DNA from: Vibrio atlanticus
GTDB lineage: Bacteria; Pseudomonadota; Gammaproteobacteria; Enterobacterales; Vibrionaceae
Direction: 5' to 3'
Length of the DNA stretch: 64,000 nt
NCBI RefSeq assembly: GCF_024347315.1
Contig: NZ_AP025460.1
Location: 868,001-932,000 of the forward strand
Program-made: the position numbers and the translations under genes
The notes under the pieces: model-generated
The model's input: the letters and a program-made list of their open reading frames with translations, nothing else
Database searches by the model: none
What the model was told of the DNA's origin: nothing
Part shown: one piece after another, positions 1 to 64,000 of the stretch
How the letters are laid out: every line of letters starts with the position of its first letter
Numbering within the stretch: the first letter of the stretch is position 1

Positions 1-61
1 TATATCGATATTGGTGATTCAATATAACGTTGTTTGTACTTTTTCTTTCATAAAGAAAGAA

Positions 62-138
62 TGGTGGCTACTGCGGGATTCGAACCTGCGACCCCATCAT
101 TATGAGTGATGTGCTCTAACCAACTGAGCTAAGTAGCC
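62..138 (-). tRNA. tRNA-Met (CAU, elongator)
   Basis: The 77-nt cloverleaf has acceptor GGCTACT/AGTAGCC, a CAU anticodon loop, a GGTTCGAATC T-arm and encoded CCA. It resembles the enterobacterial elongator metT/metU, not the initiator. Confidence 0.96.
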
Positions 139-190
139 AATAATGAATTTTTATGTATTCACTATTTTATCTCTAATTAAAGAGAAATAA

Positions 191-275
191 TGGTGCGGTC
201 GGAGAGACTTGAACTCTCACACCTCTCGGCGCCAGAACCTAAATCTGGTGCGTCTACCAATTCCGCCACGACCGC
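191..275 (-). tRNA. tRNA-Leu (UAG)
   Basis: The 85-nt class II tRNA has a long variable arm, an anticodon loop TTTAGGT flanked by CCAGA/TCTGG, and encoded CCA. It resembles E. coli leuW. Confidence 0.96.
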
Positions 276-384
276 AGCAAATCTTTATAGTTATATCGAC
301 ATTGGTGGTTCGATGTAACGTTGTGCTCTTGGTTTGCTATCTAGCTTAAAAATAAGCTAAGTAAAAAACAAAGAGTTTAAATAG

Positions 385-459
385 TGGCTGGGCTACCTGG
401 ATTCGAACCAGGGAATGCTGGCATCAAAAGCCAGTGCCTTACCGCTTGGCGATAGCCCA
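385..459 (-). tRNA. tRNA-Gln (UUG)
   Basis: The 75-nt cloverleaf has acceptor TGGGCTA/TAGCCCA, anticodon loop TTTTGAT and encoded CCA. It resembles E. coli glnU/glnW. Confidence 0.96.
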
Positions 460-489
460 ACAATGATATCAATTAAGATATCTAAATAA

Positions 490-574
490 TGGTGCGGTCG
501 GAGAGACTTGAACTCTCACACCTCTCGGCGCCAGAACCTAAATCTGGTGCGTCTACCAATTCCGCCACGACCGC
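490..574 (-). tRNA. tRNA-Leu (UAG)
   Basis: Second copy, identical to the Leu gene at 191-275 as far as I can read it. Confidence 0.96.
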
Positions 575-683
575 AGCAAATCTTTATAGTTATATCGACA
601 TTGGTGGTTCGATGTAACGTTGTGCTCTTGGTTTGCTATCTAGCTTAAAAATAAGCTAAGTAAAAAACAAAGAGTTTTAATAG

Positions 684-758
684 TGGCTGGGCTACCTGGA
701 TTCGAACCAGGGAATGCTGGCATCAAAAGCCAGTGCCTTACCGCTTGGCGATAGCCCA
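684..758 (-). tRNA. tRNA-Gln (UUG)
   Basis: Second Gln copy, identical to the gene at 385-459; the upstream and downstream spacers are duplicated with it. Confidence 0.96.
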
Positions 759-788
759 ACAATGATATCAATTAAGATATCTAAATAA

Positions 789-873
789 TGGTGCGGTCGG
801 AGAGACTTGAACTCTCACACCTCTCGGCGCCAGAACCTAAATCTGGTGCGTCTACCAATTCCGCCACGACCGC
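789..873 (-). tRNA. tRNA-Leu (UAG)
   Basis: Third copy of the 85-nt tRNA-Leu. The spacer on its upstream side (874-960) differs from the common module spacer. Confidence 0.96.
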
Positions 874-960
874 AGCAAAGCTTTCCTCTCAACTAAGCAA
901 AGAGCTTAGCGAAGAGTATATAGTTAAGAAGACTTATGGTTTGTCTAAGTAACGTTGTAA

Positions 961-1035
961 TGGCTGGGCTACCTGGATTCGAACCAGGGAATGCTGGCAT
1001 CAAAAGCCAGTGCCTTACCGCTTGGCGATAGCCCA
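961..1035 (-). tRNA. tRNA-Gln (UUG)
   Basis: Third copy of the 75-nt tRNA-Gln with TTG anticodon and encoded CCA. Confidence 0.96.
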
Positions 1036-1064
1036 ACAGGATATCATTTAAGATATCTAAATAA

Positions 1065-1149
1065 TGGTGCGGTCGGAGAGACTTGAACTCTCACACCTCT
1101 CGGCGCCAGAACCTAAATCTGGTGCGTCTACCAATTCCGCCACGACCGC
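1065..1149 (-). tRNA. tRNA-Leu (UAG)
   Basis: Fourth copy of the 85-nt tRNA-Leu. Between it and the next Met gene lies the same spacer that occupies the left edge of the window. Confidence 0.96.
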
Positions 1150-1226
1150 AGCAAATCTTTATAGTTATATCGATATTGGTGATTCAATATAACGTTGTTT
1201 GTATTTTTTCTTTCATAAAGAAAGAA

Positions 1227-1303
1227 TGGTGGCTACTGCGGGATTCGAACCTGCGACCCCATCATTATGAGTGATGTGCTCTAACCAACTGAGCTAAGTA
1301 GCC
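1227..1303 (-). tRNA. tRNA-Met (CAU, elongator)
   Basis: Second 77-nt tRNA-Met, the same as the gene at 62-138. Confidence 0.96.
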
Positions 1304-1355
1304 AATAATGAATTTTTATGTATTCACTATTTTATCTCTAATTAAAGAGAAATAA

Positions 1356-1440
1356 TGGTGCGGTCGGAGAGACTTGAACTCTCACACCTCTCGGCGCCAG
1401 AACCTAAATCTGGTGCGTCTACCAATTCCGCCACGACCGC
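1356..1440 (-). tRNA. tRNA-Leu (UAG)
   Basis: Fifth tRNA-Leu copy. The Met-Leu spacer (1304-1355) duplicates the one at 139-190. Confidence 0.96.
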
Positions 1441-1551
1441 AGCAAATCTTTATAGTTATATCGACATTGGTGATTCGATGTAACGTTGTGCTCTTTGGTT
1501 TGCTATCTAGCTTAAAAAAATAAGCTAAGTAAAAACAAAGAGTTTTAATAG

Positions 1552-1626
1552 TGGCTGGGCTACCTGGATTCGAACCAGGGAATGCTGGCATCAAAAGCCA
1601 GTGCCTTACCGCTTGGCGATAGCCCA
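1552..1626 (-). tRNA. tRNA-Gln (UUG)
   Basis: Fourth tRNA-Gln copy, 75 nt with encoded CCA. Confidence 0.96.
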
Positions 1627-1656
1627 ACAATGATATCAATTAAGATATCTAAATAA

Positions 1657-1741
1657 TGGTGCGGTCGGAGAGACTTGAACTCTCACACCTCTCGGCGCCA
1701 GAACCTAAATCTGGTGCGTCTACCAATTCCGCCACGACCGC
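1657..1741 (-). tRNA. tRNA-Leu (UAG)
   Basis: Sixth tRNA-Leu copy, 85 nt with encoded CCA. Confidence 0.96.
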
Positions 1742-1850
1742 AGCAAATCTTTATAGTTATATCGACATTGGTGATTCGATGTAACGTTGTGCTCTTGGTT
1801 TGCTGTCTAGCTTAAAAATAAGCTAAGTAAAAAACAAAGAGTTTTAATAG

Positions 1851-1925
1851 TGGCTGGGCTACCTGGATTCGAACCAGGGAATGCTGGCATCAAAAGCCAG
1901 TGCCTTACCGCTTGGCGATAGCCCA
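1851..1925 (-). tRNA. tRNA-Gln (UUG)
   Basis: Fifth tRNA-Gln copy, 75 nt with encoded CCA. Confidence 0.96.
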
Positions 1926-1954
1926 ACAGGATATCATTTAAGATATCTAAATAA

Positions 1955-2039
1955 TGGTGCGGTCGGAGAGACTTGAACTCTCACACCTCTCGGCGCCAGA
2001 ACCTAAATCTGGTGCGTCTACCAATTCCGCCACGACCGC
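1955..2039 (-). tRNA. tRNA-Leu (UAG)
   Basis: Seventh tRNA-Leu copy, 85 nt with encoded CCA. Confidence 0.96.
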
Positions 2040-2132
2040 AGCAAAGCTTTTACTCTAGCGAAGAGTATAGTTATATCGACATTGGTGATTCAATATAACG
2101 TTGTTTGTACTTTTTCTTTCATAAAGAAAGAA

Positions 2133-2209
2133 TGGTGGCTACTGCGGGATTCGAACCTGCGACCCCATCATTATGAGTGATGTGCTCTAACCAACTGAGC
2201 TAAGTAGCC
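2133..2209 (-). tRNA. tRNA-Met (CAU, elongator)
   Basis: Third tRNA-Met copy. The spacer between it and the next Gln gene (2210-2286) is unlike the repeated spacers. Confidence 0.96.
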
Positions 2210-2286
2210 ATCTGAGAGCGAAGTAATATAATATAATCTCGCTTCCAATGCCATTATCTTTTTAAAGATAATTACACTTTAAATAG

Positions 2287-2361
2287 TGGCTGGGCTACCT
2301 GGATTCGAACCAGGGAATGCTGGCATCAAAAGCCAGTGCCTTACCGCTTGGCGATAGCCCA
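2287..2361 (-). tRNA. tRNA-Gln (UUG)
   Basis: Sixth tRNA-Gln copy, 75 nt with encoded CCA. Confidence 0.96.
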
Positions 2362-2390
2362 ACAATGATATCAATTAAGATATCTCAATA

Positions 2391-2475
2391 TGGTGCGGTC
2401 GGAGAGACTTGAACTCTCACACCTCTCGGCGCCAGAACCTAAATCTGGTGCGTCTACCAATTCCGCCACGACCGC
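2391..2475 (-). tRNA. tRNA-Leu (UAG)
   Basis: Eighth tRNA-Leu copy. With the Met gene that follows upstream it sits at the promoter-proximal end of the array. Confidence 0.96.
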
Positions 2476-2543
2476 TTTACTTTCCTAAAAACTCTTTACT
2501 GTAAAGAAACATATGTTTAATAACAAACAGAGTGCTTAGGAAA

Positions 2544-2620
2544 TGGTGGCTACTGCGGGATTCGAACCTGCGACCCCATCATTATGAGTGATGTGCTCTA
2601 ACCAACTGAGCTAAGTAGCC
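2544..2620 (-). tRNA. tRNA-Met (CAU, elongator), first gene of the array
   Basis: Fourth tRNA-Met copy and the gene nearest the promoter at 2676-2704, hence the first transcribed. Confidence 0.96.
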
Positions 2621-2675
2621 ATTTCCAAATTGTTGCTCATTTCGAGACGTTGCCGCTTCGTTGTGAACGGGGCGC

Positions 2676-2704
2676 ATTATGCGGAGTTGAGTGAAACCCG
2701 TCAA
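2676..2704 (-). promoter_or_regulatory. Promoter of the tRNA array with GC-rich discriminator
   Basis: On the minus strand TTGACG (2699-2704) is followed after 17 bases by CATAAT (2676-2681) and then the discriminator GCGCCCC (2669-2675). A GC-rich discriminator is the classic mark of stable-RNA promoters under stringent (ppGpp/DksA) control. It lies about 55 bases before the first tRNA-Met. Confidence 0.8.
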
Positions 2705-2851
2705 CTTTTTTTTTGAATAAATCACGAATAAACATCTGTTCGGTTTCTTTTTAGTCAAAGAGGCGTATTTGTCAGCAAGAAATAGGTTCAAATACCGATA
2801 TATATAGGAAGTTAAGTTTTGGATAAGAAGCTCTTTAGAAAGAGCGAAAAC

Positions 2852-2883
2852 GAAAAAGGCCAGTGAATTCACTGGCCTTTTAT
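2852..2883 (-). terminator. Rho-independent terminator after ychF
   Basis: A perfect 11-bp stem (AAAGGCCAGTG/CACTGGCCTTT, loop AATT) is followed on the minus strand by a run of T. It sits just downstream of the ychF stop. Confidence 0.88.
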
Positions 2884-2900
2884 TAGATGTTTATCGGTAA

Positions 2901-3992
2901 TTAAACGTTGAAACGGAAGTGAACAACATCACCGTCTTTAACGATGTATTCTTTGCCTTCAAGACGCCATTTACCTGCATCTTTTGCTCCGCTTTCACCG
3001 CCAAATTCGATGAAATGTTCGTAACCAACTACTTCTGCACGGATGAACCCTTTTTCGAAGTCGGTGTGGATCTTGCCTGCAGCTTGTGGCGCAGTCGCAC
3101 CGACAGGGATCGTCCAAGCGCGAACTTCTTTAACACCTGCAGTGAAGTAAGTCTGAAGAGTAAGTAGTTCGTAACCAGAGCGGATCACTCGGTTAAGGCC
3201 TGGTTCTTCGATACCCATGTCTGCAAGGAACTCTTCACGATCTTCATCGTCAAGTTCAGAAAGCTCAGATTCGATTGCAGCACAAACAGCAACAACAACG
3301 TTGTTCTCTTTTTCTGCGTACTCACGAACTGCGTCTAGGTAAGGGTTGTTTTCAAAACCATCTTCAGCAACGTTTGCGATGTACATTGTTGGCTTAAGCG
3401 TTAGGAAGTTAAGGTAGTCGATCGCCGCTACTTCTTCTTTAGCAAGTTCAACAGTACGAGCCATACCACCTTCTGTCAGGATAGGTAGTAGCTTTTCAAG
3501 AACCGTAGTTTCGAATTTAGCGTCTTTATCGCCGCCTTTTGCTTTTTTAGCATTGCGGAATATTGCACGTTCACAGCTATCTAGATCGGCAAGAGCAAGC
3601 TCAAGGTTGATCACTTCGATATCTTCGATAGGTGATACTTTGCCTGAAACGTGAACGATGTTTTCGTTCTCAAAGCAGCGTACAACGTGACCGATAGCAT
3701 CAGTTTCGCGGATGTTAGCTAGGAACTTGTTACCTAGACCTTCGCCTTTAGATGCGCCAGCAACTAGGCCTGCGATATCTACGAATTCCATTGTCGTTGG
3801 AAGGATCTTCTGTGGATTAACAATTTTTGCTAATGCATCTAAGCGTAGATCTGGAACCGGAACGATACCTGTGTTTGGTTCGATCGTACAAAATGGAAAG
3901 TTTGCTGCTTCGATGCCTGCTTTAGTCAGTGCGTTAAACAGAGTTGACTTACCAACGTTTGGTAGACCAACGATGCCACATTTAAAACCCAT
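2901..3992 (-). CDS. ychF: YchF/Obg-family ATPase
   Basis: A cytosolic P-loop NTPase of the Obg superfamily; the YchF/OLA1 branch prefers ATP and binds ribosomes. The product is 363 residues, the usual length. Visible motifs are the Walker [10 protein letters not shown] (residues 8-16), the switch/Walker B stretch [10 protein letters not shown], and a C-terminal TGS-like domain with GAKDAGKWR and YIVKDGD. An in-frame ORF extends 20 codons further upstream, but it would run into the end of pth. The Met at 3992 (MGFKCGIVG) matches the family N-terminus and is preceded by AAGG. The gene follows pth by 10 bases and ends at a strong terminator, so pth-ychF is probably a co-transcribed pair, a conserved gammaproteobacterial arrangement. 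Confidence 0.95.
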
Positions 3993-4002
3993 GATATAAA
4001 CC

Positions 4003-4593
4003 TTATTCTGCTTTGAACGTATGTAAGCGATTTTGTGCTTTTGGTAGGCCATCTTTCAATAAGATGTCTAGGCTACGAACCGATTCGTCAACGACAGCCT
4101 CGATACACTCTTGCTCTTTCGCAGGAGCTTTGCCTAATACATAACCTGCAACTTTATCTTTGTGTCCTGGATGGCCAATGCCTAATCTAAGACGATAGAA
4201 TTCTTTATTGTTACCCTGTTTGCTGATGATGTCTTTCAGACCATTATGTCCACCATGACCACCACCTTTTTTAAACTTTCCAATACCTGGAGGAAGATCT
4301 AACTCATCGTGAGCGACCATGATCTCTTCTGGTTTAATTTGGTAGAACTTTGCTAAGGCAGCAACAGCTTTGCCTGACAAGTTCATAAAAGTCGTTGGGA
4401 TCAGCAAACGAAGATCTTCACCATGAACCATGATACGACCCGTTAGGCCAAAGAACTTTGGTTCGTTCTTCAGTGTCACGTTGTGTACACGTGCTAATTC
4501 TTCAACTACCCAAGCACCCGCATTGTGGCGAGTTTTGGCGTATTCTGGACCTGGATTAGCCAGTCCAACGAGAAGTTTTATTTGTTGGCTCAA
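4003..4593 (-). CDS. pth: Peptidyl-tRNA hydrolase
   Basis: Cleaves the ester bond of peptidyl-tRNAs released prematurely from ribosomes, recycling tRNA in the cytosol. The 196 residues match the family length. Family signatures are visible: [17 protein letters not shown] near residues 10-26 with the catalytic His (TRHNAG), FMNLSGKA, and HDELDLPPG with [10 protein letters not shown] further on. The start codon appears to be TTG (4591-4593): no ATG lies between it and the upstream in-frame region, and [11 protein letters not shown] aligns with the family N-terminus. AGAGAG lies about 9 bases upstream. It is followed closely by ychF. Confidence 0.94.
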
Positions 4594-4717
4594 GGTATGG
4601 ATCTCTCTTGGGATTTCAAAAAGCGCCGTATGATATCACAGTTTATTAAAAAGGTGCGAGCTAGCTGATAGCAACTCAATGATTCAAAACTGTGGTCAAA
4701 TTCACTTTGTGGTCGTT

Positions 4718-4879
4718 ATACCAATCGTAGTAAATAACTGGTCACCCTAGCTGGTTAAAATGCTCGATAACTGCGTTATAATTTTTGATTGTAGAATAAC
4801 TACTTATCAAAAAATTACGCCTTGTTCTCAAGCTTTTTTCCTGCGCTATTTCTGAACACTTACTTACTGTGATTGGTAT
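4718..4879. repeat. MITE-like element with ATACCAATC terminal inverted repeats
   Basis: A 162-bp noncoding block between prs and pth is bounded by ATACCAATCGTAGTAA (4718-4733) and its near-complement TTACTGTGATTGGTAT (4864-4879); 14 of 16 positions pair. It has no ORF of note. From memory, repeats with ATACCAATC ends are common in Vibrio intergenic regions, but I cannot count copies here. It ends about five bases before the prs terminator. Confidence 0.6.
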
Positions 4880-4883
4880 TAGA

Positions 4884-4916
4884 TATAAAAAAAGCACTTC
4901 ATCGAATGAAGTGCTT
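4884..4916 (-). terminator. Rho-independent terminator after prs
   Basis: The stem AAGCACTTCAT/ATGAAGTGCTT with a 3-nt loop is followed on the minus strand by a T run. It lies about 50 bases downstream of the prs stop. Confidence 0.88.
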
Positions 4917-4964
4917 AATATCTTTTTCAGATTGTTCTGCTAAAGCAAAGCTATAGAGCTTTGA

Positions 4965-5909
4965 TTAGTTGAACATCGCAGAGATAGACTCTTCGTTGCT
5001 GATACGACGAATCGCTTCAGCAAGCATGCGAGAAAGGCTTAGCTCAGTCACTTTACCTGTCGCGGCCATTTCTGGAGAAAGCTTGATTGAATCGGTAACA
5101 ATAACTTGGTCTAGAACTGAATTGCGGATGTTTTCTGCAGCAGTACCAGAGAATACAGCGTGAGTTGCGTAAGCGAATACACGCTTAGCACCGCGCTCTT
5201 TAAGCGCTTCAGCTGCTTTACACAGTGTGCCACCAGTATCGATCATGTCATCAACGATAACACAGTCACGACCTTCAACATCACCGATTAGGTTCATTAC
5301 TTCAGAAACGTTAGCACGTGGACGACGCTTATCAACGATAGCGATGTCAACATCACCTAGCGCTTTAGCTGTAGCACGAGCACGTACAACACCACCAAGG
5401 TCTGGAGAAACCACAACTGGGTTTTCTAGGCCACGGTTAGCCATGTCTTCTAGAAGAACTGGAGTGCCGAAAATGTTATCAACAGGTACATCGAAGAAGC
5501 CTTGGATTTGCTCCGCGTGTAGGTCGATAGTAAGAACGCGGTCAACGCCAACGTTAGAAAGGAAATCTGCAACAACTTTTGCAGTAATAGGCACACGAGC
5601 AGAACGTACACGACGATCTTGACGGGCATAACCGAAGTAAGGGATTACAGCAGTAATACGGCCAGCAGAAGCACGGCGCATTGCGTCAATCATTACCACC
5701 AATTCCATAAGGTTGTCATTGGTTGGTGCACAAGTTGATTGAATCAGGAATACATCGCTACCACGAACGTTTTCATTGATTTGAACAGCGACTTCGCCAT
5801 CAGAAAAACGGTCTACAGTAGCATCGCCAAGAGAGATGTATAGACGATCAGCAATACGTTGGGCTAGTTCAGGTGTTGCGTTACCAGCAAATAGCTTCAT
5901 ATCAGGCAC
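4965..5909 (-). CDS. prs: Ribose-phosphate pyrophosphokinase (PRPP synthetase)
   Basis: Makes 5-phosphoribosyl-1-pyrophosphate from ribose 5-phosphate and ATP, feeding purine, pyrimidine, His, Trp and NAD synthesis. The 314 residues match the E. coli enzyme nearly throughout: [20 protein letters not shown], the [15 protein letters not shown] metal/ATP region, and the PRPP-binding loop [12 protein letters not shown]. The start codon is GTG (5907-5909), as I recall for E. coli prs. It follows ispE after 27 bases, continuing the lolB-ispE-prs order conserved in gammaproteobacteria, and ends at the hairpin at 4884-4916. Confidence 0.96.
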
Positions 5910-5936
5910 GGTGGAAACCTCGGGTTGCGTCCAGTT

Positions 5937-6812
5937 TTAAATAGATTGTGGGTGGGCTGATTGGTATTCAGCCAAAGTTTCTTTCAAAGGCGAAATGTTT
6001 CGTCCTTTCGCGACAAACGCGGAAACTGTGTCAGGTAGTTGCTCTAGCACCAGTTCGGCTTCTTTTTTGCTGCTAAATTCAGCAAAAACGCACGAACCTG
6101 TACCAGTCAATCTCGACGGCGCGTATTGTAGCAGCCATGAAAGTTGCTTATCAACCTCTGGGTACAGCATTCGCACAATTTTTTCGCAATCGTTTACGTA
6201 TTCTTGCTCTAGAAGCGTTGATAGTGCTCGCTTCGGCGTATTTCGAGTTAATTCTGAATGTTTAAATATGTCTACAGTTGCTATGCTCACTTGAGGTTTA
6301 ACAACGAGATACCATTTTTCATCCGGATTGGCGGGCTGCAGCTGTTCCCCAACCCCTTCAGCAAAGGCGGCATGGCCTTTAACGAAGACCGGAACGTCTG
6401 CACCAAGCTTCAAACCGATCTCTGCTAGCTGATTATCAGAAAGGTTGAGTTGCCATAAATGGTTGAGAGCGACTAACACGGTCGCAGCATTTGAAGAGCC
6501 TCCACCAATGCCACCTCCCATAGGAAGCACTTTCTTTAACTCAATATCCGCGCCGAAAGTCGTCGATGTGTATTGTTGAAGGGCAGTTGCGGCTTTCCAA
6601 ATCAGGTTATCTTCTGTCGCAACACCTGGAATTTCAGGTGTGATTGCTATCGAGCTTGTTTCTCGGTTTGCGGTAACCGTAAGTTCATCGCCAAAGTCGA
6701 CAAACTGAAATAGGGTCTGAAGTTCGTGATAGCCATTGTCGCGTTGGCCAGTGATATAGAGAAATAAATTCAGCTTAGCTGGCGAAGGCCAGTGCGTTGG
6801 CGTTGTTATCAT
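5937..6812 (-). CDS. ispE: 4-diphosphocytidyl-2-C-methyl-D-erythritol kinase
   Basis: Phosphorylates CDP-ME in the non-mevalonate isoprenoid pathway. A GHMP kinase: [15 protein letters not shown] with the conserved Lys near the N-terminus and the ATP-binding loop [16 protein letters not shown]. An upstream GTG at 6827 is in frame, but the ATG at 6810-6812 overlaps the lolB stop as ATGA, the usual sign of translational coupling, so I take that start (291 residues). It lies between lolB and prs in one apparent operon. Confidence 0.93.
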
Positions 6813-7456
6813 TTTTTCAGTGTCCACTTCGAAACTACAATGTTGATTTTGTTCTCGTCTTGCTTGAATGACAATCGAGTAGGGAGGGGAATTGTCTCTA
6901 CCTTTGCGTTGTCTTCATCTGATAGTTGCTTACTCGGCATCTCTGTATTGCGATAGTTAGCAAAATTCAGGGTCCACAATTGACTGCTGACTTGTTTAGA
7001 CAGAGATTCAAGCGTGTTGGTGCTGTTGAGTTGGTAGCTGTCTGCTTGGTCGGGAATGCCAAGGAACCATTGTGGTAGGTGATCAATGGGGATCTGTAAT
7101 CCAGTAAGTTGCTCTACCAATACAGATGCACTTGCATGGTTGAATACTTGATCATCGTAAGTCACGACTTTTGCACCCAAACTGTCGATTGTAAGGTTCA
7201 AAGCGGTTTGACCAAGGAAAGTGGTCAGTCTTAATTGGCTTTGATTTGGGGAGTGCTTCCATATGAAGTTTAGGCTTTGGCGTTGCTCTGGAGAAATGTA
7301 AGCGAGCTTGCCTGAAGCTTGATAGTTTTCTATCTGTAAAAGCCTGTTTTGGTGACTTTGCCACTCAACGCTGGTCGGTTGTTCTGGGATAGACGAGCAA
7401 CCCACCATAATGATGGTCAAAAAAATAAGAGACGTGATTTTTCGAAGCTTGCTCAT
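6809..7456 (-). CDS. lolB: Outer-membrane lipoprotein receptor LolB
   Basis: Accepts lipoproteins from periplasmic LolA and inserts them in the inner leaflet of the outer membrane. The 215-residue product starts with a lipoprotein signal peptide ending in the lipobox MVGC (Cys20). Downstream are LolB features: [24 protein letters not shown], a Leu/Gly-rich [12 protein letters not shown] strand and W-rich WFLGIPDQ. It overlaps ispE by four bases and is divergent from hemA, exactly the enterobacterial lolB/hemA arrangement. Confidence 0.92.
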
Positions 7457-7616
7457 ATTTGCTCACAACTTGTTCAAATTTATCTAAAAAACGTCTCAAC
7501 TATAGCATTGAATTCACGAACTCAGGAAAACAAATCCCGCTTGCTCTTTAAATAGAGCCATGCATCAAGTAAAATTCGCCCCTTGTTTCCATTCCCTGAT
7601 CGAGAACTTCTGATAC

Positions 7617-8876
7617 ATGTCTTTGCTTGCCGTAGGTATCAATCACAATACAGCGTCGGTTGAATTGCGAGAAAAAGTCGCTTTTGGTCCAGATAAATTA
7701 TCTGAGGCACTTAAGCAACTTAACGCAAATGCACACGTAAATGGAAGTGTCATACTTTCTACCTGTAATCGAACTGAAGTGTATTGTGACGTCAAAGGCG
7801 TGGCAAAAAACAAGTTGATCGATTGGCTGTCTGTATTTCATCAAGTTAGCCCTGAAGAATTAAAACCGAGTATCTACATCCATGAAGAACAAGCCGCGAT
7901 TAAGCACTTAATGCGCGTTGCCTGTGGTTTGGACTCTCTGGTGTTGGGTGAACCACAGATTTTAGGTCAGGTGAAGCAAGCTTATACAGATTCCCGAGAT
8001 AACAAATCTGTTGATGCTTCAATGGAAAAACTGTTTCAGAAATCATTTTCTGTCGCTAAGCGTGTTCGAACTGAAACTGAAATTGGCGGAAGCGCGGTTT
8101 CAGTTGCTTACGCAGCTTGCACATTAGCCAAACACATCTTTGAGTCGATTGCTGAATCAACGGTGTTATTGGTAGGTGCGGGTGAGACGATTGAATTGGT
8201 GGCAAAACACCTTTCAGCGAATGGTTGCACCAAGATGATTGTGGCCAACCGAACTCGTGAGCGTGCTTTAGGGCTAGCTGAAGAGTTTGGTGCTGAAGTG
8301 ATTAGCCTCAATGAAATCCCCGATCACCTGCATCGAGCGGATATCGTGATCAGCTCAACCGCTAGTCCACTGCCTATTATTGGGAAGGGAATGGTTGAGA
8401 CCGCACTTAAGACAAGAAAACATCAACCGATGTTGTTGGTTGATATTGCTGTTCCCCGAGACGTTGAGTCTCAGGTAGGCGATCTGAATGATGCTTACCT
8501 GTATTCCGTTGATGATCTGCAGTCGATTGTTGATGGCAACATTGAACAACGTAAAGTGGAAGCTATCCAAGCGGAAGCGATCGTTAGTGAAGAAAGTGCA
8601 GCATTCATGAGTTGGATGCGCTCACTGCAAGCGGTAGACAGTATTCGTGACTATCGCAAATCGGCCAATGAAATCCGAGAAGAATTATTAAGTAAGAGTT
8701 TACAATCACTTGCCGCTGGCGGTGACCCTGAAAAAGTTTTACTTGAGCTAAGTAACAAGCTCACAAACAAATTGATCCATGCTCCAACGCGTGCACTCCA
8801 AAGTGCAGCAGAGCAAGGAGAACCTGCAAAATTAACGGTCATTAGACAGAGTTTGGGCTTAGAAAACCCTCAATAA
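7617..8876 (+). CDS. hemA: Glutamyl-tRNA reductase
   Basis: Reduces glutamyl-tRNA(Glu) to glutamate-1-semialdehyde, the first committed step of C5-pathway tetrapyrrole synthesis. The 419 residues are family length. The active-site Cys is C50 in [23 protein letters not shown] and the NADPH-binding stretch [17 protein letters not shown] follow. The 160-base gap to lolB contains TAAAAT (7570-7575) followed by TCGCCCC, a plausible -10 and discriminator, though its -35 is weak. It heads a hemA-prfA-prmC unit. Confidence 0.96.
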
Positions 8877-8904
8877 TATTCGACCTCCAACAGAATAAGA
8901 CATT

Positions 8905-9993
8905 ATGAAAGCCTCGATTCTAATAAAGCTTGAAACACTTGTTGAACGCTATGAAGAAGTTCAACATCTACTTGGTGATCCCGATGTACTTGGGAATCAA
9001 GATAAATTCCGTGCCTTGTCAAAAGAGTATTCTCAATTAGAAGAGGTGACGGGGTGCTTTAAATCATACCAGCAAGCTCAAGAAGATTTAGAAGCTGCTG
9101 AAGAGATGGCAAATGAAGACGACGCAGAAATGCGTGAAATGGCTCAAGAAGAAATCAAAGATGCGAAAGCGAACATTGAACGTCTGACTGATGAGCTGCA
9201 AATTCTTCTGATTCCAAAAGATCCAAACGATGAGCGTAACTGCTTCTTAGAGATTCGTGCCGGCGCAGGTGGTGATGAAGCGGGTATCTTTGCAGGTAAC
9301 CTTTTCCGTATGTACTCTAAGTTTGCCGAGAAAAAAGGCTGGCGCGTCGAAGTGATGAGCAGCAATGTTTCAGAGCAGGGCGGCTTTAAAGAGATGATCG
9401 CTAAAATCAGTGGCGACGCTGTTTACGGCACAATGAAGTTCGAGTCTGGCGGTCACCGTGTACAACGTGTACCGGAGACTGAATCTCAAGGTCGTGTTCA
9501 TACATCAGCATGTACTGTTGCGGTTATGCCTGAGATTCCAGAAGCGGATCTGCCAGAGATCAAAGCTGGCGACCTTAAGATTGATACTTTCCGTGCATCT
9601 GGCGCGGGTGGTCAGCACGTTAACACCACGGATTCAGCAATCCGTATTACTCACTTACCAACAGGTACAGTAGTAGAGTGTCAAGACGAGCGTTCTCAGC
9701 ATAAAAACAAAGCGAAAGCGATGGCTGTTCTTGCGGCTCGTATCGTTCAAGCTGAAGAAGAGCGTCGTGCAGCCGCGATTTCAGATACACGTCGTAACCT
9801 ATTAGGTTCTGGTGACCGTAGTGACCGTATTCGTACGTACAACTACCCTCAAGGCCGCGTTTCTGATCACCGCATCAACTTAACTATCTACCGCCTGAAC
9901 GAAGTTCTGGAAGGTGATATGCAAAGCCTGCTTGATCCTGTTCTGCAAGAGCACCAAGCCGATCAACTAGCAGCACTTGCTGAGCACAACTAA
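8905..9993 (+). CDS. prfA: Peptide chain release factor 1
   Basis: Recognises UAA and UAG stop codons and triggers peptidyl-tRNA hydrolysis. The 362 residues contain the RF1 codon-recognition PxT motif (PET, residues 190-192) and the catalytic GGQ at 235-237 (SGAGGQHVN). RF1 identity rather than RF2 follows from PxT and from the position after hemA. Its Gln is the target of PrmC, encoded five bases downstream. Confidence 0.97.
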
Positions 9994-9998
9994 TTACT

Positions 9999-10871
9999 AT
10001 GCAGTCAGCATATACGGTTGAAAGTGCTTTAAAGTCAGCAATCGTACAGCTTCAAGAGGGCGATAACACATCGCCCTCGATTGATGCTGCGGTACTGCTT
10101 TGCCACGCCTTAGATAAACCAAGATCTTACCTACTGACTTGGCCTGAGAAGCATCTCACTTCAGAACAAGAATCCGAATTTCATACCCTTCTAAAACGTC
10201 GCTTAACCGGTGAGCCCGTGGCTTATATTGTTGGTGAACGTGAGTTTTGGTCGCTGCCGTTAAAAGTCTCTCCTTCTACTTTAATCCCACGTCCAGATAC
10301 GGAACGCTTGGTTGAAGTGGCGTTAGACAAAACGTATGGCAAGCAAGGTGCGATTCTCGATTTAGGAACGGGTACTGGTGCGATCGCTTTGGCATTGGCG
10401 TCTGAGATGCCGAACCGACCAGTGACGGGTATTGATCTTCGTCCGGAAGCGCAACAACTTGCGACAGAAAATGCGCGACGCTTGAATATCACCAACGCTA
10501 CCTTTTTACACGGCAGTTGGTTTGAGCCTTTGAACCTAGCTAACTCTGAAAAAGAAGCGATCAAGTTTTCGTTGATTGTCTCTAACCCGCCATATATTGA
10601 GAAGAATGATCCTCACTTGTCTCAAGGTGATGTACGCTTTGAGCCTATTACGGCGTTAGTGGCTGAAGAGAAAGGGCTCGCGGATATTCGATACATCTCT
10701 GAAAATGCACGAAGCTTTTTAGAAAACGAAGGTTGGTTAGCGTTTGAACACGGTTACGACCAAGGTTTAGCTGTACGTGAGATTATGCAGGCGCTCGGAT
10801 ATCTCGATGTTGTGACAGAGAAAGATTACGGTGGTAATGACCGAGTGACATTGGGTCGTTACTGTTCATAG
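9999..10871 (+). CDS. prmC: Release factor glutamine methyltransferase
   Basis: N5-methylates the Gln of the GGQ motif in RF1 and RF2 using S-adenosylmethionine. The 290-residue protein has an N-terminal helical domain, SAM motif I DLGTGTGAIAL (about residues 121-131) and the substrate-binding NPPY at 196-199. It starts five bases after prfA, so enzyme and substrate are co-expressed. Confidence 0.95.
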   Translation: MQSAYTVESALKSAIVQLQEGDNTSPSIDAAVLLCHALDKPRSYLLTWPEKHLTSEQESEFHTLLKRRLTGEPVAYIVGEREFWSLPLKVSPSTLIPRPDTERLVEVALDKTYGKQGAILDLGTGTGAIALALASEMPNRPVTGIDLRPEAQQLATENARRLNITNATFLHGSWFEPLNLANSEKEAIKFSLIVSNPPYIEKNDPHLSQGDVRFEPITALVAEEKGLADIRYISENARSFLENEGWLAFEHGYDQGLAVREIMQALGYLDVVTEKDYGGNDRVTLGRYCS

Positions 10872-10878
10872 GCTGCTG

Positions 10879-10908
10879 TTAATCATCTTGTGAGCAATAG
10901 ATGATTAA
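10879..10908. repeat. Hairpin after prmC
   Basis: A perfect 10-bp inverted repeat (TTAATCATCT/AGATGATTAA, 10-nt loop) lies just after the prmC stop. There is no T run, so it is a weak terminator candidate or an mRNA 3'-end stabiliser. Confidence 0.45.
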
Positions 10909-10963
10909 CTTGCTAAATTGATACCTTTAACTCGAAAATACACTTAACTCGATAATGCATTTA

Positions 10964-11000
10964 ACGCAGAAATACAGAGATTTTACGCAGAACTACAGAG
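10964..11000 (+). promoter_or_regulatory. Direct repeats upstream of the sirB2-like gene
   Basis: ACGCAGAAATACAGAG (10964-10979) recurs with one mismatch at 10985-11000, a 21-base step equal to two helical turns. Just before lies another imperfect pair of TTAACTCGA-type repeats (about 10927 and 10944). This could be an operator; no regulator is identified. Confidence 0.35.
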
Positions 11001-11061
11001 CATTAACGGGTATTGTGTGGCTCGTGTTAACGAAAGACATATAAAAATATAAAGGAATACC

Positions 11062-11445
11062 ATGTACGAAGGTCTAAAACATTTTCACCTATTAACGATT
11101 GCTATAAGCGCACTGCTTCTTTCGATTCGTTTCGCTCTTATGATGGCTAACTCACCGAAGCTTAAGCATCCTTTCTTACAGCGTTTCCCTCATATCAATG
11201 ACTCATTGCTGTTGCTTTCGGGTATTGGTTTGATTTTTATCACTGGCTTTATTCCATTTACACCAGCAGCACCATGGTTAACCGAAAAACTAACCTGTGT
11301 TATGGCTTATATCGCATTGGGCTTCTTTGCGCTTAAGCTAGGTAAAAACAAGCTACTGAGAGTGTTCTCTTTCTTTGGCGCGCTTGGCTGGTTAGCGATG
11401 GCAGGTAAAATTGCAATGACGAAGACACCAACATTTTTCGGTTAA
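11062..11445 (+). CDS. SirB2-family inner-membrane protein
   Basis: The 127-residue protein is almost entirely hydrophobic, with about four predicted membrane segments (residues 10-30, 48-66, 76-96, 100-120) and a KHPFLQRFPHINDS loop typical of SirB2 (E. coli YchQ). Function in the family is unknown; the name comes from an old Salmonella invasion-regulation screen. It has an AAAGGAATACC ribosome-binding site. It sits between prmC and the sirB1-like gene, as in enterobacteria, followed by kdsA. Confidence 0.8.
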   Translation: MYEGLKHFHLLTIAISALLLSIRFALMMANSPKLKHPFLQRFPHINDSLLLLSGIGLIFITGFIPFTPAAPWLTEKLTCVMAYIALGFFALKLGKNKLLRVFSFFGALGWLAMAGKIAMTKTPTFFG

Positions 11446-11472
11446 TTATCTCCTTATTTCGGTTAACTACCT

Positions 11473-12282
11473 ATGTACGAATTTTTTGATGAAGACTTTG
11501 ACCAGCTAGAGTTAGCTGAAGGTGCATTGATCTTAAATAAAGCGATTAACCCAGAAACTCAAGACAGTTGGGCAGAACAAGAGTTGGCGAGATTGTTAAA
11601 AGACGCCGAGTTTGCTTTGGTTAACGAAACGGATGAACAGCAGAAGTTTGAATCCTTTATTCGACTATTCTTTTATGAGTGGGGTTTTGCTGGGGATAAA
11701 GATGCGTATTTTTCTTCGGAAAACGCATTTATCGATAAAGTACTTGAGAGAAAAAAAGGCATTCCAGTGAGTCTTGGTGCGATCTTTCTTTATCTAGGTC
11801 GCAAGTTAGGCTTCCCTGTTGAAGGCGTATCTTTCCCAACTCAATTCTTACTTAAAGTGAGTTGGTTCGGGCAAGCTGCTGTATACATTAACCCGTACAA
11901 CGGCGAGTACGTTGGCGTACAAACTTTACGAGCATGGCTTATCGGGCATGATGGCCCACTAGCTAAGGTGAAGGCTGAACATTTAGAGGTTGCTGACCAC
12001 CCAACGATCATTGGTAAGTGGCTAGCGTTGCTTAAGAGTGCATTATTGCGAGAAGAGCGTTATACGCTTGCATTGAAGTGTACTGATCTTGCGTTAACGT
12101 TTGTGCCGGATGACCCGTATGAAATCCGCGACCGCGGCTTTATTTATCAGCAGCTAGACTGTCATCAGGTCGCTGCTACGGATTATCAATATTTTATCGA
12201 CCAATGCCCAGATGACCCTGCATCTGAGCTACTAAAATCTCAAGTGAACGTCATGAACGAAAAGACAGTGGTTGTTCACTAA
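11473..12282 (+). CDS. SirB1-family protein (transglutaminase-like/TPR)
   Basis: The 269 residues match SirB1/YchA. An N-terminal transglutaminase-like fold is seen in the stretch GIPVSLGAIFLYLGRKLG and the following FPTQFLLKV, and C-terminal TPR-like helices around residues 185-250. The KGIPVSL signature is typical. Cytosolic, function unknown; the catalytic Cys of true transglutaminases is not obvious (Ser occupies the IPVSLG position). It follows the sirB2-like gene by 27 bases. Confidence 0.82.
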   Translation: MYEFFDEDFDQLELAEGALILNKAINPETQDSWAEQELARLLKDAEFALVNETDEQQKFESFIRLFFYEWGFAGDKDAYFSSENAFIDKVLERKKGIPVSLGAIFLYLGRKLGFPVEGVSFPTQFLLKVSWFGQAAVYINPYNGEYVGVQTLRAWLIGHDGPLAKVKAEHLEVADHPTIIGKWLALLKSALLREERYTLALKCTDLALTFVPDDPYEIRDRGFIYQQLDCHQVAATDYQYFIDQCPDDPASELLKSQVNVMNEKTVVVH

Positions 12283-12289
12283 TTAATAA

Positions 12290-13159
<870 letters not shown>

Positions 13160-13226
13160 TTTTATCTGATGTTAAGTCACTAGTATTAACTAGAGAATGT
13201 TAACTCGTTATTTGATTGTAATAGAC

Positions 13227-13258
13227 AAACGCCCAACTCTTAGAGTTGGGCGTTTTTT
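13227..13258 (+). terminator. Rho-independent terminator after kdsA
   Basis: AAACGCCCAACTC/GAGTTGGGCGTTT with a 3-nt loop, followed by TTTT. Confidence 0.9.
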
Positions 13259-13658
13259 AATGGAACATCCGTTTAGTTCACCGAAGCCTCGGCCTATTTG
13301 GTCTATGACTAAGCTGTCTGTCTGGCTGTTCACGAACTTGTTTTGCAGTGCGTCAATCTACGATAGGCGATTAAATCCTTGTTAACAGAGCCTCTGATTC
13401 CCTAAGAAAGCGCTATAGGTGTGTGAGGTCTGTCCTGTTTGTAGTGAATTACTGATGTTCATCACACTTTATAAGTAAACGATTGCCTGTGATGCAGGGG
13501 AAGTTTGAGTGTAATCTCATAATTTTGTTACACTTAACTGTTGATCTATGCGTGACCAATTCGACATAAATATGAAATCGTCGTGTTACATTTAGAATGT
13601 TAATTTAAGATTAGTCATGTTGAAGTCTTATTGTTCGAACTCCAGACAAGGAGTCGCA
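13259..13658. other. Gene-free stretch before nutA with possible control sites
   Basis: This 400-base stretch holds no convincing ORF. It contains a CRP-like sequence, ACTGA-TGTTCA-TCACA (13451-13466), and a separated inverted repeat AGTGTAA (13508-13514)/TTACACT (13528-13534). Both lie in the right place to control nutA. The first half (13259-13440) shows nothing I recognise. Confidence 0.4.
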
Positions 13659-13688
13659 ATGGATTATAAAAGCAGTGGATTCCCCTAA
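13659..13688 (+). CDS. Nine-codon upstream ORF (possible leader peptide) of nutA
   Basis: ATG at 13659 follows a near-ideal Shine-Dalgarno AAGGAG (13648-13653) at 5-base spacing and opens a 9-residue frame, MDYKSSGFP, ending in TAA at 13686-13688. It is out of frame with nutA and ends 19 bases before the preferred nutA start. Its ribosome-binding site is stronger than that of nutA itself, so ribosomes should load here first. A role in translational coupling or attenuation is inference. Confidence 0.5.
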   Translation: MDYKSSGFP

Positions 13689-13707
13689 AAAGTTCAAAGG
13701 TATGACA

Positions 13708-15369
13708 ATGAAGCAACGCCTTATTCTAAAGACAGCACTAAGTGCTGCAATCCTAGCTACTTTAGCTGGATGTGCGTCTCAATCAGCTCATGATTGGAAC
13801 CAAGACGAAACTTATAAGCTAACTATCCTGCATACGAACGACAACCATGGTCGTTTTTGGCAGAACAAATACGGCGAATACGGCATGTCTGCACGTAAAA
13901 CGCTTGTTGACCAACTTCGTGCAGAAGTTGAAGCAGAAGGCGGTAGCGTGTTGCTTCTATCTGGCGGTGACATCAACACTGGTGTACCAGAGTCAGACCT
14001 TCAGGATGCAGAACCTGATTTTAAAGGTATGAATAAAATTGGTTACGATGCAATGGCATTAGGTAACCACGAGTTCGATAACTCACTAGACGTACTGCAA
14101 AAACAGATCGACTGGGCAAACTTCCCAATGCTATCTGCAAACATCTACGACAAAGCGACAGGCGAGCGTAAATTCCAAGCTTACGAGATGTTTGAAAAGC
14201 AAGGTATCAAGATTGCTGTTATCGGTCTAACGACTGAAGATACTGCGAAAATTGGTAACCCAGAATTTATTGCTGGTATCGATTTCCGTGACCCTAAAGA
14301 AGAAGCGAAGAAACTGATCGCTGAACTTAAAGAAACAGAAAAACCAGATCTAATCTTCGCTGTGACTCATATGGGTCACTACGAAAATGGTCAGCGTGGT
14401 GTTAATGCTCCGGGTGATGTAGCACTAGCTCGTTACCTAAATGAAGGCGATCTAGATATGATCGTTGGTGGTCACTCTCAAGAGCCTGTATGTATGGAAG
14501 GCCCTAACGTTGCGAAGCAAAACTTCAAGCCGGGTGATGAGTGTAAACCAGACGTTCAAAACGGTACTTACATCGTTCAAGCTCACGAGTGGGGCAAGTA
14601 CGTAGGCCGTGCTGATTACGAATTCCGTAATGGCGAACTAGAGATGGTGAGCTACGACTTGGTTCCCGTTAACCTTAAGAAGAAAGTTAAGATTGACGGC
14701 AAGAAGCAACGCGTTCTTATTCAAGATGAAATCGCACAAGATCCAGAGCTGCTTGAATTCCTACGTCCTTTCCAAGAACAGGGCCAAGCTCAGTTAGAAG
14801 TTCAAATCGCTGAGACAAATGGCAAGCTTGAAGGTGACCGTAACGTAGTTCGCTTCCAACAAACTAACCTAGGTCGTTTGATTGCGACTTCTCACATGGA
14901 GCGTGCAAAAGCAGACTTCGCTGTGATGAACTCTGGTGGCGTTCGTGACTCAATTGAAGCCGGTGATGTGACGTACAAAGATGTACTGACAGTACAGCCT
15001 TTTGCAAACATCCTGACTTACACTGATATGACTGGTAAAGAAGTTCTAGATTACCTAAACGTAGTGGCGACTAAACCTGTTGATTCAGGTGCTTATGCAC
15101 AGTTTGCAGGTATTTCTATGACTGTCGCTAACGGTGAAGTATCGAATGTCTTCATCGGTGGCAAGCAGCTTCGTTTAGACGAAACATACCGCTTTACGGT
15201 ACCAAGCTTTAACGCTGCTGGCGGTGACGGTTACCCTAAACTGTCTGATCATCCTGGCTTTGTGAACACAGGTTTTGTTGACGCTGAAGTACTAAAAGAG
15301 TACCTAGAAGCAAACAGCCCTGTTGATGTGAACAAGTACGCGCCTTCAGGTCAAATGGTTTACAAGTAA
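13708..15369 (+). CDS. nutA: Lipoprotein 5'-nucleotidase (NutA/UshA family)
   Basis: Hydrolyses extracellular nucleotides to nucleosides at the cell surface or periplasm; in marine vibrios the NutA enzyme is chloride-activated. The product starts with a lipoprotein signal ending in LAGC, then a calcineurin-like phosphoesterase domain (ILHTNDNHGR, GGDINTG, GNHEFD, VTHMGHYENG, GGHSQEP). A 5'-nucleotidase C-terminal domain follows (TNLGRLIATSH, MNSGGVRDS, FAGISM, FNAAGGDGYP). I choose the ATG at 13708 (553 residues), with AAAGG seven bases upstream; an in-frame GTG at 13675 lies inside the short upstream ORF. A terminator follows. Confidence 0.93.
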   Translation: MKQRLILKTALSAAILATLAGCASQSAHDWNQDETYKLTILHTNDNHGRFWQNKYGEYGMSARKTLVDQLRAEVEAEGGSVLLLSGGDINTGVPESDLQDAEPDFKGMNKIGYDAMALGNHEFDNSLDVLQKQIDWANFPMLSANIYDKATGERKFQAYEMFEKQGIKIAVIGLTTEDTAKIGNPEFIAGIDFRDPKEEAKKLIAELKETEKPDLIFAVTHMGHYENGQRGVNAPGDVALARYLNEGDLDMIVGGHSQEPVCMEGPNVAKQNFKPGDECKPDVQNGTYIVQAHEWGKYVGRADYEFRNGELEMVSYDLVPVNLKKKVKIDGKKQRVLIQDEIAQDPELLEFLRPFQEQGQAQLEVQIAETNGKLEGDRNVVRFQQTNLGRLIATSHMERAKADFAVMNSGGVRDSIEAGDVTYKDVLTVQPFANILTYTDMTGKEVLDYLNVVATKPVDSGAYAQFAGISMTVANGEVSNVFIGGKQLRLDETYRFTVPSFNAAGGDGYPKLSDHPGFVNTGFVDAEVLKEYLEANSPVDVNKYAPSGQMVYK

Positions 15370-15437
15370 TTGAACCTAGTTAATTGAATCACTAGGTGCT
15401 AAATTAGATTGACTCTAGCACCATGATAAATTTAACT

Positions 15438-15463
15438 AAAGCGACGCCTCGGCGTCGCTTTTT
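15438..15463 (+). terminator. Rho-independent terminator after nutA
   Basis: AAAGCGACGCC/GGCGTCGCTTT with a 2-nt loop, followed by a short T run. Confidence 0.88.
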
Positions 15464-15487
15464 GTTTATCTATCGTTTGGATTTGTT

Positions 15488-15961
15488 ATGACCCCTGCAA
15501 TCAATCTCGCCAAGAAAAAGAAAATCGCTCACAGTGTGCATCAGTATCATCATGATGCGAATAACACGAATTATGGATTAGAGGCTGTCGAAGCGCTTGG
15601 TCAAGATCCCAAACGTGTATTCAAAACGCTTTTGTTCAGCTTGAATGGGGTGGCGAAAGATTTGGCGGTTGCCGTTATTCCCGTCGATCAGAAGCTAAAT
15701 CTAAAGTTTGCAGCAAAAGCAGCGAAAGGTAAAAAAGCAGAGATGGCTGATCCAGATATTGCTCAGAAAACGACAGGTTATGTGGTGGGAGGAATCAGTC
15801 CTCTTGGTCAGAAAAAAGCATTGCCTACCTTTGTTCATTCCAGCGCTACCGATTTTGAAACGATATGTGTGAGTGCAGGGAAGAGAGGGTTAGAGATCGA
15901 GCTAGACCCGAAAGACTTAGTACTACTTACGCGTGGTCAGTTTGCTGAACTATGCCTGTAG
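15488..15961 (+). CDS. ybaK: Cys-tRNA(Pro)/Cys-tRNA(Cys) deacylase YbaK
   Basis: Trans-editing enzyme that hydrolyses cysteine mischarged on tRNA(Pro). The 157 residues are family length. Visible features are VFKTLLFSLNG with the essential Lys of the substrate pocket, KLNLKFAAKAAKGKKAEMAD, and GYVVGGISPLGQKK. It is convergent with the pseudouridine synthase gene, separated by a bidirectional terminator. Confidence 0.93.
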   Translation: MTPAINLAKKKKIAHSVHQYHHDANNTNYGLEAVEALGQDPKRVFKTLLFSLNGVAKDLAVAVIPVDQKLNLKFAAKAAKGKKAEMADPDIAQKTTGYVVGGISPLGQKKALPTFVHSSATDFETICVSAGKRGLEIELDPKDLVLLTRGQFAELCL

Positions 15962-16002
15962 CTTGTGCTTTCCATAACGATACACGTACATGATCATAAA
16001 TA

Positions 16003-16034
16003 AAACGCCCGCTAGACTAATCTAGCGGGCGTTT
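16003..16034. terminator. Bidirectional terminator between ybaK and rluF-like gene
   Basis: A perfect 14-bp stem (AAACGCCCGCTAGA/TCTAGCGGGCGTTT, loop CTAA) is T-rich on both flanks and serves the convergent genes. Confidence 0.88.
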
Positions 16035-16067
16035 CTTTATCGACAGTCCCGTTTGAAAGGATTCTGA

Positions 16068-17207
16068 CTACTTTTTCAAACCTAAAGTACCACCAACACG
16101 TTTCGGTGCAGGCTTGTTCGGTCTGTTTGAATCTTGACTGCGGTTTGTCGGCTTTCCGCTTCTACGTTCGTTATTGTCGCGATCTGTGCGATTGCGATCC
16201 GAACGGTTTTTATCTGAATTAGAACGCTCTGAACGAGAGTTTGATTTCCAGTTCTCGGTATTGCCACCGCCACCGCTTTCACCGTTCGATGAGTTACGGC
16301 CACGCTTTGAGTTAGGCGCATGACGGAATTCATCCGCATTGTTACCGCGATAAGTGCGAGTACGGTTCTCGTTTTGATTACGGCGCGCTGTTGAAGTTTG
16401 GTTCTCTTCACGGCTATCAAAAAGTTTCGCGTCAGTCGCTTTACGAATGCGTTGACCTTTCGCGTTCATTTTTGACGCATCTTCAGTACTTACTGAGCCT
16501 TCACACATCGCCAAGATTTCAGTAATCTCTTCGTCGCTCAGGTAGCGCCATTTTCCGTTAGGAATGCCGTCTAATGAGATGTTCATAATACGAACACGGC
16601 GAAGCTTAAATACTTCATATCCGAGAGCTTCACACATACGGCGAATCTGACGGTTAAGGCCTTGCGTTAATGTGATGCGAAACGAGAACTTGGTCTCTTT
16701 CTCTACCTTACATGGCAAGGTAACAGTATCGAGAATATGAACGCCAGCGCCCATTTGCTTCAAGAACTCAGTCGTAATCGGTTTATCTACACGAACCACG
16801 TATTCTTTTTCGTGGTTGTTACCTGCACGTAGGATTTTGTTTACGATATCGCCGTCGTTGGTCAAGAAGATAAGACCATCAGAAGGCTTATCTAGACGAC
16901 CAATAGGGAATATACGCTTGTGGTGACCTATAAAGTCGACGATGTTGCCTGGAATATCACGCTCAGTAGTACAGGTGATACCTGTTGGTTTATTAAGAGC
17001 AATGTAGATCGGCTTTTCTCTTGAACGAACAGGTTTATTGTCGATCTCAACATCATCACCAGGCAAGACTTTAGTACCCATTTCAGGGATCTTACCGTTA
17101 ATAGTAACTCGGCCAGCATCAATGAGCTTATCGGCTTCGCGGCGTGAGCAAAAACCAGTTTCACTGATGTATTTATTAAGGCGTTTAGCTTGGGATTCTT
17201 GTGACAT
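16068..17207 (-). CDS. rluF: 23S rRNA pseudouridine synthase, RluF-like, with long basic tail
   Basis: RluB/E/F-type pseudouridine synthase; RluF modifies U2604 of 23S rRNA. An S4 RNA-binding domain ([20 protein letters not shown], residues 10-29) precedes the catalytic domain with [18 protein letters not shown] (the Asp is catalytic), [13 protein letters not shown] and [16 protein letters not shown]. Residues about 265-379 form a low-complexity Arg/Asn/Ser-rich tail much longer than in E. coli RluF (290 residues), probably disordered RNA-binding sequence. RluF rather than RluB or RluE is my best match. It is a separate unit from smrA. Confidence 0.85.
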
Positions 17208-17243
17208 GATATTCTCTTAGCGTTTCACAACGGAAATATAGAT

Positions 17244-17274
17244 AAACAAAAAGCAACCTTTGGATAGTTGCTTT
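17244..17274 (-). terminator. Terminator after smrA
   Basis: AAAGCAAC/GTTGCTTT stem with a 9-nt loop, followed on the minus strand by TTTTTGTTT. Confidence 0.75.
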
Positions 17275-17384
17275 GAGTTGGGATTCGTTAACTGAGGACA
17301 ATTTTAGCACTTGGTGTGAGTCTAGGCACGAAATATCGCTCTTGATGCAAGGCCGCTATCAGCTTACTTATCTATCTCAACTTA

Positions 17385-17966
17385 TCAACTGCTGCGCTTT
17401 TGATGGCGCTCTCTGTTCTCTAGCTTTTTGTCATTACTCTTTCTGAGCATGACATAGACCGCACCTGTACCACCGTGAAATTGCTGAGCAGAATGTACAC
17501 ATTGAACATCGTTAATTTGTGTTAGCCAATTTGCCACGTAGCTTTTCATCATTGCTGGTGGATTCGAACGCTCACCTTTACCGTGGACAATGATAACGGT
17601 GCGAACATCCATTCTTAAACACTGACGCAAAAATGAGAGTACTTCGTTACGAGCGTCTTTCAGTGTTTTCCTGTGAAGGTCGAGTTTGGCTTGAATTGGA
17701 TACTTGCCCAAGCGCAGCTTTTTGTATACGCCTTCTTGTACACCATCTTTCTTATAAGCAATGACATCGTCAGGTTTGATCATTGGAGAGTAGTCTAATG
17801 ATAAGTAGTCTTTCTCGTCGTCAGACAGCCACATAGCGGCTTCACGCTTAGCAAGGTGAGATTCTGTGACTCGGTGTACTTTCTGGTGTTCGGCGGTGTC
17901 ATGGTCGATACGTTTAACATCGCCCATCATTTCTTGGAATAGATCTAAGTCGTCATCATGAGACAT
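17385..17966 (-). CDS. smrA: Smr-domain protein SmrA
   Basis: Small MutS-related domain protein; E. coli SmrA (YdaL) has DNA-nicking activity in vitro. The 193 residues have a charged N-terminus (MSHDDDLDLFQEMM) and a C-terminal Smr domain with LDLHRKTLKDAR (about residues 104-115), VIIVHGKGERSNPPAMM and the terminal FHGGTGAVYVML strand. LDLH and HGKG are the family's catalytic and binding motifs. It is a single gene with its own terminator. Confidence 0.87.
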   Translation of the reverse strand: MSHDDDLDLFQEMMGDVKRIDHDTAEHQKVHRVTESHLAKREAAMWLSDDEKDYLSLDYSPMIKPDDVIAYKKDGVQEGVYKKLRLGKYPIQAKLDLHRKTLKDARNEVLSFLRQCLRMDVRTVIIVHGKGERSNPPAMMKSYVANWLTQINDVQCVHSAQQFHGGTGAVYVMLRKSNDKKLENRERHQKRSS

Positions 17967-18133
17967 AGTGTGTATCTCAAGTTGGATAAGGATAGGGTAA
18001 GTATACCTAAGTTGAGGCCGGGTTTAAAAATGAAAAAACCGGAGAAGACAATAAGTCGGCTCCGGTGCAAAGCGTTTTTACATCTACCTAAAGAAAATGA
18101 TACTTAAAAGTAGATGATTTAGGCTGAGCGATT

Positions 18134-18274
18134 CTAGTGAGGAGATTTTTCAGTCATAACTTTGTAGATGAAGAAGCCTCCATAGAACATCATGAGACCC
18201 AGAGCCCCGAATATTACTATCATTGAAGATAGCCCCACCGCATTACCAAATAGGAGTTCTAGCCAAAAGTCCAT
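18134..18274 (-). CDS. Small DUF3149-like membrane protein, 46 residues
   Basis: The 46-residue frame MDFWLELLFGNAVG... has one long membrane segment (about residues 14-38, rich in Gly, Met and Ile) and a charged C-terminus KVMTEKSPH. It matches my memory of DUF3149, a family of tiny inner-membrane proteins in gammaproteobacteria with no known function. The ATG is preceded by GAGG at 7-base spacing. It sits alone between smrA and tRNA-Pro. Confidence 0.75.
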   Translation of the reverse strand: MDFWLELLFGNAVGLSSMIVIFGALGLMMFYGGFFIYKVMTEKSPH

Positions 18275-18464
18275 GTGTATACCTCAAAGTTATATGACAC
18301 GAGTTAGTGTATTAACTGGTGTTATCAAGTCACTGATCTGGATCAATCCTGTTTCATAAGTTAAATACTTGTTGGTAACTGTGTGTTTTTCGTCACATTG
18401 GCATTTCACTTGTACGTCTTTTGTTCGAACGATTCGATATTGTAAAAAAGAGTGAAAAAAGCCC

Positions 18465-18492
18465 TTGCGGATAAACTCAGAATCCGTATTAT
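18465..18492 (+). promoter_or_regulatory. Promoter of tRNA-Pro
   Basis: TTGCGG (18465-18470), 16-base spacer, TATTAT (18487-18492), 37 bases before the tRNA. Confidence 0.65.
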
Positions 18493-18529
18493 ACGCTTCA
18501 TCGACAGGCAATCAGCCAGTTAGATATCT

Positions 18530-18606
<77 letters not shown>

Positions 18607-18612
18607 CATTAA

Positions 18613-18642
18613 GAAAGCCTGCTCAATGAGCAGGCTTTCGTC
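18613..18642 (+). terminator. Terminator after tRNA-Pro
   Basis: GAAAGCCTGCTC/GAGCAGGCTTTC stem with AAT loop, followed by a T-rich stretch. Confidence 0.85.
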
Positions 18643-18672
18643 GTTTTAGAGCGTAGAAAATAGGATTAGAAC

Positions 18673-18722
18673 CTAAGTGGGGTTCGCCTGATGTTCAAAA
18701 TAAGATCTTCACTGCCACATTG
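18673..18722 (+). pseudogene. Possible decayed tRNA-Pro 3' end
   Basis: GGGGTTCG (about 18681) and then TCTTCACTGCCACATTGAAG (about 18707-18726) resemble the T-arm and 3' end with downstream flank of the intact tRNA-Pro (GGGGTTCG, CTCTTCACCGACCACATTAAG). A further terminator-like hairpin follows, as it does the intact gene. The middle does not align, so this would be a remnant only. Confidence 0.35.
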
Positions 18723-18725
18723 AAG

Positions 18726-18768
18726 AAAGCCGTAGCACTCTCGTAATAGAGGGGGCTACGGCTTTTTT
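18726..18768 (+). terminator. Second strong terminator downstream of tRNA-Pro
   Basis: AAAGCCGTAGC/GCTACGGCTTT arms flank an 18-base loop region and are followed by six T. No gene lies between it and the tRNA-Pro terminator. Confidence 0.75.
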
Positions 18769-18784
18769 GCATTTTGGTATATGC

Positions 18785-18824
18785 GTCATTCCCTAGAGTG
18801 ACGAAGGAGCGAGTCGGGAATCTC
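18785..18824. repeat. Possible Vibrio REP-like intergenic repeat
   Basis: ATTCCCTAGAGTGACG...GTCGGGAAT is a short imperfect palindrome (ATTCCC/GGGAAT outside, CGTCA/TGACG inside). I recall similar sequences recurring in Vibrio intergenic regions; only one copy is seen in this window. Confidence 0.35.
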
Positions 18825-18886
18825 TTGTTGTTCTAAACATCCCGTATAGAGAAAGGATTGACTCAATAAGCCAGCCGAAAATCTGT

Positions 18887-19309
18887 TTACTTCACATCAC
18901 ACGTGATGTTCTTGATTGGCGTCTCTGAAGTAACAAAGCAAACATACGCTTCAACAGGGTTATTTCGACCAATTCGAATGTAACCCGCCTGTATTTCATC
19001 TTCGTTAAACGTCACCGAGTGAGAGTTACTCGTTTGGCCATCGTAAAAGCTCGCTTCAAATTTTCTATTCATTTGGCTCGCGATACGGTTGCGTGTCGTC
19101 GATGTAATGAACGTAATATTGGCGCAGCGCATCGGTGGCTTCTCAGTGATCAGAAACTGGCCGCTTTCTTTATCTAACACACCGCCTTTTGTATCCGGTT
19201 GAATGTCTATCGCCTGAAACTGTTCGATGGTACAAGTTTCTTTAGCCGTCACTACCGTAGGCGTGAGGATCGCTAGGGCTAAAGGTAAAGCAAAGAGTAC
19301 TAGTTTCAT
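18887..19309 (-). CDS. Small secreted protein of unknown function
   Basis: The 140-residue product has a Sec signal peptide (MKLVLFALPLALAILTPTVV, cleavage probably after VTAKA-like TAK region near residue 22). The mature domain has four Cys (ETCTIEQF, MRCANITF, AYVCFVTS, NITCDVK), compatible with two disulfides in the periplasm. I do not recognise the family. An in-frame GTG extends the ORF by 14 codons, but the signal peptide starts at the ATG chosen here. It is probably a single-gene unit. Confidence 0.6.
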   Translation of the reverse strand: MKLVLFALPLALAILTPTVVTAKETCTIEQFQAIDIQPDTKGGVLDKESGQFLITEKPPMRCANITFITSTTRNRIASQMNRKFEASFYDGQTSNSHSVTFNEDEIQAGYIRIGRNNPVEAYVCFVTSETPIKNITCDVK

Positions 19310-19430
19310 GAGAACAACACCGTATATAAAAAGAGCGAAAGATAATAACACCGTTATGGTGCGATTAAGTGTAATGATTCAGTTATTAGGTAATGGTTAT
19401 ATTATGAGAAGGTCGTGGTATCGAATTTAG

Positions 19431-20318
19431 TTAGTTGTCGTCACTAGTCTCAAATTGACACCGGGTCTGTTGGCTTTGTGATTGTTGAGTGACATTGAAA
19501 CCTTTCTCTTCTAACAACTGCAATAAGTTACCTTCTCCTATTAGGTGCAAGGCGCCAACCACAATTAAGTAGCTCTCTTTCGAGTCAAGTTTCCAATCAT
19601 TGGCGGATAGTTTGTTTGCCCAGTCTATATTGCGATCGGTTAAAAATGCTTTCTCTAGTTCAGGTGACATCTCAGATAGCTTCGCAAACTCTTCAAGCTT
19701 CGCTACATCACCCGCTTTCCAGCTCTCAATTAGGCAATGAACCACACGATCAGTTTGGTCAAACTCTTCAAGGCTACTGACTAACCACTCCTTACCGTCG
19801 TCCTTTTGTTTTGTCATCAGGTCTATTTGGAATTGAAGCGGTTCTAAGCTGACAACTGGAACATCTTGGATAGTCGCTTTGTAAGCTAGCGTCGCATCAA
19901 CGCCGCCGGCGGAACCATAACCAAGTTTCTTCAACTGCTGCATCTGTATCGATAGAGAGGTTGCCCAAGGCGGTGAGCTAAGTAGCTGCGGAGTTGGCAT
20001 ATCTAGAGAGTTTGAGATGCTCGTTAATAATTGTTTTTGTTGTTTGTTTAATACATCACCCGTGGTCACTGTGGTCGTGGGATACACCACGCCCTCTGTC
20101 TTTCTTATATCCGTTTCGATAACTAAGCCATCACTGTTTTTTAGCGCGTCGGTGATTGCCGAAGGAAGTGGGTACATACTTTTATCCCCAACGTGCACAG
20201 AACCTAAGATAGTAAGCGTCAGATCATCCTTTTTGGCTTGCCAATAAAGAGGTTCGGCCACAGCATGTTTGGCTGAAAATGCGAGAACGAATAAAGTTAC
20301 GTACCAAAATGTGCGCAA
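19431..20318 (-). CDS. TraB/GumN-family protein, exported
   Basis: The 295-residue protein has a signal peptide (about residues 1-21, ending AVA) and then the TraB/GumN fold: LTILGSVHVGDKSMYPLP near the N-terminus, an SDGLVIETDI strand, GGVDATLAYKA, and the C-terminal VVGALHLIGEGNLLQLLEEKGF. These GSVH and GALHLxGExxL motifs define the family, whose animal homologues (Tiki) are membrane-bound metalloproteases; bacterial function is unsettled. It stands alone. Confidence 0.8.
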   Translation of the reverse strand: MRTFWYVTLFVLAFSAKHAVAEPLYWQAKKDDLTLTILGSVHVGDKSMYPLPSAITDALKNSDGLVIETDIRKTEGVVYPTTTVTTGDVLNKQQKQLLTSISNSLDMPTPQLLSSPPWATSLSIQMQQLKKLGYGSAGGVDATLAYKATIQDVPVVSLEPLQFQIDLMTKQKDDGKEWLVSSLEEFDQTDRVVHCLIESWKAGDVAKLEEFAKLSEMSPELEKAFLTDRNIDWANKLSANDWKLDSKESYLIVVGALHLIGEGNLLQLLEEKGFNVTQQSQSQQTRCQFETSDDN

Positions 20319-20722
20319 GGAAAGCTCCTATTAAAAGATATGAACTCGTTAAAATTGATTTTGACGGCGTTTTTTAACGGTTTTTTTTGAGAACGATGTC
20401 ACGTTGTTTGTACGAAAAGTATAACAACACGAACAAACTCTTAAACCTTTCTCCCTACCAACAACACGATTTTATGAAATCCTTTAAAAAGATTGTGATT
20501 CAATTCTCAGTTTTTACGTCAAAATAAAAATGACGGAAGTGCCGTAGGTTGTAACTTTATGATTTTAATATAGTTAATTTTATCAGTGTTTTTGAGATTT
20601 GAAGCCGATCACTTTATTAACCTGATTTAATTCACGGCAAAAAATAAGCCCATATAGTTTATCTAACTTTCGAAGCGCTCCACTTTGCTTCTGACTCAAT
20701 TTTAAATTTATGGGTGAATACG
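20319..20722. other. AT-rich intergenic region upstream of chitobiase
   Basis: About 400 bases without a gene. A weak CRP-like sequence TTTGA-AGCCGA-TCACT lies at 20598-20613, about 110 bases before the chb start. Nothing else is recognised apart from T-rich tracts near 20371-20391. Confidence 0.35.
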
Positions 20723-23377
20723 ATGTTGAAGAGAAACTTACTATCTGTAGCGGTACTGGCTGGTTTGACGGGTTGTGCTGTAACGCAAGCACCTGAGCAA
20801 CAGGTGGTTAATGCACTGGCTGATAACCTTGATGTGCAATATGAAATTCTAACCAATCACGGTGCGAATGAAGGCATGGCTTGTCAGGACCTAGGTGCTG
20901 AGTGGGCGTCATGTAATAAAGTGAACATGACCCTGACCAATGACGGTGAAGCGATTGATTCGAAAGATTGGACTATCTACTTCCATAGTATTCGCCTTAT
21001 TTTAGATGTTGATAACGAACAATTTAAAATCACTCGTGTAACGGGTGACCTACACAAACTAGAACCTACAGATAAGTTCGATGGTTTTGCCGCTGGTGAA
21101 GAAGTGATTCTTCCGTTAACGAGTGAGTACTGGCAACTGTTTGAAACTGACTTTATGCCGGGTGCATTCGTAACTGCGCCAAACGCAGAACCTAAGATGA
21201 TTGCTTCATTGAATACTGAAGATGTCGCGTCGTTCGTAACAGGTTTGGAAGGAAACAACCTTAAGCGTACACCTGATGACAACAATGTCATGGCGACTGC
21301 GGTTACGCGTTTCGAAAAGAATGCGGATCTAGCAACGCAAGACGTTTCAACAACGCTTTTACCAACCCCAATGTCGGTAGAAGCGGGGGAAGGTTCAGTG
21401 AGTATTGCTGGTGGTATTGCCCTACCTAAAGAGGCATTCGATGCTGAGCAGTTCGCTGCAATTGAAGAACGTGCAGATGTGGTAAACGTAGATGTGAGTG
21501 GCGACCTACCTGTTAGTGTTGCCGTTGTTCCTACTCAGTTTACGGGTGATTTAGCAAAATCTGGCGCTTATGAACTAAGCATCTCGGAAGAGGGGATTGC
21601 GATTAAAGCGTTTGATAAAACAGGTGCTTTCTACGCAGTTCAGTCTATTTTTGGCCTAATAGACAGTCAGAACGCTGAATCACTACCACAACTGTCGATC
21701 AAAGATGCACCACGCTTTGATTACCGTGGTGTGATGGTGGATGTTGCTCGAAACTTCCACTCAAAAGGTGCCATCCTAGCGACGCTAGATCAAATGGCTG
21801 CATACAAGATGAATAAACTTCACCTTCACTTAACTGATGATGAAGGTTGGCGTTTAGAAATCCCAGGTTTACCAGAGCTAACGGATGTAGGGTCTAATCG
21901 TTGTTTTGATTTGGAAGAGCAAAGCTGTTTACTGCCTCAGCTAGGTTCAGGTCCAACAACAGACAACTTTGGCTCTGGTTTCTTTAGTAAAGCGGATTAC
22001 GTCGAGATCTTAAGCTACGCAAAAGCGCGCAGCATCGAAGTAATTCCAGAAATTGATATGCCAGCACACGCTCGTTCTGCTGTGGTATCAATGGAAGCGC
22101 GTTACACTCGCCTAATGGCGGAAGGCAAAGAAGTTGAAGCAAGTGAATATCGCTTGATGGATCCACAAGATACTTCAAACGTGACGACTATTCAGTTCTA
22201 CGATAAGCACAGCTTCATCAACCCATGTATGGAATCATCGACTCGCTTTGTTGATAAAGTGATTACTGAAATTGCAGCAATGCACAATGAAGCGGGTATG
22301 CCGCTAACGACTTGGCACTTTGGTGGTGATGAAGCGAAAAACATCAAGCTAGGCGCAGGATTTCAAGATGTTGATGCTCAAGACAAAGTGGCATGGAAAG
22401 GTAACATTGAGCTAGACAAGCAAGACAAGCCATTCCAACAGTCTCCACAATGTCAGTCTTTGATTGCTGATGGTTCAGTGAGTGATTTTGGTCACCTGCC
22501 TGGCTACTTTGCAAAAGAAGTATCAAAAATTGTTGCAGACAAAGGCATTCCTCACTTCCAAGCTTGGCAAGATGGCTTGAAGTATGTGGAAGAGGGGGAA
22601 TCTGGCTTCGCTACTGAAACGACTCGCGTTAACTTCTGGGACGTTCTTTACTGGGGCGGCACTTCATCAGTGTACGATTGGTCAGCGAAAGGTTATGACG
22701 TGATTGTCTCTAACCCAGATTACGTATACATGGATATGCCATATGAAGTAGATGCCGCAGAGCGTGGTTACTACTGGGCAACGCGTGCAACGGATACTCG
22801 TAAGATGTTTGGCTTCGCACCAGAAAACATGCCACAAAACGCGGAAACATCATTGGACCGTGACGGCAATGGCTTTTCTGGTAAAGGCGAGATTGAAGCA
22901 AAACCTTTCTACGGTTTGTCGGCGCAACTTTGGTCTGAAACCGTACGTACTGACGAGCAGTATGAATACATGGTATTCCCACGAGTTCTTGCAGCAGCAG
23001 AGCGCGCATGGCACAGAGCGGATTGGGAAAACGACTACAAAGTGGGCGTTGAGTACTCTCAAGATACTGACTTAGTAAATAAGCAGTCTTTAAACAACGA
23101 CTTTAATCGCTTCGCGAATATTGTTGGTCAACGTGAACTGGCTAAGCTTGAGAAAGCGGGTATTGATTACCGACTACCAGTTCCGGGGGCAAAAGTTGTT
23201 GATGGCAAGCTAGCGATGAACGTTCAATTCCCTGGCGTAGAGCTTCAATACTCAGCGGATGGTGAAAACTGGTTAACGTATGATGAGCAGCAACGTCCAT
23301 CGGTTTCTGGCGAAACTTACATCCGCTCTATCTCTGAAAGTGGCGAGAAAGTAAGTCGAGTGACTTCGGTGAAATAA
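20723..23377 (+). CDS. chb: Chitobiase (GH20 beta-N-acetylhexosaminidase), lipoprotein
   Basis: Cleaves N,N'-diacetylchitobiose and short chitin oligomers to GlcNAc. The 884-residue product matches the Vibrio harveyi-type chitobiase: lipoprotein signal with LTGC, an N-terminal carbohydrate-binding domain (ASCNKVNMTL, IYFHSIRLIL), a GH20 N-domain, then the catalytic barrel with DYRGVMVDVARNFHS, LHLHLTDDEGWR and WHFGGDEAKN. D536-E537 is the catalytic pair. An Ig-like C-terminal domain ends at VTSVK. A GTG three codons upstream is possible, but the ATG matches homologues. A terminator follows; a chitin-regulated promoter is expected but not seen clearly. Confidence 0.95.
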   Translation: MLKRNLLSVAVLAGLTGCAVTQAPEQQVVNALADNLDVQYEILTNHGANEGMACQDLGAEWASCNKVNMTLTNDGEAIDSKDWTIYFHSIRLILDVDNEQFKITRVTGDLHKLEPTDKFDGFAAGEEVILPLTSEYWQLFETDFMPGAFVTAPNAEPKMIASLNTEDVASFVTGLEGNNLKRTPDDNNVMATAVTRFEKNADLATQDVSTTLLPTPMSVEAGEGSVSIAGGIALPKEAFDAEQFAAIEERADVVNVDVSGDLPVSVAVVPTQFTGDLAKSGAYELSISEEGIAIKAFDKTGAFYAVQSIFGLIDSQNAESLPQLSIKDAPRFDYRGVMVDVARNFHSKGAILATLDQMAAYKMNKLHLHLTDDEGWRLEIPGLPELTDVGSNRCFDLEEQSCLLPQLGSGPTTDNFGSGFFSKADYVEILSYAKARSIEVIPEIDMPAHARSAVVSMEARYTRLMAEGKEVEASEYRLMDPQDTSNVTTIQFYDKHSFINPCMESSTRFVDKVITEIAAMHNEAGMPLTTWHFGGDEAKNIKLGAGFQDVDAQDKVAWKGNIELDKQDKPFQQSPQCQSLIADGSVSDFGHLPGYFAKEVSKIVADKGIPHFQAWQDGLKYVEEGESGFATETTRVNFWDVLYWGGTSSVYDWSAKGYDVIVSNPDYVYMDMPYEVDAAERGYYWATRATDTRKMFGFAPENMPQNAETSLDRDGNGFSGKGEIEAKPFYGLSAQLWSETVRTDEQYEYMVFPRVLAAAERAWHRADWENDYKVGVEYSQDTDLVNKQSLNNDFNRFANIVGQRELAKLEKAGIDYRLPVPGAKVVDGKLAMNVQFPGVELQYSADGENWLTYDEQQRPSVSGETYIRSISESGEKVSRVTSVK

Positions 23378-23400
23378 TCGATAAGCAACATTAATAGATG

Positions 23401-23448
23401 AGCTCCCTAGCTATTATCTTACTCAGATAAAAGTGGGAGCTTTTTTTT
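23401..23448 (+). terminator. Terminator after chb
   Basis: AGCTCCC/GGGAGCT outer stem with an inner TTATCT/AGATAA pairing, followed by eight T. Confidence 0.8.
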
Positions 23449-23653
23449 CGTCCAAACTAAGTTCAGTACATTCCTTAAACTGAAACATATAGAAATAGCC
23501 TTTGTTTATAACGTCAACAATGCACATAAGGTGAGCTTCATCGCAAAAGTGACGCACTTCTCATTCTTCTCTTCAAAAAATAAGTCCGCCATAAAAAACT
23601 ATAAATCAGGTGTGATTGAAACAACTGAATCTAATTTTATGCCGTGAAATAAC

Positions 23654-23667
23654 GTGATCTTGATCCG
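23654..23667 (+). promoter_or_regulatory. Imperfect CRP-like site
   Basis: GTGA-TCTTGA-TCCG within AACGTGATCTTGATCCGTT: one perfect and one degenerate half-site, 259 bases before the porin start. Confidence 0.3.
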
Positions 23668-23753
23668 TTTTGATTATTGGGTTTCTTTTTTTATCTATTT
23701 TTATGTTTTTAAGTTGTTGATTTGTTTGAGTTAAATAACTTTCCTTTTTTTGA

Positions 23754-23772
23754 TGGTGAGAGAGATCACTCT
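23754..23772 (+). promoter_or_regulatory. CRP-like site upstream of the porin gene
   Basis: TGGTGA-GAGAGA-TCACTC contains the exact GTGA-N6-TCAC core of a CRP site, about 150 bases before the porin start. Catabolite control of this gene is therefore plausible. Confidence 0.55.
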
Positions 23773-23913
23773 GTTTGTCCTTTTATTTTGAAACGTAAAT
23801 TAAATCGAGCAAGATAGATTTCATGCCAGGGAGGCTACCAATTACTCAAGCGGCGAAGGTGAATGATATACCGAAGATATGTCGCTGAAAAATTTAAACT
23901 AAGGCAGTTTACT

Positions 23914-24627
23914 ATGAAAAAAATTATCGCTCTAAGTGCACTTTCTCTTGCTTTCGCTTCTAGTGCTTTCGCTGGTTCTTCTTACGTTACAGGTAATATC
24001 CAATTTCACGACGATGGCCGTATCCACGGTTCTGATATGACTTCGACTCTAGAAGCTGGCCACACGTTTGACAACTCTCTAGGCGGTTTAACTGTTTACA
24101 CTGAGTTTGATGGCATCCAACTTGGCGACCTTGAAGGTTTAACTGCTGCTGAAACTGGTGGCGACGCAACAACTGGTCAAGCAAATGCATTCATCACTGT
24201 TGGTGGTGAGCAAGCTTTCAATATCACTGACAACCTATGGGTTGCAGCGGGTTACCAACATGTCTTCTCTGCTGGCGAGAGCATTCAGTTCCGTCCACTG
24301 GTTAAAATTGGTTACAACTTCGACAACGGTATCTCTATTAGTAACCGTACTCGTGCACACATCGATGACACTTCTGCAGATGCTGACACTGATTACCGCA
24401 TGGATAACCGCATTGCTTACTCTGTAAACGAAGACCTAGCGCTTAGCTACAACAACGTATACATGATTGATGCTGAAGCTATGGATCACGAGCTTCGTGC
24501 AACATGGACTCGTCAAGGTGTTCAACCTTACTTCGAATTCCGTAGCCAAGCTAACGGAGTTGATTTCGCGAACGGCGCGTCTAAAACAAACAACGCATTC
24601 GTATTCGGTGCATCTTACGGCTTCTAA
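23914..24627 (+). CDS. Small outer-membrane porin, KdgM/OmpG-like
   Basis: The 237-residue product has a clear signal peptide (MKKIIALSALSLAFASSAFA, cleavage before GSS). The mature part alternates short hydrophobic strands, for example GGLTVYTEFDGIQ, LWVAAGYQHVF and QPYFEFRSQ, and ends in an aromatic residue (FGASYGF), the outer-membrane beta-barrel signature. Size suits a 12-stranded monomeric porin such as the KdgM family, which takes up acidic oligosaccharides; substrate is not deducible. The ORF opens 17 codons earlier, but the signal peptide fixes this ATG. It may be CRP-controlled. Confidence 0.65.
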   Translation: MKKIIALSALSLAFASSAFAGSSYVTGNIQFHDDGRIHGSDMTSTLEAGHTFDNSLGGLTVYTEFDGIQLGDLEGLTAAETGGDATTGQANAFITVGGEQAFNITDNLWVAAGYQHVFSAGESIQFRPLVKIGYNFDNGISISNRTRAHIDDTSADADTDYRMDNRIAYSVNEDLALSYNNVYMIDAEAMDHELRATWTRQGVQPYFEFRSQANGVDFANGASKTNNAFVFGASYGF

Positions 24628-24633
24628 GCTGAT

Positions 24634-24673
24634 TCACTTGGCTGCTTAATCGATTAGATTATTAGCCAAGTGA
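24634..24673 (+). terminator. Hairpin after the porin gene
   Basis: TCACTTGGCT/AGCCAAGTGA arms (20-base loop that can itself pair) lie seven bases after the stop, followed by GTTTCTT. A T run is poor, so termination is uncertain. Confidence 0.5.
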
Positions 24674-24793
24674 GTTTCTTCGCTAATTAGCTTTTTTGTT
24701 AAATAGAGTGTTTGCTAACTAGCGACGAAAACATAGCGGTACTAACAGCCCGGTTGGTGCCGCGATAAGATTTGCTTTACTGTCCAAAAGCAA

Positions 24794-24850
24794 AGAGCCT
24801 AGCAAGTAAACCACAGTCTTGGGTTTTCTTAATGCTAGGCTCTATTTTTA
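24794..24850. terminator. Strong hairpin between porin and DUF411 genes
   Basis: AGAGCCTAGCA (24794-24804) pairs with TGCTAGGCTCT (24833-24843), followed by ATTTTTA on the plus strand; the minus flank is also T-rich (CTTTGCTTTTGG). It probably ends the minus-strand copper operon and may end a plus-strand transcript. Confidence 0.65.
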
Positions 24851-24888
24851 TGAGTGATTTTTATTGCTTGGCGTCGGTCTTTTACGTT

Positions 24889-25329
24889 CTATTTTCCGCT
24901 GTAATGACGGTATTCAAATACCTGACCTTCCTTGTTAAACGCATACACAGAATATTCGTCTTTCTTATCGCCATATTCCATGCCTGGAGAGCCCATTGGC
25001 ATGCCTGGTACCGCCAAGCCAATCGCATTGCGTGGTGGGTTTGCTAGAAAGGCTTTCACGTCCTCTGCTGGAATGTGTCCTTCGAATACGTACCCGTCGA
25101 TCTCTGCTGTATGGCAAGAGGCTAGCTTTTGCGTTATTCCTAATTTCTGCTTGATCGGGTTCATGTCATCGTGGAGTTTCTCTGTCACATTGAATCCGGC
25201 GTCTTGCATATGCTCTGTCCATTCTGAGCAGCAGCCGCAGTATGGGGATTTATGATTTAAAACATCAGTAGCGAGAGCTTGCCCTGAAATTGCAGCGAGT
25301 GCTGTAAGAGTCATAATTTTACGAATCAT
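24889..25329 (-). CDS. DUF411 periplasmic metal-binding protein
   Basis: The 146-residue protein has a signal peptide (MIRKIMTLTALAAISGQALA) and a DUF411 domain: the YCGCCSEWTEHM motif near residues 30-41, SCHTAEIDGYVFEGHIP, and a C-terminal Met-rich GLAVPGMPMGSPGM stretch suited to copper. DUF411 proteins are often found in copper-resistance loci. The ATG at 25329 follows GAGG at 6-base spacing and overlaps the copA 3' end by 11 bases, so the two are surely co-translated. Confidence 0.85.
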   Translation of the reverse strand: MIRKIMTLTALAAISGQALATDVLNHKSPYCGCCSEWTEHMQDAGFNVTEKLHDDMNPIKQKLGITQKLASCHTAEIDGYVFEGHIPAEDVKAFLANPPRNAIGLAVPGMPMGSPGMEYGDKKDEYSVYAFNKEGQVFEYRHYSGK

Positions 25330-28069
25330 GGTGAACCTCATGAATATGGTTTTTGTTGATATTGGAATGAGTGGGCTTGAACAGTCTTAGCCTGTTGGCA
25401 TTGCTTACAACCGTAATCGAAGACATCGCCATCGCAGCGCCTGCAACCACCGGGCTAAGCAGAAACCCGAAAAATGGGTAGAGCACACCTGCCGCAATAG
25501 GGATGCCTAGCGAGTTATAGATGAAGGCGCCAAATAAATTTTGTTTCATGTTTCTCACGGTCGCTTGGGATAGCTCGATCGCATTGCTCACCGAGAGTGG
25601 CGACGAGTTGAGCAGCGTCATTTGCGCACTTTCGATCGCGACGTCACTGCCACTGCCCATTGCTATTCCTATATCCGCTTGAGCCAGAGCTGGCGCGTCG
25701 TTAATGCCGTCTCCGACCATGGCAACACTCTTATATTGCTGTTGTAGCTGAACAATCTGTTGCGCTTTCTGCTCTGGCAGTACTTCTGAAATCACTTCAT
25801 CGATACAGACGCTTTTACCTATCGCTTGAGCCACAGAGTCGTTGTCGCCCGTTAATAGCACAGTGTGAATTCCGGCGGATTTTAGTTGAGCTATCGCCTG
25901 TTTGCTATCTATTTTTAACGCGTCTGAAATACCGAAGATGCCTTCCAGTTTTTGGTCGATTACAACGAAGATGGGTGTCCATGCTTGTGTACGACAAAGC
26001 TCGATAAAGTCTGCGCCAATGTCTGTATTGATGCCGAGTTGGGTGAGGTACTTAAGTGAGCCTACTTGAACGTTTTTGCCGTTAATTATTGCCTGTACTC
26101 CAAGCCCTCGTTGGTTTTCGAATTCGCTGTGGGGTAGTGCTGAAACTTGTAAGCTCTCAGCATATTGGCAAACGGCTTTCGCTAGCGGGTGTTCTGACCC
26201 TACCTCTACCGAATAGGCATAAGCCAACAGTTCTTGTTCTGATAAGTCGTCATAAAAGGCTTGCTGAACGGTTGGCTTACCTTGAGTTAGGGTGCCGGTT
26301 TTATCAAACACAACAGCATCGATCTTGCTGGCAGACTGCAATACATCCGCATCTTTAATAAGAACGCCAAACTCAGCCGCTTTACCTACGCCGACAGTAA
26401 TTGAGAGTGGTGTGGCTAGGCCTAATGCACATGGACAAGCGATGATCAGCACTGTGGTTGATACCACGAGCATGTAACTGGCACTCGGTTGTGGGCCAAC
26501 AAAAAACCAAACTAAGGCAGCAGTTGCTGCGATCGCGACCACAACAGGGACGAAAACGGCAGAGATAGAGTCTGCAAGCTTGGCGATTGCTGGTTTACTG
26601 CTTTGTGCTTGGCGTACCATTTGAATGATTCGAGCCAGCATGGTGCTTGAGCCAATCCCTGTCGCCTCAATAATTAAGCTACCATCGCCATTAATGGTAC
26701 CAGCAGAAACGCCATCATTAATTGATTTAACGTTGGGAAGTGGTTCACCGGTCAACATCGATTCATTGATATAAGATTCGCCAGATACCACGACACCATC
26801 GACAGGGACTTTTTCTCCTGGCTTCACTCGAACTTGCATGCCGACCTGAATCGCTTCTATGGCGATGGTTTGTTCTTTGCCATCGACGATAACCACCGCT
26901 TTTTGAGGCTGTAAATTAATCAGTGCTTGCAAAGATTTGGTGGTGCGTGCCTTGGCTTTGGCTTCGATGTAGTGACCCAAAGAGATAAGGCCGACAATCA
27001 TTGCGCTCGCTTCAAAATAGACATGGCGTGATGGTTCTGGGAACCATGATGGAATCAGCACAACCAGCATTGAATAGAACCATGCCGCGCCTGTACCTAG
27101 AGCGACCAAGGTATCCATGGTTGCACGCTTGTGCATCAGTGATTGCCAAGCGTTAGTAAAGAAGCTGCGTCCTGAGGTCGCAAGCAGTACCAAACAGACA
27201 ACACCTATTAAGCCCCAAGCCAATTGGTCGTTAAATGTAGCAATAGTCATGCTGCCACCAAACAGACCCCACGCCATCAGCGGAGCACCGATAAGTAGCG
27301 CGCTTACTGAATTCTTTAGGAAAGCTTTTTGGGTACGAAGTTGTTGCTCTTGCTGTTTTTGTTGTTGAGTTGCCGCGTCATCAACGAACTCGGCACCGTA
27401 ACCTGCGTTTTTTACCGATTCTATTAGCGCGCTCTCGATGACGTCACGTGTTTCAGATGTGAAGACCAAGGCTGTCTGTTCAGCGAGGTTGATCTGAGCT
27501 TGGTCGACGAACTCATTCTTTTTCAGTGCTTTCTCTACCGAAGAAACACAACTCGCACACGTCATTCCCTCAAGAACAAGGTGATAGGTATATTGGCTAG
27601 CAGCAGGTTTAGCTTGTTTCGGTTCCACGGGCACTGTTTTTTTATCGTCTTCTGAATCTGAATTAGATAAAGGCTCATTAATTTCAGAGTAAGGAGTCGC
27701 GTGATAACCCACACTTTCGATTAGCTCAATAAGCTCGGATTCTGAAAGCAGAGTAACCAACGACAATTCATGTTTGCTGACTTCTAGGTCTGAGATTAGC
27801 TCGGTCTGCTCAAGCGCTTGAGTCAATTTACTCACGCACTTACCACAGCTGAGCCCTGATAATGAAAGATGCAGCGAGTTACCCATGGAATAACCAAGGG
27901 TCGCTAACTGTTGGTTGAGTTGAACGTAACTAAAAGGAGTAGAAATATCGATGTAGGTCGGCGATATGTCGTTGATCTTCGTATTATCGAGATCGTCAAA
28001 CAATGTGCGGACCTTCTCAGCACACCCCATGCAATTTAGGCCGTTGAGCACAGCTGTGTAATGGTTCAT
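25319..28069 (-). CDS. copA: Copper-exporting P1B-type ATPase
   Basis: Pumps Cu(I) from the cytosol. The 916 residues carry three heavy-metal-associated domains with CxxC motifs at C13/C16 (NCMGC), C75/C78 (SCGKC) and C171/C174 (TCASC). A P1B membrane core follows with TGE-containing actuator (LTGEPLPN), the CPC transport motif at 545-547, the phosphorylation site DKTGTLT at D589 and GDGINDAPALA. Longer upstream frames would run through the promoter; the ATG at 28069 has GGAG 8 bases upstream. CueR-type promoter upstream, DUF411 gene downstream. Confidence 0.95.
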   Translation of the reverse strand: MNHYTAVLNGLNCMGCAEKVRTLFDDLDNTKINDISPTYIDISTPFSYVQLNQQLATLGYSMGNSLHLSLSGLSCGKCVSKLTQALEQTELISDLEVSKHELSLVTLLSESELIELIESVGYHATPYSEINEPLSNSDSEDDKKTVPVEPKQAKPAASQYTYHLVLEGMTCASCVSSVEKALKKNEFVDQAQINLAEQTALVFTSETRDVIESALIESVKNAGYGAEFVDDAATQQQKQQEQQLRTQKAFLKNSVSALLIGAPLMAWGLFGGSMTIATFNDQLAWGLIGVVCLVLLATSGRSFFTNAWQSLMHKRATMDTLVALGTGAAWFYSMLVVLIPSWFPEPSRHVYFEASAMIVGLISLGHYIEAKAKARTTKSLQALINLQPQKAVVIVDGKEQTIAIEAIQVGMQVRVKPGEKVPVDGVVVSGESYINESMLTGEPLPNVKSINDGVSAGTINGDGSLIIEATGIGSSTMLARIIQMVRQAQSSKPAIAKLADSISAVFVPVVVAIAATAALVWFFVGPQPSASYMLVVSTTVLIIACPCALGLATPLSITVGVGKAAEFGVLIKDADVLQSASKIDAVVFDKTGTLTQGKPTVQQAFYDDLSEQELLAYAYSVEVGSEHPLAKAVCQYAESLQVSALPHSEFENQRGLGVQAIINGKNVQVGSLKYLTQLGINTDIGADFIELCRTQAWTPIFVVIDQKLEGIFGISDALKIDSKQAIAQLKSAGIHTVLLTGDNDSVAQAIGKSVCIDEVISEVLPEQKAQQIVQLQQQYKSVAMVGDGINDAPALAQADIGIAMGSGSDVAIESAQMTLLNSSPLSVSNAIELSQATVRNMKQNLFGAFIYNSLGIPIAAGVLYPFFGFLLSPVVAGAAMAMSSITVVSNANRLRLFKPTHSNINKNHIHEVHHDS

Positions 28070-28097
28070 ATCGATACTCCAATTTTCATCTAGCCCT

Positions 28098-28128
28098 AAC
28101 ATAAACCTTCCCGTAAGGGTAAGGTCAA
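28098..28128 (-). promoter_or_regulatory. CueR-type (MerR-family) promoter of copA
   Basis: On the minus strand the -35 TTGACC (28123-28128) and -10 TATGTT (28098-28103) are 19 bases apart, the over-long spacer typical of MerR-family promoters. The spacer contains the dyad ACCTTACC...GGGAAGGT (28105-28125), close to the E. coli CueR operator at copA. It predicts induction by copper or silver. Confidence 0.85.
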
Positions 28129-28132
28129 ACAT

Positions 28133-28305
28133 AAATTCAAGAATTTGATATTTGCTGGAATATTGAGTGATGGAATAGATGAGGTTTATCGTGCGCGTGG
28201 CGAGAATTTGCCTTTTTAGAGTATTTGGTATGTGCTTAAGCTATTGGTTTTCTCCTTCTTCGATGGCTTTCGTATAAGATCAGCACATTAATCATTCACT
28301 ACTGA
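28133..28305. other. Intergenic region between copA and gltX promoters
   Basis: No gene or clear site is visible between the two divergent promoters. Confidence 0.4.
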
Positions 28306-28333
28306 TTGTAGATTTAAGCGGTGGTGATAAAAT
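28306..28333 (+). promoter_or_regulatory. Promoter of gltX with GC-rich discriminator
   Basis: TTGTAG (28306-28311), 16-base spacer, TAAAAT (28328-28333), then AGCGCCC. The GC-rich discriminator suggests growth-rate or stringent control. Confidence 0.65.
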
Positions 28334-28420
28334 AGCGCCCAAAATTTAGTGATATTTTTCTGTTGCAGGCTTTGTAATGGCAATCACTAAAAGAATCACC
28401 TACATAATCAAGGTATTTAA

Positions 28421-29848
28421 ATGACGGTTAAAACTCGTTTTGCTCCTAGCCCAACTGGCTATCTTCACGTTGGTGGTGCACGTACTGCACTTTACTCTTG
28501 GCTATTCGCTAAGAACCAAGGTGGTGAATTCGTTCTACGTATCGAAGACACGGACCTTGAGCGTAACTCTCAAGAAGCGGTTGATGCAATTCTAGAAGGC
28601 ATGCAATGGATGGGTATGGAATGGGATGAAGGTCCTTACTACCAATCTAAGCGTTTTGACCGTTACAACGAAATGGTTGATAAGCTACTTGCTGAAGACA
28701 AAGCTTTCAAATGCTATGCGTCTAAAGAGCTGCTTGACGAAATTCGTGCAGAGCAAGAAGAAAACAAAGAAATGGCTCGTTACGATGCGAACCACCCTAA
28801 AATTGTTGCAGCAAACGAAGCAGCAAAAGAAGGTGATGCATGCGTTATCCGTTTCCGTAACCCTAAAGAAGGCAGTGTAGTCTTTGATGACCAAATCCGT
28901 GGTCGCATCGAAATCTCTAACAGCCAACTTGATGACCTAATCATTCGTCGTACAGACGGTGCACCAACATACAACTTCGTTGTTGTAGTGGATGACTGGG
29001 ACATGGGTATTACACACGTTGTACGTGGTGAAGACCACATCAACAACACACCTCGACAAATCAACATCTATGAAGCACTAGGCGCGCCAGTTCCAACTTT
29101 CGCTCACTGTGCAATGATTCTTGGTGATGACGGTGCGAAACTTTCTAAGCGTCACGGTGCTGTTTCTGTAATGCAATACCGCGACGAAGGTTACCTACCA
29201 AATGCACTAAACAACTACCTAGTTCGTTTAGGTTGGTCTCACGGTGACCAAGAGATCTTCTCTCAAGAAGAGATGATTGAATACTTCAGCCTGAACGCTA
29301 TCAGCAAGTCTGCTTCTGCATTCAATACTGATAAGCTACTTTGGTTGAACAACCACTACATCAAGACTTCTGAGCCTGAGTACGTTGCTAAATACCTGCA
29401 ATGGCACCTAGACGCACAAAAGATCGATACAACAAATGGCCCGGCTATCACTGAAGTGATCAAGCTAGTTGGCGAGCGTTGTAATACGCTTATCGAACTT
29501 GCTGAACAGTCTCGTTACTTCTACGAAGATTTCTCTGAGTTTGAAGTTGGCGCAGCGAAGAAGCACCTACGTGGTGTTGCTAAAGGCCCACTAGAGCTTG
29601 CTCTTGCTAAGGTTGAAGCGCTTGAAGATTTCACTACTGCAAACATCAAAGATGGTGTGATTGCAGCAGTATGTGAAGAGCTAGAGGTCGGCATGGGTAA
29701 AATCGGTATGCCACTTCGCGTAGCAGTAACAGGTGGCGGCCAGTCTCCTTCTGTTGATGCAGTGATGGAGCTTGTTGGTAAAGAGCGCGTAATCGCTCGC
29801 ATCAAGATGGCTCTTGAGTTCATCGCTGAGCGTGAAGCTAACGCTTAA
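28421..29848 (+). CDS. gltX: Glutamyl-tRNA synthetase
   Basis: Charges tRNA(Glu). The 475-residue class I synthetase has the HIGH-equivalent HVGG (residues 16-19) in [42 protein letters not shown], and the KMSKS-equivalent KLSKR at 240-244. Codon use is strongly biased, as for a highly expressed gene. It is a single-gene unit with its own promoter and terminator, and is the last core gene before the pigment cluster. Confidence 0.97.
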
Positions 29849-29868
29849 TTGAGTATTAGCTAGATTGA

Positions 29869-29905
29869 AAAAAGGGTCAGTAACTTGGTTACTGACCCTT
29901 TTTAT
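29869..29905. terminator. Bidirectional terminator between gltX and the pigment operon
   Basis: AAAGGGTCAGTAAC/GTTACTGACCCTTT with a 3-nt loop; T-rich on both sides. It serves gltX and the last gene of the minus-strand operon. Confidence 0.9.
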
Positions 29906-29931
29906 TTGTCTTGAGTTTTATCTAGCTAAGC

Positions 29932-31155
29932 TCAGATTTTTTTGAATATGATGGAGGTGTTGATTCCGCCAAAGGCAAAGTTATTACTCATTACATACTC
30001 AACATTCAATTCGCGACCAGAACCTGTAATGTAATCGAGTTTGCCGCAGCGTTCGTCGATGTTTTCAAGGTTCAATGTTGGGCTGAACCAACCGGAATGC
30101 ATCATTTCTAGGCTCAACCAAGCCTCAATGGCACCACACGCTCCAAGCGTATGACCAAAGTAGCTTTTTAATGAGCTGATTGGCACTTCACCAAAAATGT
30201 TCGCGGTCGCATTACTTTCTGCAATATCGCCTTTATCTGTTGCCGTTCCGTGCGCCGAAACGTAACCAATTTTTTCAGCAGGAAGCTGTGCATCTTTCAG
30301 CGCTTTCTCCATACAGATTTGCATGGTTTCCATTTGAGGTTGGGTCACATGGGCGGCATCGCAGTTGCTGGCAAAACCGATGATTTCCGCGTAGATCTTT
30401 GCACCGCGAGCAACCGCATGTTCATACTCTTCAAGAACAAGCGTACCAGCACCTTCACCGATAACTAGGCCATCGCGCTCACTGTCGTAAGGGCTAGGGG
30501 ATTTTTCTGGCGTGTCGTTTTTTAAACTGGTAGCAAAAAGGGTATCAAAAACGGCAGATTCGGTTGGGCATAGTTCTTCACCACCTCCGGCCACCATCAC
30601 AGTTTGGTAGCCGTGTTTGATCGCTTCATAGGCGTAACCAATGGCTTGGCTACCTGAAGTACAGGCACTGCTGGTGGGAATCACGCGTCCACGTAAGCCG
30701 AAGAACAATCCTACGTTTACCGCAGCGGTGTGTGGCATCATTTGAACGTAAGTGGTTGCTGTGATCGCTCGTGTCGATTTCTCGTTAAGCATCACGCCAA
30801 ATGCACCAACAGCGTCAGTACTACCGGTTGAAGAACCATAGGCAATGCCTGTTTCGCCATTAGTCAAAACGTCGTGGCCAATCAGTCCTGCTTGCTCTAG
30901 TGCATTTTCGGTCGCCACTGTTGCTAGGCGAGACACGCGGCCCATGCCACGAACCTGTTTGCGCTTATAGTGCTTAGGTAGTTGGAAGTCATCAATAGGT
31001 GCGGCAAGCTTTGTGTTGAGGCCATCGTACTGCTCAAAGCTAGGCATGTACTGGGTCGCATTTTCACATGCTTTTAGTTTTGGCTCGATGTGCTGCCAAT
31101 CGTTGCCAAAAGCGGTAACGCCTGACATGCCAGTTACAACAACGCGGCGGGTCAT
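29932..31155 (-). CDS. apeR: Beta-ketoacyl-ACP synthase of the aryl polyene pathway (ApeR-type)
   Basis: A ketosynthase II-type condensing enzyme, the last gene of the pigment operon. The 407 residues carry the catalytic triad: C165 in TSSACTSGSQ, His in HGTATDKGD and His in GHTLGACGAIE, plus the terminal NNFAFGGINTS loop. In characterised aryl polyene systems a KS of this group works with ApeQ, ApeO and ApeP on ACP-bound intermediates. The letter follows gene order in published clusters and was not checked by search. It overlaps apeQ by ATGA. Confidence 0.88.
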   Translation of the reverse strand: MTRRVVVTGMSGVTAFGNDWQHIEPKLKACENATQYMPSFEQYDGLNTKLAAPIDDFQLPKHYKRKQVRGMGRVSRLATVATENALEQAGLIGHDVLTNGETGIAYGSSTGSTDAVGAFGVMLNEKSTRAITATTYVQMMPHTAAVNVGLFFGLRGRVIPTSSACTSGSQAIGYAYEAIKHGYQTVMVAGGGEELCPTESAVFDTLFATSLKNDTPEKSPSPYDSERDGLVIGEGAGTLVLEEYEHAVARGAKIYAEIIGFASNCDAAHVTQPQMETMQICMEKALKDAQLPAEKIGYVSAHGTATDKGDIAESNATANIFGEVPISSLKSYFGHTLGACGAIEAWLSLEMMHSGWFSPTLNLENIDERCGKLDYITGSGRELNVEYVMSNNFAFGGINTSIIFKKI

Positions 31156-31877
31156 ACTAAGCCTCCATTAACTGAAATCACTTGGCGAGTTACGTAGCCG
31201 GCAATATCCGACATTAGGTAGCTGACTAGGCCTGCTACTTCTTCTGGTTCACCCATGCGGCGTAATGGAACTTGAGGCAGCGCATGCTCTTTTACATGCT
31301 CATCAACCATCCCGGTATCGATTAGACCAGGAGCGACACAGTTTACCGTTATCTTGCGTTTTGCGAGCTCTAGAGCCAGAGACTTAGTTGCGCCAATCAC
31401 ACCTGCTTTTGCTGCGGCATAGTTGGTTTGACCGCGGTTACCCATGATGCCGGATACAGAAGCCAGAGTAACGATTCGACCGCCTTTGCGTTTTTGAACC
31501 ATTGGCATCACGCACGGGTGAAGTACGTTGTAGAAGCTGTCGAGGTTGGTATGGATAACACCATCCCACTCTTCTTCAGTCATAGCTGGGAATGCCGTGT
31601 CACGAGTAATACCGGCATTATTCACCACACCATAGTAAGCGCCGTGTTCGGCAATATCTGACTCAAGCGTTTCGCGACATTCGCTGCGATTGCTGATATC
31701 AAATTGGATCAGACGTCCTGCAGCACCGAGCTCAGTGATCGACTTTAATGTGTCTTCAGCACCTTGCTTGTCACCCATGTAATGAACGGCGATTTCAAAA
31801 CCGTCTTTCGCGAGTTGAATAGCGATCGCTTTACCAATGCCTTTACTGGCACCAGTGACTAAAACCTGACGGCTCAT
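31152..31877 (-). CDS. apeQ: 3-ketoacyl-ACP reductase (ApeQ-type)
   Basis: FabG-like short-chain dehydrogenase that reduces the beta-keto group after each condensation with NADPH. The 241 residues contain TGASKGIGKAIA (residues 9-20), NNAG (86-89) and the catalytic S140, Y153, K157 set in LASVSGIMG and NYAAAKAGV. It overlaps both neighbours by four bases, indicating tight translational coupling of KS, KR and DH subunits. Confidence 0.9.
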   Translation of the reverse strand: MSRQVLVTGASKGIGKAIAIQLAKDGFEIAVHYMGDKQGAEDTLKSITELGAAGRLIQFDISNRSECRETLESDIAEHGAYYGVVNNAGITRDTAFPAMTEEEWDGVIHTNLDSFYNVLHPCVMPMVQKRKGGRIVTLASVSGIMGNRGQTNYAAAKAGVIGATKSLALELAKRKITVNCVAPGLIDTGMVDEHVKEHALPQVPLRRMGEPEEVAGLVSYLMSDIAGYVTRQVISVNGGLV

Positions 31878-32338
31878 GATGGGCTCCTAGTTTTCATTTC
31901 TTGTAATTTTTGTTCGGTCGGCACGTAGACGTTGAGTTGGCATTGAGCCACTAACTCGCCTTGGTCTTCGACTCGGGCGGTAAACACGGCCATGCCACTG
32001 TCTTCCATGAGTTGTTCAGCATAGATATCAAGGGTTTGACCTTGAGTAAATTCATCACACAGTGACTTGTAGCGACGAGAACCGAGTAAGAAGCCGATTG
32101 GAGGAGTAGTGCCGTTTTTCAGCGCATGGTATCCAGACCAAGCTGCAACAGACTGCGCCATAAACTCGATGCCAACATAAGCTGGGACCGTTTGAGATTC
32201 GGCGTCAAAGAATAGGTTGTGCGCGCCAATATCGACCTGGCAGTGAATCGACAATGCCTCAACGTTGATAGCTCGATCGATTAATATCATCGGATCATCG
32301 TGTGGGAGAAGTTGGTCTACAGAAGGGATATCAGTCAT
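31874..32338 (-). CDS. apeP: Hotdog-fold dehydratase (ApeP-type)
   Basis: A FabZ-like 3-hydroxyacyl-ACP dehydratase of 154 residues. LLPHDDPMILIDRA near the N-terminus and GIEFMAQSVAAWSGYHAL with GFLLGSRRYKS are typical of the ApeP/FabZ-like group; repeated dehydration without enoyl reduction gives the conjugated polyene. It overlaps apeQ by four and apeO by eight bases. Confidence 0.87.
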   Translation of the reverse strand: MTDIPSVDQLLPHDDPMILIDRAINVEALSIHCQVDIGAHNLFFDAESQTVPAYVGIEFMAQSVAAWSGYHALKNGTTPPIGFLLGSRRYKSLCDEFTQGQTLDIYAEQLMEDSGMAVFTARVEDQGELVAQCQLNVYVPTEQKLQEMKTRSPS

Positions 32339-33530
32339 TTATTACACCAAAAATCAGGCTAATGTTGTTGCCACCAAAAGCGAACGAGTTGCTTAAGATG
32401 TTCTTTACTTTAAGTTTCTGGGAACAGTTTACCAAATCAATCTCAATATCTTCAGCTTTATACTGACATTTTTGTAAGGGGAGTGGTAAGTCATATTTTA
32501 GAATATGCCACGCAATTGCAGCCTCTATCGCACTTGCCGCTCCAAGAGTATGTCCTGTTAGAGGTTTGGTTGAACTGACGGGAACCTTGTTTGCAAAAAT
32601 ACGATGGATGGCTTTGCTTTCCATTGAGTCATTGAGTGGGGTTGCGGTGCCATGGGCATTAATATAACCGATGTCTTCTGCTCGTAACTGTGCAGAATCT
32701 AACGCTTTTATCATCGCTTGCTCAGCGCCGTTCCCTTCTGGGTGGGGCGCGGAAATATGGTGAGCGTCGGAGCTGTCGCCATAGCCTAATAGGGCTATAT
32801 TCGAAGTGCTTTGAGTTGTATTGGTAGCGGTTGGTTTTGTCTTGCTAAGCAACATAAATGCCGCTGCTTCTCCGATGTTGATGCCATCACGAGAGGCGCT
32901 AAAGGGCTTACAATGTGTGGTTGATAGCGCTTCAAGACCATGAAAGCCATTGAGCGTCAGCTTACATAGTGTATCGACACCTCCAACCAACACAGCATCA
33001 GCCATTCCTGAATCTAACAAACGTTGGGCAGTAATAAATACACGGCCACTTGATGAGCAAGCGGTCGATATCGCATAGCTTGGCCCGGTTAATGCACAAT
33101 GTTGGCTAACAAACTCAGAGGTGTTGCCAAGCTCTTGCTTTGAATAGTGGTAATCTTCGGGGAAAGAACCATGGTCAAGTTTGTGTTTAAAAGCCACTTC
33201 ACCATCAGAAATTCCTGAAGTGCTGGTGCCGATGACCACTGCAATTCTATCCGCACCAAACTGTGATTTTGCTTGTGCGATAGAGTCTTTGATTTGATTA
33301 AGAGCTGATAACGCCAGTTGATTGTTACGAGTGGCGTATTGAGCCTGACTTGATGGGATTTCCGGTAAATCACCAGCGACTTTACCAACGACCGTCGGCT
33401 GACCATCGTTGAGCATATCGCTCACTTCAACCATATTGGAGTCGGACTCATTGCTGAGGCAGCCATGAATGTCAGCAACGCTTGAGCCTAGCGCTGAGTG
33501 GAAACCACAGTCTTGGATATAAATAGGCAT
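32331..33530 (-). CDS. apeO: Beta-ketoacyl-ACP synthase (ApeO-type)
   Basis: A second KS, 399 residues, with nucleophile C158 (ISTACSSSGR), HGTATPLND and TGHTLGAASAIEA, and NSFAFGGNNIS at the end. In the aryl polyene system ApeO pairs with the chain-length-factor-like ApeC as the elongating KS heterodimer (family knowledge). The ATG lies five bases after the lipoprotein gene stop. Confidence 0.88.
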   Translation of the reverse strand: MPIYIQDCGFHSALGSSVADIHGCLSNESDSNMVEVSDMLNDGQPTVVGKVAGDLPEIPSSQAQYATRNNQLALSALNQIKDSIAQAKSQFGADRIAVVIGTSTSGISDGEVAFKHKLDHGSFPEDYHYSKQELGNTSEFVSQHCALTGPSYAISTACSSSGRVFITAQRLLDSGMADAVLVGGVDTLCKLTLNGFHGLEALSTTHCKPFSASRDGINIGEAAAFMLLSKTKPTATNTTQSTSNIALLGYGDSSDAHHISAPHPEGNGAEQAMIKALDSAQLRAEDIGYINAHGTATPLNDSMESKAIHRIFANKVPVSSTKPLTGHTLGAASAIEAAIAWHILKYDLPLPLQKCQYKAEDIEIDLVNCSQKLKVKNILSNSFAFGGNNISLIFGVIND

Positions 33531-33535
33531 GATGT

Positions 33536-34159
33536 TTAGCTCTTACTTGGGTTATCGACAATCGTTGAGTTCAACGTTTGTATCGTGATGGTGTAGCCTT
33601 GAATCAAATGCTTGAAAACAATGTTGCCTGCGGTTTTGTGTGTTCCGGGCTCTGCTTGGTAATCAATTTTAATGATTGGCTGTTGGTTTTCATCAAATAC
33701 GGTGCGGCTGTTTTCGGTATCGACCAAATACCAACCGATGTCTTGTAAAGGTTGAGCCCATGCTTCAACTGGCCATAGAGTTAGCATCAAATTAAATAGT
33801 ACTTGCTCGGGTAGCGGCAGGGTAGCGCCAAGACCAGATAGAACTTGAGTATCAATCGTTTGGTTTTGGTATTGCAGCGATAGAATGCGAGTACCCCAAG
33901 AGGAGAAACCCGCCAACACGACTTTGTCTGATGTGACTTCGACTTGAACAGGAAGTTGCTGCGTATCATCTTGCCATGTTGCGCTAATCAGCTGGCTTGC
34001 TGTAAATGAGTATCCCAGTTCAGCAGGCAGCGGCAAGGCTAGCTCGGTGTCTTTATCGATTGCGACACTTGCGCCTGTAGGCTGTTGAGATACCATCGAA
34101 CAAGCGCTGAGTAATAAGCCTAATCCAACGGCGAGCGCTATCTTGATTATTTTGTTCAT
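33536..34159 (-). CDS. apeN: DUF3261-type lipoprotein of the polyene export set (ApeN-type)
   Basis: The 207-residue product starts with a lipoprotein signal peptide (LLLSAC, Cys20). The rest is beta-rich with QVLFNLMLTLWPVEAWAQPL and GWYLVD, as in DUF3261 proteins that accompany polyene clusters. It probably anchors in the outer membrane and receives or places the pigment. It overlaps the MMPL gene by four bases. Confidence 0.82.
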   Translation of the reverse strand: MNKIIKIALAVGLGLLLSACSMVSQQPTGASVAIDKDTELALPLPAELGYSFTASQLISATWQDDTQQLPVQVEVTSDKVVLAGFSSWGTRILSLQYQNQTIDTQVLSGLGATLPLPEQVLFNLMLTLWPVEAWAQPLQDIGWYLVDTENSRTVFDENQQPIIKIDYQAEPGTHKTAGNIVFKHLIQGYTITIQTLNSTIVDNPSKS

Positions 34160-36528
34160 CTAAAAGCCTCTCGAGAGTTTGATTTTTCCGCTGCTTGTTG
34201 GTTGTTGATTGCAAGTGGCGAAAGCAGCCACGCTACAAAAATACCAGTTAGCACGGTAATACCGAAGCTATGAATAGCGTGAGTCTGGCTCAACGACAGC
34301 AAGCCGAATGAAAGCAATGTTGTAAGGCCAGATAAGGTGATCGCTAATAAGGTGCTCAGTGACTTCTTCTGTTCAGCAAAGAACAGGGTGTAGTCGATAC
34401 CAATCCCTAAAATCAGAATCAAGCCTAGCAGATTAAACAGGTTTAACGTTGAGCCTAAAATGCCCGTTATCGCTAAACCAGCGACTCCGGCAATTAATGA
34501 AGGCAACAGCATTAACAGGCTTTGCTTCACACCGTAACGCCAACCTAACACCATCCCAATAGCGGCCAAAGCTATCAATAATAGCTCGGTGATCTTGACT
34601 CTGTATTCCGCAAAGAGAGCAGAGATTTCATCGGCTTTATTAAGGTACTTAACACCTTGTTGCTGAGCAAAGCTTGAATCGAGCCATTGAGAGAACTGTT
34701 CTGAATTTGTGACGTCTTTGATCAAAATGACCGACGCCGCTTGTCCATCGATCGGCTTCAACCAAAGTGGTCGAACAGGTTCTGACACAGGTGATTCTAA
34801 AAATCCAGATACCGTGATTGCCTCGAACTTAGGTAGCTCTGGAAAGCTAGGCCAACCAAGAGTGTTTTGTAAGATATGGCTTTGCTGGCTATAGAGTTGT
34901 TCAACCAATTGATAGTTATCATGCTGTTGTTGTTTGCTTAACAACTGTTGATTGATGCTGCGATATCCGGAGATACCCTGGCTATCGACTAGAGAATCTA
35001 AGCTTGTGGTGATTTCTGCCAGTTTTTTAAGTAGCTTTTGGTCGCTGTTGGCAGTCACCAAAAGCATATTTTGACCGCTGCCTAATCCTGATATCTCAGT
35101 AATGGCTTGTTCTTGCTGTTTGAGTTGATCAGGCATCGCTTGAAGTTGACGAATATCGTCGTCGTAGCGAATTTGGCTGAGTGATATCAAACTAACGACA
35201 GTCACTATTAATGGTAAGCCAATTCTAAATTTTTGGTTGCTCCAGAGGCTTAACCAAGTATGCCAAAGCTTCGATAAGGGAAGAGGTCGTCCTTGGCTTG
35301 GTGTTGCCGCTAAAACCGGATACCAACACACCACACTGGCGTAAGCTGCGATCAGTCCAATCGACGAAAAAAGAGCAAGTTGCTGTAACCCCGGGAAAGG
35401 TGCCACTAACAGACCTAGGTAGCCAATCAAGCTGGTGATCAGACCCAAGGTGATCGCAACGATAATATGTTTCAAGCCTTTGTCGCTTTGCCATTGATTA
35501 CCAGCCGCCAAGCGATCAGTCAGGTAGTGAAAGGAGTAGTCGATGGATACGCCAATCAAGCTAGCGCCAAACACCAAGCTAAACAGGTGAACTTTACCGA
35601 AGATAGCGACGGTGCTTGCCAGAGCGACCAATAATCCGGTACTGATTGAAAGCAAAGACAAGGCAAGTGGGAGGGCGCTACGAAATGTTAGCCACACCAA
35701 TAAAATTACACCGGCCAATGAGCCCAAACCAATGGTACTGATTTCTGATTTCGCGCTTTCGGTACCGTAATTGGCGTAGAACACCACACCGGTATGCTGC
35801 ACTTTGACACCAAACTGCTTTTCGATCTCGCGCTCAATTGAATCAAGATCGGGAAGTTGCTCTTGAATCGCTAAACTATAAGGCGAACCTGCCAGAGTCG
35901 CCGTCACCAAAATATGAGTTTGCTCATTAGATTGAGCGGTGAGGTAGCCTTCTTTCACAACAAAGTTACTTGATTGAACGCCAACAGCACTGATGTAGTC
36001 GCGAAATAGCAGAAATGGGTCGAGAGATAGCTCTGCTGCAGTGACGCCTGAAAACGGATTGTACAGAGACTGAATGACATATTGAGCTCGCGAATCCGGC
36101 GAGTGTGTCAGCGTCTCTTTTTGTTGTTGGGTCAGCAGTTGAGCTCGGTGACGAAAATAGAAGTCGCTCCACTGGCTTTGAGTACTGGCGTTGATTTTTC
36201 CTTGAACTTGCTTAAACAGAGTTGGCTGGCTTGAGAAAGCTCTTTGGTTAAGTTTTTTTTCAAAAGCGTCAGTCGCTGTCATGGCTTGTTCGACGTCGGA
36301 GGCACTTATGATAAAGACCACTTGCTCGCTCATCGAGCTGGATATCTGCTGAAAGGCTTGCTCTACTATGGGGTCTTGCTGGTTTTCTGGCAGCAATTTC
36401 ATGATGTTGCTTTCAATGGGTACTGACGAAGAAAAAGCGAATTGTTTGATCAACAATCCGCTAAATAGCACTACGACAACAAGCCAAGCAAGGGCTAGAC
36501 TAGAATTGGAATTGTTGCGCTTCAGCAT
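34156..36528 (-). CDS. apeM: MMPL/RND-family exporter (ApeM-type)
   Basis: The 790-residue membrane protein has the MMPL layout: an N-terminal TM helix, a large periplasmic domain, a cluster of about five TM helices (residues 260-410), a second periplasmic domain and a second TM cluster (residues 640-770). GVSIDYSFHYL and GIGIDYTLFFAEQ are the paired conserved TM motifs of the family. It is likely the inner-membrane transporter that hands the pigment to the LolA-like chaperone. It overlaps apeL by 29 bases. Confidence 0.87.
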   Translation of the reverse strand: MLKRNNSNSSLALAWLVVVVLFSGLLIKQFAFSSSVPIESNIMKLLPENQQDPIVEQAFQQISSSMSEQVVFIISASDVEQAMTATDAFEKKLNQRAFSSQPTLFKQVQGKINASTQSQWSDFYFRHRAQLLTQQQKETLTHSPDSRAQYVIQSLYNPFSGVTAAELSLDPFLLFRDYISAVGVQSSNFVVKEGYLTAQSNEQTHILVTATLAGSPYSLAIQEQLPDLDSIEREIEKQFGVKVQHTGVVFYANYGTESAKSEISTIGLGSLAGVILLVWLTFRSALPLALSLLSISTGLLVALASTVAIFGKVHLFSLVFGASLIGVSIDYSFHYLTDRLAAGNQWQSDKGLKHIIVAITLGLITSLIGYLGLLVAPFPGLQQLALFSSIGLIAAYASVVCWYPVLAATPSQGRPLPLSKLWHTWLSLWSNQKFRIGLPLIVTVVSLISLSQIRYDDDIRQLQAMPDQLKQQEQAITEISGLGSGQNMLLVTANSDQKLLKKLAEITTSLDSLVDSQGISGYRSINQQLLSKQQQHDNYQLVEQLYSQQSHILQNTLGWPSFPELPKFEAITVSGFLESPVSEPVRPLWLKPIDGQAASVILIKDVTNSEQFSQWLDSSFAQQQGVKYLNKADEISALFAEYRVKITELLLIALAAIGMVLGWRYGVKQSLLMLLPSLIAGVAGLAITGILGSTLNLFNLLGLILILGIGIDYTLFFAEQKKSLSTLLAITLSGLTTLLSFGLLSLSQTHAIHSFGITVLTGIFVAWLLSPLAINNQQAAEKSNSREAFR

Positions 36529-37198
36529 CTGATAATACTTCCGGTAGATGGCTTAACTGGCTAAATTCGATCACTGTGCTGTCTCCACGAACTTCTCTAA
36601 GTTCGATACGTTCAATGTCATCTTGTCCTTGCAGCGTGATGGCTTCAAACACCGCGTTCATTGGTGCATTCTTTGGCTTTAGAGTGAGTGTCCATCGTGT
36701 GTCTTCTGAACTTGAGTTTGCACTTTCATCAGAATTTTTCGCAGTTGCTGGTTCAAATGAAAGTGAGAATTGCTCTTGAAGCTTTTGCGTATCCCCATGA
36801 AACACTGACAAGAAGATATGGCTGAAATAAAACGCCATCGGGTTTTCTTTGTCGGTGATGATTTTAGCGGGTTGATCTGCAAACCTTTGGCTCAGTTTGT
36901 TATCGGTTAGCACTAAGCTCACAGGGAAGGGGGTCGCTTGTGTCCAAAGTAAACCATTCGACTTGTCTAACAGGAAAGTACCTTGTGATGTTAGAGGTTG
37001 GGCGAACATTTCCATGTTGCGTGTTTGAGTGAACTGACCACGAACGATACTATTTTCGCTTAACACGGTTTGTAGTTCTGTAATAGAACCGACAGCATTT
37101 GTGTTCTCGCTAGCGCCAGCAAAGTGACTAGCCATCATTGAAGCAAGCCCTAGCAGTGCGATACTGATTTGCTTACGGCCGTGTTTAAACAGACTCAT
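36500..37198 (-). CDS. apeL: LolA-like periplasmic carrier (ApeL-type)
   Basis: The 232-residue product has a signal peptide (about residues 1-29, GLASMMASHFAGA) and a LolA-like fold: IVRGQFTQTRNMEMFAQPL, SQGTFLLDKSNGLLW and W/beta-rich repeats. It is a paralogue of the lipoprotein carrier LolA dedicated to the pigment, linking the MMPL exporter to the outer-membrane lipoprotein (inference). It overlaps apeK by 14 bases and apeM by 29. Confidence 0.85.
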   Translation of the reverse strand: MSLFKHGRKQISIALLGLASMMASHFAGASENTNAVGSITELQTVLSENSIVRGQFTQTRNMEMFAQPLTSQGTFLLDKSNGLLWTQATPFPVSLVLTDNKLSQRFADQPAKIITDKENPMAFYFSHIFLSVFHGDTQKLQEQFSLSFEPATAKNSDESANSSSEDTRWTLTLKPKNAPMNAVFEAITLQGQDDIERIELREVRGDSTVIEFSQLSHLPEVLSDAEAQQFQF

Positions 37199-37715
37199 GT
37201 TTCACCTGCTGCTGTGTGTTAGATACTTGAGATGGGTCTGATTGTTGGTCGTTTGGTTGCTGCTCAGCTGATTGGGGTAAGCAGCCAAATTGATGCCAGC
37301 GTTCGACTTTATCGGTAAACACCTTCGGCGAAGCAAAACACATCTCTTGCTCTTCAATGGTTACTGCAACCTGCATGGTGTGAGCGCGTGTCATGCGAGC
37401 ACCGGTGTTGGCATCGTGAATTTCGTAGTCAACACGCAAGCGGTTTTCCCATTCAGTTAACTTAGCGGATACCGTGATCTGATGATTAAACGGTATTGCT
37501 TTGATGTACTTTACGCGCGTGTCGATGATCGGCCACATGTAGCCCGAATCCTTCATCTCATGGTAGTTGTACTCAATCTTATCCATCATGATGCGCCTAA
37601 CTTCTTCAAAAAATCGGAAGTAGTTGCCATGGTAGATCACGCCCATTGGGTCGGCATCTTGGAATGAGGTTACTAAAGTAACCTCTGATTTTAATGGATG
37701 AAGGATTTCAGACAT
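37185..37715 (-). CDS. apeK: Acyl-CoA/ACP thioesterase, 4HBT type (ApeK-type)
   Basis: Hotdog thioesterase of 176 residues with the 4-hydroxybenzoyl-CoA thioesterase signature DADPMGVIYHGNYFRFFEE (residues 21-39; Asp is catalytic). The Gln-rich tail from residue 148 is not part of the fold. It may release or proofread acyl chains. It lies 39 bases after the ammonia-lyase gene. Confidence 0.85.
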   Translation of the reverse strand: MSEILHPLKSEVTLVTSFQDADPMGVIYHGNYFRFFEEVRRIMMDKIEYNYHEMKDSGYMWPIIDTRVKYIKAIPFNHQITVSAKLTEWENRLRVDYEIHDANTGARMTRAHTMQVAVTIEEQEMCFASPKVFTDKVERWHQFGCLPQSAEQQPNDQQSDPSQVSNTQQQVKHESV

Positions 37716-37754
37716 AAATCGCTCTCAACAATATTGCGTAAAGGGTTAGCTACT

Positions 37755-39302
37755 CTAGGAGTAAAGTGACCAGTGTTGACTTTGAATACGAGCAATGAAG
37801 TGGCGTAGATCGCCTTCAAGTGGTCGATCTTCTACGATAAATTCAAACTCTTTAAGCACTTCGTCGCGAATGTGCTTTAGGTTTTCACTCATGTGGTGCT
37901 CATCAAGCTCATTATGGCGTTTACGAAGCTCAAGCGCTTGTGTCCCCGCCAGAAGTGATGCTGCCGCTACTTGTTCAGTCAGTTCAAGAACGCGTAAGCA
38001 GTCACGAGCCGCAATGGTGCCCATGCTGACTTTGTCTTGGTTGTGACACTCGGTTGAACGAGAGAACACGCTTGCTGGCATGGTGTGTTTCAATGCTTCT
38101 GCTGTCCAAGCTGAAACGCCAATCTGTACCGCTTTGAAACCGTGGTTGATTGGTTTACGTTCGCCTTCAGCACCCGTTAGGTTAAATGGTAAGCCGTTGT
38201 TGAACTTGTAATCCATCAACTGCGCCATTTGGCGATCAAGTAGATCTGCAAGGTTGGCTACTGCTGTTTTTAGCGTATCCATTGCCATTGCGATGTGGCC
38301 ACCGTAGAAGTGTCCACCGTGCAGTACGCGCTCATTGTCGCCATCGATAATTGGGTTATCGTTAGCACTGTTGAGCTCGTTCTCAATCATTTGGCGTAGC
38401 CAAGGCAGAGAGTCTTGAACCACACCAATCACATGTGGAGCACAACGCAGTGAGTAACGATCTTGTAGGCGATCACTGTTGCGTGGCGGACGATCCGCTT
38501 GTAAGTCATCACGTAGCCATGCAGCAACTTGCTGTTGACCCGGATGAGGCTTAACTGCAAACAGCGCTTCATCGAAATGGAAATCGTTGCCTTGCATACC
38601 TACAGACACCATTGCGGTGATCTTAGTCGATAGCTGAGCTAGGTATTCTGCACGTTTGTAGGCGATACAAGCCAAAGCCGTCATTACTGACGTGCCATTC
38701 ATCAATGCCAAGCCTTCTTTTGGCTTAAGCTTGATAGGGTTAATCCCTAGCTCTTTGTAAACGTCACTAGTAGGGCGAACTTCACCTTTGTAGATGACAT
38801 CGCGCTCACCAATCAGTGCAGCTGCCAGATAAGACAGCGGCGTTAAATCACCACTGGCACCAACCGATCCTTCTTGAGGAATGCGCGGCGAGATATCTTG
38901 GTTGATCAGAGTGACGATCTGGTTGAGCAAATCGTGAGTCACACCAGAGACACCTTGTGACAATGAACAAAGACGTGTCGCTAATACTGCACGAGATTGT
39001 TCGTGAGACAGTATTTCGCCTAAACCACAGCCATGAAAGCGCGTTAGATGCAGTGGTAATTCATCAACAAGGTTTGGCGGAATCGCAACGGTACATGAGT
39101 CACCGTAGCCCGTTGTCACACCATAGATCACGCCTTCTTCTTTCAATAGGCGTTCTAAAAAAGCGACACCGCGGTCGATCTTTGATGTGAACTCATTACT
39201 TGAGTTCATCGAGGCTTTTGCGCCTTGTGAAATAGCGACAACATCCTCAATCGTGAGGCGTTCGGCACCAAAGGTGATGCTATTTGGATTTTTTTTCGTC
39301 AT
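37755..39302 (-). CDS. Aromatic amino acid ammonia-lyase (HAL/PAL/TAL family) in the pigment operon
   Basis: MIO-dependent lyase of 515 residues. The self-cyclising Ala149-Ser150-Gly151 lies in GSVGASGDLTPLSYLAA, the catalytic Tyr60 in YGVTTGYGD, and NxxS/Q-type features follow (NSANDNPI, HGGHFYGGHIAMAMD). The substrate-selectivity pair is Phe89-His90 (LTRFHGCG), unlike the His-Leu of Rhodobacter TAL or the Ser-His of histidine lyases, so phenylalanine or tyrosine is likelier than histidine. It would supply a cinnamate or coumarate starter to the AMP ligase. It overlaps the glycosyltransferase gene by 23 bases, so it is fully part of the operon. Confidence 0.85.
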   Translation of the reverse strand: MTKKNPNSITFGAERLTIEDVVAISQGAKASMNSSNEFTSKIDRGVAFLERLLKEEGVIYGVTTGYGDSCTVAIPPNLVDELPLHLTRFHGCGLGEILSHEQSRAVLATRLCSLSQGVSGVTHDLLNQIVTLINQDISPRIPQEGSVGASGDLTPLSYLAAALIGERDVIYKGEVRPTSDVYKELGINPIKLKPKEGLALMNGTSVMTALACIAYKRAEYLAQLSTKITAMVSVGMQGNDFHFDEALFAVKPHPGQQQVAAWLRDDLQADRPPRNSDRLQDRYSLRCAPHVIGVVQDSLPWLRQMIENELNSANDNPIIDGDNERVLHGGHFYGGHIAMAMDTLKTAVANLADLLDRQMAQLMDYKFNNGLPFNLTGAEGERKPINHGFKAVQIGVSAWTAEALKHTMPASVFSRSTECHNQDKVSMGTIAARDCLRVLELTEQVAAASLLAGTQALELRKRHNELDEHHMSENLKHIRDEVLKEFEFIVEDRPLEGDLRHFIARIQSQHWSLYS

Positions 39303-41100
39303 GGTGCTTGCTCAATGTCCAAAAGTTAAAAAAGTTGTACCACTGAAGCGGTGCTTTCAGTGTGTAGTGCTGAAGTCGGTCTGCGTATTTCTGCACGACT
39401 TGCTGTAAAGATTGTTCGCGAGTCTTCCTAGGTAGCTCTATCTTGTCGCTGAAATGCTCAAAATAGACATTAAAATGCGGTTTGGTTTGAGAGTCATCTC
39501 GTAGGCCAAACAGTAAGAATACTGGCGCTTTGAGAACAGAGGCTAACATAAATGGCCCTTGAGGGAAGGGAGCTTCTTTACCCAAGAACTCTGCCCATAC
39601 TGAGCGACTCTCTTTGCTGGTGGAGGTTCTATCGCCAACGATCACAATCCATTCACCTTGCTCCAATTTTTGTTGCAACAAGATGGCGGTATCAGGGCCC
39701 ATCGATGTCACCTGAATCAGGTTTAAATCAGACTGTGGGTTTACCGCTTTCATCACCGAATTAAAGCGTTCGGCGTGCTCTGTGAAGACCAGCGCATTGA
39801 TTTTGATGTGTGAGTGTCGACGTCCCAAAGCGCGGCACAATTCGATATTACCAAGGTGAGAACCTAGGATTAGCACACCTTGCTGGTTTTCCACCATACT
39901 TTCGAATTGCTCTTGACCATGAATAGTCAGGTTATCGACTGAAAAATCACCTTTCCATGCGGCTAATTTGTCTAGCATGGTGTGGCCAAACGAAAGCAGG
40001 TGGTTATAACTGGTTAATTCAGCGGGTAACTCAATATTCTGTTGCTCTGCGTATGTCTTAAGCTGGAATAGGTATTGCTCTGAAGCGTTTCGCGCGCGCT
40101 TGCCTGTCAAATGGTAGTAACGCATCACACCGCGCAAAATTAGGTTGAATACACCTCGGCCTAATAGTGAGTACACAGCTAACAACAGTTTGATACCGAG
40201 AACTGTGCCGCGCTCTTGAGTTCTGGACCAATGAGGCTGTTCAGTGCTATTTGGTATCTGCTGCGCCTGATTGCTTTCTGAAAATTGTGTCGAACTTGTT
40301 AGGTGATCTTCAGAATCTGATTTGAAGTGACGAGCAATCAGCTTAGGGGCTCTTGGCAGCATGCCGAAGAACAGTCGAGTATGCATCCAACTGATTTTTA
40401 CGTTGTCCCACAGCGCATCGAAATGAGAGACACCATTTTCAGGGTAGATGACTCGCGTCTCAATGAAGTCAATGTCGCAACCTTCCCAGTATAAGCGAAC
40501 CAGAATCTCGATATCGAAATCCATTCTCGAACCGACATCGTATTTATTCAGTACAGTTTGTGTCTTATCGATTGGATACGCTCTAAAGCCACACATACTG
40601 TCTTTAATCGAGAGAGATAGAGTTTCTATCCACACCCAAATATGTGTCGCGTAGCGCCCGTAGAGCCTTGCCTTCGGTACGCTATCGTCATAGACAGGCT
40701 GACCTGAGATCAGGCGCTGGGGCTTAGCTTGTGACGCTTCGATTAATGCGGGTAGGGCGTCTAGGTCATGTTGACCGTCAGCATCAATCTGAATGGCATG
40801 ACTAAAGCCGAGCTCCTGTGCTCGCTTGATGCCAGCCTTTACGGCACCGCCTTTGCCTTGGTTCTGCTCAAGCGTCACCAAGGTTACGTTTGAATTCTCT
40901 ACTAAGGGAGCCAGAAACTGTTTCGTGGTGAGTTCACTGCCATCGTCAACGATGATGATCGGCAACTCAAAATGATGGAGTGACGACACCACTACAGGCA
41001 TGGTTTCGCCGTGGTTAAAGCACGGGATTAGGAAGCAAGCTTTGTAGTTGCTTTCTTTTGTTACGTGTTGAGAAGCAGCCTCAGCAGGAGCGCTATTCAC
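39280..41100 (-). CDS. apeJ: Glycosyltransferase 2-lysophospholipid acyltransferase fusion (ApeJ-type)
   Basis: A two-domain enzyme of 606 residues. The N-terminal half is a GT-A glycosyltransferase (FLIPCFNHGETM, IVVDDGS-like IIVDDGSEL, DADGQHD, FRAYPIDKT); the C-terminal half is an LpxL/HtrB-type acyltransferase (GSHLGNIELCRALGRR, VGDRTSTSKESRS, FPQGPFMLA). It probably attaches a sugar or lipid anchor to the polyene (inference). Start codon GTG, overlapping the apeI stop by eight bases. Confidence 0.87.
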   Translation of the reverse strand: MNSAPAEAASQHVTKESNYKACFLIPCFNHGETMPVVVSSLHHFELPIIIVDDGSELTTKQFLAPLVENSNVTLVTLEQNQGKGGAVKAGIKRAQELGFSHAIQIDADGQHDLDALPALIEASQAKPQRLISGQPVYDDSVPKARLYGRYATHIWVWIETLSLSIKDSMCGFRAYPIDKTQTVLNKYDVGSRMDFDIEILVRLYWEGCDIDFIETRVIYPENGVSHFDALWDNVKISWMHTRLFFGMLPRAPKLIARHFKSDSEDHLTSSTQFSESNQAQQIPNSTEQPHWSRTQERGTVLGIKLLLAVYSLLGRGVFNLILRGVMRYYHLTGKRARNASEQYLFQLKTYAEQQNIELPAELTSYNHLLSFGHTMLDKLAAWKGDFSVDNLTIHGQEQFESMVENQQGVLILGSHLGNIELCRALGRRHSHIKINALVFTEHAERFNSVMKAVNPQSDLNLIQVTSMGPDTAILLQQKLEQGEWIVIVGDRTSTSKESRSVWAEFLGKEAPFPQGPFMLASVLKAPVFLLFGLRDDSQTKPHFNVYFEHFSDKIELPRKTREQSLQQVVQKYADRLQHYTLKAPLQWYNFFNFWTLSKHHDEKKSK

Positions 41101-41455
41101 TTTTCTCTCCCAGCTTCATTTTTCCTGAAGAGTGGGTCTGTTCACCGTTGTTTGAGGTGTAGCTGAAGCTCAGCTTGTCTTTGTCAGCATCCCATTTGAG
41201 TGATAGCTGGATTGTGGCGTCAGGAAGGATAGGCTCTTGGAATTTGATGACCTCCATACCTTTAAAGTAACCAGGGACATTTAACTCTTGGACAGCATAG
41301 TGAAGTGCCCAGTCAATTTGTGTCACACCGGGAAGAATAGGGAAGCTCTTAAAGTGCCCCTTAAAATCGGTGATGTCTCCGGTAACATGGAGTGTCAGGG
41401 TCGATTCTTTCTCTACAGTGTCAACAGCAATGACGTTTGGTTTTCTCTTATCCAT
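41093..41455 (-). CDS. apeI: Hotdog dehydratase (ApeI-type)
   Basis: The 120-residue FabZ-like protein contains GHFKSFPILPGVTQIDW, the HxFxxxPxxPG signature of 3-hydroxyacyl-ACP dehydratases. With ApeP it supplies the two dehydratase subunits known from the aryl polyene complex. An 87-base gap separates it from apeH, the second longest in the operon. Confidence 0.87.
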   Translation of the reverse strand: MDKRKPNVIAVDTVEKESTLTLHVTGDITDFKGHFKSFPILPGVTQIDWALHYAVQELNVPGYFKGMEVIKFQEPILPDATIQLSLKWDADKDKLSFSYTSNNGEQTHSSGKMKLGEKSE

Positions 41456-41542
41456 AGCGTGTGCTTAGAATCCTTGGGCTAAAATGGGTCTTCTGACAAA
41501 AATATAAAAGATAATCTCAGTATAAAATGCGACCAGTGATTT

Positions 41543-42931
41543 TTATGATTTGACGAGCTGCTCTATGTGAGAGGTTAGTCGCTTGCCTTGGCTGTTGAGG
41601 GGGATCTCATCAACAACACGATACTTTCTTGGAATAGCGATTGGCTCTAACCATTTTCTGAGTTCTGAACGTAACATTAACCAGAATTTACCTTTACTCA
41701 TGGTTGCGAGAGTCACTTGGCCTTCCTCTGATAATACCAAAACCGATGCTAAAATTAAGCGTTCAGGCTCTTCAAAGGGAATGACCACACACTCGCTTAT
41801 CCAAGGTAGTTGCTCCAGTCGCTTTTCAACTTCAACCAGTGATACTCGTTTTTCTTCTATCTTGATCACTCGGTCGGTTCGGCCTTTCAATATAAATTGA
41901 TTCTCTGAGACCATTTCGCACTCATCTGCGGTTTGATACCAGTTGTTTTTGTCGATGTACGGCGACAATAACTTAATGCAATTCTCACTATTAAGACTAG
42001 CCTTAATACAGTCAAAAAGCTGCCAAGGTGTTTGAACGCTCTGTTGCTGACGAAACGCGATGCCGCCGGTTTCTGTGCTGCCAAACACCTCGATAGGTAA
42101 ATGCCCAAGCAGATCTCGTGATTGATGAGCCGACTCGGTAGGTAAAGGGCCACCAGAAGAGAACACCCCCGCTAGATGCGTAGACTTTGTCTCGTGTTTT
42201 AATCGTTTGAGTAGCGCAGGGCTGCTGATCAACACGCTCTGCTTGTTAGCGTGAGACAGGATCTGTTCCGGGTATTCGAGATTGTTTCGAGAAAATGGAA
42301 CTCCAGAACAAAGTGGCCATAAGATTCGAAACAACAGACCATAGATATGTTGGTGTGATACGGTGCTGTGGATTTGGTTGTCTTTAAGCAAGGCGCCCCA
42401 GTTTTTATCTAGCTGAGCGATTTCAATATCTAGGTGTTCTAGTGTTTTATTGATTGCCTTCGGCGTACCGCTTGAACCTGAAGTAAACAGGGTCAATGGG
42501 GTAGCGGCTAAATCAATTGTCGTTTGGTCATTTGCTAGAAGAGTGGGTACTTCTATGTTTGAGTCCAACACTGCTTGGACGTTGCAAACCTCGTTTACTT
42601 CTACTTTGCCAATCGCATCATCGACTAACAGACAGTCAAAATGCTCACTCAGCTCGGCAAGCGCACACGGTTGATAGTTACCTGGCAAGATGATGTGTTT
42701 GTTGCTGACTGCGCACGCTAAAAAGGCCACCGAAAATAGGTAGCTGTCTTGGGTGCAAATCGCAACTCGTTGAAAAGGGGATGCAGATAAAAGCTGTACG
42801 AGTTGAGATAAGTCGTCGTTAAATGTTTGCCACGTAATCTCGCTATTGTTGTCAAAGCAGACAATACAATCAGGCGATCTGTTCTGATTGAGAAGTTCAG
42901 ACAAGGAAGTGTAAGAGACGGTTTGGGTCAT
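41543..42931 (-). CDS. apeH: AMP-dependent acyl ligase (ApeH-type)
   Basis: ANL-superfamily adenylating enzyme of 462 residues. The P-loop TLFTSGSSGTPKAINKT, EVFGSTETGG and ILKGRTDRVIKIEEKRVS (A8 hinge region) are visible. In the pathway it activates the aryl carboxylic acid starter and loads it on an ACP. With the ammonia-lyase in the same operon, cinnamate or coumarate is a likely substrate. Confidence 0.88.
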   Translation of the reverse strand: MTQTVSYTSLSELLNQNRSPDCIVCFDNNSEITWQTFNDDLSQLVQLLSASPFQRVAICTQDSYLFSVAFLACAVSNKHIILPGNYQPCALAELSEHFDCLLVDDAIGKVEVNEVCNVQAVLDSNIEVPTLLANDQTTIDLAATPLTLFTSGSSGTPKAINKTLEHLDIEIAQLDKNWGALLKDNQIHSTVSHQHIYGLLFRILWPLCSGVPFSRNNLEYPEQILSHANKQSVLISSPALLKRLKHETKSTHLAGVFSSGGPLPTESAHQSRDLLGHLPIEVFGSTETGGIAFRQQQSVQTPWQLFDCIKASLNSENCIKLLSPYIDKNNWYQTADECEMVSENQFILKGRTDRVIKIEEKRVSLVEVEKRLEQLPWISECVVIPFEEPERLILASVLVLSEEGQVTLATMSKGKFWLMLRSELRKWLEPIAIPRKYRVVDEIPLNSQGKRLTSHIEQLVKS

Positions 42932-42937
42932 AACAAT

Positions 42938-43495
42938 TTAACTCTGACGAATGCGCTGTCTTACTACCCACTCTCCTGCAAAGAGCAACCCTGCAAATAC
43001 ATAGCTGAGTAAGCCATTGTATAGGGTCCATATTTCAAGAGGTTGGAAGCAGGTGTAAAGGGCGATAGAGCCATTGATAACAAAGAACAGACACCAAACT
43101 TTGGTGACTGTTCGTGTGTAATCAACGCCACTTTGTGGAAGTTCTGGCTCTTGGAGGCGAGCAAGCCGCTCGATAATCGTTTGCGGTTGCCATAGGCTCA
43201 AGGCGAACACAACCAGCATACAAACATTAACGATGACGGGGTAATAAGTTAGCCAGCCGTGCTGTTTGAAGGTTAACCCTAATACCAGCAGAACAATTCC
43301 GGCACTTCCGCTGATCCAAGCTAGGTGTTTTAGCTCTTTGATTTTAGCCTGACCACCGGTGAAAATGCGGACAGCAAAAATAGCGGCTAAGACGATACCA
43401 ACGGTTTGTAGGCCAAACTTGTTGAGTCCAAAGTAAACCGCTATTGGATAAGTGAAAAGTATGATTGCCGACAGTAAAGTCAGCAGAGGACGCAT
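42938..43495 (-). CDS. apeG: Polytopic membrane protein of the pigment cluster (ApeG-type)
   Basis: The 185 residues form about five hydrophobic helices with an amphipathic middle (LARLQEPELPQSGVDYTRTVTK). It matches a conserved uncharacterised membrane family found beside polyene ACP genes. Its stop is six bases before apeH, and its ATG overlaps the apeF stop by one base (TAATG). Confidence 0.78.
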   Translation of the reverse strand: MRPLLTLLSAIILFTYPIAVYFGLNKFGLQTVGIVLAAIFAVRIFTGGQAKIKELKHLAWISGSAGIVLLVLGLTFKQHGWLTYYPVIVNVCMLVVFALSLWQPQTIIERLARLQEPELPQSGVDYTRTVTKVWCLFFVINGSIALYTCFQPLEIWTLYNGLLSYVFAGLLFAGEWVVRQRIRQS

Positions 43496-43752
43496 TATGC
43501 GTCCTTCAATAGTTCAACCACAGACTCGACAACGTCATTAACGGTGCGTACTGCTTTGAACTCTTCAGGCTTGATCTTCTTACCTGTAACGTTCTGTAAG
43601 TGAACGACCAAATCAACGGCATCAATGCTGTCGAGATCGAGGTCGAGATAAAGGTGTGCTTCTGGAGTGATATCTTCAGCATCAAGCTCAAACAGCTCGA
43701 TAAGCGCATCTTTAACCTGGTTGAATACTTCTTGTTGGTTAGCTTGTGTCAT
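43495..43752 (-). CDS. apeF: Acyl carrier protein (ApeF-type)
   Basis: The 85-residue ACP has the phosphopantetheine site Ser in LDLDLDSIDAVDLV (about residue 42). It is acidic and helical as usual. It is the second of two tandem ACPs and carries starter or growing chain on its phosphopantetheine arm; which role is which cannot be told from sequence. Confidence 0.92.
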   Translation of the reverse strand: MTQANQQEVFNQVKDALIELFELDAEDITPEAHLYLDLDLDSIDAVDLVVHLQNVTGKKIKPEEFKAVRTVNDVVESVVELLKDA

Positions 43753-43762
43753 AAAGATCTGT

Positions 43763-44023
43763 CTAGTTGTTTGTTTTAGATGAAATGTAGTTAGCTAGGT
43801 TTTCAACCGATGCAAAATGCTGGCGAGTGTTTGAATCGTCGGCATCGATAACAATGTTGTACTTTTTCTTGATAGCAAGGCCGAGCTCAAGGGCATCGAT
43901 AGAATCTAATCCAAGTCCATCACCAAACAGTGGTGCTTCCGTTTCAATTTCATCAATGCTCATATCTTCAAGATTCAGTGCGTCGATAATCAGTTGTTTT
44001 AGTTCGTTGTGTAATGTTTCCAC
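43763..44023 (-). CDS. apeE: Acyl carrier protein (ApeE-type)
   Basis: The 86-residue ACP has the phosphopantetheine Ser in GLGLDSIDALELG (about residue 41). The start codon is GTG (44021-44023). It is ten bases upstream of apeF and preceded by a 106-base gap with a possible internal promoter. Confidence 0.92.
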   Translation of the reverse strand: METLHNELKQLIIDALNLEDMSIDEIETEAPLFGDGLGLDSIDALELGLAIKKKYNIVIDADDSNTRQHFASVENLANYISSKTNN

Positions 44024-44069
44024 TTAGGCCTACTTAGTACTTTATCTAAATGCTACTTCAAGGGGGGCG

Positions 44070-44098
44070 ATTCTACATTATGTGATGTATTTTCGAAA
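44070..44098 (-). promoter_or_regulatory. Possible internal promoter before the ACP genes
   Basis: On the minus strand TTTCGA (44093-44098), 17-base spacer, TAGAAT (44070-44075), then CGCCCCCC. The -35 is poor, but the -10 plus C-rich discriminator resembles those of gltX and the tRNA array in this window. It lies in the longest gap of the operon. Confidence 0.4.
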
Positions 44099-44129
44099 CG
44101 CTGATATCACCAGTTGTTTTATTGATGAG

Positions 44130-44900
44130 CTAAATATTCTCTTCGGAAGGAAAAATAGTCTGTGCAAGGTGTTGATTGAGGCGCCTTGCTGCCGAAGTTA
44201 AGTTGTTTGAATTCTCAATAAAGGGTGCGACGTCTATTTTACCTTTCACTGCGATATGAAAAAAGGGTTTAGTGGCAGGAACTTGATACCATTTTTTCTC
44301 TTTTGTTAAGAATGTCGGAGAAACTGTAATATGAATCACGCGTAAGTCGGTTTGTGTTCGAGTGGCAATTTGTGCCGCACCACGTTGTAAGGATGGTTCA
44401 ATTCCTGGCGTTGTGCGAGTTCCTTCAGGGAAAACTAACAATACATTTCCACGCGAAAAGCGTTCTTCACAGCGTTCTAAAAGATCGTCAGGGGTTTGGT
44501 TGGGTATGTATCCCGCTGCTTTGACAATCCTCTTCATAAACGGGTTTTCCCATATTGCCGCTTTAACAAGACAATCACATTGAGGAAGTTGAGAGGCGAT
44601 CAGTACATAGTCAATCAAGCTAGGGTGATTGGCGACAATGATGCAGTTGCGATCTTCGCGGAGCAGTTCGGCGCCATCAATTTGGTAATCAATCGCGCCT
44701 GTGAACTTCATTATTTGGCAGAATGCATTGAATGAGAAACGGATTAATCGTTGTGCTTTGAGCTCTCTTTCTATGACGTTGCGAGTCGTTAGGGCGATCG
44801 AAGGTAAGATTAAGAAGCTTAAGACTAAGCCTCCCAAACCAAAGATGGTAAAGCAGAGCCCCGTCGCGAATACTCGCCAACATTGGCCTACTTTGCTCAT
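44130..44900 (-). CDS. apeD: 1-acyl-glycerol-3-phosphate acyltransferase family protein (ApeD-type)
   Basis: PlsC-type acyltransferase of 256 residues: an N-terminal membrane segment (residues 8-33), the catalytic NHPSLIDYV (NHxxxxD) near residue 91 and FPEGTRTTPG near 156. It probably transfers a fatty acid or polyene acyl chain to a lipid-like acceptor. It overlaps the apeC stop by ATGA. Confidence 0.87.
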   Translation of the reverse strand: MSKVGQCWRVFATGLCFTIFGLGGLVLSFLILPSIALTTRNVIERELKAQRLIRFSFNAFCQIMKFTGAIDYQIDGAELLREDRNCIIVANHPSLIDYVLIASQLPQCDCLVKAAIWENPFMKRIVKAAGYIPNQTPDDLLERCEERFSRGNVLLVFPEGTRTTPGIEPSLQRGAAQIATRTQTDLRVIHITVSPTFLTKEKKWYQVPATKPFFHIAVKGKIDVAPFIENSNNLTSAARRLNQHLAQTIFPSEENI

Positions 44901-45676
44901 TTCTGTGCACCTGCTTGGGCGTTATTGACCCAGGACCAGTTTTGGTGCTTACCAGCAATAGTCCAATGCTGTGTTCCCAATAGGATATGTTGTAGCGTTT
45001 GTAGGCCTTGTGGTAAATCAGCGGCTGAGCTGTCTCTAACTTTGGGGGCGCTAGCGATTGGTTTACTTGTTACTGCTCTCGAAACTGAGTAGTCACTGCC
45101 TGCCGTGAGTACTAAACCTAGAGCGTAGTCAGCATAGTGCTGATTTTCGTATTCTCGATATACATCAGGCAGAGGTTGGTCGAAGTCAATGACGAGTACA
45201 CGATGTGACGGATACTGATGTAGGTAAAGATAAGCTTCAATCAGGGCGTTGTGAAAGGTATCTTGCCCAGCAGCGATAGAGGTCAGTGGAATCGGTGCTT
45301 TTGCAGCAATCGTTGTTAGACCTGCAGCGGTGTTGTGTACCGATTGGGAAAACGCCATTGGAGAGGCGTCGTCACCTTCTAATATTGATTGAATTAAAGT
45401 GGCTGTTCGGTGGAGCTCACCATGCCGACTGGCAAAAACCAGATAATCAATCGAGGTATCTTTTAATAGGGTTAATGCGGTTTGGACGGCCAGTTTGCTT
45501 TGCAGGCTCATTCGGCGGCGCATCATAGGAGGGATGGCTTTAAATTCGGTTGAGCCATTTTGTGGCCAATCTAAATGAGTGCTCCACGTTTGCCACTCGG
45601 CAACGGAATAGAGGCCTGGCGAATTTGCTGACCATTTTTCAATATTAAACGACATTAATTGGGATTGATTTGACAT
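44897..45676 (-). CDS. apeC: Beta-ketoacyl synthase-like chain-length factor (ApeC-type)
   Basis: The 259 residues resemble a truncated ketosynthase: MRRRMSLQSKLAVQTAL, FASRHGELHRT, SPMAFSQSVHNTAAGLTTIA. The nucleophilic Cys is absent at the expected position (TSIAAGQDTFHNAL), as in chain-length factors. It is expected to dimerise with ApeO. It is the first gene of the 17-gene minus-strand operon, 71 bases from the divergent lipoprotein gene; no strong promoter match is obvious in that gap. Confidence 0.83.
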   Translation of the reverse strand: MSNQSQLMSFNIEKWSANSPGLYSVAEWQTWSTHLDWPQNGSTEFKAIPPMMRRRMSLQSKLAVQTALTLLKDTSIDYLVFASRHGELHRTATLIQSILEGDDASPMAFSQSVHNTAAGLTTIAAKAPIPLTSIAAGQDTFHNALIEAYLYLHQYPSHRVLVIDFDQPLPDVYREYENQHYADYALGLVLTAGSDYSVSRAVTSKPIASAPKVRDSSAADLPQGLQTLQHILLGTQHWTIAGKHQNWSWVNNAQAGAQK

Positions 45677-45747
45677 AGAGTATTGATTTACTTTGGGTCT
45701 AACTAATACTATGCATGCTTATAAATAAACACGGGTAAGGAGTTTAA

Positions 45748-46137
45748 ATGAAATTACTAAAAATAGCCGTTTCAATGTTATTTATACTCGTTCTTGCAGG
45801 CTGTGGACGTGTCCAACCTGTAATGAATGTTGAGGATACTCCAGTTGCTTTGAATCTTCAAAGTAAACAGGTGAAATCAGCGATTTATGAGTCTGCTGAG
45901 AACCGAGGTTGGTTGGTTTCAGAAATTAAGCCAGGCCTAATCCGTGCTGAACTGTATGTCCGTTCACATCATGCTGTGGTTGATATTCTATATAATGATA
46001 AGTTTTACTCTATTCTTTACGTCGAATCAGAGAATTTGAAGTACGACGATGGTGAAATACACCGTAATTACAACCGTTGGGTTAATAACTTGAACGTTGA
46101 TATTAAACGCAAGCTTGCACAAATGGCTGCTATGTAG
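45748..46137 (+). CDS. Small lipoprotein at the divergent arm of the pigment cluster (ApeA-like)
   Basis: The 129-residue product has a lipoprotein signal peptide ending LVLAGC and a compact domain with ENRGWLVSEIKPGLIRAEL and HRNYNRWVNNL. Such small lipoproteins recur at the edge of aryl polyene clusters; function is unknown. The ribosome-binding site AAGGAG is strong, seven bases before the ATG. It heads a three-gene unit with the methyltransferase and the flavoprotein. Confidence 0.7.
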   Translation: MKLLKIAVSMLFILVLAGCGRVQPVMNVEDTPVALNLQSKQVKSAIYESAENRGWLVSEIKPGLIRAELYVRSHHAVVDILYNDKFYSILYVESENLKYDDGEIHRNYNRWVNNLNVDIKRKLAQMAAM

Positions 46138-46166
46138 CTCTCTATTATTTTAAAGTTAGGTTTTTC

Positions 46167-47240
46167 GTGTCGGAATATAAATTAGATCCATTTAACGCAT
46201 TGGAAGCAAAAACAGAAGCGCAAAAATTGTCTTTTGCTCCTATTGTTTTTCATACAGCTCGTACACTTCGTGATTTAGGTATCTTGAAAGCGTTAGATGA
46301 CGCGGGCAATGATGGTTTACCCGCTGAAACTATTTCTCAAGCAACGGGTGTATCCGAATACGGTGTCAAAGTTCTGCTTGATATGGCGTTGAGTGCTCAC
46401 ATCGTTACTTGGGATAAGCCTCATTATAAAATGGCTAACCTAGGTTTTTATCTATTGCACGATGGCATGACCAACGCAAATATGGATTTCACGGCTGATG
46501 TTTGTTATGCCGCGATGATGCATTTAACCGAAGCAATAGAAGAAGGTACACCTGCAGGCCTGAAAGAGCTGGGTGATTGGGAAACGATTTACCAAGGTTT
46601 GTCTCAATTACCAGAAAAAGCAAAAGAGAGCTGGTTTAAGTTTGATCATTTCTACTCAGATCGTTCGTTCCCCGTGTTGCTTGAGAAAGTTTTCAGTAAG
46701 AAGCCTAAATCGTTGGTGGATATTGGCGGTAATACAGGTAAGTGGGCAATGCAATGTTGTAACTACGACTCTGATGTCGAGGTGACGATTGTCGATTTGC
46801 CGCAACAATTAGAAATGGCAATGGCAAACGCAACACAGCACGGTCATCAAGACCGAGTGACTCCATTCCCCGCTAACATGCTTGATAAACAGCAAGCGCT
46901 GCCGACAGGTACGGATGTGTGGTGGATGAGTCAGTTCCTTGATTGTTTCTCGCCAATGGAAATTCTTAGCATATTAAAGCGTGTTCGCTCTCATATGTCA
47001 GAAGACGCGACTGTTTATATCCTTGAACTGTTTTGGGATGCACAGAAATACGATGCGGCTTCTTATAGCTTAAATGCGACGTCTCTCTACTTCACTTGCT
47101 TGGCCAACGGCAACAGCCGCTTTTACCGCAGTGAAGATTTCCTAGAGATAGTGGAAGAGGCTGGCTTTGATGTGGTGACTCGTACCGACGATATCGGTCT
47201 TGGGCATACGCTTCTGGAGCTGAAAGCTAGCGCGAAATAA
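46167..47240 (+). CDS. SAM-dependent O-methyltransferase (ApeB-like)
   Basis: The 357 residues match plant/polyketide-type O-methyltransferases (family 2). An N-terminal winged-helix dimerisation domain (TLRDLGILKAL, GVSEYGVKVLLDMAL) precedes the SAM site VDIGGNTGKWAM (about residues 184-195). It likely methylates a hydroxyl of the aryl head group, a modification known in aryl polyenes. Start codon GTG with TAGG six bases upstream. Confidence 0.85.
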   Translation: MSEYKLDPFNALEAKTEAQKLSFAPIVFHTARTLRDLGILKALDDAGNDGLPAETISQATGVSEYGVKVLLDMALSAHIVTWDKPHYKMANLGFYLLHDGMTNANMDFTADVCYAAMMHLTEAIEEGTPAGLKELGDWETIYQGLSQLPEKAKESWFKFDHFYSDRSFPVLLEKVFSKKPKSLVDIGGNTGKWAMQCCNYDSDVEVTIVDLPQQLEMAMANATQHGHQDRVTPFPANMLDKQQALPTGTDVWWMSQFLDCFSPMEILSILKRVRSHMSEDATVYILELFWDAQKYDAASYSLNATSLYFTCLANGNSRFYRSEDFLEIVEEAGFDVVTRTDDIGLGHTLLELKASAK

Positions 47241-47264
47241 TCATGGTAAACATGGCTTAAATTA

Positions 47265-48506
47265 ATGAAAAAACTGTCAACTCAAGTAGTGATCATCGGA
47301 GCTGGCCCATCAGGGGCTATTGCTGCGTCTTTGCTTCATAAAAAAGGCATCGATGTTCGAGTGATTGAAAAAAGCCTTTTCCCCCGTTTTTCTATTGGTG
47401 AAAGTCTGTTACCAGCGTGCATGGAAGTGATCGAACAAGCGGGCATGAGCGAAGCTGTGACTAATGCTAACTTCCAATTTAAAGATGGCGCGGCTTTTCG
47501 TAAAAATGGTGTTTATACGGCGTTTAATTTTGAAGATAAGTTCTCTTCTGGGCCGGGAACGACGTTTCAGGTTCAACGAGGTACTTTTGATAAGGTAATG
47601 GCAGACTGTGCTGAAGCGCAGGGTGTTACCATTGATTACCAACATGAACTGATCGGCATTAACTTCACTGAAGACCGTACTGTACTAGATGTACAAATAC
47701 AGGGTGGAGAGCGTTATCAGCTAGAGGCTCAATACGTCCTTGATGGTAGTGGTTTTGGTCGAGTGTTACCCAAGATGCTCGATTTAGAAGAGCCATCACG
47801 ACTTCCTCCGCGCAAAGCTATCTTCACACATATTAATGATCATATCTCAGCAACGGATACTGATCTTGAATACGATCGTAGTAAAATTTTGGTCTCGGTA
47901 CATCCAACCAATCCTGATGTTTGGTATTGGTTGATTCCCTTCAGTAACGGAGTCTCTTCATTCGGTGTGGTAGGGGAGCCTGAATTCTTTGAATCATACC
48001 CAGAAGACAAAATTTCGGCGATTAAGCAACTGGCAACAGAAGAGTCGGGCTTGGCCGAGATTTTGGCAAATGCGGAGTATCCAAATCCCGCAGGCGAAAT
48101 TGGTGGTTATTCTGTCAACGTTAAACATCTTGCAACCGATAAGTATGCATTACTGGGTAATGCGGGGGAATTTCTTGACCCTGTATTTTCATCGGGAGTG
48201 ACTATTGCGATGAAGTCGGCTCAGTTTGTGGTTGAGTGTGTGGAAAAACAACTCAATGGCGAGAAAGTCGACTGGGATCGTGAATACGCTGAACCATTGA
48301 TGATTGGGGTAAATACTTTTAGAACGTATGTTGAAGGGTGGTACTCGGGGGCTCTTCAGGATGTGATTTTCTATCAAGAACCAAACCCGAAGATAAAGCA
48401 AATGGTATGTTCGATTTTGGCGGGCTACGCATGGGATCAAAGCAACCCCTATGTAAACGAGTCAAAACGTCGATTGAAGACGCTGGCAGAGATATGCCGA
48501 AGCTAG
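47265..48506 (+). CDS. FAD-dependent oxidoreductase of the halogenase/monooxygenase family
   Basis: The 413 residues begin with the FAD site VIIGAGPSGAIAASLLHKKG and then FSIGESLLPACME, and contain the motif WYWLIP (WxWxIP, about residue 224), a hallmark of flavin-dependent halogenases and related enzymes. GNAGEFLDPVFSSGV is the second FAD motif. It could hydroxylate, halogenate or reduce the aryl ring; sequence alone does not decide. It is 24 bases after the methyltransferase and followed by a terminator. Confidence 0.8.
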   Translation: MKKLSTQVVIIGAGPSGAIAASLLHKKGIDVRVIEKSLFPRFSIGESLLPACMEVIEQAGMSEAVTNANFQFKDGAAFRKNGVYTAFNFEDKFSSGPGTTFQVQRGTFDKVMADCAEAQGVTIDYQHELIGINFTEDRTVLDVQIQGGERYQLEAQYVLDGSGFGRVLPKMLDLEEPSRLPPRKAIFTHINDHISATDTDLEYDRSKILVSVHPTNPDVWYWLIPFSNGVSSFGVVGEPEFFESYPEDKISAIKQLATEESGLAEILANAEYPNPAGEIGGYSVNVKHLATDKYALLGNAGEFLDPVFSSGVTIAMKSAQFVVECVEKQLNGEKVDWDREYAEPLMIGVNTFRTYVEGWYSGALQDVIFYQEPNPKIKQMVCSILAGYAWDQSNPYVNESKRRLKTLAEICRS

Positions 48507-48563
48507 ATGGTCTATTTAATATGTAATAGCACGCTAAATGGTCACTATGGTTAGCCATAAATC

Positions 48564-48592
48564 AAAACAGCCGCAATGCGCGGCTGTTTTTG
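48564..48592 (+). terminator. Terminator after the flavoprotein gene
   Basis: AAAACAGCCGC/GCGGCTGTTTT stem with a 5-nt loop followed by T. Confidence 0.88.
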
Positions 48593-48676
48593 TATCTGAT
48601 AATCAGCCTCTCAGAGCGAATACCAACGCCAGTAAGTCAGAATCCCAAATTTCTAACGAAGTTATCGAGGTTGATA

Positions 48677-49183
48677 CTACTTCAGATCAATGCTGTTCAA
48701 TCGTCCCATAAAGATAAGCAGCTCAATCACATCTTTGTGAGCTTCAAGCAGTGCTCGTTTGGTTTGGCTGTAGGCTGCGAGTCGACCGTGTTTCCGTATA
48801 GAACATACTTTCGTTCTGTATTTGTAATCACCATTCTCAGAGAAAACACGCCATTTCGCTATGTAGCACTCGTCGCGATGTTCAGGGTCACTCTGCGTTG
48901 GATTGGGCTTAAATACAATTTTAGGCTCTAAACTATGAGGCAGACGTGTCATGAGATAGGGTTCTTTGAGGACCTTTGGCCAAAACTTGCCCCAAAGCTG
49001 TCTACCTAGCTCATCTCTTAATTTGATGGTTTTCTTGAGTGCTTTGTCTTCCCCCATACGAACAAAGCCAACTGAACGATGTAATACCGTATCGTCGGGT
49101 GTATGAATGTGGATCTTAAAAGCGGTCTTACCTTTCGAGATAAAGCGGTAACCGGTAGCACCAATTAGATTATTCTGGCTCAT
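48677..49183 (-). CDS. Uncharacterised protein with two possible AP2-like repeats
   Basis: The 168-residue basic protein shows two related segments: residues 10-63 (TGYRFISKGKTAFKIHI... ending LKKTIKLRDELGRQLWG) and residues 108-160 (AKWRVFSENGDYKYRTKV... AAYSQTKRALLEAHKDVIELL). Each reads as three short strands followed by an Ala/Lys-rich helix, like AP2 DNA-binding domains of phage and plant proteins. It has no signal peptide. Function is unknown; a transcription factor or nucleic-acid-binding role is inference. It stands alone between the pigment cluster and flgT. Confidence 0.6.
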   Translation of the reverse strand: MSQNNLIGATGYRFISKGKTAFKIHIHTPDDTVLHRSVGFVRMGEDKALKKTIKLRDELGRQLWGKFWPKVLKEPYLMTRLPHSLEPKIVFKPNPTQSDPEHRDECYIAKWRVFSENGDYKYRTKVCSIRKHGRLAAYSQTKRALLEAHKDVIELLIFMGRLNSIDLK

Positions 49184-49252
49184 AGTTCGCTAAATGATGA
49201 TTATGTTATTAATAAGATTACGACAAATACCGCGAAACCGAAACTAATCCTC

Positions 49253-49294
49253 ATGAAAAAAATAAAGCCTTAACAAAAGTGCTAAGGCTTTATT
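49253..49294 (-). terminator. Terminator after flgT
   Basis: AATAAAGCCTTA/TAAGGCTTTATT stem, followed on the minus strand by a run of T. Confidence 0.82.
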
Positions 49295-49322
49295 AGGAAA
49301 TATGAGTTGATGGTGCTGCTAA

Positions 49323-50456
49323 CTACATGATTTTCTGCATTACATCACCAATTTGAATGCTTCCCGCAAGGCTTGGTTGATCAATGGTGAGTTCAGCTTC
49401 GTTTTCATAAACGCGAGAAACAGTCAGGGTGATATCGCTTTGAGAGACCTTATTGCGTGGCAAGCCTCTTTGGTCGATAAATGAACCTGTGTGCCAAAGC
49501 TGAAGCTTGTCACCTTGTTGTACACCGTGTATTCGGCCTAAATCAATGGTCACCATATTCCCAAACACAGCAGCAACTTCAGGAAGCGTGATTTTACAAG
49601 ATACTTCCGATTCTAAATCCAACATAATATTACGACTGACACGAAGCATCATGCTGCCATAGGTTGATGCCCAGAAACGAGCACTGCGGGTGTCGATTTC
49701 ACTGGTCTTCGCAAATGGCCATTTTGCTACTTCACGATAGCTTCGGTTGTAAACCTGATGACCTGTTTTACCATCGAACACCTGCATTTCTAACGCAAAT
49801 TGGCGATTGATAATGTCGTCTTTCAAAAGCTTCGATTCGATGGTGGCGGTTAAGTCGGTGATATCACCACCTATGATGTACTGTGCCCCCGTATCTTGTG
49901 CGATCATTTTGATCACTTCCGGTCGACGCTTGTCTATGTCGTAATTTGTTGTGCCAACCGAGACAAAACTGCGAGATTCTTGCGCCAGTTGTCGGTTAAC
50001 GACATGGCCAAAATCATCACCAATGTTATAGATTCGGCCCATCACAGCTTGTTGTGGAGAGCTCACATCAATATTACCGACCAAAAACGTCTTCTTATAT
50101 TGGCTTTCATGGCAAGCACTTGCCGAAGGGTAGATGTCTATCCTTGCAGTGACCATTATATTGCCACCGCGTTTCTTCTCTTTTTCTACTAAGATGTAGC
50201 GCACTTCATGATTGGTAAATTGAAATTCTTTCTTTTTTGCATCTAAGTAGGGGGTGAGGTTTGCAATACTGCCGATGTCAGCGCCAGAGAACTGTATGGC
50301 TTTGTAAACGGCATCCTCTAGGGCATGAATCCTTGCCGCATCCTCTGACGATACGATGGTTGCAGTACCGGTAACTTCATACCAAGAGGCATGAGTACTG
50401 AAGCTGATGGTTGTCAGTAAACTTATTGAAAATAAGTAATAAATTATTTTTTTCAT
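49323..50456 (-). CDS. flgT: Flagellar H-ring protein FlgT
   Basis: Periplasmic protein of the Vibrio H ring around the basal body, needed for assembly of the sodium-driven stator. The 377 residues have a signal peptide (about residues 1-23, STHA|SWYEVTG), the N-terminal VTGTATI...ARIHALEDAVYKAI domain, a middle TolB-N-like domain and a C-terminal domain with VTIDLGRIHGVQQGDKLQLW. It is divergent from flgO with its own sigma-54 element and ends at a terminator. Confidence 0.93.
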   Translation of the reverse strand: MKKIIYYLFSISLLTTISFSTHASWYEVTGTATIVSSEDAARIHALEDAVYKAIQFSGADIGSIANLTPYLDAKKKEFQFTNHEVRYILVEKEKKRGGNIMVTARIDIYPSASACHESQYKKTFLVGNIDVSSPQQAVMGRIYNIGDDFGHVVNRQLAQESRSFVSVGTTNYDIDKRRPEVIKMIAQDTGAQYIIGGDITDLTATIESKLLKDDIINRQFALEMQVFDGKTGHQVYNRSYREVAKWPFAKTSEIDTRSARFWASTYGSMMLRVSRNIMLDLESEVSCKITLPEVAAVFGNMVTIDLGRIHGVQQGDKLQLWHTGSFIDQRGLPRNKVSQSDITLTVSRVYENEAELTIDQPSLAGSIQIGDVMQKIM

Positions 50457-50472
50457 CTATTCGTTACCAGTT

Positions 50473-50488
50473 GGGTATAAATATTGCT
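50473..50488 (+). promoter_or_regulatory. Sigma-54 promoter for flgOP
   Basis: GGGTAT-AAATA-TTGCT has the GG and GC dinucleotides at the correct 10-base separation for a -24/-12 element. It reads toward flgO, about 160 bases before its ATG; the residue before GG is G rather than T. Confidence 0.55.
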
Positions 50489-50554
50489 TAACAAATATCT
50501 ATAAGCTTAAAGCTGACTCAAGTGCGTTTTTCATAATCTGAACCATTAATGAAA

Positions 50555-50570
50555 AGCAAAGATTGTTCCA
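50555..50570 (-). promoter_or_regulatory. Sigma-54 promoter for flgT
   Basis: On the minus strand TGGAAC-AATCT-TTGC (50570 to 50556) fits the -24/-12 consensus with exact spacing, about 100 bases before flgT. Confidence 0.65.
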
Positions 50571-50648
50571 ACATTGTAATCCATTGAAAAGAGTCATGGC
50601 GAGAACATATTGGAACAGCAAGCACTAAATATATCTGGAGATAAGAGA

Positions 50649-51284
50649 ATGAAAAAATGGCTCGTAGTAATGAGTGTCATGTTAATGACATCATGCGCTT
50701 ATTCGCCAATCTATAACGGTAAATCTGAGTATTCAGGCAGTCCGTTTATGTTGATGGACAGCCCGCGTCATACCATGGATTTTTTCGTGGAAAGCATGAC
50801 CGAAGATTTGATCTTGTCGAATACGAGTATTTCAGCCAGAACACCCATTGCCATTACCTCGTTTGTCGATCTGCAACACATGGACACAACCAGTTGGTTA
50901 GGAAACTCGGTATCAGAAGGTTTCATTCATCAGTTTCAGCGTCGAGGTTTTAAAGTGGTTGATTTTAAAACCACAGGCTCTATCCAAGTGACCCACCAGG
51001 GGGATTTTGCTATTAGCCGCGATTGGAAAGACTTAGCCCAAGAGCAAGACGTCCAGTATGTTTTGACTGGAACTATGCTTCGTCAAGAAGGCGGTGTTCT
51101 AGTAAATGCTCGTGTGGTCGGAATGCAAACTCGCATCGTTGTTGCTTCCGCACAAGGCTTTTTACCTGCAGACCGTATTGGTCGTGACTTAGATACTCTG
51201 AACAGTATTCGAACTCAAGACGGGGTTATTATTCGTTCTGATCCAACGATCAGTCAGCCTCATACTGTTATTCTTCGCCCTTAG
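50649..51284 (+). CDS. flgO: Flagellar outer-membrane lipoprotein FlgO
   Basis: Vibrio-specific lipoprotein needed for flagellar stability and motility. The 211-residue product has a lipoprotein signal ending MTSC and a FlgO-type domain (FVESMTEDLILSN, IAITSFVDL, VQYVLTGTMLRQEGG). A TTG opens the frame 13 codons earlier, but the ATG at 50649 follows GGAGATAAGAGA and starts the signal peptide. flgP begins 10 bases downstream. Confidence 0.92.
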   Translation: MKKWLVVMSVMLMTSCAYSPIYNGKSEYSGSPFMLMDSPRHTMDFFVESMTEDLILSNTSISARTPIAITSFVDLQHMDTTSWLGNSVSEGFIHQFQRRGFKVVDFKTTGSIQVTHQGDFAISRDWKDLAQEQDVQYVLTGTMLRQEGGVLVNARVVGMQTRIVVASAQGFLPADRIGRDLDTLNSIRTQDGVIIRSDPTISQPHTVILRP

Positions 51285-51293
51285 GAGTTCGTG

Positions 51294-51725
51294 ATGAAGA
51301 AGTTAATATTTGTTGTTGCCGCTTTATTGCTTGTCGGCTGTCAACCATTACAAAGCATGAGACCTAATGACTTTTTGGTTGCGGTTGGCTACGCGAGTGT
51401 CAGCGAGCAGAAAGGTCGTAATGACGAAGAGAAACGTATTCGAGCAATGAGAGCCTCTAAAATTGATGCGTATCGTGAACTTGCCGAGCAAGTGTATGGT
51501 ATGCGCGTGAGTGGTCGAGCTGAGCTTGAAGATCAGCGTCTTGGTACTGAGAGAACTTCAGGCGCGGTTGATGGTGTTATCCGTGGTGCCGAAGTGGTGC
51601 GCAGTTACCCTGTTGGCGACAGCTATGTGACTGAACTGCGGTTAGATATCCAAAAAATGGAACAACTGCGTAATTATGGCGAAGTTCAACCAGTGCCTGA
51701 GAAGAGACAACAAACGTTGTTCTAG
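51294..51725 (+). CDS. flgP: Flagellar outer-membrane lipoprotein FlgP
   Basis: Partner of FlgO at the outer-membrane disc of the flagellum. The 143-residue product has a lipobox LLVGC and the LPP20-like domain RAMRASKIDAYRELAEQVYG, GAVDGVIRGAEVVRSY and YVTELRLD. GTG (51291) and ATG (51294) are adjacent; AGGAG six bases upstream favours the ATG. A strong terminator follows. Confidence 0.93.
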   Translation: MKKLIFVVAALLLVGCQPLQSMRPNDFLVAVGYASVSEQKGRNDEEKRIRAMRASKIDAYRELAEQVYGMRVSGRAELEDQRLGTERTSGAVDGVIRGAEVVRSYPVGDSYVTELRLDIQKMEQLRNYGEVQPVPEKRQQTLF

Positions 51726-51820
51726 TTTAAGGATCGTCTAGTCATAGGTTTCTCCTGTTATATTGGCTGCTATTCGCTTTCCAGATGGCGTAACGACAAC
51801 CAGTAACGGCTATGAATAAG

Positions 51821-51857
51821 AAAGCGGCAAGTATTAAAGTACTTGCCGCTTTTTTGT
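51821..51857 (+). terminator. Terminator after flgP
   Basis: AAAGCGGCAAGTA/TACTTGCCGCTTT stem followed by a T run. Confidence 0.9.
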
Positions 51858-51928
51858 TTATCGGCTTGGGGAGTACATTCACAGGTTTAGTGGGAGATTT
51901 GACTAGTGTAACGAGAAGGGTTGGCTGA

Positions 51929-51968
51929 GATACAGATACAGATACAGATACAGATACAGATACAGATA
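51929..51968. repeat. GATACA hexanucleotide tandem repeat
   Basis: Six perfect copies of GATACA plus a partial GATA lie between the convergent flgP and flgN genes, 23 bases from the flgN stop. The tract is noncoding. Confidence 0.95.
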
Positions 51969-51990
51969 TGAGAGGGAGGTGGTTTACCTA

Positions 51991-52416
51991 CTAGGCTTTA
52001 ACGTTGGTTCCTAGCGTAGAAATTGTATGCGTTTGGCCTCCGGCATTGTAGGTCATGCCAATTTTACCGTGACTTTGCTGCATCATATTGCTGAGTTTTT
52101 TGAAGCTAAGGTGTGCTCGATTCAAGGCTTCGCCATTTACTAGGTTCGCTTGATGGCAGTCGTGCACTATGGATTTGATGGTTGCGACTAACTGAGCAAG
52201 TTCAGGGTTCTCGGTCAGTTCAGATATATTAGTATGGGCAGCGATTCGTTGATCGGTTGATCTTAGTTGTTCAACAAGAACCACTTTCTCTTTGGCTATT
52301 CGCTCAATATCGCTTGATTGTCGGCTTGTAATAGCGATTTTCTCTGAACTCAACAATTCAGATAAGGCTTTGGCATTTTGAAGTTGGAAATTAACTAAAT
52401 CTGCTAGTGCCGCCAT
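51991..52416 (-). CDS. flgN: Flagellar export chaperone FlgN
   Basis: The 141-residue helical protein has FlgN-type heptads (LVNFQLQNAKALSELLSSEK, RIAKEKVVLVEQL). FlgN escorts hook-filament junction proteins FlgK and FlgL to the export gate. It follows flgM by 65 bases; flgM-flgN is the usual pairing. Confidence 0.85.
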   Translation of the reverse strand: MAALADLVNFQLQNAKALSELLSSEKIAITSRQSSDIERIAKEKVVLVEQLRSTDQRIAAHTNISELTENPELAQLVATIKSIVHDCHQANLVNGEALNRAHLSFKKLSNMMQQSHGKIGMTYNAGGQTHTISTLGTNVKA

Positions 52417-52481
52417 AATGTAACCTACTAATAACCTCGTGTACTTTAAGATAATAACTTTATTTAAAAGCTAATGTTTGC

Positions 52482-52799
52482 TTAAAGACCTTTTAATTCG
52501 TTTTCAAATTTCATCATGTTGTCGGCCAATTTTTCTGGATCAACAGTGTATGAACCATTTGCGATCGCTTCTTTTATTGCCGCGACTTTCACTGAATCGA
52601 AACTTGGTTGTGCTGCCATCTCTTGATGGAGTTGACCAATCGCCTTGCCTTGTTGGCTTAGTGAAACCGCATCTTTGCTTGCGGGTGATTTAGGTGATGC
52701 ATCAGATCTTGATGCCTCAGACTTAGAATCAGAGCGCACTGCTGATCGGTTAGTGCTCGCTAGGGTTTGCCCTGAACGAATATTATCAATACCTGCCAT
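52482..52799 (-). CDS. flgM: Anti-sigma-28 factor FlgM
   Basis: Holds sigma-28 (FliA) inactive until exported through the finished hook. The 105-residue protein has a disordered Ser/Asp-rich N-terminus (MAGIDNIRSGQTLASTN) and the sigma-binding C-terminus VKVAAIKEAIANGSYTVDPEKLADNMM. Longer frames exist upstream, but the Met at 52799 matches FlgM proteins and has AAGG 8 bases upstream. A sigma-28 promoter lies just upstream. Confidence 0.92.
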   Translation of the reverse strand: MAGIDNIRSGQTLASTNRSAVRSDSKSEASRSDASPKSPASKDAVSLSQQGKAIGQLHQEMAAQPSFDSVKVAAIKEAIANGSYTVDPEKLADNMMKFENELKGL

Positions 52800-52839
52800 A
52801 GTTAAGCCTTTTTCTTCAAAATGGGAACCTGTACAGTCA

Positions 52840-52866
52840 ATATCGACCATGGGTGAGAATACTTTA
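52840..52866 (-). promoter_or_regulatory. Sigma-28 (FliA) promoter of flgM
   Basis: On the minus strand TAAA (52863-52866), 15 bases, then GTCGATAT (52840-52847), one base off the FliA consensus TAAA-N15-GCCGATAA at the key core. flgM would thus be under its own target sigma factor. Confidence 0.75.
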
Positions 52867-52976
52867 GCAATTTTTAGCTCAATAGTCGAAAACGAACCAA
52901 ACACCTCAACCGTTATAATTGGATGTTAGAGTTGAGAATAAAAGCGCTAACGATACCGACACTTTAAAGTGAAGTG

Positions 52977-53723
52977 TTAAAAGTAAACCGTGACTTCAGA
53001 CATGCTGGTAACAATACCTTCGATTATACGCTGTGATTTGTCATTTTTCACTCTAACTTGATCACCCATTGAGCCATCGGTAAGTGCAGTACCTTTGGTG
53101 GTGATGGTCATGCCACCTTTTACTGCCTGTATGATAACCTTCTCATTTCGGCATACGACACAAATATCGCCTCTTTCGACAACATCACCGGGTCTAAGGT
53201 TCTTTTTTACCTTAGCTCCGATGACTTGTTGTGGAGTGGTAAAGCCTTGGCGACGAAATTTGTTGAGAGAAATCATCGCAGTCGTGACGTCGTATTGACC
53301 GACAATTTCGCCTCTCGCCAGTGAGCGAGTCGTTGTGACAAGTGGTACTGACATTGAAAGGCGCACTGGCACGTAAACACGCCATTCATCAGGAACACAA
53401 CGAACTAAAACAGTAATGCTGCTACGGGTGTTGGTTGTTGTTGAGGCACTAGTCTCGAGGGGGATAGGACAATTTGTGGCTTTGATTCTAGAGTCTACAT
53501 TAGCGGAATTAACAAAAAGTTCACCGCCTCGCGGTTGCTCCACCGAGTCAAGGATGTGTTGCTCAGCCGCTGATTGGATCATGTCAATTTGTTCCGGCGT
53601 TGCCGCGTGTGTAAAAAAACTAAACAATATTGTTAGAATGCCGATAAACTTAGCGACAGTTTTAAAAATAGTTCTACACATAGCTATGGAAAAAAGATAT
53701 ATGTTTGCTTTATGATATGTCAT
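52977..53723 (-). CDS. flgA: Flagellar P-ring chaperone FlgA
   Basis: Periplasmic chaperone for P-ring (FlgI) assembly. The 248-residue product has an N-terminal signal region (hydrophobic core about residues 25-40, ending THAATP), and the SAF domain with LARGEIVGQYDV, LRPGDVVERGDI and QAVKGGMTITTKGTAL. The start at 53723 has AGAGAA seven bases upstream; Met15 is an alternative without one. It is divergent from cheV. Confidence 0.9.
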   Translation of the reverse strand: MTYHKANIYLFSIAMCRTIFKTVAKFIGILTILFSFFTHAATPEQIDMIQSAAEQHILDSVEQPRGGELFVNSANVDSRIKATNCPIPLETSASTTTNTRSSITVLVRCVPDEWRVYVPVRLSMSVPLVTTTRSLARGEIVGQYDVTTAMISLNKFRRQGFTTPQQVIGAKVKKNLRPGDVVERGDICVVCRNEKVIIQAVKGGMTITTKGTALTDGSMGDQVRVKNDKSQRIIEGIVTSMSEVTVYF

Positions 53724-53799
53724 TTTATTTCTCTAGTGGTTCGTAGCCTGCAGTAGACTAACACTTTCTATCCAAAAAGTTTGATATGGAGATGAGCTC

Positions 53800-54726
53800 A
53801 TGACGGGTATTCTTGATTCAGTGAATCAGCGTACGCAACTCGTCGGTCAAAACCGATTAGAATTACTAACCTTTCGCCTAATGGGGCGTCAGCGTTACGG
53901 TATTAATGTATTTAAAGTGAAAGAGGTTTTACAATGCCCTCGTCTGACTTTAATGCCAAATTTACATCATCTCGTAAAAGGTGTGGCTCATATTCGTGGT
54001 CAGACAGTTTCTGTCATTGATTTGAGCCTAGCGGTAGGCGGACGTCCTACATCTGATATCGATAAGTGCTTTGTGGTGATTGCTGAATTTAACCGTACTA
54101 TCCAAGCATTCCTCGTAAGCTCTGTAGATAGAATTGTTAATATGCACTGGGAAGCTATTCTTCCACCACCAGATGGTTCAGGTAAAGATAATTACCTAAC
54201 AGCGGTAACCAACATCGATAATGAATTGGTTGAAATTCTGGATGTTGAAAAGATCCTTGCTGAGATCTCACCTGTTGATGAGACCATGGATAGCAGAATC
54301 GCAGAGGAAATTGCAGAAGTTGAACAAGAGAAAGAATTGGTTCGCCGAATCTTGATTGCTGATGACTCGACGGTTGCTCGTAAGCAGGTTCAACGTGCTA
54401 TAGAATCTATTGGTTTTGAGGTCATTGCTGTCAAAGATGGTAAAGAAGCCTATGAGACTCTGATGAAAATGGCATCGGAAGGCAGTATTTACGATCAAAT
54501 TTCATTGGTGATTTCAGACATCGAAATGCCAGAAATGGACGGATACACGCTGACGGCTGAGATTCGTCGTCACGCTGAACTAAAAGATTTATACGTAATT
54601 TTGCACTCATCATTGAGTGGTGTATTTAACCAAGCCATGGTTGAGCGTGTAGGGGCTAACTCCTTCATTGCGAAATTCAATCCTGATGAGCTTGGTGGCG
54701 CGGTTAAAGCTGCGTTAACTAACTAA
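53800..54726 (+). CDS. cheV: Chemotaxis coupling protein CheV
   Basis: The 308 residues join an N-terminal CheW-like domain (LLTFRLMGRQRYGINVFKVKEV, HIRGQTVSVIDLS) to a C-terminal receiver domain (ILIADDSTVARKQV, phosphoacceptor D240 in SDIEMPEMDGY, and HSSLSG). CheV couples chemoreceptors to CheA and is tuned by phosphorylation. RBS TGGAG. It is followed 11 bases later by cheR. Confidence 0.94.
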   Translation: MTGILDSVNQRTQLVGQNRLELLTFRLMGRQRYGINVFKVKEVLQCPRLTLMPNLHHLVKGVAHIRGQTVSVIDLSLAVGGRPTSDIDKCFVVIAEFNRTIQAFLVSSVDRIVNMHWEAILPPPDGSGKDNYLTAVTNIDNELVEILDVEKILAEISPVDETMDSRIAEEIAEVEQEKELVRRILIADDSTVARKQVQRAIESIGFEVIAVKDGKEAYETLMKMASEGSIYDQISLVISDIEMPEMDGYTLTAEIRRHAELKDLYVILHSSLSGVFNQAMVERVGANSFIAKFNPDELGGAVKAALTN

Positions 54727-54737
54727 AAGAGACATTA

Positions 54738-55565
54738 ATGACTGCTATAACAATAAGTGATCAAGAGTATCGCGATTTCAGCCGTTTCTTAGAATCTCAA
54801 TGTGGCATTGTATTAGGTGACAGTAAGCAGTATTTAGTGCGCAGTCGTCTAAGCCCATTAGTAACGAAGTTTAATGTAGCTTCATTGTCTGATTTGCTAA
54901 GAGATGTAGTGACAGGTCGAAACCGTGAGTTGAGAGTGGCGGCAGTGGATGCTATGACGACTAACGAGACACTTTGGTTCCGAGATACTTATCCGTTTGC
55001 TGTACTAGCGGATAAACTTCTACCGGAAATAGCGGCAAATAAACGTCCTATCAAGATTTGGTCTGCGGCAAGCTCTTCAGGCCAAGAACCATACTCAATG
55101 GCTATGACGATACTTGAGACCCAAGCACGTAAGCCGGGTATGTTGCCAAATGTATCGATTACTGCTACTGATATTTCAGCAAGTATGTTGGATATGTGCC
55201 GCACCGGCGCTTATGACAACCTTGCCTTGGGCCGAGGACTCTCTCCTGAGCGCCGTCGCACTTTCTTTGAAGATGCTGGCGATGGTCGTATGAAAGTGAA
55301 AGACAACGTTAAGCGAATGGTAAACTTCCGCCCTCAGAACTTGATGGAGAGTTATGCACTGTTAGGCAAATTCGACATTATCTTTTGTCGTAACGTGTTG
55401 ATTTATTTCTCTCCGGATATGAAGTCAAAAGTACTTAACCAGATGGCAAATAGCCTGAATCCTGGTGGTTACCTGTTATTGGGTGCGTCTGAATCGTTAA
55501 CTGGCTTAACGGATCGTTTTGAAATGGTTCGCTGTAATCCAGGCATCATCTACAAATTAAAGTAA
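54738..55565 (+). CDS. cheR: Chemotaxis methyltransferase CheR
   Basis: Methylates glutamates of chemoreceptors with SAM. The 275 residues comprise the N-terminal helical domain (FLESQCGIVLGDSKQYLVRSRL), MTTNETLWFRD, the SAM site IKIWSAASSSGQEPYSMAM and DIIFCRNVLIYF. The flgA/cheV-cheR/flgB order is typical of Vibrio. A terminator follows. Confidence 0.95.
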   Translation: MTAITISDQEYRDFSRFLESQCGIVLGDSKQYLVRSRLSPLVTKFNVASLSDLLRDVVTGRNRELRVAAVDAMTTNETLWFRDTYPFAVLADKLLPEIAANKRPIKIWSAASSSGQEPYSMAMTILETQARKPGMLPNVSITATDISASMLDMCRTGAYDNLALGRGLSPERRRTFFEDAGDGRMKVKDNVKRMVNFRPQNLMESYALLGKFDIIFCRNVLIYFSPDMKSKVLNQMANSLNPGGYLLLGASESLTGLTDRFEMVRCNPGIIYKLK

Positions 55566-55607
55566 TTAGTGTCACCACTTTAAGGTGCAATATTACTGTC
55601 TAAATTT

Positions 55608-55638
55608 AAAACCCAGCCAAGTGCTGGGTTTTCTTTTT
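55608..55638 (+). terminator. Terminator after cheR
   Basis: AAAACCCAGC/GCTGGGTTTT stem with a 5-nt loop, then CTTTTTCT. Confidence 0.88.
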
Positions 55639-55692
55639 CTCATTTAATCTATATCTTTAAGTCAGAGTGACATTCCAATTTACTCTATTTGT

Positions 55693-55708
55693 TGGCTTGT
55701 ATATTGCA
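55693..55708 (+). promoter_or_regulatory. Distal sigma-54 promoter of the flgB operon
   Basis: TGGCTT-GTATA-TTGCA fits the -24/-12 element with exact spacing, 113 bases before flgB. Confidence 0.65.
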
Positions 55709-55763
55709 AGTTTACCCACGAGTAACCTGTAAAAGTAATGGTTGGCCACTTTGTTTTTAAAGT

Positions 55764-55779
55764 TGGTATATATATTGCT
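55764..55779 (+). promoter_or_regulatory. Proximal sigma-54 promoter of the flgB operon
   Basis: TGGTAT-ATATA-TTGCT, exact spacing, 42 bases before flgB and exactly 71 bases after the distal element. Confidence 0.7.
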
Positions 55780-55820
55780 TAGGTTATTTCATAACAGTCA
55801 GTTCTTGAGTTGAGGTTTAC

Positions 55821-56216
55821 ATGGCTATTTCTTTTGACAATGCTTTAGGCATTCACCAGCACACAGTTGGTGTACGTGAGCGTAACGCTGAGGTGCTTTC
55901 CACCAATATCGCGCAAGCTAACACGCCTGGGTATAAAGCAAAGGGATTAGACTTTAATAAATCACTGCAGGCGGCAAGTTCTGGGGCAAGCATTGGTCTT
56001 AGCCGAACAGACGGTCGGCATATTTCTGCCTCAACAACGGTGAATGGGGAAACGAAGTATCGAATTCCTACGCAACCTGATACTGGAGATGGCAATACGG
56101 TTGATTTGGATTTGGAACGAAATCTTTTCATGCAAAACCAAATTAGGCATCAAGCCTCTCTCGACTTCTTAGGAAGTAAGTTCAAGAATTTAACTAAAGC
56201 GATAAAAGGGGAATAA
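55821..56216 (+). CDS. flgB: Flagellar proximal rod protein FlgB
   Basis: The 131-residue rod subunit has the rod/hook N-terminal pattern (ERNAEVLSTNIAQANTPGYKAKGLDF) and an amphipathic C-terminus (MQNQIRHQASLDFL). First gene of the large rod-hook operon; flgC starts four bases after its stop. Confidence 0.95.
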   Translation: MAISFDNALGIHQHTVGVRERNAEVLSTNIAQANTPGYKAKGLDFNKSLQAASSGASIGLSRTDGRHISASTTVNGETKYRIPTQPDTGDGNTVDLDLERNLFMQNQIRHQASLDFLGSKFKNLTKAIKGE

Positions 56217-56220
56217 CTAG

Positions 56221-56634
56221 ATGAGCTTATTTAATGTATTCAATGTGACTGGTTCTGCGATGAGTGCTGAATCTGTTCGTCTAAATACTACCTCAAGTAA
56301 CCTTGCTAACGCAGACAGTGTAAGTAGCTCTGCTAAAGACACTTACAAGGCTCGTCACGCAGTGTTTGGCGCTGAGTTAAATCAGGCACGTAATAGTGGT
56401 CACACTGTGCCAGTAAAAGTATTAGGTATCGTAGAAAGCGATAAACCGCTGAATGCGGAGTACAACCCAGATCACCCGTTAGCGAACAACGAAGGCTACA
56501 TCTATAAGCCTAACGTGAACGTTATGGAAGAAATGGCAAACATGATTTCAGCATCACGTGCGTATCAAACAAACGTACAGGTTGCTGACTCGAGTAAACA
56601 AATGCTGCTGCGTACGCTGCAGATGGGTCAATAA
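56221..56634 (+). CDS. flgC: Flagellar proximal rod protein FlgC
   Basis: The 137 residues match FlgC: N-terminal SAESVRLNTTSSNLANADSV, then KPNVNVMEEMANMISASRAY near the C-terminus. Rod subunit between FlgB and FlgF in the basal body. Confidence 0.95.
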   Translation: MSLFNVFNVTGSAMSAESVRLNTTSSNLANADSVSSSAKDTYKARHAVFGAELNQARNSGHTVPVKVLGIVESDKPLNAEYNPDHPLANNEGYIYKPNVNVMEEMANMISASRAYQTNVQVADSSKQMLLRTLQMGQ

Positions 56635-56651
56635 GGATAAGGAGGTAGCAA

Positions 56652-57362
56652 ATGGCTGGAATCAACAATGTTGGTCAAAGCGGCTTGTCCTATGTTGACC
56701 AGCTGAAGAGTCTTCAAGATGGTGCTAAGAAGCCCGATGAAACAACAGGTAAGCAAGATCTTAAACAAGATGACTTCTTATCGTTGTTGACTAAGCAACT
56801 TGCACAACAAGACCCTTTTAAGCCGGTTAGCAATGACCAGATGATTGCGCAAATGGCTTCATTTGCGACCGTAGATGGCATTGGCAAAATGAATACACAG
56901 TTTGAAAGCTTGAATTCATCAATGACCTCTAACCAAGCACTGCAGGCATCTTCTTTGGTTGGCCGCGATGTATTGGTTCCTGGAGCGGCAGGTGTGAAAC
57001 AAGGTGATGGCGGTATGGCGTCAATGGTTAAGCTTCCTCAGGCAATGGACAATGTAATGGTCCGTGTTGAGAATGAAGTTGGCCAATTGGTTCGCACTTT
57101 TGATATCGGGTCAAAACCATCTGGTGACACGCGTGTTGAGTGGGACGGAAAAGACGAAGACGGTAATCCATTGCCGGCCGGTAAATACAACGTGAAAGCG
57201 TCGGGTTTATTGGAAGGTGAGAACACAGAGTTCCAAGTGTCGAGTTATGCGAACGTGAACAGTGTGCTTCTTGGTAAAGGTGATGGCAACGTACTACTCA
57301 ATCTGGCTGGTTTTACATCGCCAGTACGACTTGCTGAAGTACTAGAAGTTGGTAAAGCGTAG
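56652..57362 (+). CDS. flgD: Hook assembly scaffold FlgD
   Basis: Capping scaffold for hook polymerisation. The 236 residues include the N-terminal LKQDDFLSLLTKQLAQQDPF signature, a tudor/fibronectin-like middle with VEWDGKDEDGNPLPAGKYNV, and MIAQMASFATVDGIGKM. RBS AAGGAGG-like (GGATAAGGAGG) before the ATG. Confidence 0.95.
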   Translation: MAGINNVGQSGLSYVDQLKSLQDGAKKPDETTGKQDLKQDDFLSLLTKQLAQQDPFKPVSNDQMIAQMASFATVDGIGKMNTQFESLNSSMTSNQALQASSLVGRDVLVPGAAGVKQGDGGMASMVKLPQAMDNVMVRVENEVGQLVRTFDIGSKPSGDTRVEWDGKDEDGNPLPAGKYNVKASGLLEGENTEFQVSSYANVNSVLLGKGDGNVLLNLAGFTSPVRLAEVLEVGKA

Positions 57363-57407
57363 CTCTTTTTAGAGTGATTATGCTAGCTAGATTAGGAGAA
57401 TATTGGA

Positions 57408-58712
57408 ATGTCATATGTATCTTTAAGCGGTCTATCCGCTGCACAATTAGACCTGAATACAACCAGTAACAACATTGCGAACGCAAACACATTTGGCTTT
57501 AAAGAGTCTCGTGCGGAGTTCGGGGATGTTTACTCAAGCTCGTTGTTCACTAACGCAAAAACGACGCCAGGAGGCGGTGCGCAAGCTAGCCAAGTGGCAC
57601 AACAGTTCCATGAAGGTTCAAGTATCTATACGAATAACCCAATGGACTTGCGTGTAAGTGGTACAGGTTTCTTTGCAGTATCGAAAGACCGTATGGTGCC
57701 AGAGATCAATGAACTAACGCGTAATGGTGCATTTCACCTAAACAAAGACAACTACATGGTTACGGCCAATGATGAGTTTCTTTTAGGCTATGATGTTGAT
57801 CCAAATACCGGTGAAGTTCTTTCTTACGCACCAAAGCCTCTCGACATTCCAGCTGAGTTTGGTAAGCCTAAACAGACAGAAAACATTGAAGTAGGGGTTA
57901 ACCTTCCTGCGAACGGTGATCTTAAAGACCCGGCAACATTTGACTTCAAAGATCCAGATACCTATAACCGTGCAACGTCTTCGACGGTCTACGATTCTAT
58001 GGGACAGTCTTACAAGTTAACGACTTACTACCTAAAAGATCAGACTCAACCGAATACTTGGCAAACGTACTACACCATGTCAGATGAAACGGGCGAGAAG
58101 CCGGTAAATATTACTGGTGGCGACGCGACGAATTCAGCAGGTCATGTTGGTCACACCATGAAATTCAACAATGACGGTACCTTAGCAAGCCTTAACAGTG
58201 GTCAGCCAATTCTATCTGATCCTATCGGCGCTGGTGAGAACGCAATTGATTTGAACGGTGCAGATCCGACACAGGTACTTAACTTTGGTCTGGATTCTTC
58301 AACTCAGTTTGCCGCTCCATTCGAACTGTCTAGGTTTGATGAAGATGGCGCGACAACTGGTTTCTTAACGAAAATCGATTTCGATGAGTACGGCAGTGTT
58401 CTAGGCAGTTACTCAAACGGTGAAAATGTGATACTAGGCCGCGTAGGTTTAGTTCGTGTACCTAATGAGCATGGTCTAGATAAGAAAGGCGGCACTCAAT
58501 GGGATTCTACTAACGCTTCAGGTGATAAAATCTGGGGTGAATCAAATAAAGGTTCATTTGGTAGTATCAACAATGGCTCACTAGAGCAGTCGAATATCGA
58601 CATGACTCAAGAATTGGTTGATTTGATTTCTGCTCAACGTAACTTCCAAGCGAACTCTCGTTCTCTAGAAGTACACAACCAACTACAACAGAATATTCTT
58701 CAGATTCGTTAA
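57408..58712 (+). CDS. flgE: Flagellar hook protein FlgE
   Basis: Main hook subunit, 434 residues. N-terminal LSGLSAAQLDLNTTSNNIAN and the C-terminal MTQELVDLISAQRNFQANSR coiled-coil repeats are diagnostic; the middle domains (FDFKDPDTYNRATSSTVYDS) are typical hook insertions. It is followed by a palindrome and a separate promoter for flgF, so it ends the first transcription segment. Confidence 0.95.
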   Translation: MSYVSLSGLSAAQLDLNTTSNNIANANTFGFKESRAEFGDVYSSSLFTNAKTTPGGGAQASQVAQQFHEGSSIYTNNPMDLRVSGTGFFAVSKDRMVPEINELTRNGAFHLNKDNYMVTANDEFLLGYDVDPNTGEVLSYAPKPLDIPAEFGKPKQTENIEVGVNLPANGDLKDPATFDFKDPDTYNRATSSTVYDSMGQSYKLTTYYLKDQTQPNTWQTYYTMSDETGEKPVNITGGDATNSAGHVGHTMKFNNDGTLASLNSGQPILSDPIGAGENAIDLNGADPTQVLNFGLDSSTQFAAPFELSRFDEDGATTGFLTKIDFDEYGSVLGSYSNGENVILGRVGLVRVPNEHGLDKKGGTQWDSTNASGDKIWGESNKGSFGSINNGSLEQSNIDMTQELVDLISAQRNFQANSRSLEVHNQLQQNILQIR

Positions 58713-58740
58713 TCGTTTCGAGCGTTTGAATCATCTGCGA

Positions 58741-58771
58741 ATACCCAATTCAATGTTATTGAATTGGGTAT
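58741..58771 (+). terminator. Perfect hairpin after flgE
   Basis: A 14-bp perfect stem (ATACCCAATTCAAT/ATTGAATTGGGTAT) with a 3-nt loop, weak T run. Partial terminator between flgE and the flgF promoter. Confidence 0.7.
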
Positions 58772-58929
58772 TGTTGATGAATTACGTATGGCTGTTTGCT
58801 TTTCTATTTGCCGCCCCTATTGCCGCCCGGTAATGCCTCTGGCAACAATTCTTCCTCAATGATCCTTTACGATCAGCCTTTTTTGTTGTTTTTTCATTTA
58901 AGTTTTTGATAAGTAACAGTTAAAAATAT

Positions 58930-58945
58930 TGGCATAGTGTTTGCT
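58930..58945 (+). promoter_or_regulatory. Sigma-54 promoter of flgFGHIJ
   Basis: TGGCAT-AGTGT-TTGCT fits the -24/-12 consensus exactly, 37 bases before flgF. Confidence 0.8.
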
Positions 58946-58981
58946 TTGTTAGTTCCAGAAAATGATTTTTGGAGCAAAATT

Positions 58982-59731
58982 ATGGATCGCGCACTGTTTC
59001 TTGCCATGAGCGGCGCTAAGCAAAATATGCAGGCTTTGCAGCTGCGTTCAAACAACCTTGCCAATGTAAGTACAACGGGTTTCCGTGCTGATTTAGCACA
59101 GGCACGTTCAATGCAAGCGTATGGTGAAGGCATGCCTACTCGTGTTTTCAGCATGACAGAGCGTCCGGGTCATAATTTTGCTCAGGGTAGTGTGGTTACT
59201 ACTGGCCGAGATCTAGACGTCACCATTCAAGGTGATGGTTGGATTTCAGTAATGGACAATACTGGCCGTGAAGGTTTAACCCGTAACGGTAACCTGAGGG
59301 TTGACCAAAACGGTTTACTTACCAACGCAAGTGGCCATTTAGTGCTTGGTGAAAACGACGCACCAATCACGCTCCCAATCCCAATAAGTAAAGTAGAAAT
59401 TGGTACTGATGGTACGATTTCGGTGATTCCTCAAGGCGCTCCAGCTGAAGAATTAGCCGTAGTTGATCGTATTAAGCTTGTGCGTCCAGATAACCAAAGC
59501 TTGTTTAAAGATACGAATGGCCTATTCCGTTCGAAAAACCCAGATCAGGCATACGAAGCAGATGCAGCGGTAACGTTGCTTAAAGGTGCTATCGAAGGCA
59601 GTAACGTAAATGCCGTAGGTGAAATGACCAGCTTAATTGACTTACAACGTCAGTTTGAAATGCAGGTCAAGATGATGAGCACAGCAGAGGAAATGGACAA
59701 GTCGTCTGATTCACTGCTTCGTATGAGCTAA
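58982..59731 (+). CDS. flgF: Flagellar proximal rod protein FlgF
   Basis: The 249-residue rod subunit has MDRALFLAMSGAKQNMQALQLRSNNLANVSTTGF-like N-terminal features (residues 1-34) and IDLQRQFEMQVKMM near the C-terminus. A longer frame starts at 58937 inside the promoter; the ATG at 58982 has GGAG upstream and matches the family. Confidence 0.95.
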   Translation: MDRALFLAMSGAKQNMQALQLRSNNLANVSTTGFRADLAQARSMQAYGEGMPTRVFSMTERPGHNFAQGSVVTTGRDLDVTIQGDGWISVMDNTGREGLTRNGNLRVDQNGLLTNASGHLVLGENDAPITLPIPISKVEIGTDGTISVIPQGAPAEELAVVDRIKLVRPDNQSLFKDTNGLFRSKNPDQAYEADAAVTLLKGAIEGSNVNAVGEMTSLIDLQRQFEMQVKMMSTAEEMDKSSDSLLRMS

Positions 59732-59752
59732 TAGAATTTTAAGGAAATTGCT

Positions 59753-60541
59753 ATGCATCCAGCATTATGGGTAAGTAAAACCGGTTTAGACGCCCAACAA
59801 ACCAATATTTCAACAATTTCAAACAACCTTGCCAACGCCTCAACCATTGGTTTTAAAAAGAGCCGCGCGGTGTTTGAAGATCTGTTCTATCAGAATATCA
59901 ACCAACCGGGTGGCCAATCGTCTCAGAACACTGAGTTGCCAAGTGGTTTGATGTTGGGTGCTGGTTCTAAGGTAGTAGCAACTCAAAAGGTGCACACACA
60001 CGGTAATGCACAAACAACCTCGAACAGCTTAGATATGATGATCGAAGGTGACGGTTTCTTCCAAGTTGAAATGCCAGATGGTGAAACAGGCTACAGCCGA
60101 AATGGTCAATTCACACTGAACGGTGATGGCGCGATCGTAACATCGGGTCAAGGTTATGCCCTACAACCCGAAATCGTTATTCCTGAAGACGCGATCTCGG
60201 TAACGGTTGGTAACGATGGTGAGGTGTCGGTTCGTCTACGTGGTCAGCAAGACAACGTTGTGGTAGGTCAAATCACCATTACTGATTTCGTAAACCCAGG
60301 TGGTTTAGAGCCCATTGGCCAAAACCTTTACTTGCCTACAGGTGCAAGTGGTGACCCGCAAGAGGGGGTTCCAGGGTTGAACGGCTTAGGTAATGTTCGT
60401 CAGTCTATGCTTGAAGCATCCAATGTAAACGTAACTGAAGAGTTGGTTAACATGATTGAAGCTCAACGTGTATACGAAATGAACTCAAAAGTTATCTCGG
60501 CGGTAGATAAGATGATGAGCTTCGTTAACCAACAACTGTAG
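59753..60541 (+). CDS. flgG: Flagellar distal rod protein FlgG
   Basis: The 262-residue distal rod protein has MHPALWVSKTGLDAQQTNIS at the N-terminus and NVTEELVNMIEAQRVYEMNS at the C-terminus; length is standard. Its stop codon lies inside a perfect 14-bp inverted repeat. Confidence 0.96.
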   Translation: MHPALWVSKTGLDAQQTNISTISNNLANASTIGFKKSRAVFEDLFYQNINQPGGQSSQNTELPSGLMLGAGSKVVATQKVHTHGNAQTTSNSLDMMIEGDGFFQVEMPDGETGYSRNGQFTLNGDGAIVTSGQGYALQPEIVIPEDAISVTVGNDGEVSVRLRGQQDNVVVGQITITDFVNPGGLEPIGQNLYLPTGASGDPQEGVPGLNGLGNVRQSMLEASNVNVTEELVNMIEAQRVYEMNSKVISAVDKMMSFVNQQL

Positions 60542-60556
60542 CTGGTTAACGAAGCT
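60518..60556 (+). repeat. Perfect inverted repeat spanning the flgG stop codon
   Basis: AGCTTCGTTAACCA (60518-60531) and TGGTTAACGAAGCT (60543-60556) flank an 11-base loop containing the TAG. A pyrimidine-rich but not pure T tract follows (GTTTACTTATTTCTTTT). Confidence 0.85.
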
Positions 60557-60613
60557 GTTTACTTATTTCTTTTAATCGTTCTGTTTACTATTGTCTGCTG
60601 AGAGTACATCGCC

Positions 60614-61390
60614 ATGAAACGTATTGTTTGTTTAGCTCTGTTTTTATCTATGACGGGCTGTACCACACTGGAGCCAATTGAAACTCCGGCGCAAGAGAAC
60701 GCAACGACTGTGGTTGATGCTGTAGAAGGCGACAAGGCTGCCCAGGAAAGCTCTGGCATTATCGACACACTTCGAGATAGAACTGACCCTATTGCTGGTG
60801 ATCCTGCATGGGCGCCAATTAACCCGAAGAAAAAACAAGAGCATTATGCGGCAGCAACAGGCTCACTGTTCAATGCTAACCACATTGGTAGCATGTATGA
60901 CGACTCAAAACCTCGCGGTATTGGTGACATTATTACAGTTGCGTTAGATGAGAATACGCGAGCGACTAAAAAAGCTAATGCAGATATGTCTAAATCGAAC
61001 GATGCATCGATGGAACCGTTAGCTGTAGGTGGTGAAAATCTAGAACTTGGTAAATACAACTTTTCTTACGATCTGAGTAACACCAACACCTTTGCTGGAG
61101 ATGCATCAGCTAACCAAAGTAACAGCATTAGCGGTTACATTACCGTTGAAGTTATTGAAGTATTAGCTAATGGCAACCTAGTGGTTCGCGGTGAAAAATG
61201 GATGACGTTGAATACGGGTGATGAGTACATTCGCTTAAGTGGCACCATCCGCCCTGATGATATCGACTTTGAGAATACCATTGCTTCGAACCGTGTCTCG
61301 AATGCACGAATTCAGTACTCAGGTACGGGTGTGCAGAAAGATATGCAAGAACCTGGGTTCTTGGCACGATTCTTTAATGTATCTTTGTAG
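60614..61390 (+). CDS. flgH: Flagellar L-ring lipoprotein FlgH
   Basis: Outer-membrane L-ring subunit. The 258 residues begin with a lipoprotein signal ending MTGC and contain [21 protein letters not shown] and the C-terminal [20 protein letters not shown]. Lies 72 bases after flgG, beyond the hairpin. Confidence 0.96.
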
Positions 61391-61483
61391 AGCTTGAGAC
61401 TGTGTCGACATACTGACATTTTAAGAACTATCTAATTTCAAGCTAACTCATTATAAATTAAAGCAATACAGACAGGTTACTCA

Positions 61484-62575
61484 ATGAAAAAACTAACACT
61501 CGTACTTTTCGGCATGCTATTTCTTGCCTCCAGTGCTCATGCCGCGCGTATAAAAGACGTGGCAAAAGTAGCGGGTGTTCGTAGTAACCAACTTGTCGGT
61601 TATGGTTTGGTGACGGGTTTGCCGGGTACCGGTGAGACAACTCCCTTTACTGATCAAACGTTTAACGCAATGCTGCAAAATTTTGGCATTCAATTGCCGC
61701 CTGGCACTAAGCCAAAAACCAAAAACGTAGCGGCGGTAATCGTTACCGCTGAACTTCCGGCATTCTCTAAGCAAGGTCAGGAAGTAGACGTAACGGTGTC
61801 GTCTATTGGTTCAGCAAAAAGCCTTCGTGGTGGTACTTTGCTGCAGACTTTTCTTAAAGGTCTAGACGGTCAAGTGTACGCTGTGGCACAAGGTAATTTG
61901 GTGGTGAGTGGTTTTAGTGCTCAAGGCAACGATGGTTCTAAGCTCGTTGGTAACAACCCTAACGTCGGTATCATCTCTAGCGGTGCGACGGTAGAGCAAG
62001 AAATCCCAACCCCATTTGGTCGTGGTGACTACATCACTTTCAACTTAATCCAATCTGATTTTACTACGGCTCAGCGTTTAGCTGATGCGGTTAATAATTT
62101 CCTAGGCCCTCAAATGGCGTCTGCGGTAGATGCGACTTCTGTAAAAGTTCGTGCTCCACGTGAAATCAGCCAACGTGTGGCTTTCTTGTCTGCCATCGAA
62201 AACATCGAATTTGACCCTGCAGAGGGCTCTGCAAAAATCATTGTTAACTCTCGTACCGGTACTATTGTTGTTGGTAAGCATGTGCGCTTAAAAGCAGCAG
62301 CAGTAACCCACGGCGGCATGACAGTCGCAATCAAAGAAAATCTAAACGTAAGTCAACCTAACGCATTCTCTGGTGGTCAAACGGTAGTCGTTCCTGATTC
62401 GGACATCGAAGTAACCGAAGCCGATGGTAAAATGTTCAAGTTCGAACCCGGTTTAACGCTCGATGATTTGGTACGCGCTGTCAATGAAGTCGGCGCCGCA
62501 CCTTCTGATTTAATGGCAATCCTTCAAGCACTGAAACAAGCGGGTGCAATTGAAGGTCAGTTGATCATTATTTAA
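61484..62575 (+). CDS. flgI: Flagellar P-ring protein FlgI
   Basis: Periplasmic P-ring subunit, 363 residues with signal peptide ([20 protein letters not shown]). Hallmarks: [30 protein letters not shown] and [20 protein letters not shown]. Its chaperone FlgA is encoded nearby. Confidence 0.97.
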
Positions 62576-62585
62576 GGGATAAAGC

Positions 62586-63527
62586 ATGATTAAAAATAAC
62601 AATGACATCGGCTTTATTCACGATATTGGTAGCCTAGACCGTCTTCGTCAACAAGCGGTAAGCGGTGAAGAAGGCAGTGAAAAAGAAGCGCTAACCGCTG
62701 CAGCAAAACAGTTTGAATCTATTTTTACCTCGATGTTGTTTAAGTCGATGCGTGATGCAAACTCGAGCTTTAAGTCAGATATGTTGAACAGCCAGAATGA
62801 ACAGTTTTATCGTCAGATGCAAGATGACCAAATGGCGAGTGAACTCAGTGCGTCAGGTTCGCTCGGTCTTGCGGACATGATCGTAGCTCAGTTAAGCGCT
62901 GGCCAAGCAAATGATGCAACTGAAGATAAGGTTCGCAATGAAGGCTTTGATACCTCTCTGCAAAGACCGCAGTACTCTGGTCGTTCAGAAGATAAATCAC
63001 CTGAAGTTCAATCTGCGCAAGCTATGTCAGCAACAGACGTGTCAGCAGCCAAACAACGAGCTTCCTTCGATTCTCCAGAATCGTTTGTTGCCTCAATGAA
63101 GCCTTACGCTGAAAAAGCAGCGAGTGCGCTCGGTGTCGATTCATCACTGCTATTGGCACAAGCGGCACTTGAAACAGGTTGGGGTTCTAAGATGATTAAG
63201 AACTCTTTGGGCAACAGCAACAACCTATTCAATATCAAAGCCGATAGAAGTTGGAAGGGCGATAAGGTTGCTACTCAAACTCTAGAGTTCCATGGTAAAA
63301 CAGCCGTTAAAGAGTCTGCTTCTTTCCGTTCTTACTCTAATTTCGAAGATAGCTTTGATGATTACGTGAAGTTCTTGAACGAAAATCCAAGATACGAAAC
63401 GGCATTGCAGCATCAAGGTAACTCTGAGAGTTTCATCAAAGGCATTCACCAGGCGGGTTACGCAACCGACCCTAACTATGCCGACAAGGTTTTACGAGTT
63501 AAAGCTAAGATTGATGAGATGAAATAG
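62586..63527 (+). CDS. flgJ: Flagellar rod cap and peptidoglycan hydrolase FlgJ
   Basis: The 313-residue protein joins an N-terminal rod-cap domain (LTAAAKQFESIFTSMLFKSMR, MLNSQNEQFYRQMQDDQMA) to a C-terminal glucosaminidase-like domain with the catalytic Glu196 in AQAALETGWGSKMI and LGNSNNLFNIKAD. Both halves are intact. A terminator follows. Confidence 0.95.
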   Translation: MIKNNNDIGFIHDIGSLDRLRQQAVSGEEGSEKEALTAAAKQFESIFTSMLFKSMRDANSSFKSDMLNSQNEQFYRQMQDDQMASELSASGSLGLADMIVAQLSAGQANDATEDKVRNEGFDTSLQRPQYSGRSEDKSPEVQSAQAMSATDVSAAKQRASFDSPESFVASMKPYAEKAASALGVDSSLLLAQAALETGWGSKMIKNSLGNSNNLFNIKADRSWKGDKVATQTLEFHGKTAVKESASFRSYSNFEDSFDDYVKFLNENPRYETALQHQGNSESFIKGIHQAGYATDPNYADKVLRVKAKIDEMK

Positions 63528-63544
63528 CGTTATTGAATGCACTC

Positions 63545-63572
63545 GAGAGCTTGCCACCGGCAGGCTCTTTTC
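63545..63572 (+). terminator. Terminator after flgJ
   Basis: GAGCTTGCC/GGCAGGCTC (one G-U pair) with a 3-nt loop, followed by TTTTC. Confidence 0.78.
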
Positions 63573-63661
63573 TTATCCGCTCCTTCAGTCTTACCCGCCA
63601 TCCATAGTTTTCTCCTTACACTTCAACAAATTATTGTCTTTTAACTCTTCGTTATTTCTAT

Positions 63662-63677
63662 TGGCACATATATTGCT
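63662..63677 (+). promoter_or_regulatory. Sigma-54 promoter of flgK
   Basis: TGGCAC-ATATA-TTGCT is a perfect -24/-12 match, 70 bases before flgK. Confidence 0.88.
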
Positions 63678-63747
63678 AATTATCTTAATAATAAGCTGTA
63701 GTAGTTAATCAGTTCATGCTGATTTTGTTAAGTTTTTTGGGGGCATT

Positions 63748-64000
63748 ATGGCGTCGGATCTTCTGAATGTAGGAGCACAAAGTGTTCTTACTGCTCAGAG
63801 ACAGCTAAACACCACAGGTCATAACATTTCTAACGCCAACACAGAAGGCTATAGCCGCCAGTCTGTGGTTCAAGGTGTGAATGACCCGCGCCAGTACGGT
63901 GGTCAAACCTACGGCATGGGTGTGCATGTGGAAAATGTTCGCCGCTCGTGGGACCAATTTGCCGTCAAGGAACTTAACTTATCAACAACCAATGCCGCTA
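63748..64000 (+). CDS. flgK: Flagellar hook-filament junction protein FlgK (partial)
   Basis: The first 84 residues are in the window, cut by the right edge. The N-terminus (MASDLLNVGAQSVLTAQRQL, then TTGHNISNANTEGYSRQ) is diagnostic of FlgK. It has its own sigma-54 promoter, separate from flgFGHIJ. Confidence 0.95.
   Translation, partial: MASDLLNVGAQSVLTAQRQLNTTGHNISNANTEGYSRQSVVQGVNDPRQYGGQTYGMGVHVENVRRSWDQFAVKELNLSTTNAA

Follow-up and report, generated by a model that had tools for sequence, protein, structure and literature searches.

The host genome is that of a Splendidus-clade Vibrio, and the window (the whole 64,000-nucleotide stretch of DNA analysed here) carries 20 genes at 29932-48506 that resemble those for aryl polyenes (APEs), which are yellow pigments. 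The question raised by this locus is whether it holds a new pathway or a copy of a known gene set, and what the genes added to the E. coli-type set might do.

The locus matches the APE gene set

Gene functions were called with Pfam and NCBIfam models, and identities to the E. coli CFT073 Ape proteins were obtained by tblastn (Table 1). Seventeen genes lie on the minus strand and three form a divergent arm on the plus strand. Within the run of 17, neighbours overlap or are spaced by at most 40 bp except at two gaps, of 87 bp (41456-41542) and 106 bp (44024-44129). The outer coordinates, the two-arm layout and the core APE functions had been given by the initial annotation, and the open reading frames and Pfam/NCBIfam matches agree with it on these points. 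A scan of 45500-45950 for promoters and terminators found nothing, and an Rfam scan of 27000-52000 gave no match.

Table 1 Genes of the cluster, in window coordinates
Product	Coordinates	Strand	Evidence
ApeR, 3-ketoacyl-ACP synthase	29932..31155	-	Pfam ketoacyl-synt; NF006587 above cut-off; 71% to E. coli ApeR
ApeQ, 3-ketoacyl-ACP reductase (FabG2)	31152..31877	-	TIGR01831 above cut-off; 68% to E. coli
ApeP, dehydratase	31874..32338	-	PF22817 ApeP-like, 108.5 bits (cut-off 27)
ApeO, 3-ketoacyl-ACP synthase	32331..33530	-	NF006618 above cut-off; 46% to E. coli
ApeN, DUF3261 LolB-like lipoprotein	33536..34159	-	PF11659
ApeM, MMPL/RND-type exporter	34156..36528	-	PF03176
ApeL, LolA-like carrier	36500..37198	-	PF03548; LolA2_flexi 59 bits, under cut-off 125
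ApeK, hotdog thioesterase	37185..37715	-	PF13279
Aromatic amino acid ammonia-lyase	37755..39302	-	PF00221, 550.8 bits
ApeJ, glycosyltransferase-acyltransferase fusion	39280..41100	-	PF00535 + PF03279
ApeI, dehydratase	41093..41455	-	PF22818 ApeI-like
ApeH, aryl-ACP ligase (adenylating)	41543..42931	-	PF00501
ApeG, membrane protein (COG4648-type slot)	42938..43495	-	Position; 50% to E. coli ApeG
ApeF, acyl carrier protein	43495..43752	-	PF00550; NF003757 above cut-off; DLDSID motif
ApeE, acyl carrier protein	43763..44023	-	PF00550; NF006617 above cut-off; GLDSID motif
ApeD, lysophospholipid-type acyltransferase	44130..44900	-	PF01553
ApeC, chain-length factor	44897..45676	-	PF13723, 241.7 bits
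ApeA, lipoprotein	45748..46137	+	No Pfam match; 40% to E. coli ApeA
ApeB, SAM methyltransferase	46167..47240	+	52% to E. coli ApeB; FlxJ family 492.7 bits (cut-off 560)
Halogenase-fold FAD protein	47265..48506	+	PF04820

The cluster has the ketosynthase ApeO, with the active-site Cys motif STACSS, together with the chain-length factor ApeC; the ApeP and ApeI dehydratases, both above the cut-offs of their families (PF22817 and PF22818); dedicated acyl carrier proteins with the aryl-ACP ligase ApeH and the reductase ApeQ; and genes for lipid attachment and Lol/RND-type export (D, J, L, M and N). The best NCBIfam match of ApeH is to 4-coumarate-CoA ligase (95.6 bits, under the cut-off of 334.7), and ApeA carries a lipobox-like motif, LAGC. 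For each of the 18 ape genes of E. coli CFT073 there is a counterpart here, as judged from annotation, tblastn and the gene table of PMC8253772. This gene-by-gene agreement exceeds chance by far, and on gene content the region is predicted to encode a complete APE pathway with an aryl polyene as its product. The initial annotation had described such a cluster with three extra genes, and had suggested that the aryl head of the product may be distinct. The APE type stands, as do an ammonia-lyase and a halogenase-like flavoprotein, neither of which occurs in the CFT073 cluster. The third, a methyltransferase, is the standard ApeB.

The additions are widespread in Vibrionaceae

In a survey of 150 Vibrionaceae genomes, in which proximity meant lying within 30 kb of ApeP, ApeP was found in 96 (95 above the family cut-off and one, G130, below it). 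The lyase was present in 94 genomes (87 within 30 kb of ApeP), ApeB in 81 (76 near ApeP) and the flavoprotein in 65 (62 within 30 kb). In nine of the 96 genomes with ApeP the lyase was missing at that distance: three lacked it altogether, and in six it was on another contig or far off. A further survey of named loci used the lyase as query, so that it is present by construction in the 80 lyase-bearing loci recovered, 72 of which held all 16 core genes, C to R. ApeB accompanies 71 of these 72 full clusters; within 10-kb flanks, 54 of the 71 add the flavoprotein and the other 17 do not. Because named and unnamed loci share some genomes, the results of the two surveys are partly linked. Among genomes sampled from the wider class, not counting the host's own group, twelve carried the lyase, and 11 of these were examined (G383 was left out). 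The notion that the cluster is peculiar to one genome was rejected, since the same loci occur across Vibrionaceae and in Aliivibrio fischeri. Both additions are common in Vibrionaceae APE clusters.

The ammonia-lyase probably acts on tyrosine

The lyase gene sits between apeJ and apeK. Histidine ammonia-lyase identity was rejected because the protein scores under the hutH cut-off (406 versus 539 bits), the genome has a separate HutH (its second lyase, 669 bits), and the selectivity residues differ: FH (motif 1) and NQD (motif 2) in the cluster enzyme versus SH and NQE in the genome's own HutH. The MIO triad ASG, found in 100 of 100 lyase sequences examined, is nonspecific, as HutH carries it as well. 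Gln at motif 2 is the residue of tyrosine and phenylalanine ammonia-lyases (TALs and PALs) according to the portion of PMC3992019 consulted, which also holds that lyase specificity is not predictable from sequence. The two tyrosine-lyase models are narrow, and the protein falls under the cut-off of each (FlxA, 363.5 versus 700 bits; BagA/FevW, 429.7 versus 1000 bits).

Taken together we consider the enzyme probably a TAL. An alternative that we regard as unlikely is that its substrate is phenylalanine or another aromatic compound, or that it feeds a side pathway, with 4-hydroxybenzoate as the aryl starter as in E. coli. Motif 1 bears on this, since FH departs both from TALs, in which this motif starts with His, and from the SH of the genome's HutH; Phe at this site is found in PALs. 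Moreover, the lyase need not provide the starter, because Xenorhabdus ApeH loads 4-hydroxybenzoate (PMC8253772), and lyase-free APE clusters that are largely complete are found in other gammaproteobacteria (15 of 16 core genes were matched in L108; L111 and L116 are further cases), as in E. coli. Against this, all 72 full named clusters have the lyase in the slot between J and K, as does Pseudoalteromonas, and a tyrosine start has a precedent in the flexirubin pathway, which the text seen of PMC3992019 describes as beginning with a tyrosine lyase and a ligase and including a ring methyl group.

ApeB is not an extra O-methyltransferase

ApeB aligns with E. coli CFT073 ApeB at 52% identity over 347 residues, so an extra O-methyltransferase was rejected; the "O-" label derives solely from the name of the Pfam fold. 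By analogy ApeB is probably a ring C-methyltransferase, a ring carbon being favoured because the ApeB and flexirubin precedents, in the excerpts at hand, point there.

Proposed pathway

Gene content, order, homology and conservation were computed here. On the most likely route, the lyase would convert L-tyrosine to 4-coumarate, which ApeH would adenylate and load onto ApeE. ApeO and ApeC would then extend the chain with malonyl units as a type II polyketide synthase, with reduction by ApeQ and dehydration by ApeP and ApeI giving the conjugated polyene. ApeB would methylate the ring carbon ortho to the phenol. The acid would be released and joined to lipid by ApeK, ApeD and ApeJ, and ApeL, M, N, G and A would transfer the product to the outer membrane. 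The polyketide synthase, loading and export roles are taken from work on E. coli and Xenorhabdus as described in PMC8253772. The locus is very likely a Vibrionaceae-type cluster of the A. fischeri APE-Vf kind, with a probable tyrosine to 4-coumarate route, lipid attachment, export and an optional flavoprotein.

The flavoprotein may be a tailoring enzyme

The flavoprotein gene directly follows apeB in the divergent arm. We infer that its product is an optional tailoring enzyme of the cluster. The motifs GxGxxG, FxxKxGxxF, WxWxIP and FxxPxxSxG are all conserved. The lysine of FxxKxGxxF and the WxWxIP and FxxPxxSxG motifs are kept in 57 of 57 sequences examined, a set that takes in the window copy and some near-duplicate loci. 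In the portions seen of PMC8407142 and PMC10377541, WxWxIP and Fx.Px.Sx.G are published marks of halogenases. Among the 25 listed of 46 NCBIfam models, none scored above its own cut-off. In excerpts of the literature on aryl polyenes and flexirubins with an ammonia-lyase or halogenase, no reaction was found assigned to the protein.

It is quite possible, if somewhat short of probable, that the protein oxidises the aryl head, the polyene or its lipid, as a hydroxylase or otherwise, rather than being a halogenase. Structures of p-hydroxybenzoate hydroxylase match it over the FAD-binding part, and it also matches the models for the QhpG monooxygenase and the LodB maturase. Other gammaproteobacteria have it in their APE clusters whether or not the lyase is there, as expected of a general APE tailoring enzyme; among the 14 loci with the flavoprotein in other families, two (L117 and L119, both on short contigs) show no APE gene. 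However, the halogenase motifs are kept, among them WxWxIP, which the partly seen sources regard as blocking monooxygenation.

Those motifs fit better a working halogenase, dependent on FADH2, that would add chlorine or bromine to the phenolic head and so make a halogenated aryl polyene unlike that of E. coli, a reading that we nonetheless doubt. The closest solved structure, 3nix (371 bits), is titled a flavoprotein/dehydrogenase rather than a halogenase, although the next nearest, ChlB4, PltA, CmlS, 5buk and CndH (3e1t), are halogenases. The NCBIfam CmlS halogenase model gives 130 bits where 900 are required, the geranylgeranyl-reductase and QhpG models rank next, and PF04820 matches E. coli and archaeal control genomes as well. 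Chlorine-bearing flexirubins are known (PMC3992019, partial text), but no halogenated Vibrio aryl polyene was found in the excerpts of literature examined. A further reading, which we hold to be unlikely, places the protein in a branch of the halogenase fold that is as yet uncharacterised, is dedicated to APE clusters and acts on the head group, possibly by chlorination or bromination. If this is true, many marine Vibrio and other gammaproteobacteria carry overlooked halogenated aryl polyene lipids on the outer membrane. The flavoprotein, found alongside APE clusters in many gammaproteobacteria, is the point of interest of this locus.

Comparison with known systems

The E. coli CFT073 cluster (APE-Ec) has the apeC-apeR order seen here, but its apeA and apeB are in line with the other genes, whereas here the pair is inverted and divergent. 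The flexirubin clusters of Chitinophaga pinensis and Flavobacterium johnsoniae begin with a tyrosine ammonia-lyase in the descriptions available, and the window has homologues of the flexirubin LolA-like protein, reductase and FlxJ-family methyltransferase. Flexirubin membership was nevertheless rejected: no darA or darB dialkylresorcinol gene was seen among the 20 (ApeR gives a weak cross-match to DarB, 26 versus 550 bits), and the FlxA, FlxB (274 versus 340 bits), FlxJ and LolA2 models are all below cut-off. In Pseudoalteromonas donghaensis HJ51 (NZ_CP032091) the lyase lies, as here, between a J part and K. Its ApeJ glycosyltransferase and acyltransferase parts are separate genes, its flavoprotein (53% identity) is located between M and N, and no methyltransferase is annotated in the stretch.

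Aliivibrio fischeri is a squid symbiont, and its strain ES114 has an APE cluster of about 20 genes. The APE-Vf head is not known to differ from that of APE-Ec other than in methylation. Our comparison used A. fischeri emors.2.1 (L025) rather than ES114. All 17 genes of the minus strand recur there, with the lyase again between J and K, as do divergent ApeB and flavoprotein genes, in the order found here and with proteins 42-88% identical to those of the window. The exception is the apeA slot, where a lipoprotein of 191 aa stands that is unlike the one of 129 aa here. Heterologous expression of the ES114 cluster is on record (PMC8253772), and an ammonia-lyase is named among genes shared with it (PMC5851621). 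The initial annotation had held that a gene set already characterised would speak against its reading; for the gene set this is the case, because the A. fischeri order matches, the ES114 cluster has been expressed and its ammonia-lyase is listed. At the level of the cluster there is little new: the family is very common, and the locus is an ordinary marine-Vibrio copy of the APE gene set known from A. fischeri.

Gene content of the cluster and comparison with E. coli

Twenty open reading frames, none with an internal stop, make up the aryl polyene (APE) cluster of this three-contig, 5.1 Mb genome. Seventeen lie on the minus strand, where neighbors overlap or are at most 40 bp apart save for two gaps (87 and 106 bp), and the other three are on the plus strand, in agreement with the 17-gene run and divergent arm described in the initial annotation. 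Pfam and NCBIfam assigned the polyene-making functions (ketosynthases, chain-length factor, reductase, ApeP and ApeI dehydratases, two ACPs, and an adenylating ligase), acyl and glycosyl transferases, a thioesterase, LolA-like, MMPL, and DUF3261 export proteins, plus an aromatic lyase, a methyltransferase, and a halogenase-fold flavoprotein; the 129-residue lipoprotein matched no family in either collection.

The E. coli CFT073 cluster sequence was retrieved for comparison, with the gene table taken from a portion of PMC8253772. All 18 E. coli ape genes have counterparts in the window, which together with the family assignments bears out that the core APE functions are complete. The order from apeC to apeR is identical, whereas apeA and apeB, which run with the other genes in E. 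coli, are inverted in the window and diverge from them. Since the E. coli set already includes the methyltransferase (179 of 347 aligned residues identical to ApeB), the additions number only two: a lyase gene lying between apeJ and apeK and a flavoprotein gene that follows apeB. Hence, two of the three extras earlier claimed relative to the E. coli-type set stand and the methyltransferase does not.

Coordinates of the features discussed, in the window unless another locus is named
Feature	Position	Strand	Remark
Window in its genome	G000:C1:868001-932000
APE cluster	29932-48506
Ammonia-lyase	37755-39302	-
First plus-strand start	45748	+
ApeB methyltransferase	46167-47240	+
Flavoprotein	47265-48506	+
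18-tRNA array	62-2620	-	repeated Met(CAT), Leu(TAG), Gln(TTG) units
Lipoprotein in apeA slot	L025 3132-4025
Reduced cluster	L088 6758-14505
Lyase with NRPS genes	L016 7994-17934

Distribution of the added genes

Among the best 120 matches of the lyase and of the flavoprotein, entries with names were Vibrio in both cases; V. splendidus, V. lentus, and V. tasmaniensis made up most of those for the flavoprotein. Across 150 genomes of the family, ApeP-like proteins were found in 96 (95 over the cut-off), close lyase homologues (at least 66% identity; split into two 81% fragments in one genome) in 94, ApeB in 81, and the flavoprotein in 65. Within 30 kb of ApeP on one contig, the 96 ApeP genomes held the lyase in 87 cases, ApeB in 76, and the flavoprotein in 62 (of its 65). 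In a named-species scan with a relative's lyase as query, the best 80 of 150 loci were analyzed: 72 had all 16 core genes (C-R), the lyase occupying the J-K interval in every one, and of these 71 had ApeB and 54 ApeB and the flavoprotein together. The other eight lacked some core genes, some being truncated by contig ends and others arranged differently. The cluster is of an ordinary, widespread, and already described kind.

Reduced clusters with a lyase were also seen in L088 (Photobacterium lutimaris), L021 (same pattern), L017, and L018. Those of L088, L017, and L018 keep C, E, H, I, O, P, and Q of the polyene core, along with K in L088 and L017; R gave only a weak match. They lack the methyltransferase as well as D, F, G, J, L, M, and N. 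Behind the L088 cluster come genes for ABC transport and outer-membrane efflux.

In a survey of 274 gammaproteobacterial genomes including that of the window, the flavoprotein was found in 14 others (E <= 1e-60), the lyase in 12 others (E <= 1e-100), and both in six. The flavoprotein lay amid APE genes in 12 of 14 outside loci, and APE genes adjoined the lyase in all 11 retrieved outside lyase loci. Of the 14 flavoproteins from outside the family, none had an ApeB match beside it. In a chromid cluster of a named Pseudoalteromonas, the lyase occupies the J-K slot, as in the window, and the flavoprotein (53% identity to the window's) sits between M and N. As some outside loci carry both genes and others, such as L108 (15 of 16 core genes matched), the flavoprotein without the lyase, the two additions are modules that recur in APE clusters and are also found apart. 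Flavoprotein homologues of 40-42% identity were also present on L117 and L119, short contigs of one family with no APE gene on them, and thus some members of the flavoprotein family may act elsewhere than in APE synthesis.

Predicted functions of the lyase, methyltransferase, and flavoprotein

The MIO triad ASG and the selectivity residues, FH at site 1 and NQD at site 2, were present in all 100 lyase sequences. The lyase scored 406 bits on the hutH model, under the cut-off of 539, and the genome's separate histidine ammonia-lyase HutH, an internal control, scored 669 bits and reads SH and NQE at these sites. According to excerpts of PMC3992019, the flexirubin lyase FlxA was predicted to be a HAL and has a HAL-like site 1 and a TAL/PAL residue at site 2, yet prefers tyrosine to phenylalanine about 1000-fold; its authors hold that lyase specificity is not predictable from sequence. 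Given the FlxA precedent, tyrosine is the likely substrate of the cluster lyase.

Lyase copies 81-83% identical to that of the window occur in L060, L069, L086, L055 (Photobacterium), and L022, where a chain-length factor and a single ACP were the only APE genes matched nearby; in P. chitinilyticum such a copy comes on top of a full cluster (L034). In L016, the lyase (80% identity) adjoins two NRPS genes, one with a terminal reductase domain; the 18-kb stretch matched no other APE genes, and the genome that carries L016, G121, is absent from the ApeP matches.

On the FlxJ family, the methyltransferase reached 492.7 bits, short of the 560 cut-off. Its first solved relative is 3dp7, with Fur6 and the aromatic C-methyltransferase SibL far behind. 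E. coli ApeB is assigned to head group methylation in a portion of PMC8253772, and in flexirubins the methyl group stands in place of a hydrogen on the ring, so far only at positions ortho to the hydroxyl, according to parts of PMC3992019. O-methylation by ApeB finds no support in the present analysis.

Halogenation of the aryl head group by the flavoprotein seems unlikely. The reaction is chemically plausible, as ring-chlorinated flexirubins exist (PMC3992019, in part), and 57 of 57 flavoprotein sequences from the compared loci (including the window's and near-duplicates) keep GxGxxG, WxWxIP, FxxPxxSxG, and the lysine of FxxKxGxxF, whose opening F is Y in one of them. WxWxIP and Fx.Px.Sx.G are halogenase marks in excerpts of PMC8407142 and PMC10377541. 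Among solved structures, 3nix is the nearest relative (371 bits), followed by the halogenases ChlB4, PltA, and CmlS at 126-137 bits. However, none of the 25 models listed (of 46) was over its own cut-off, and PF04820 matches in E. coli and archaea too. No assigned reaction for the APE flavoprotein came up in literature searches and excerpts confined to open-licence PMC.

Comparison with the Aliivibrio fischeri cluster

In A. fischeri emors.2.1 (L025), the other 19 genes are present in the same order, whereas the apeA slot holds an unlike 191-residue lipoprotein in place of the 129-residue ApeA. Parts of PMC8253772 report heterologous expression of the V. fischeri ES114 cluster and state that it contains all genes needed; parts of PMC5851621 list the ammonia-lyase among the genes common to a Pseudomonas cluster and that of ES114; and parts of PMC10286705 report a V. 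fischeri-like APE cluster from another Vibrio isolate. The set of genes is thus not new; the A. fischeri strain compared here was emors.2.1 rather than ES114.
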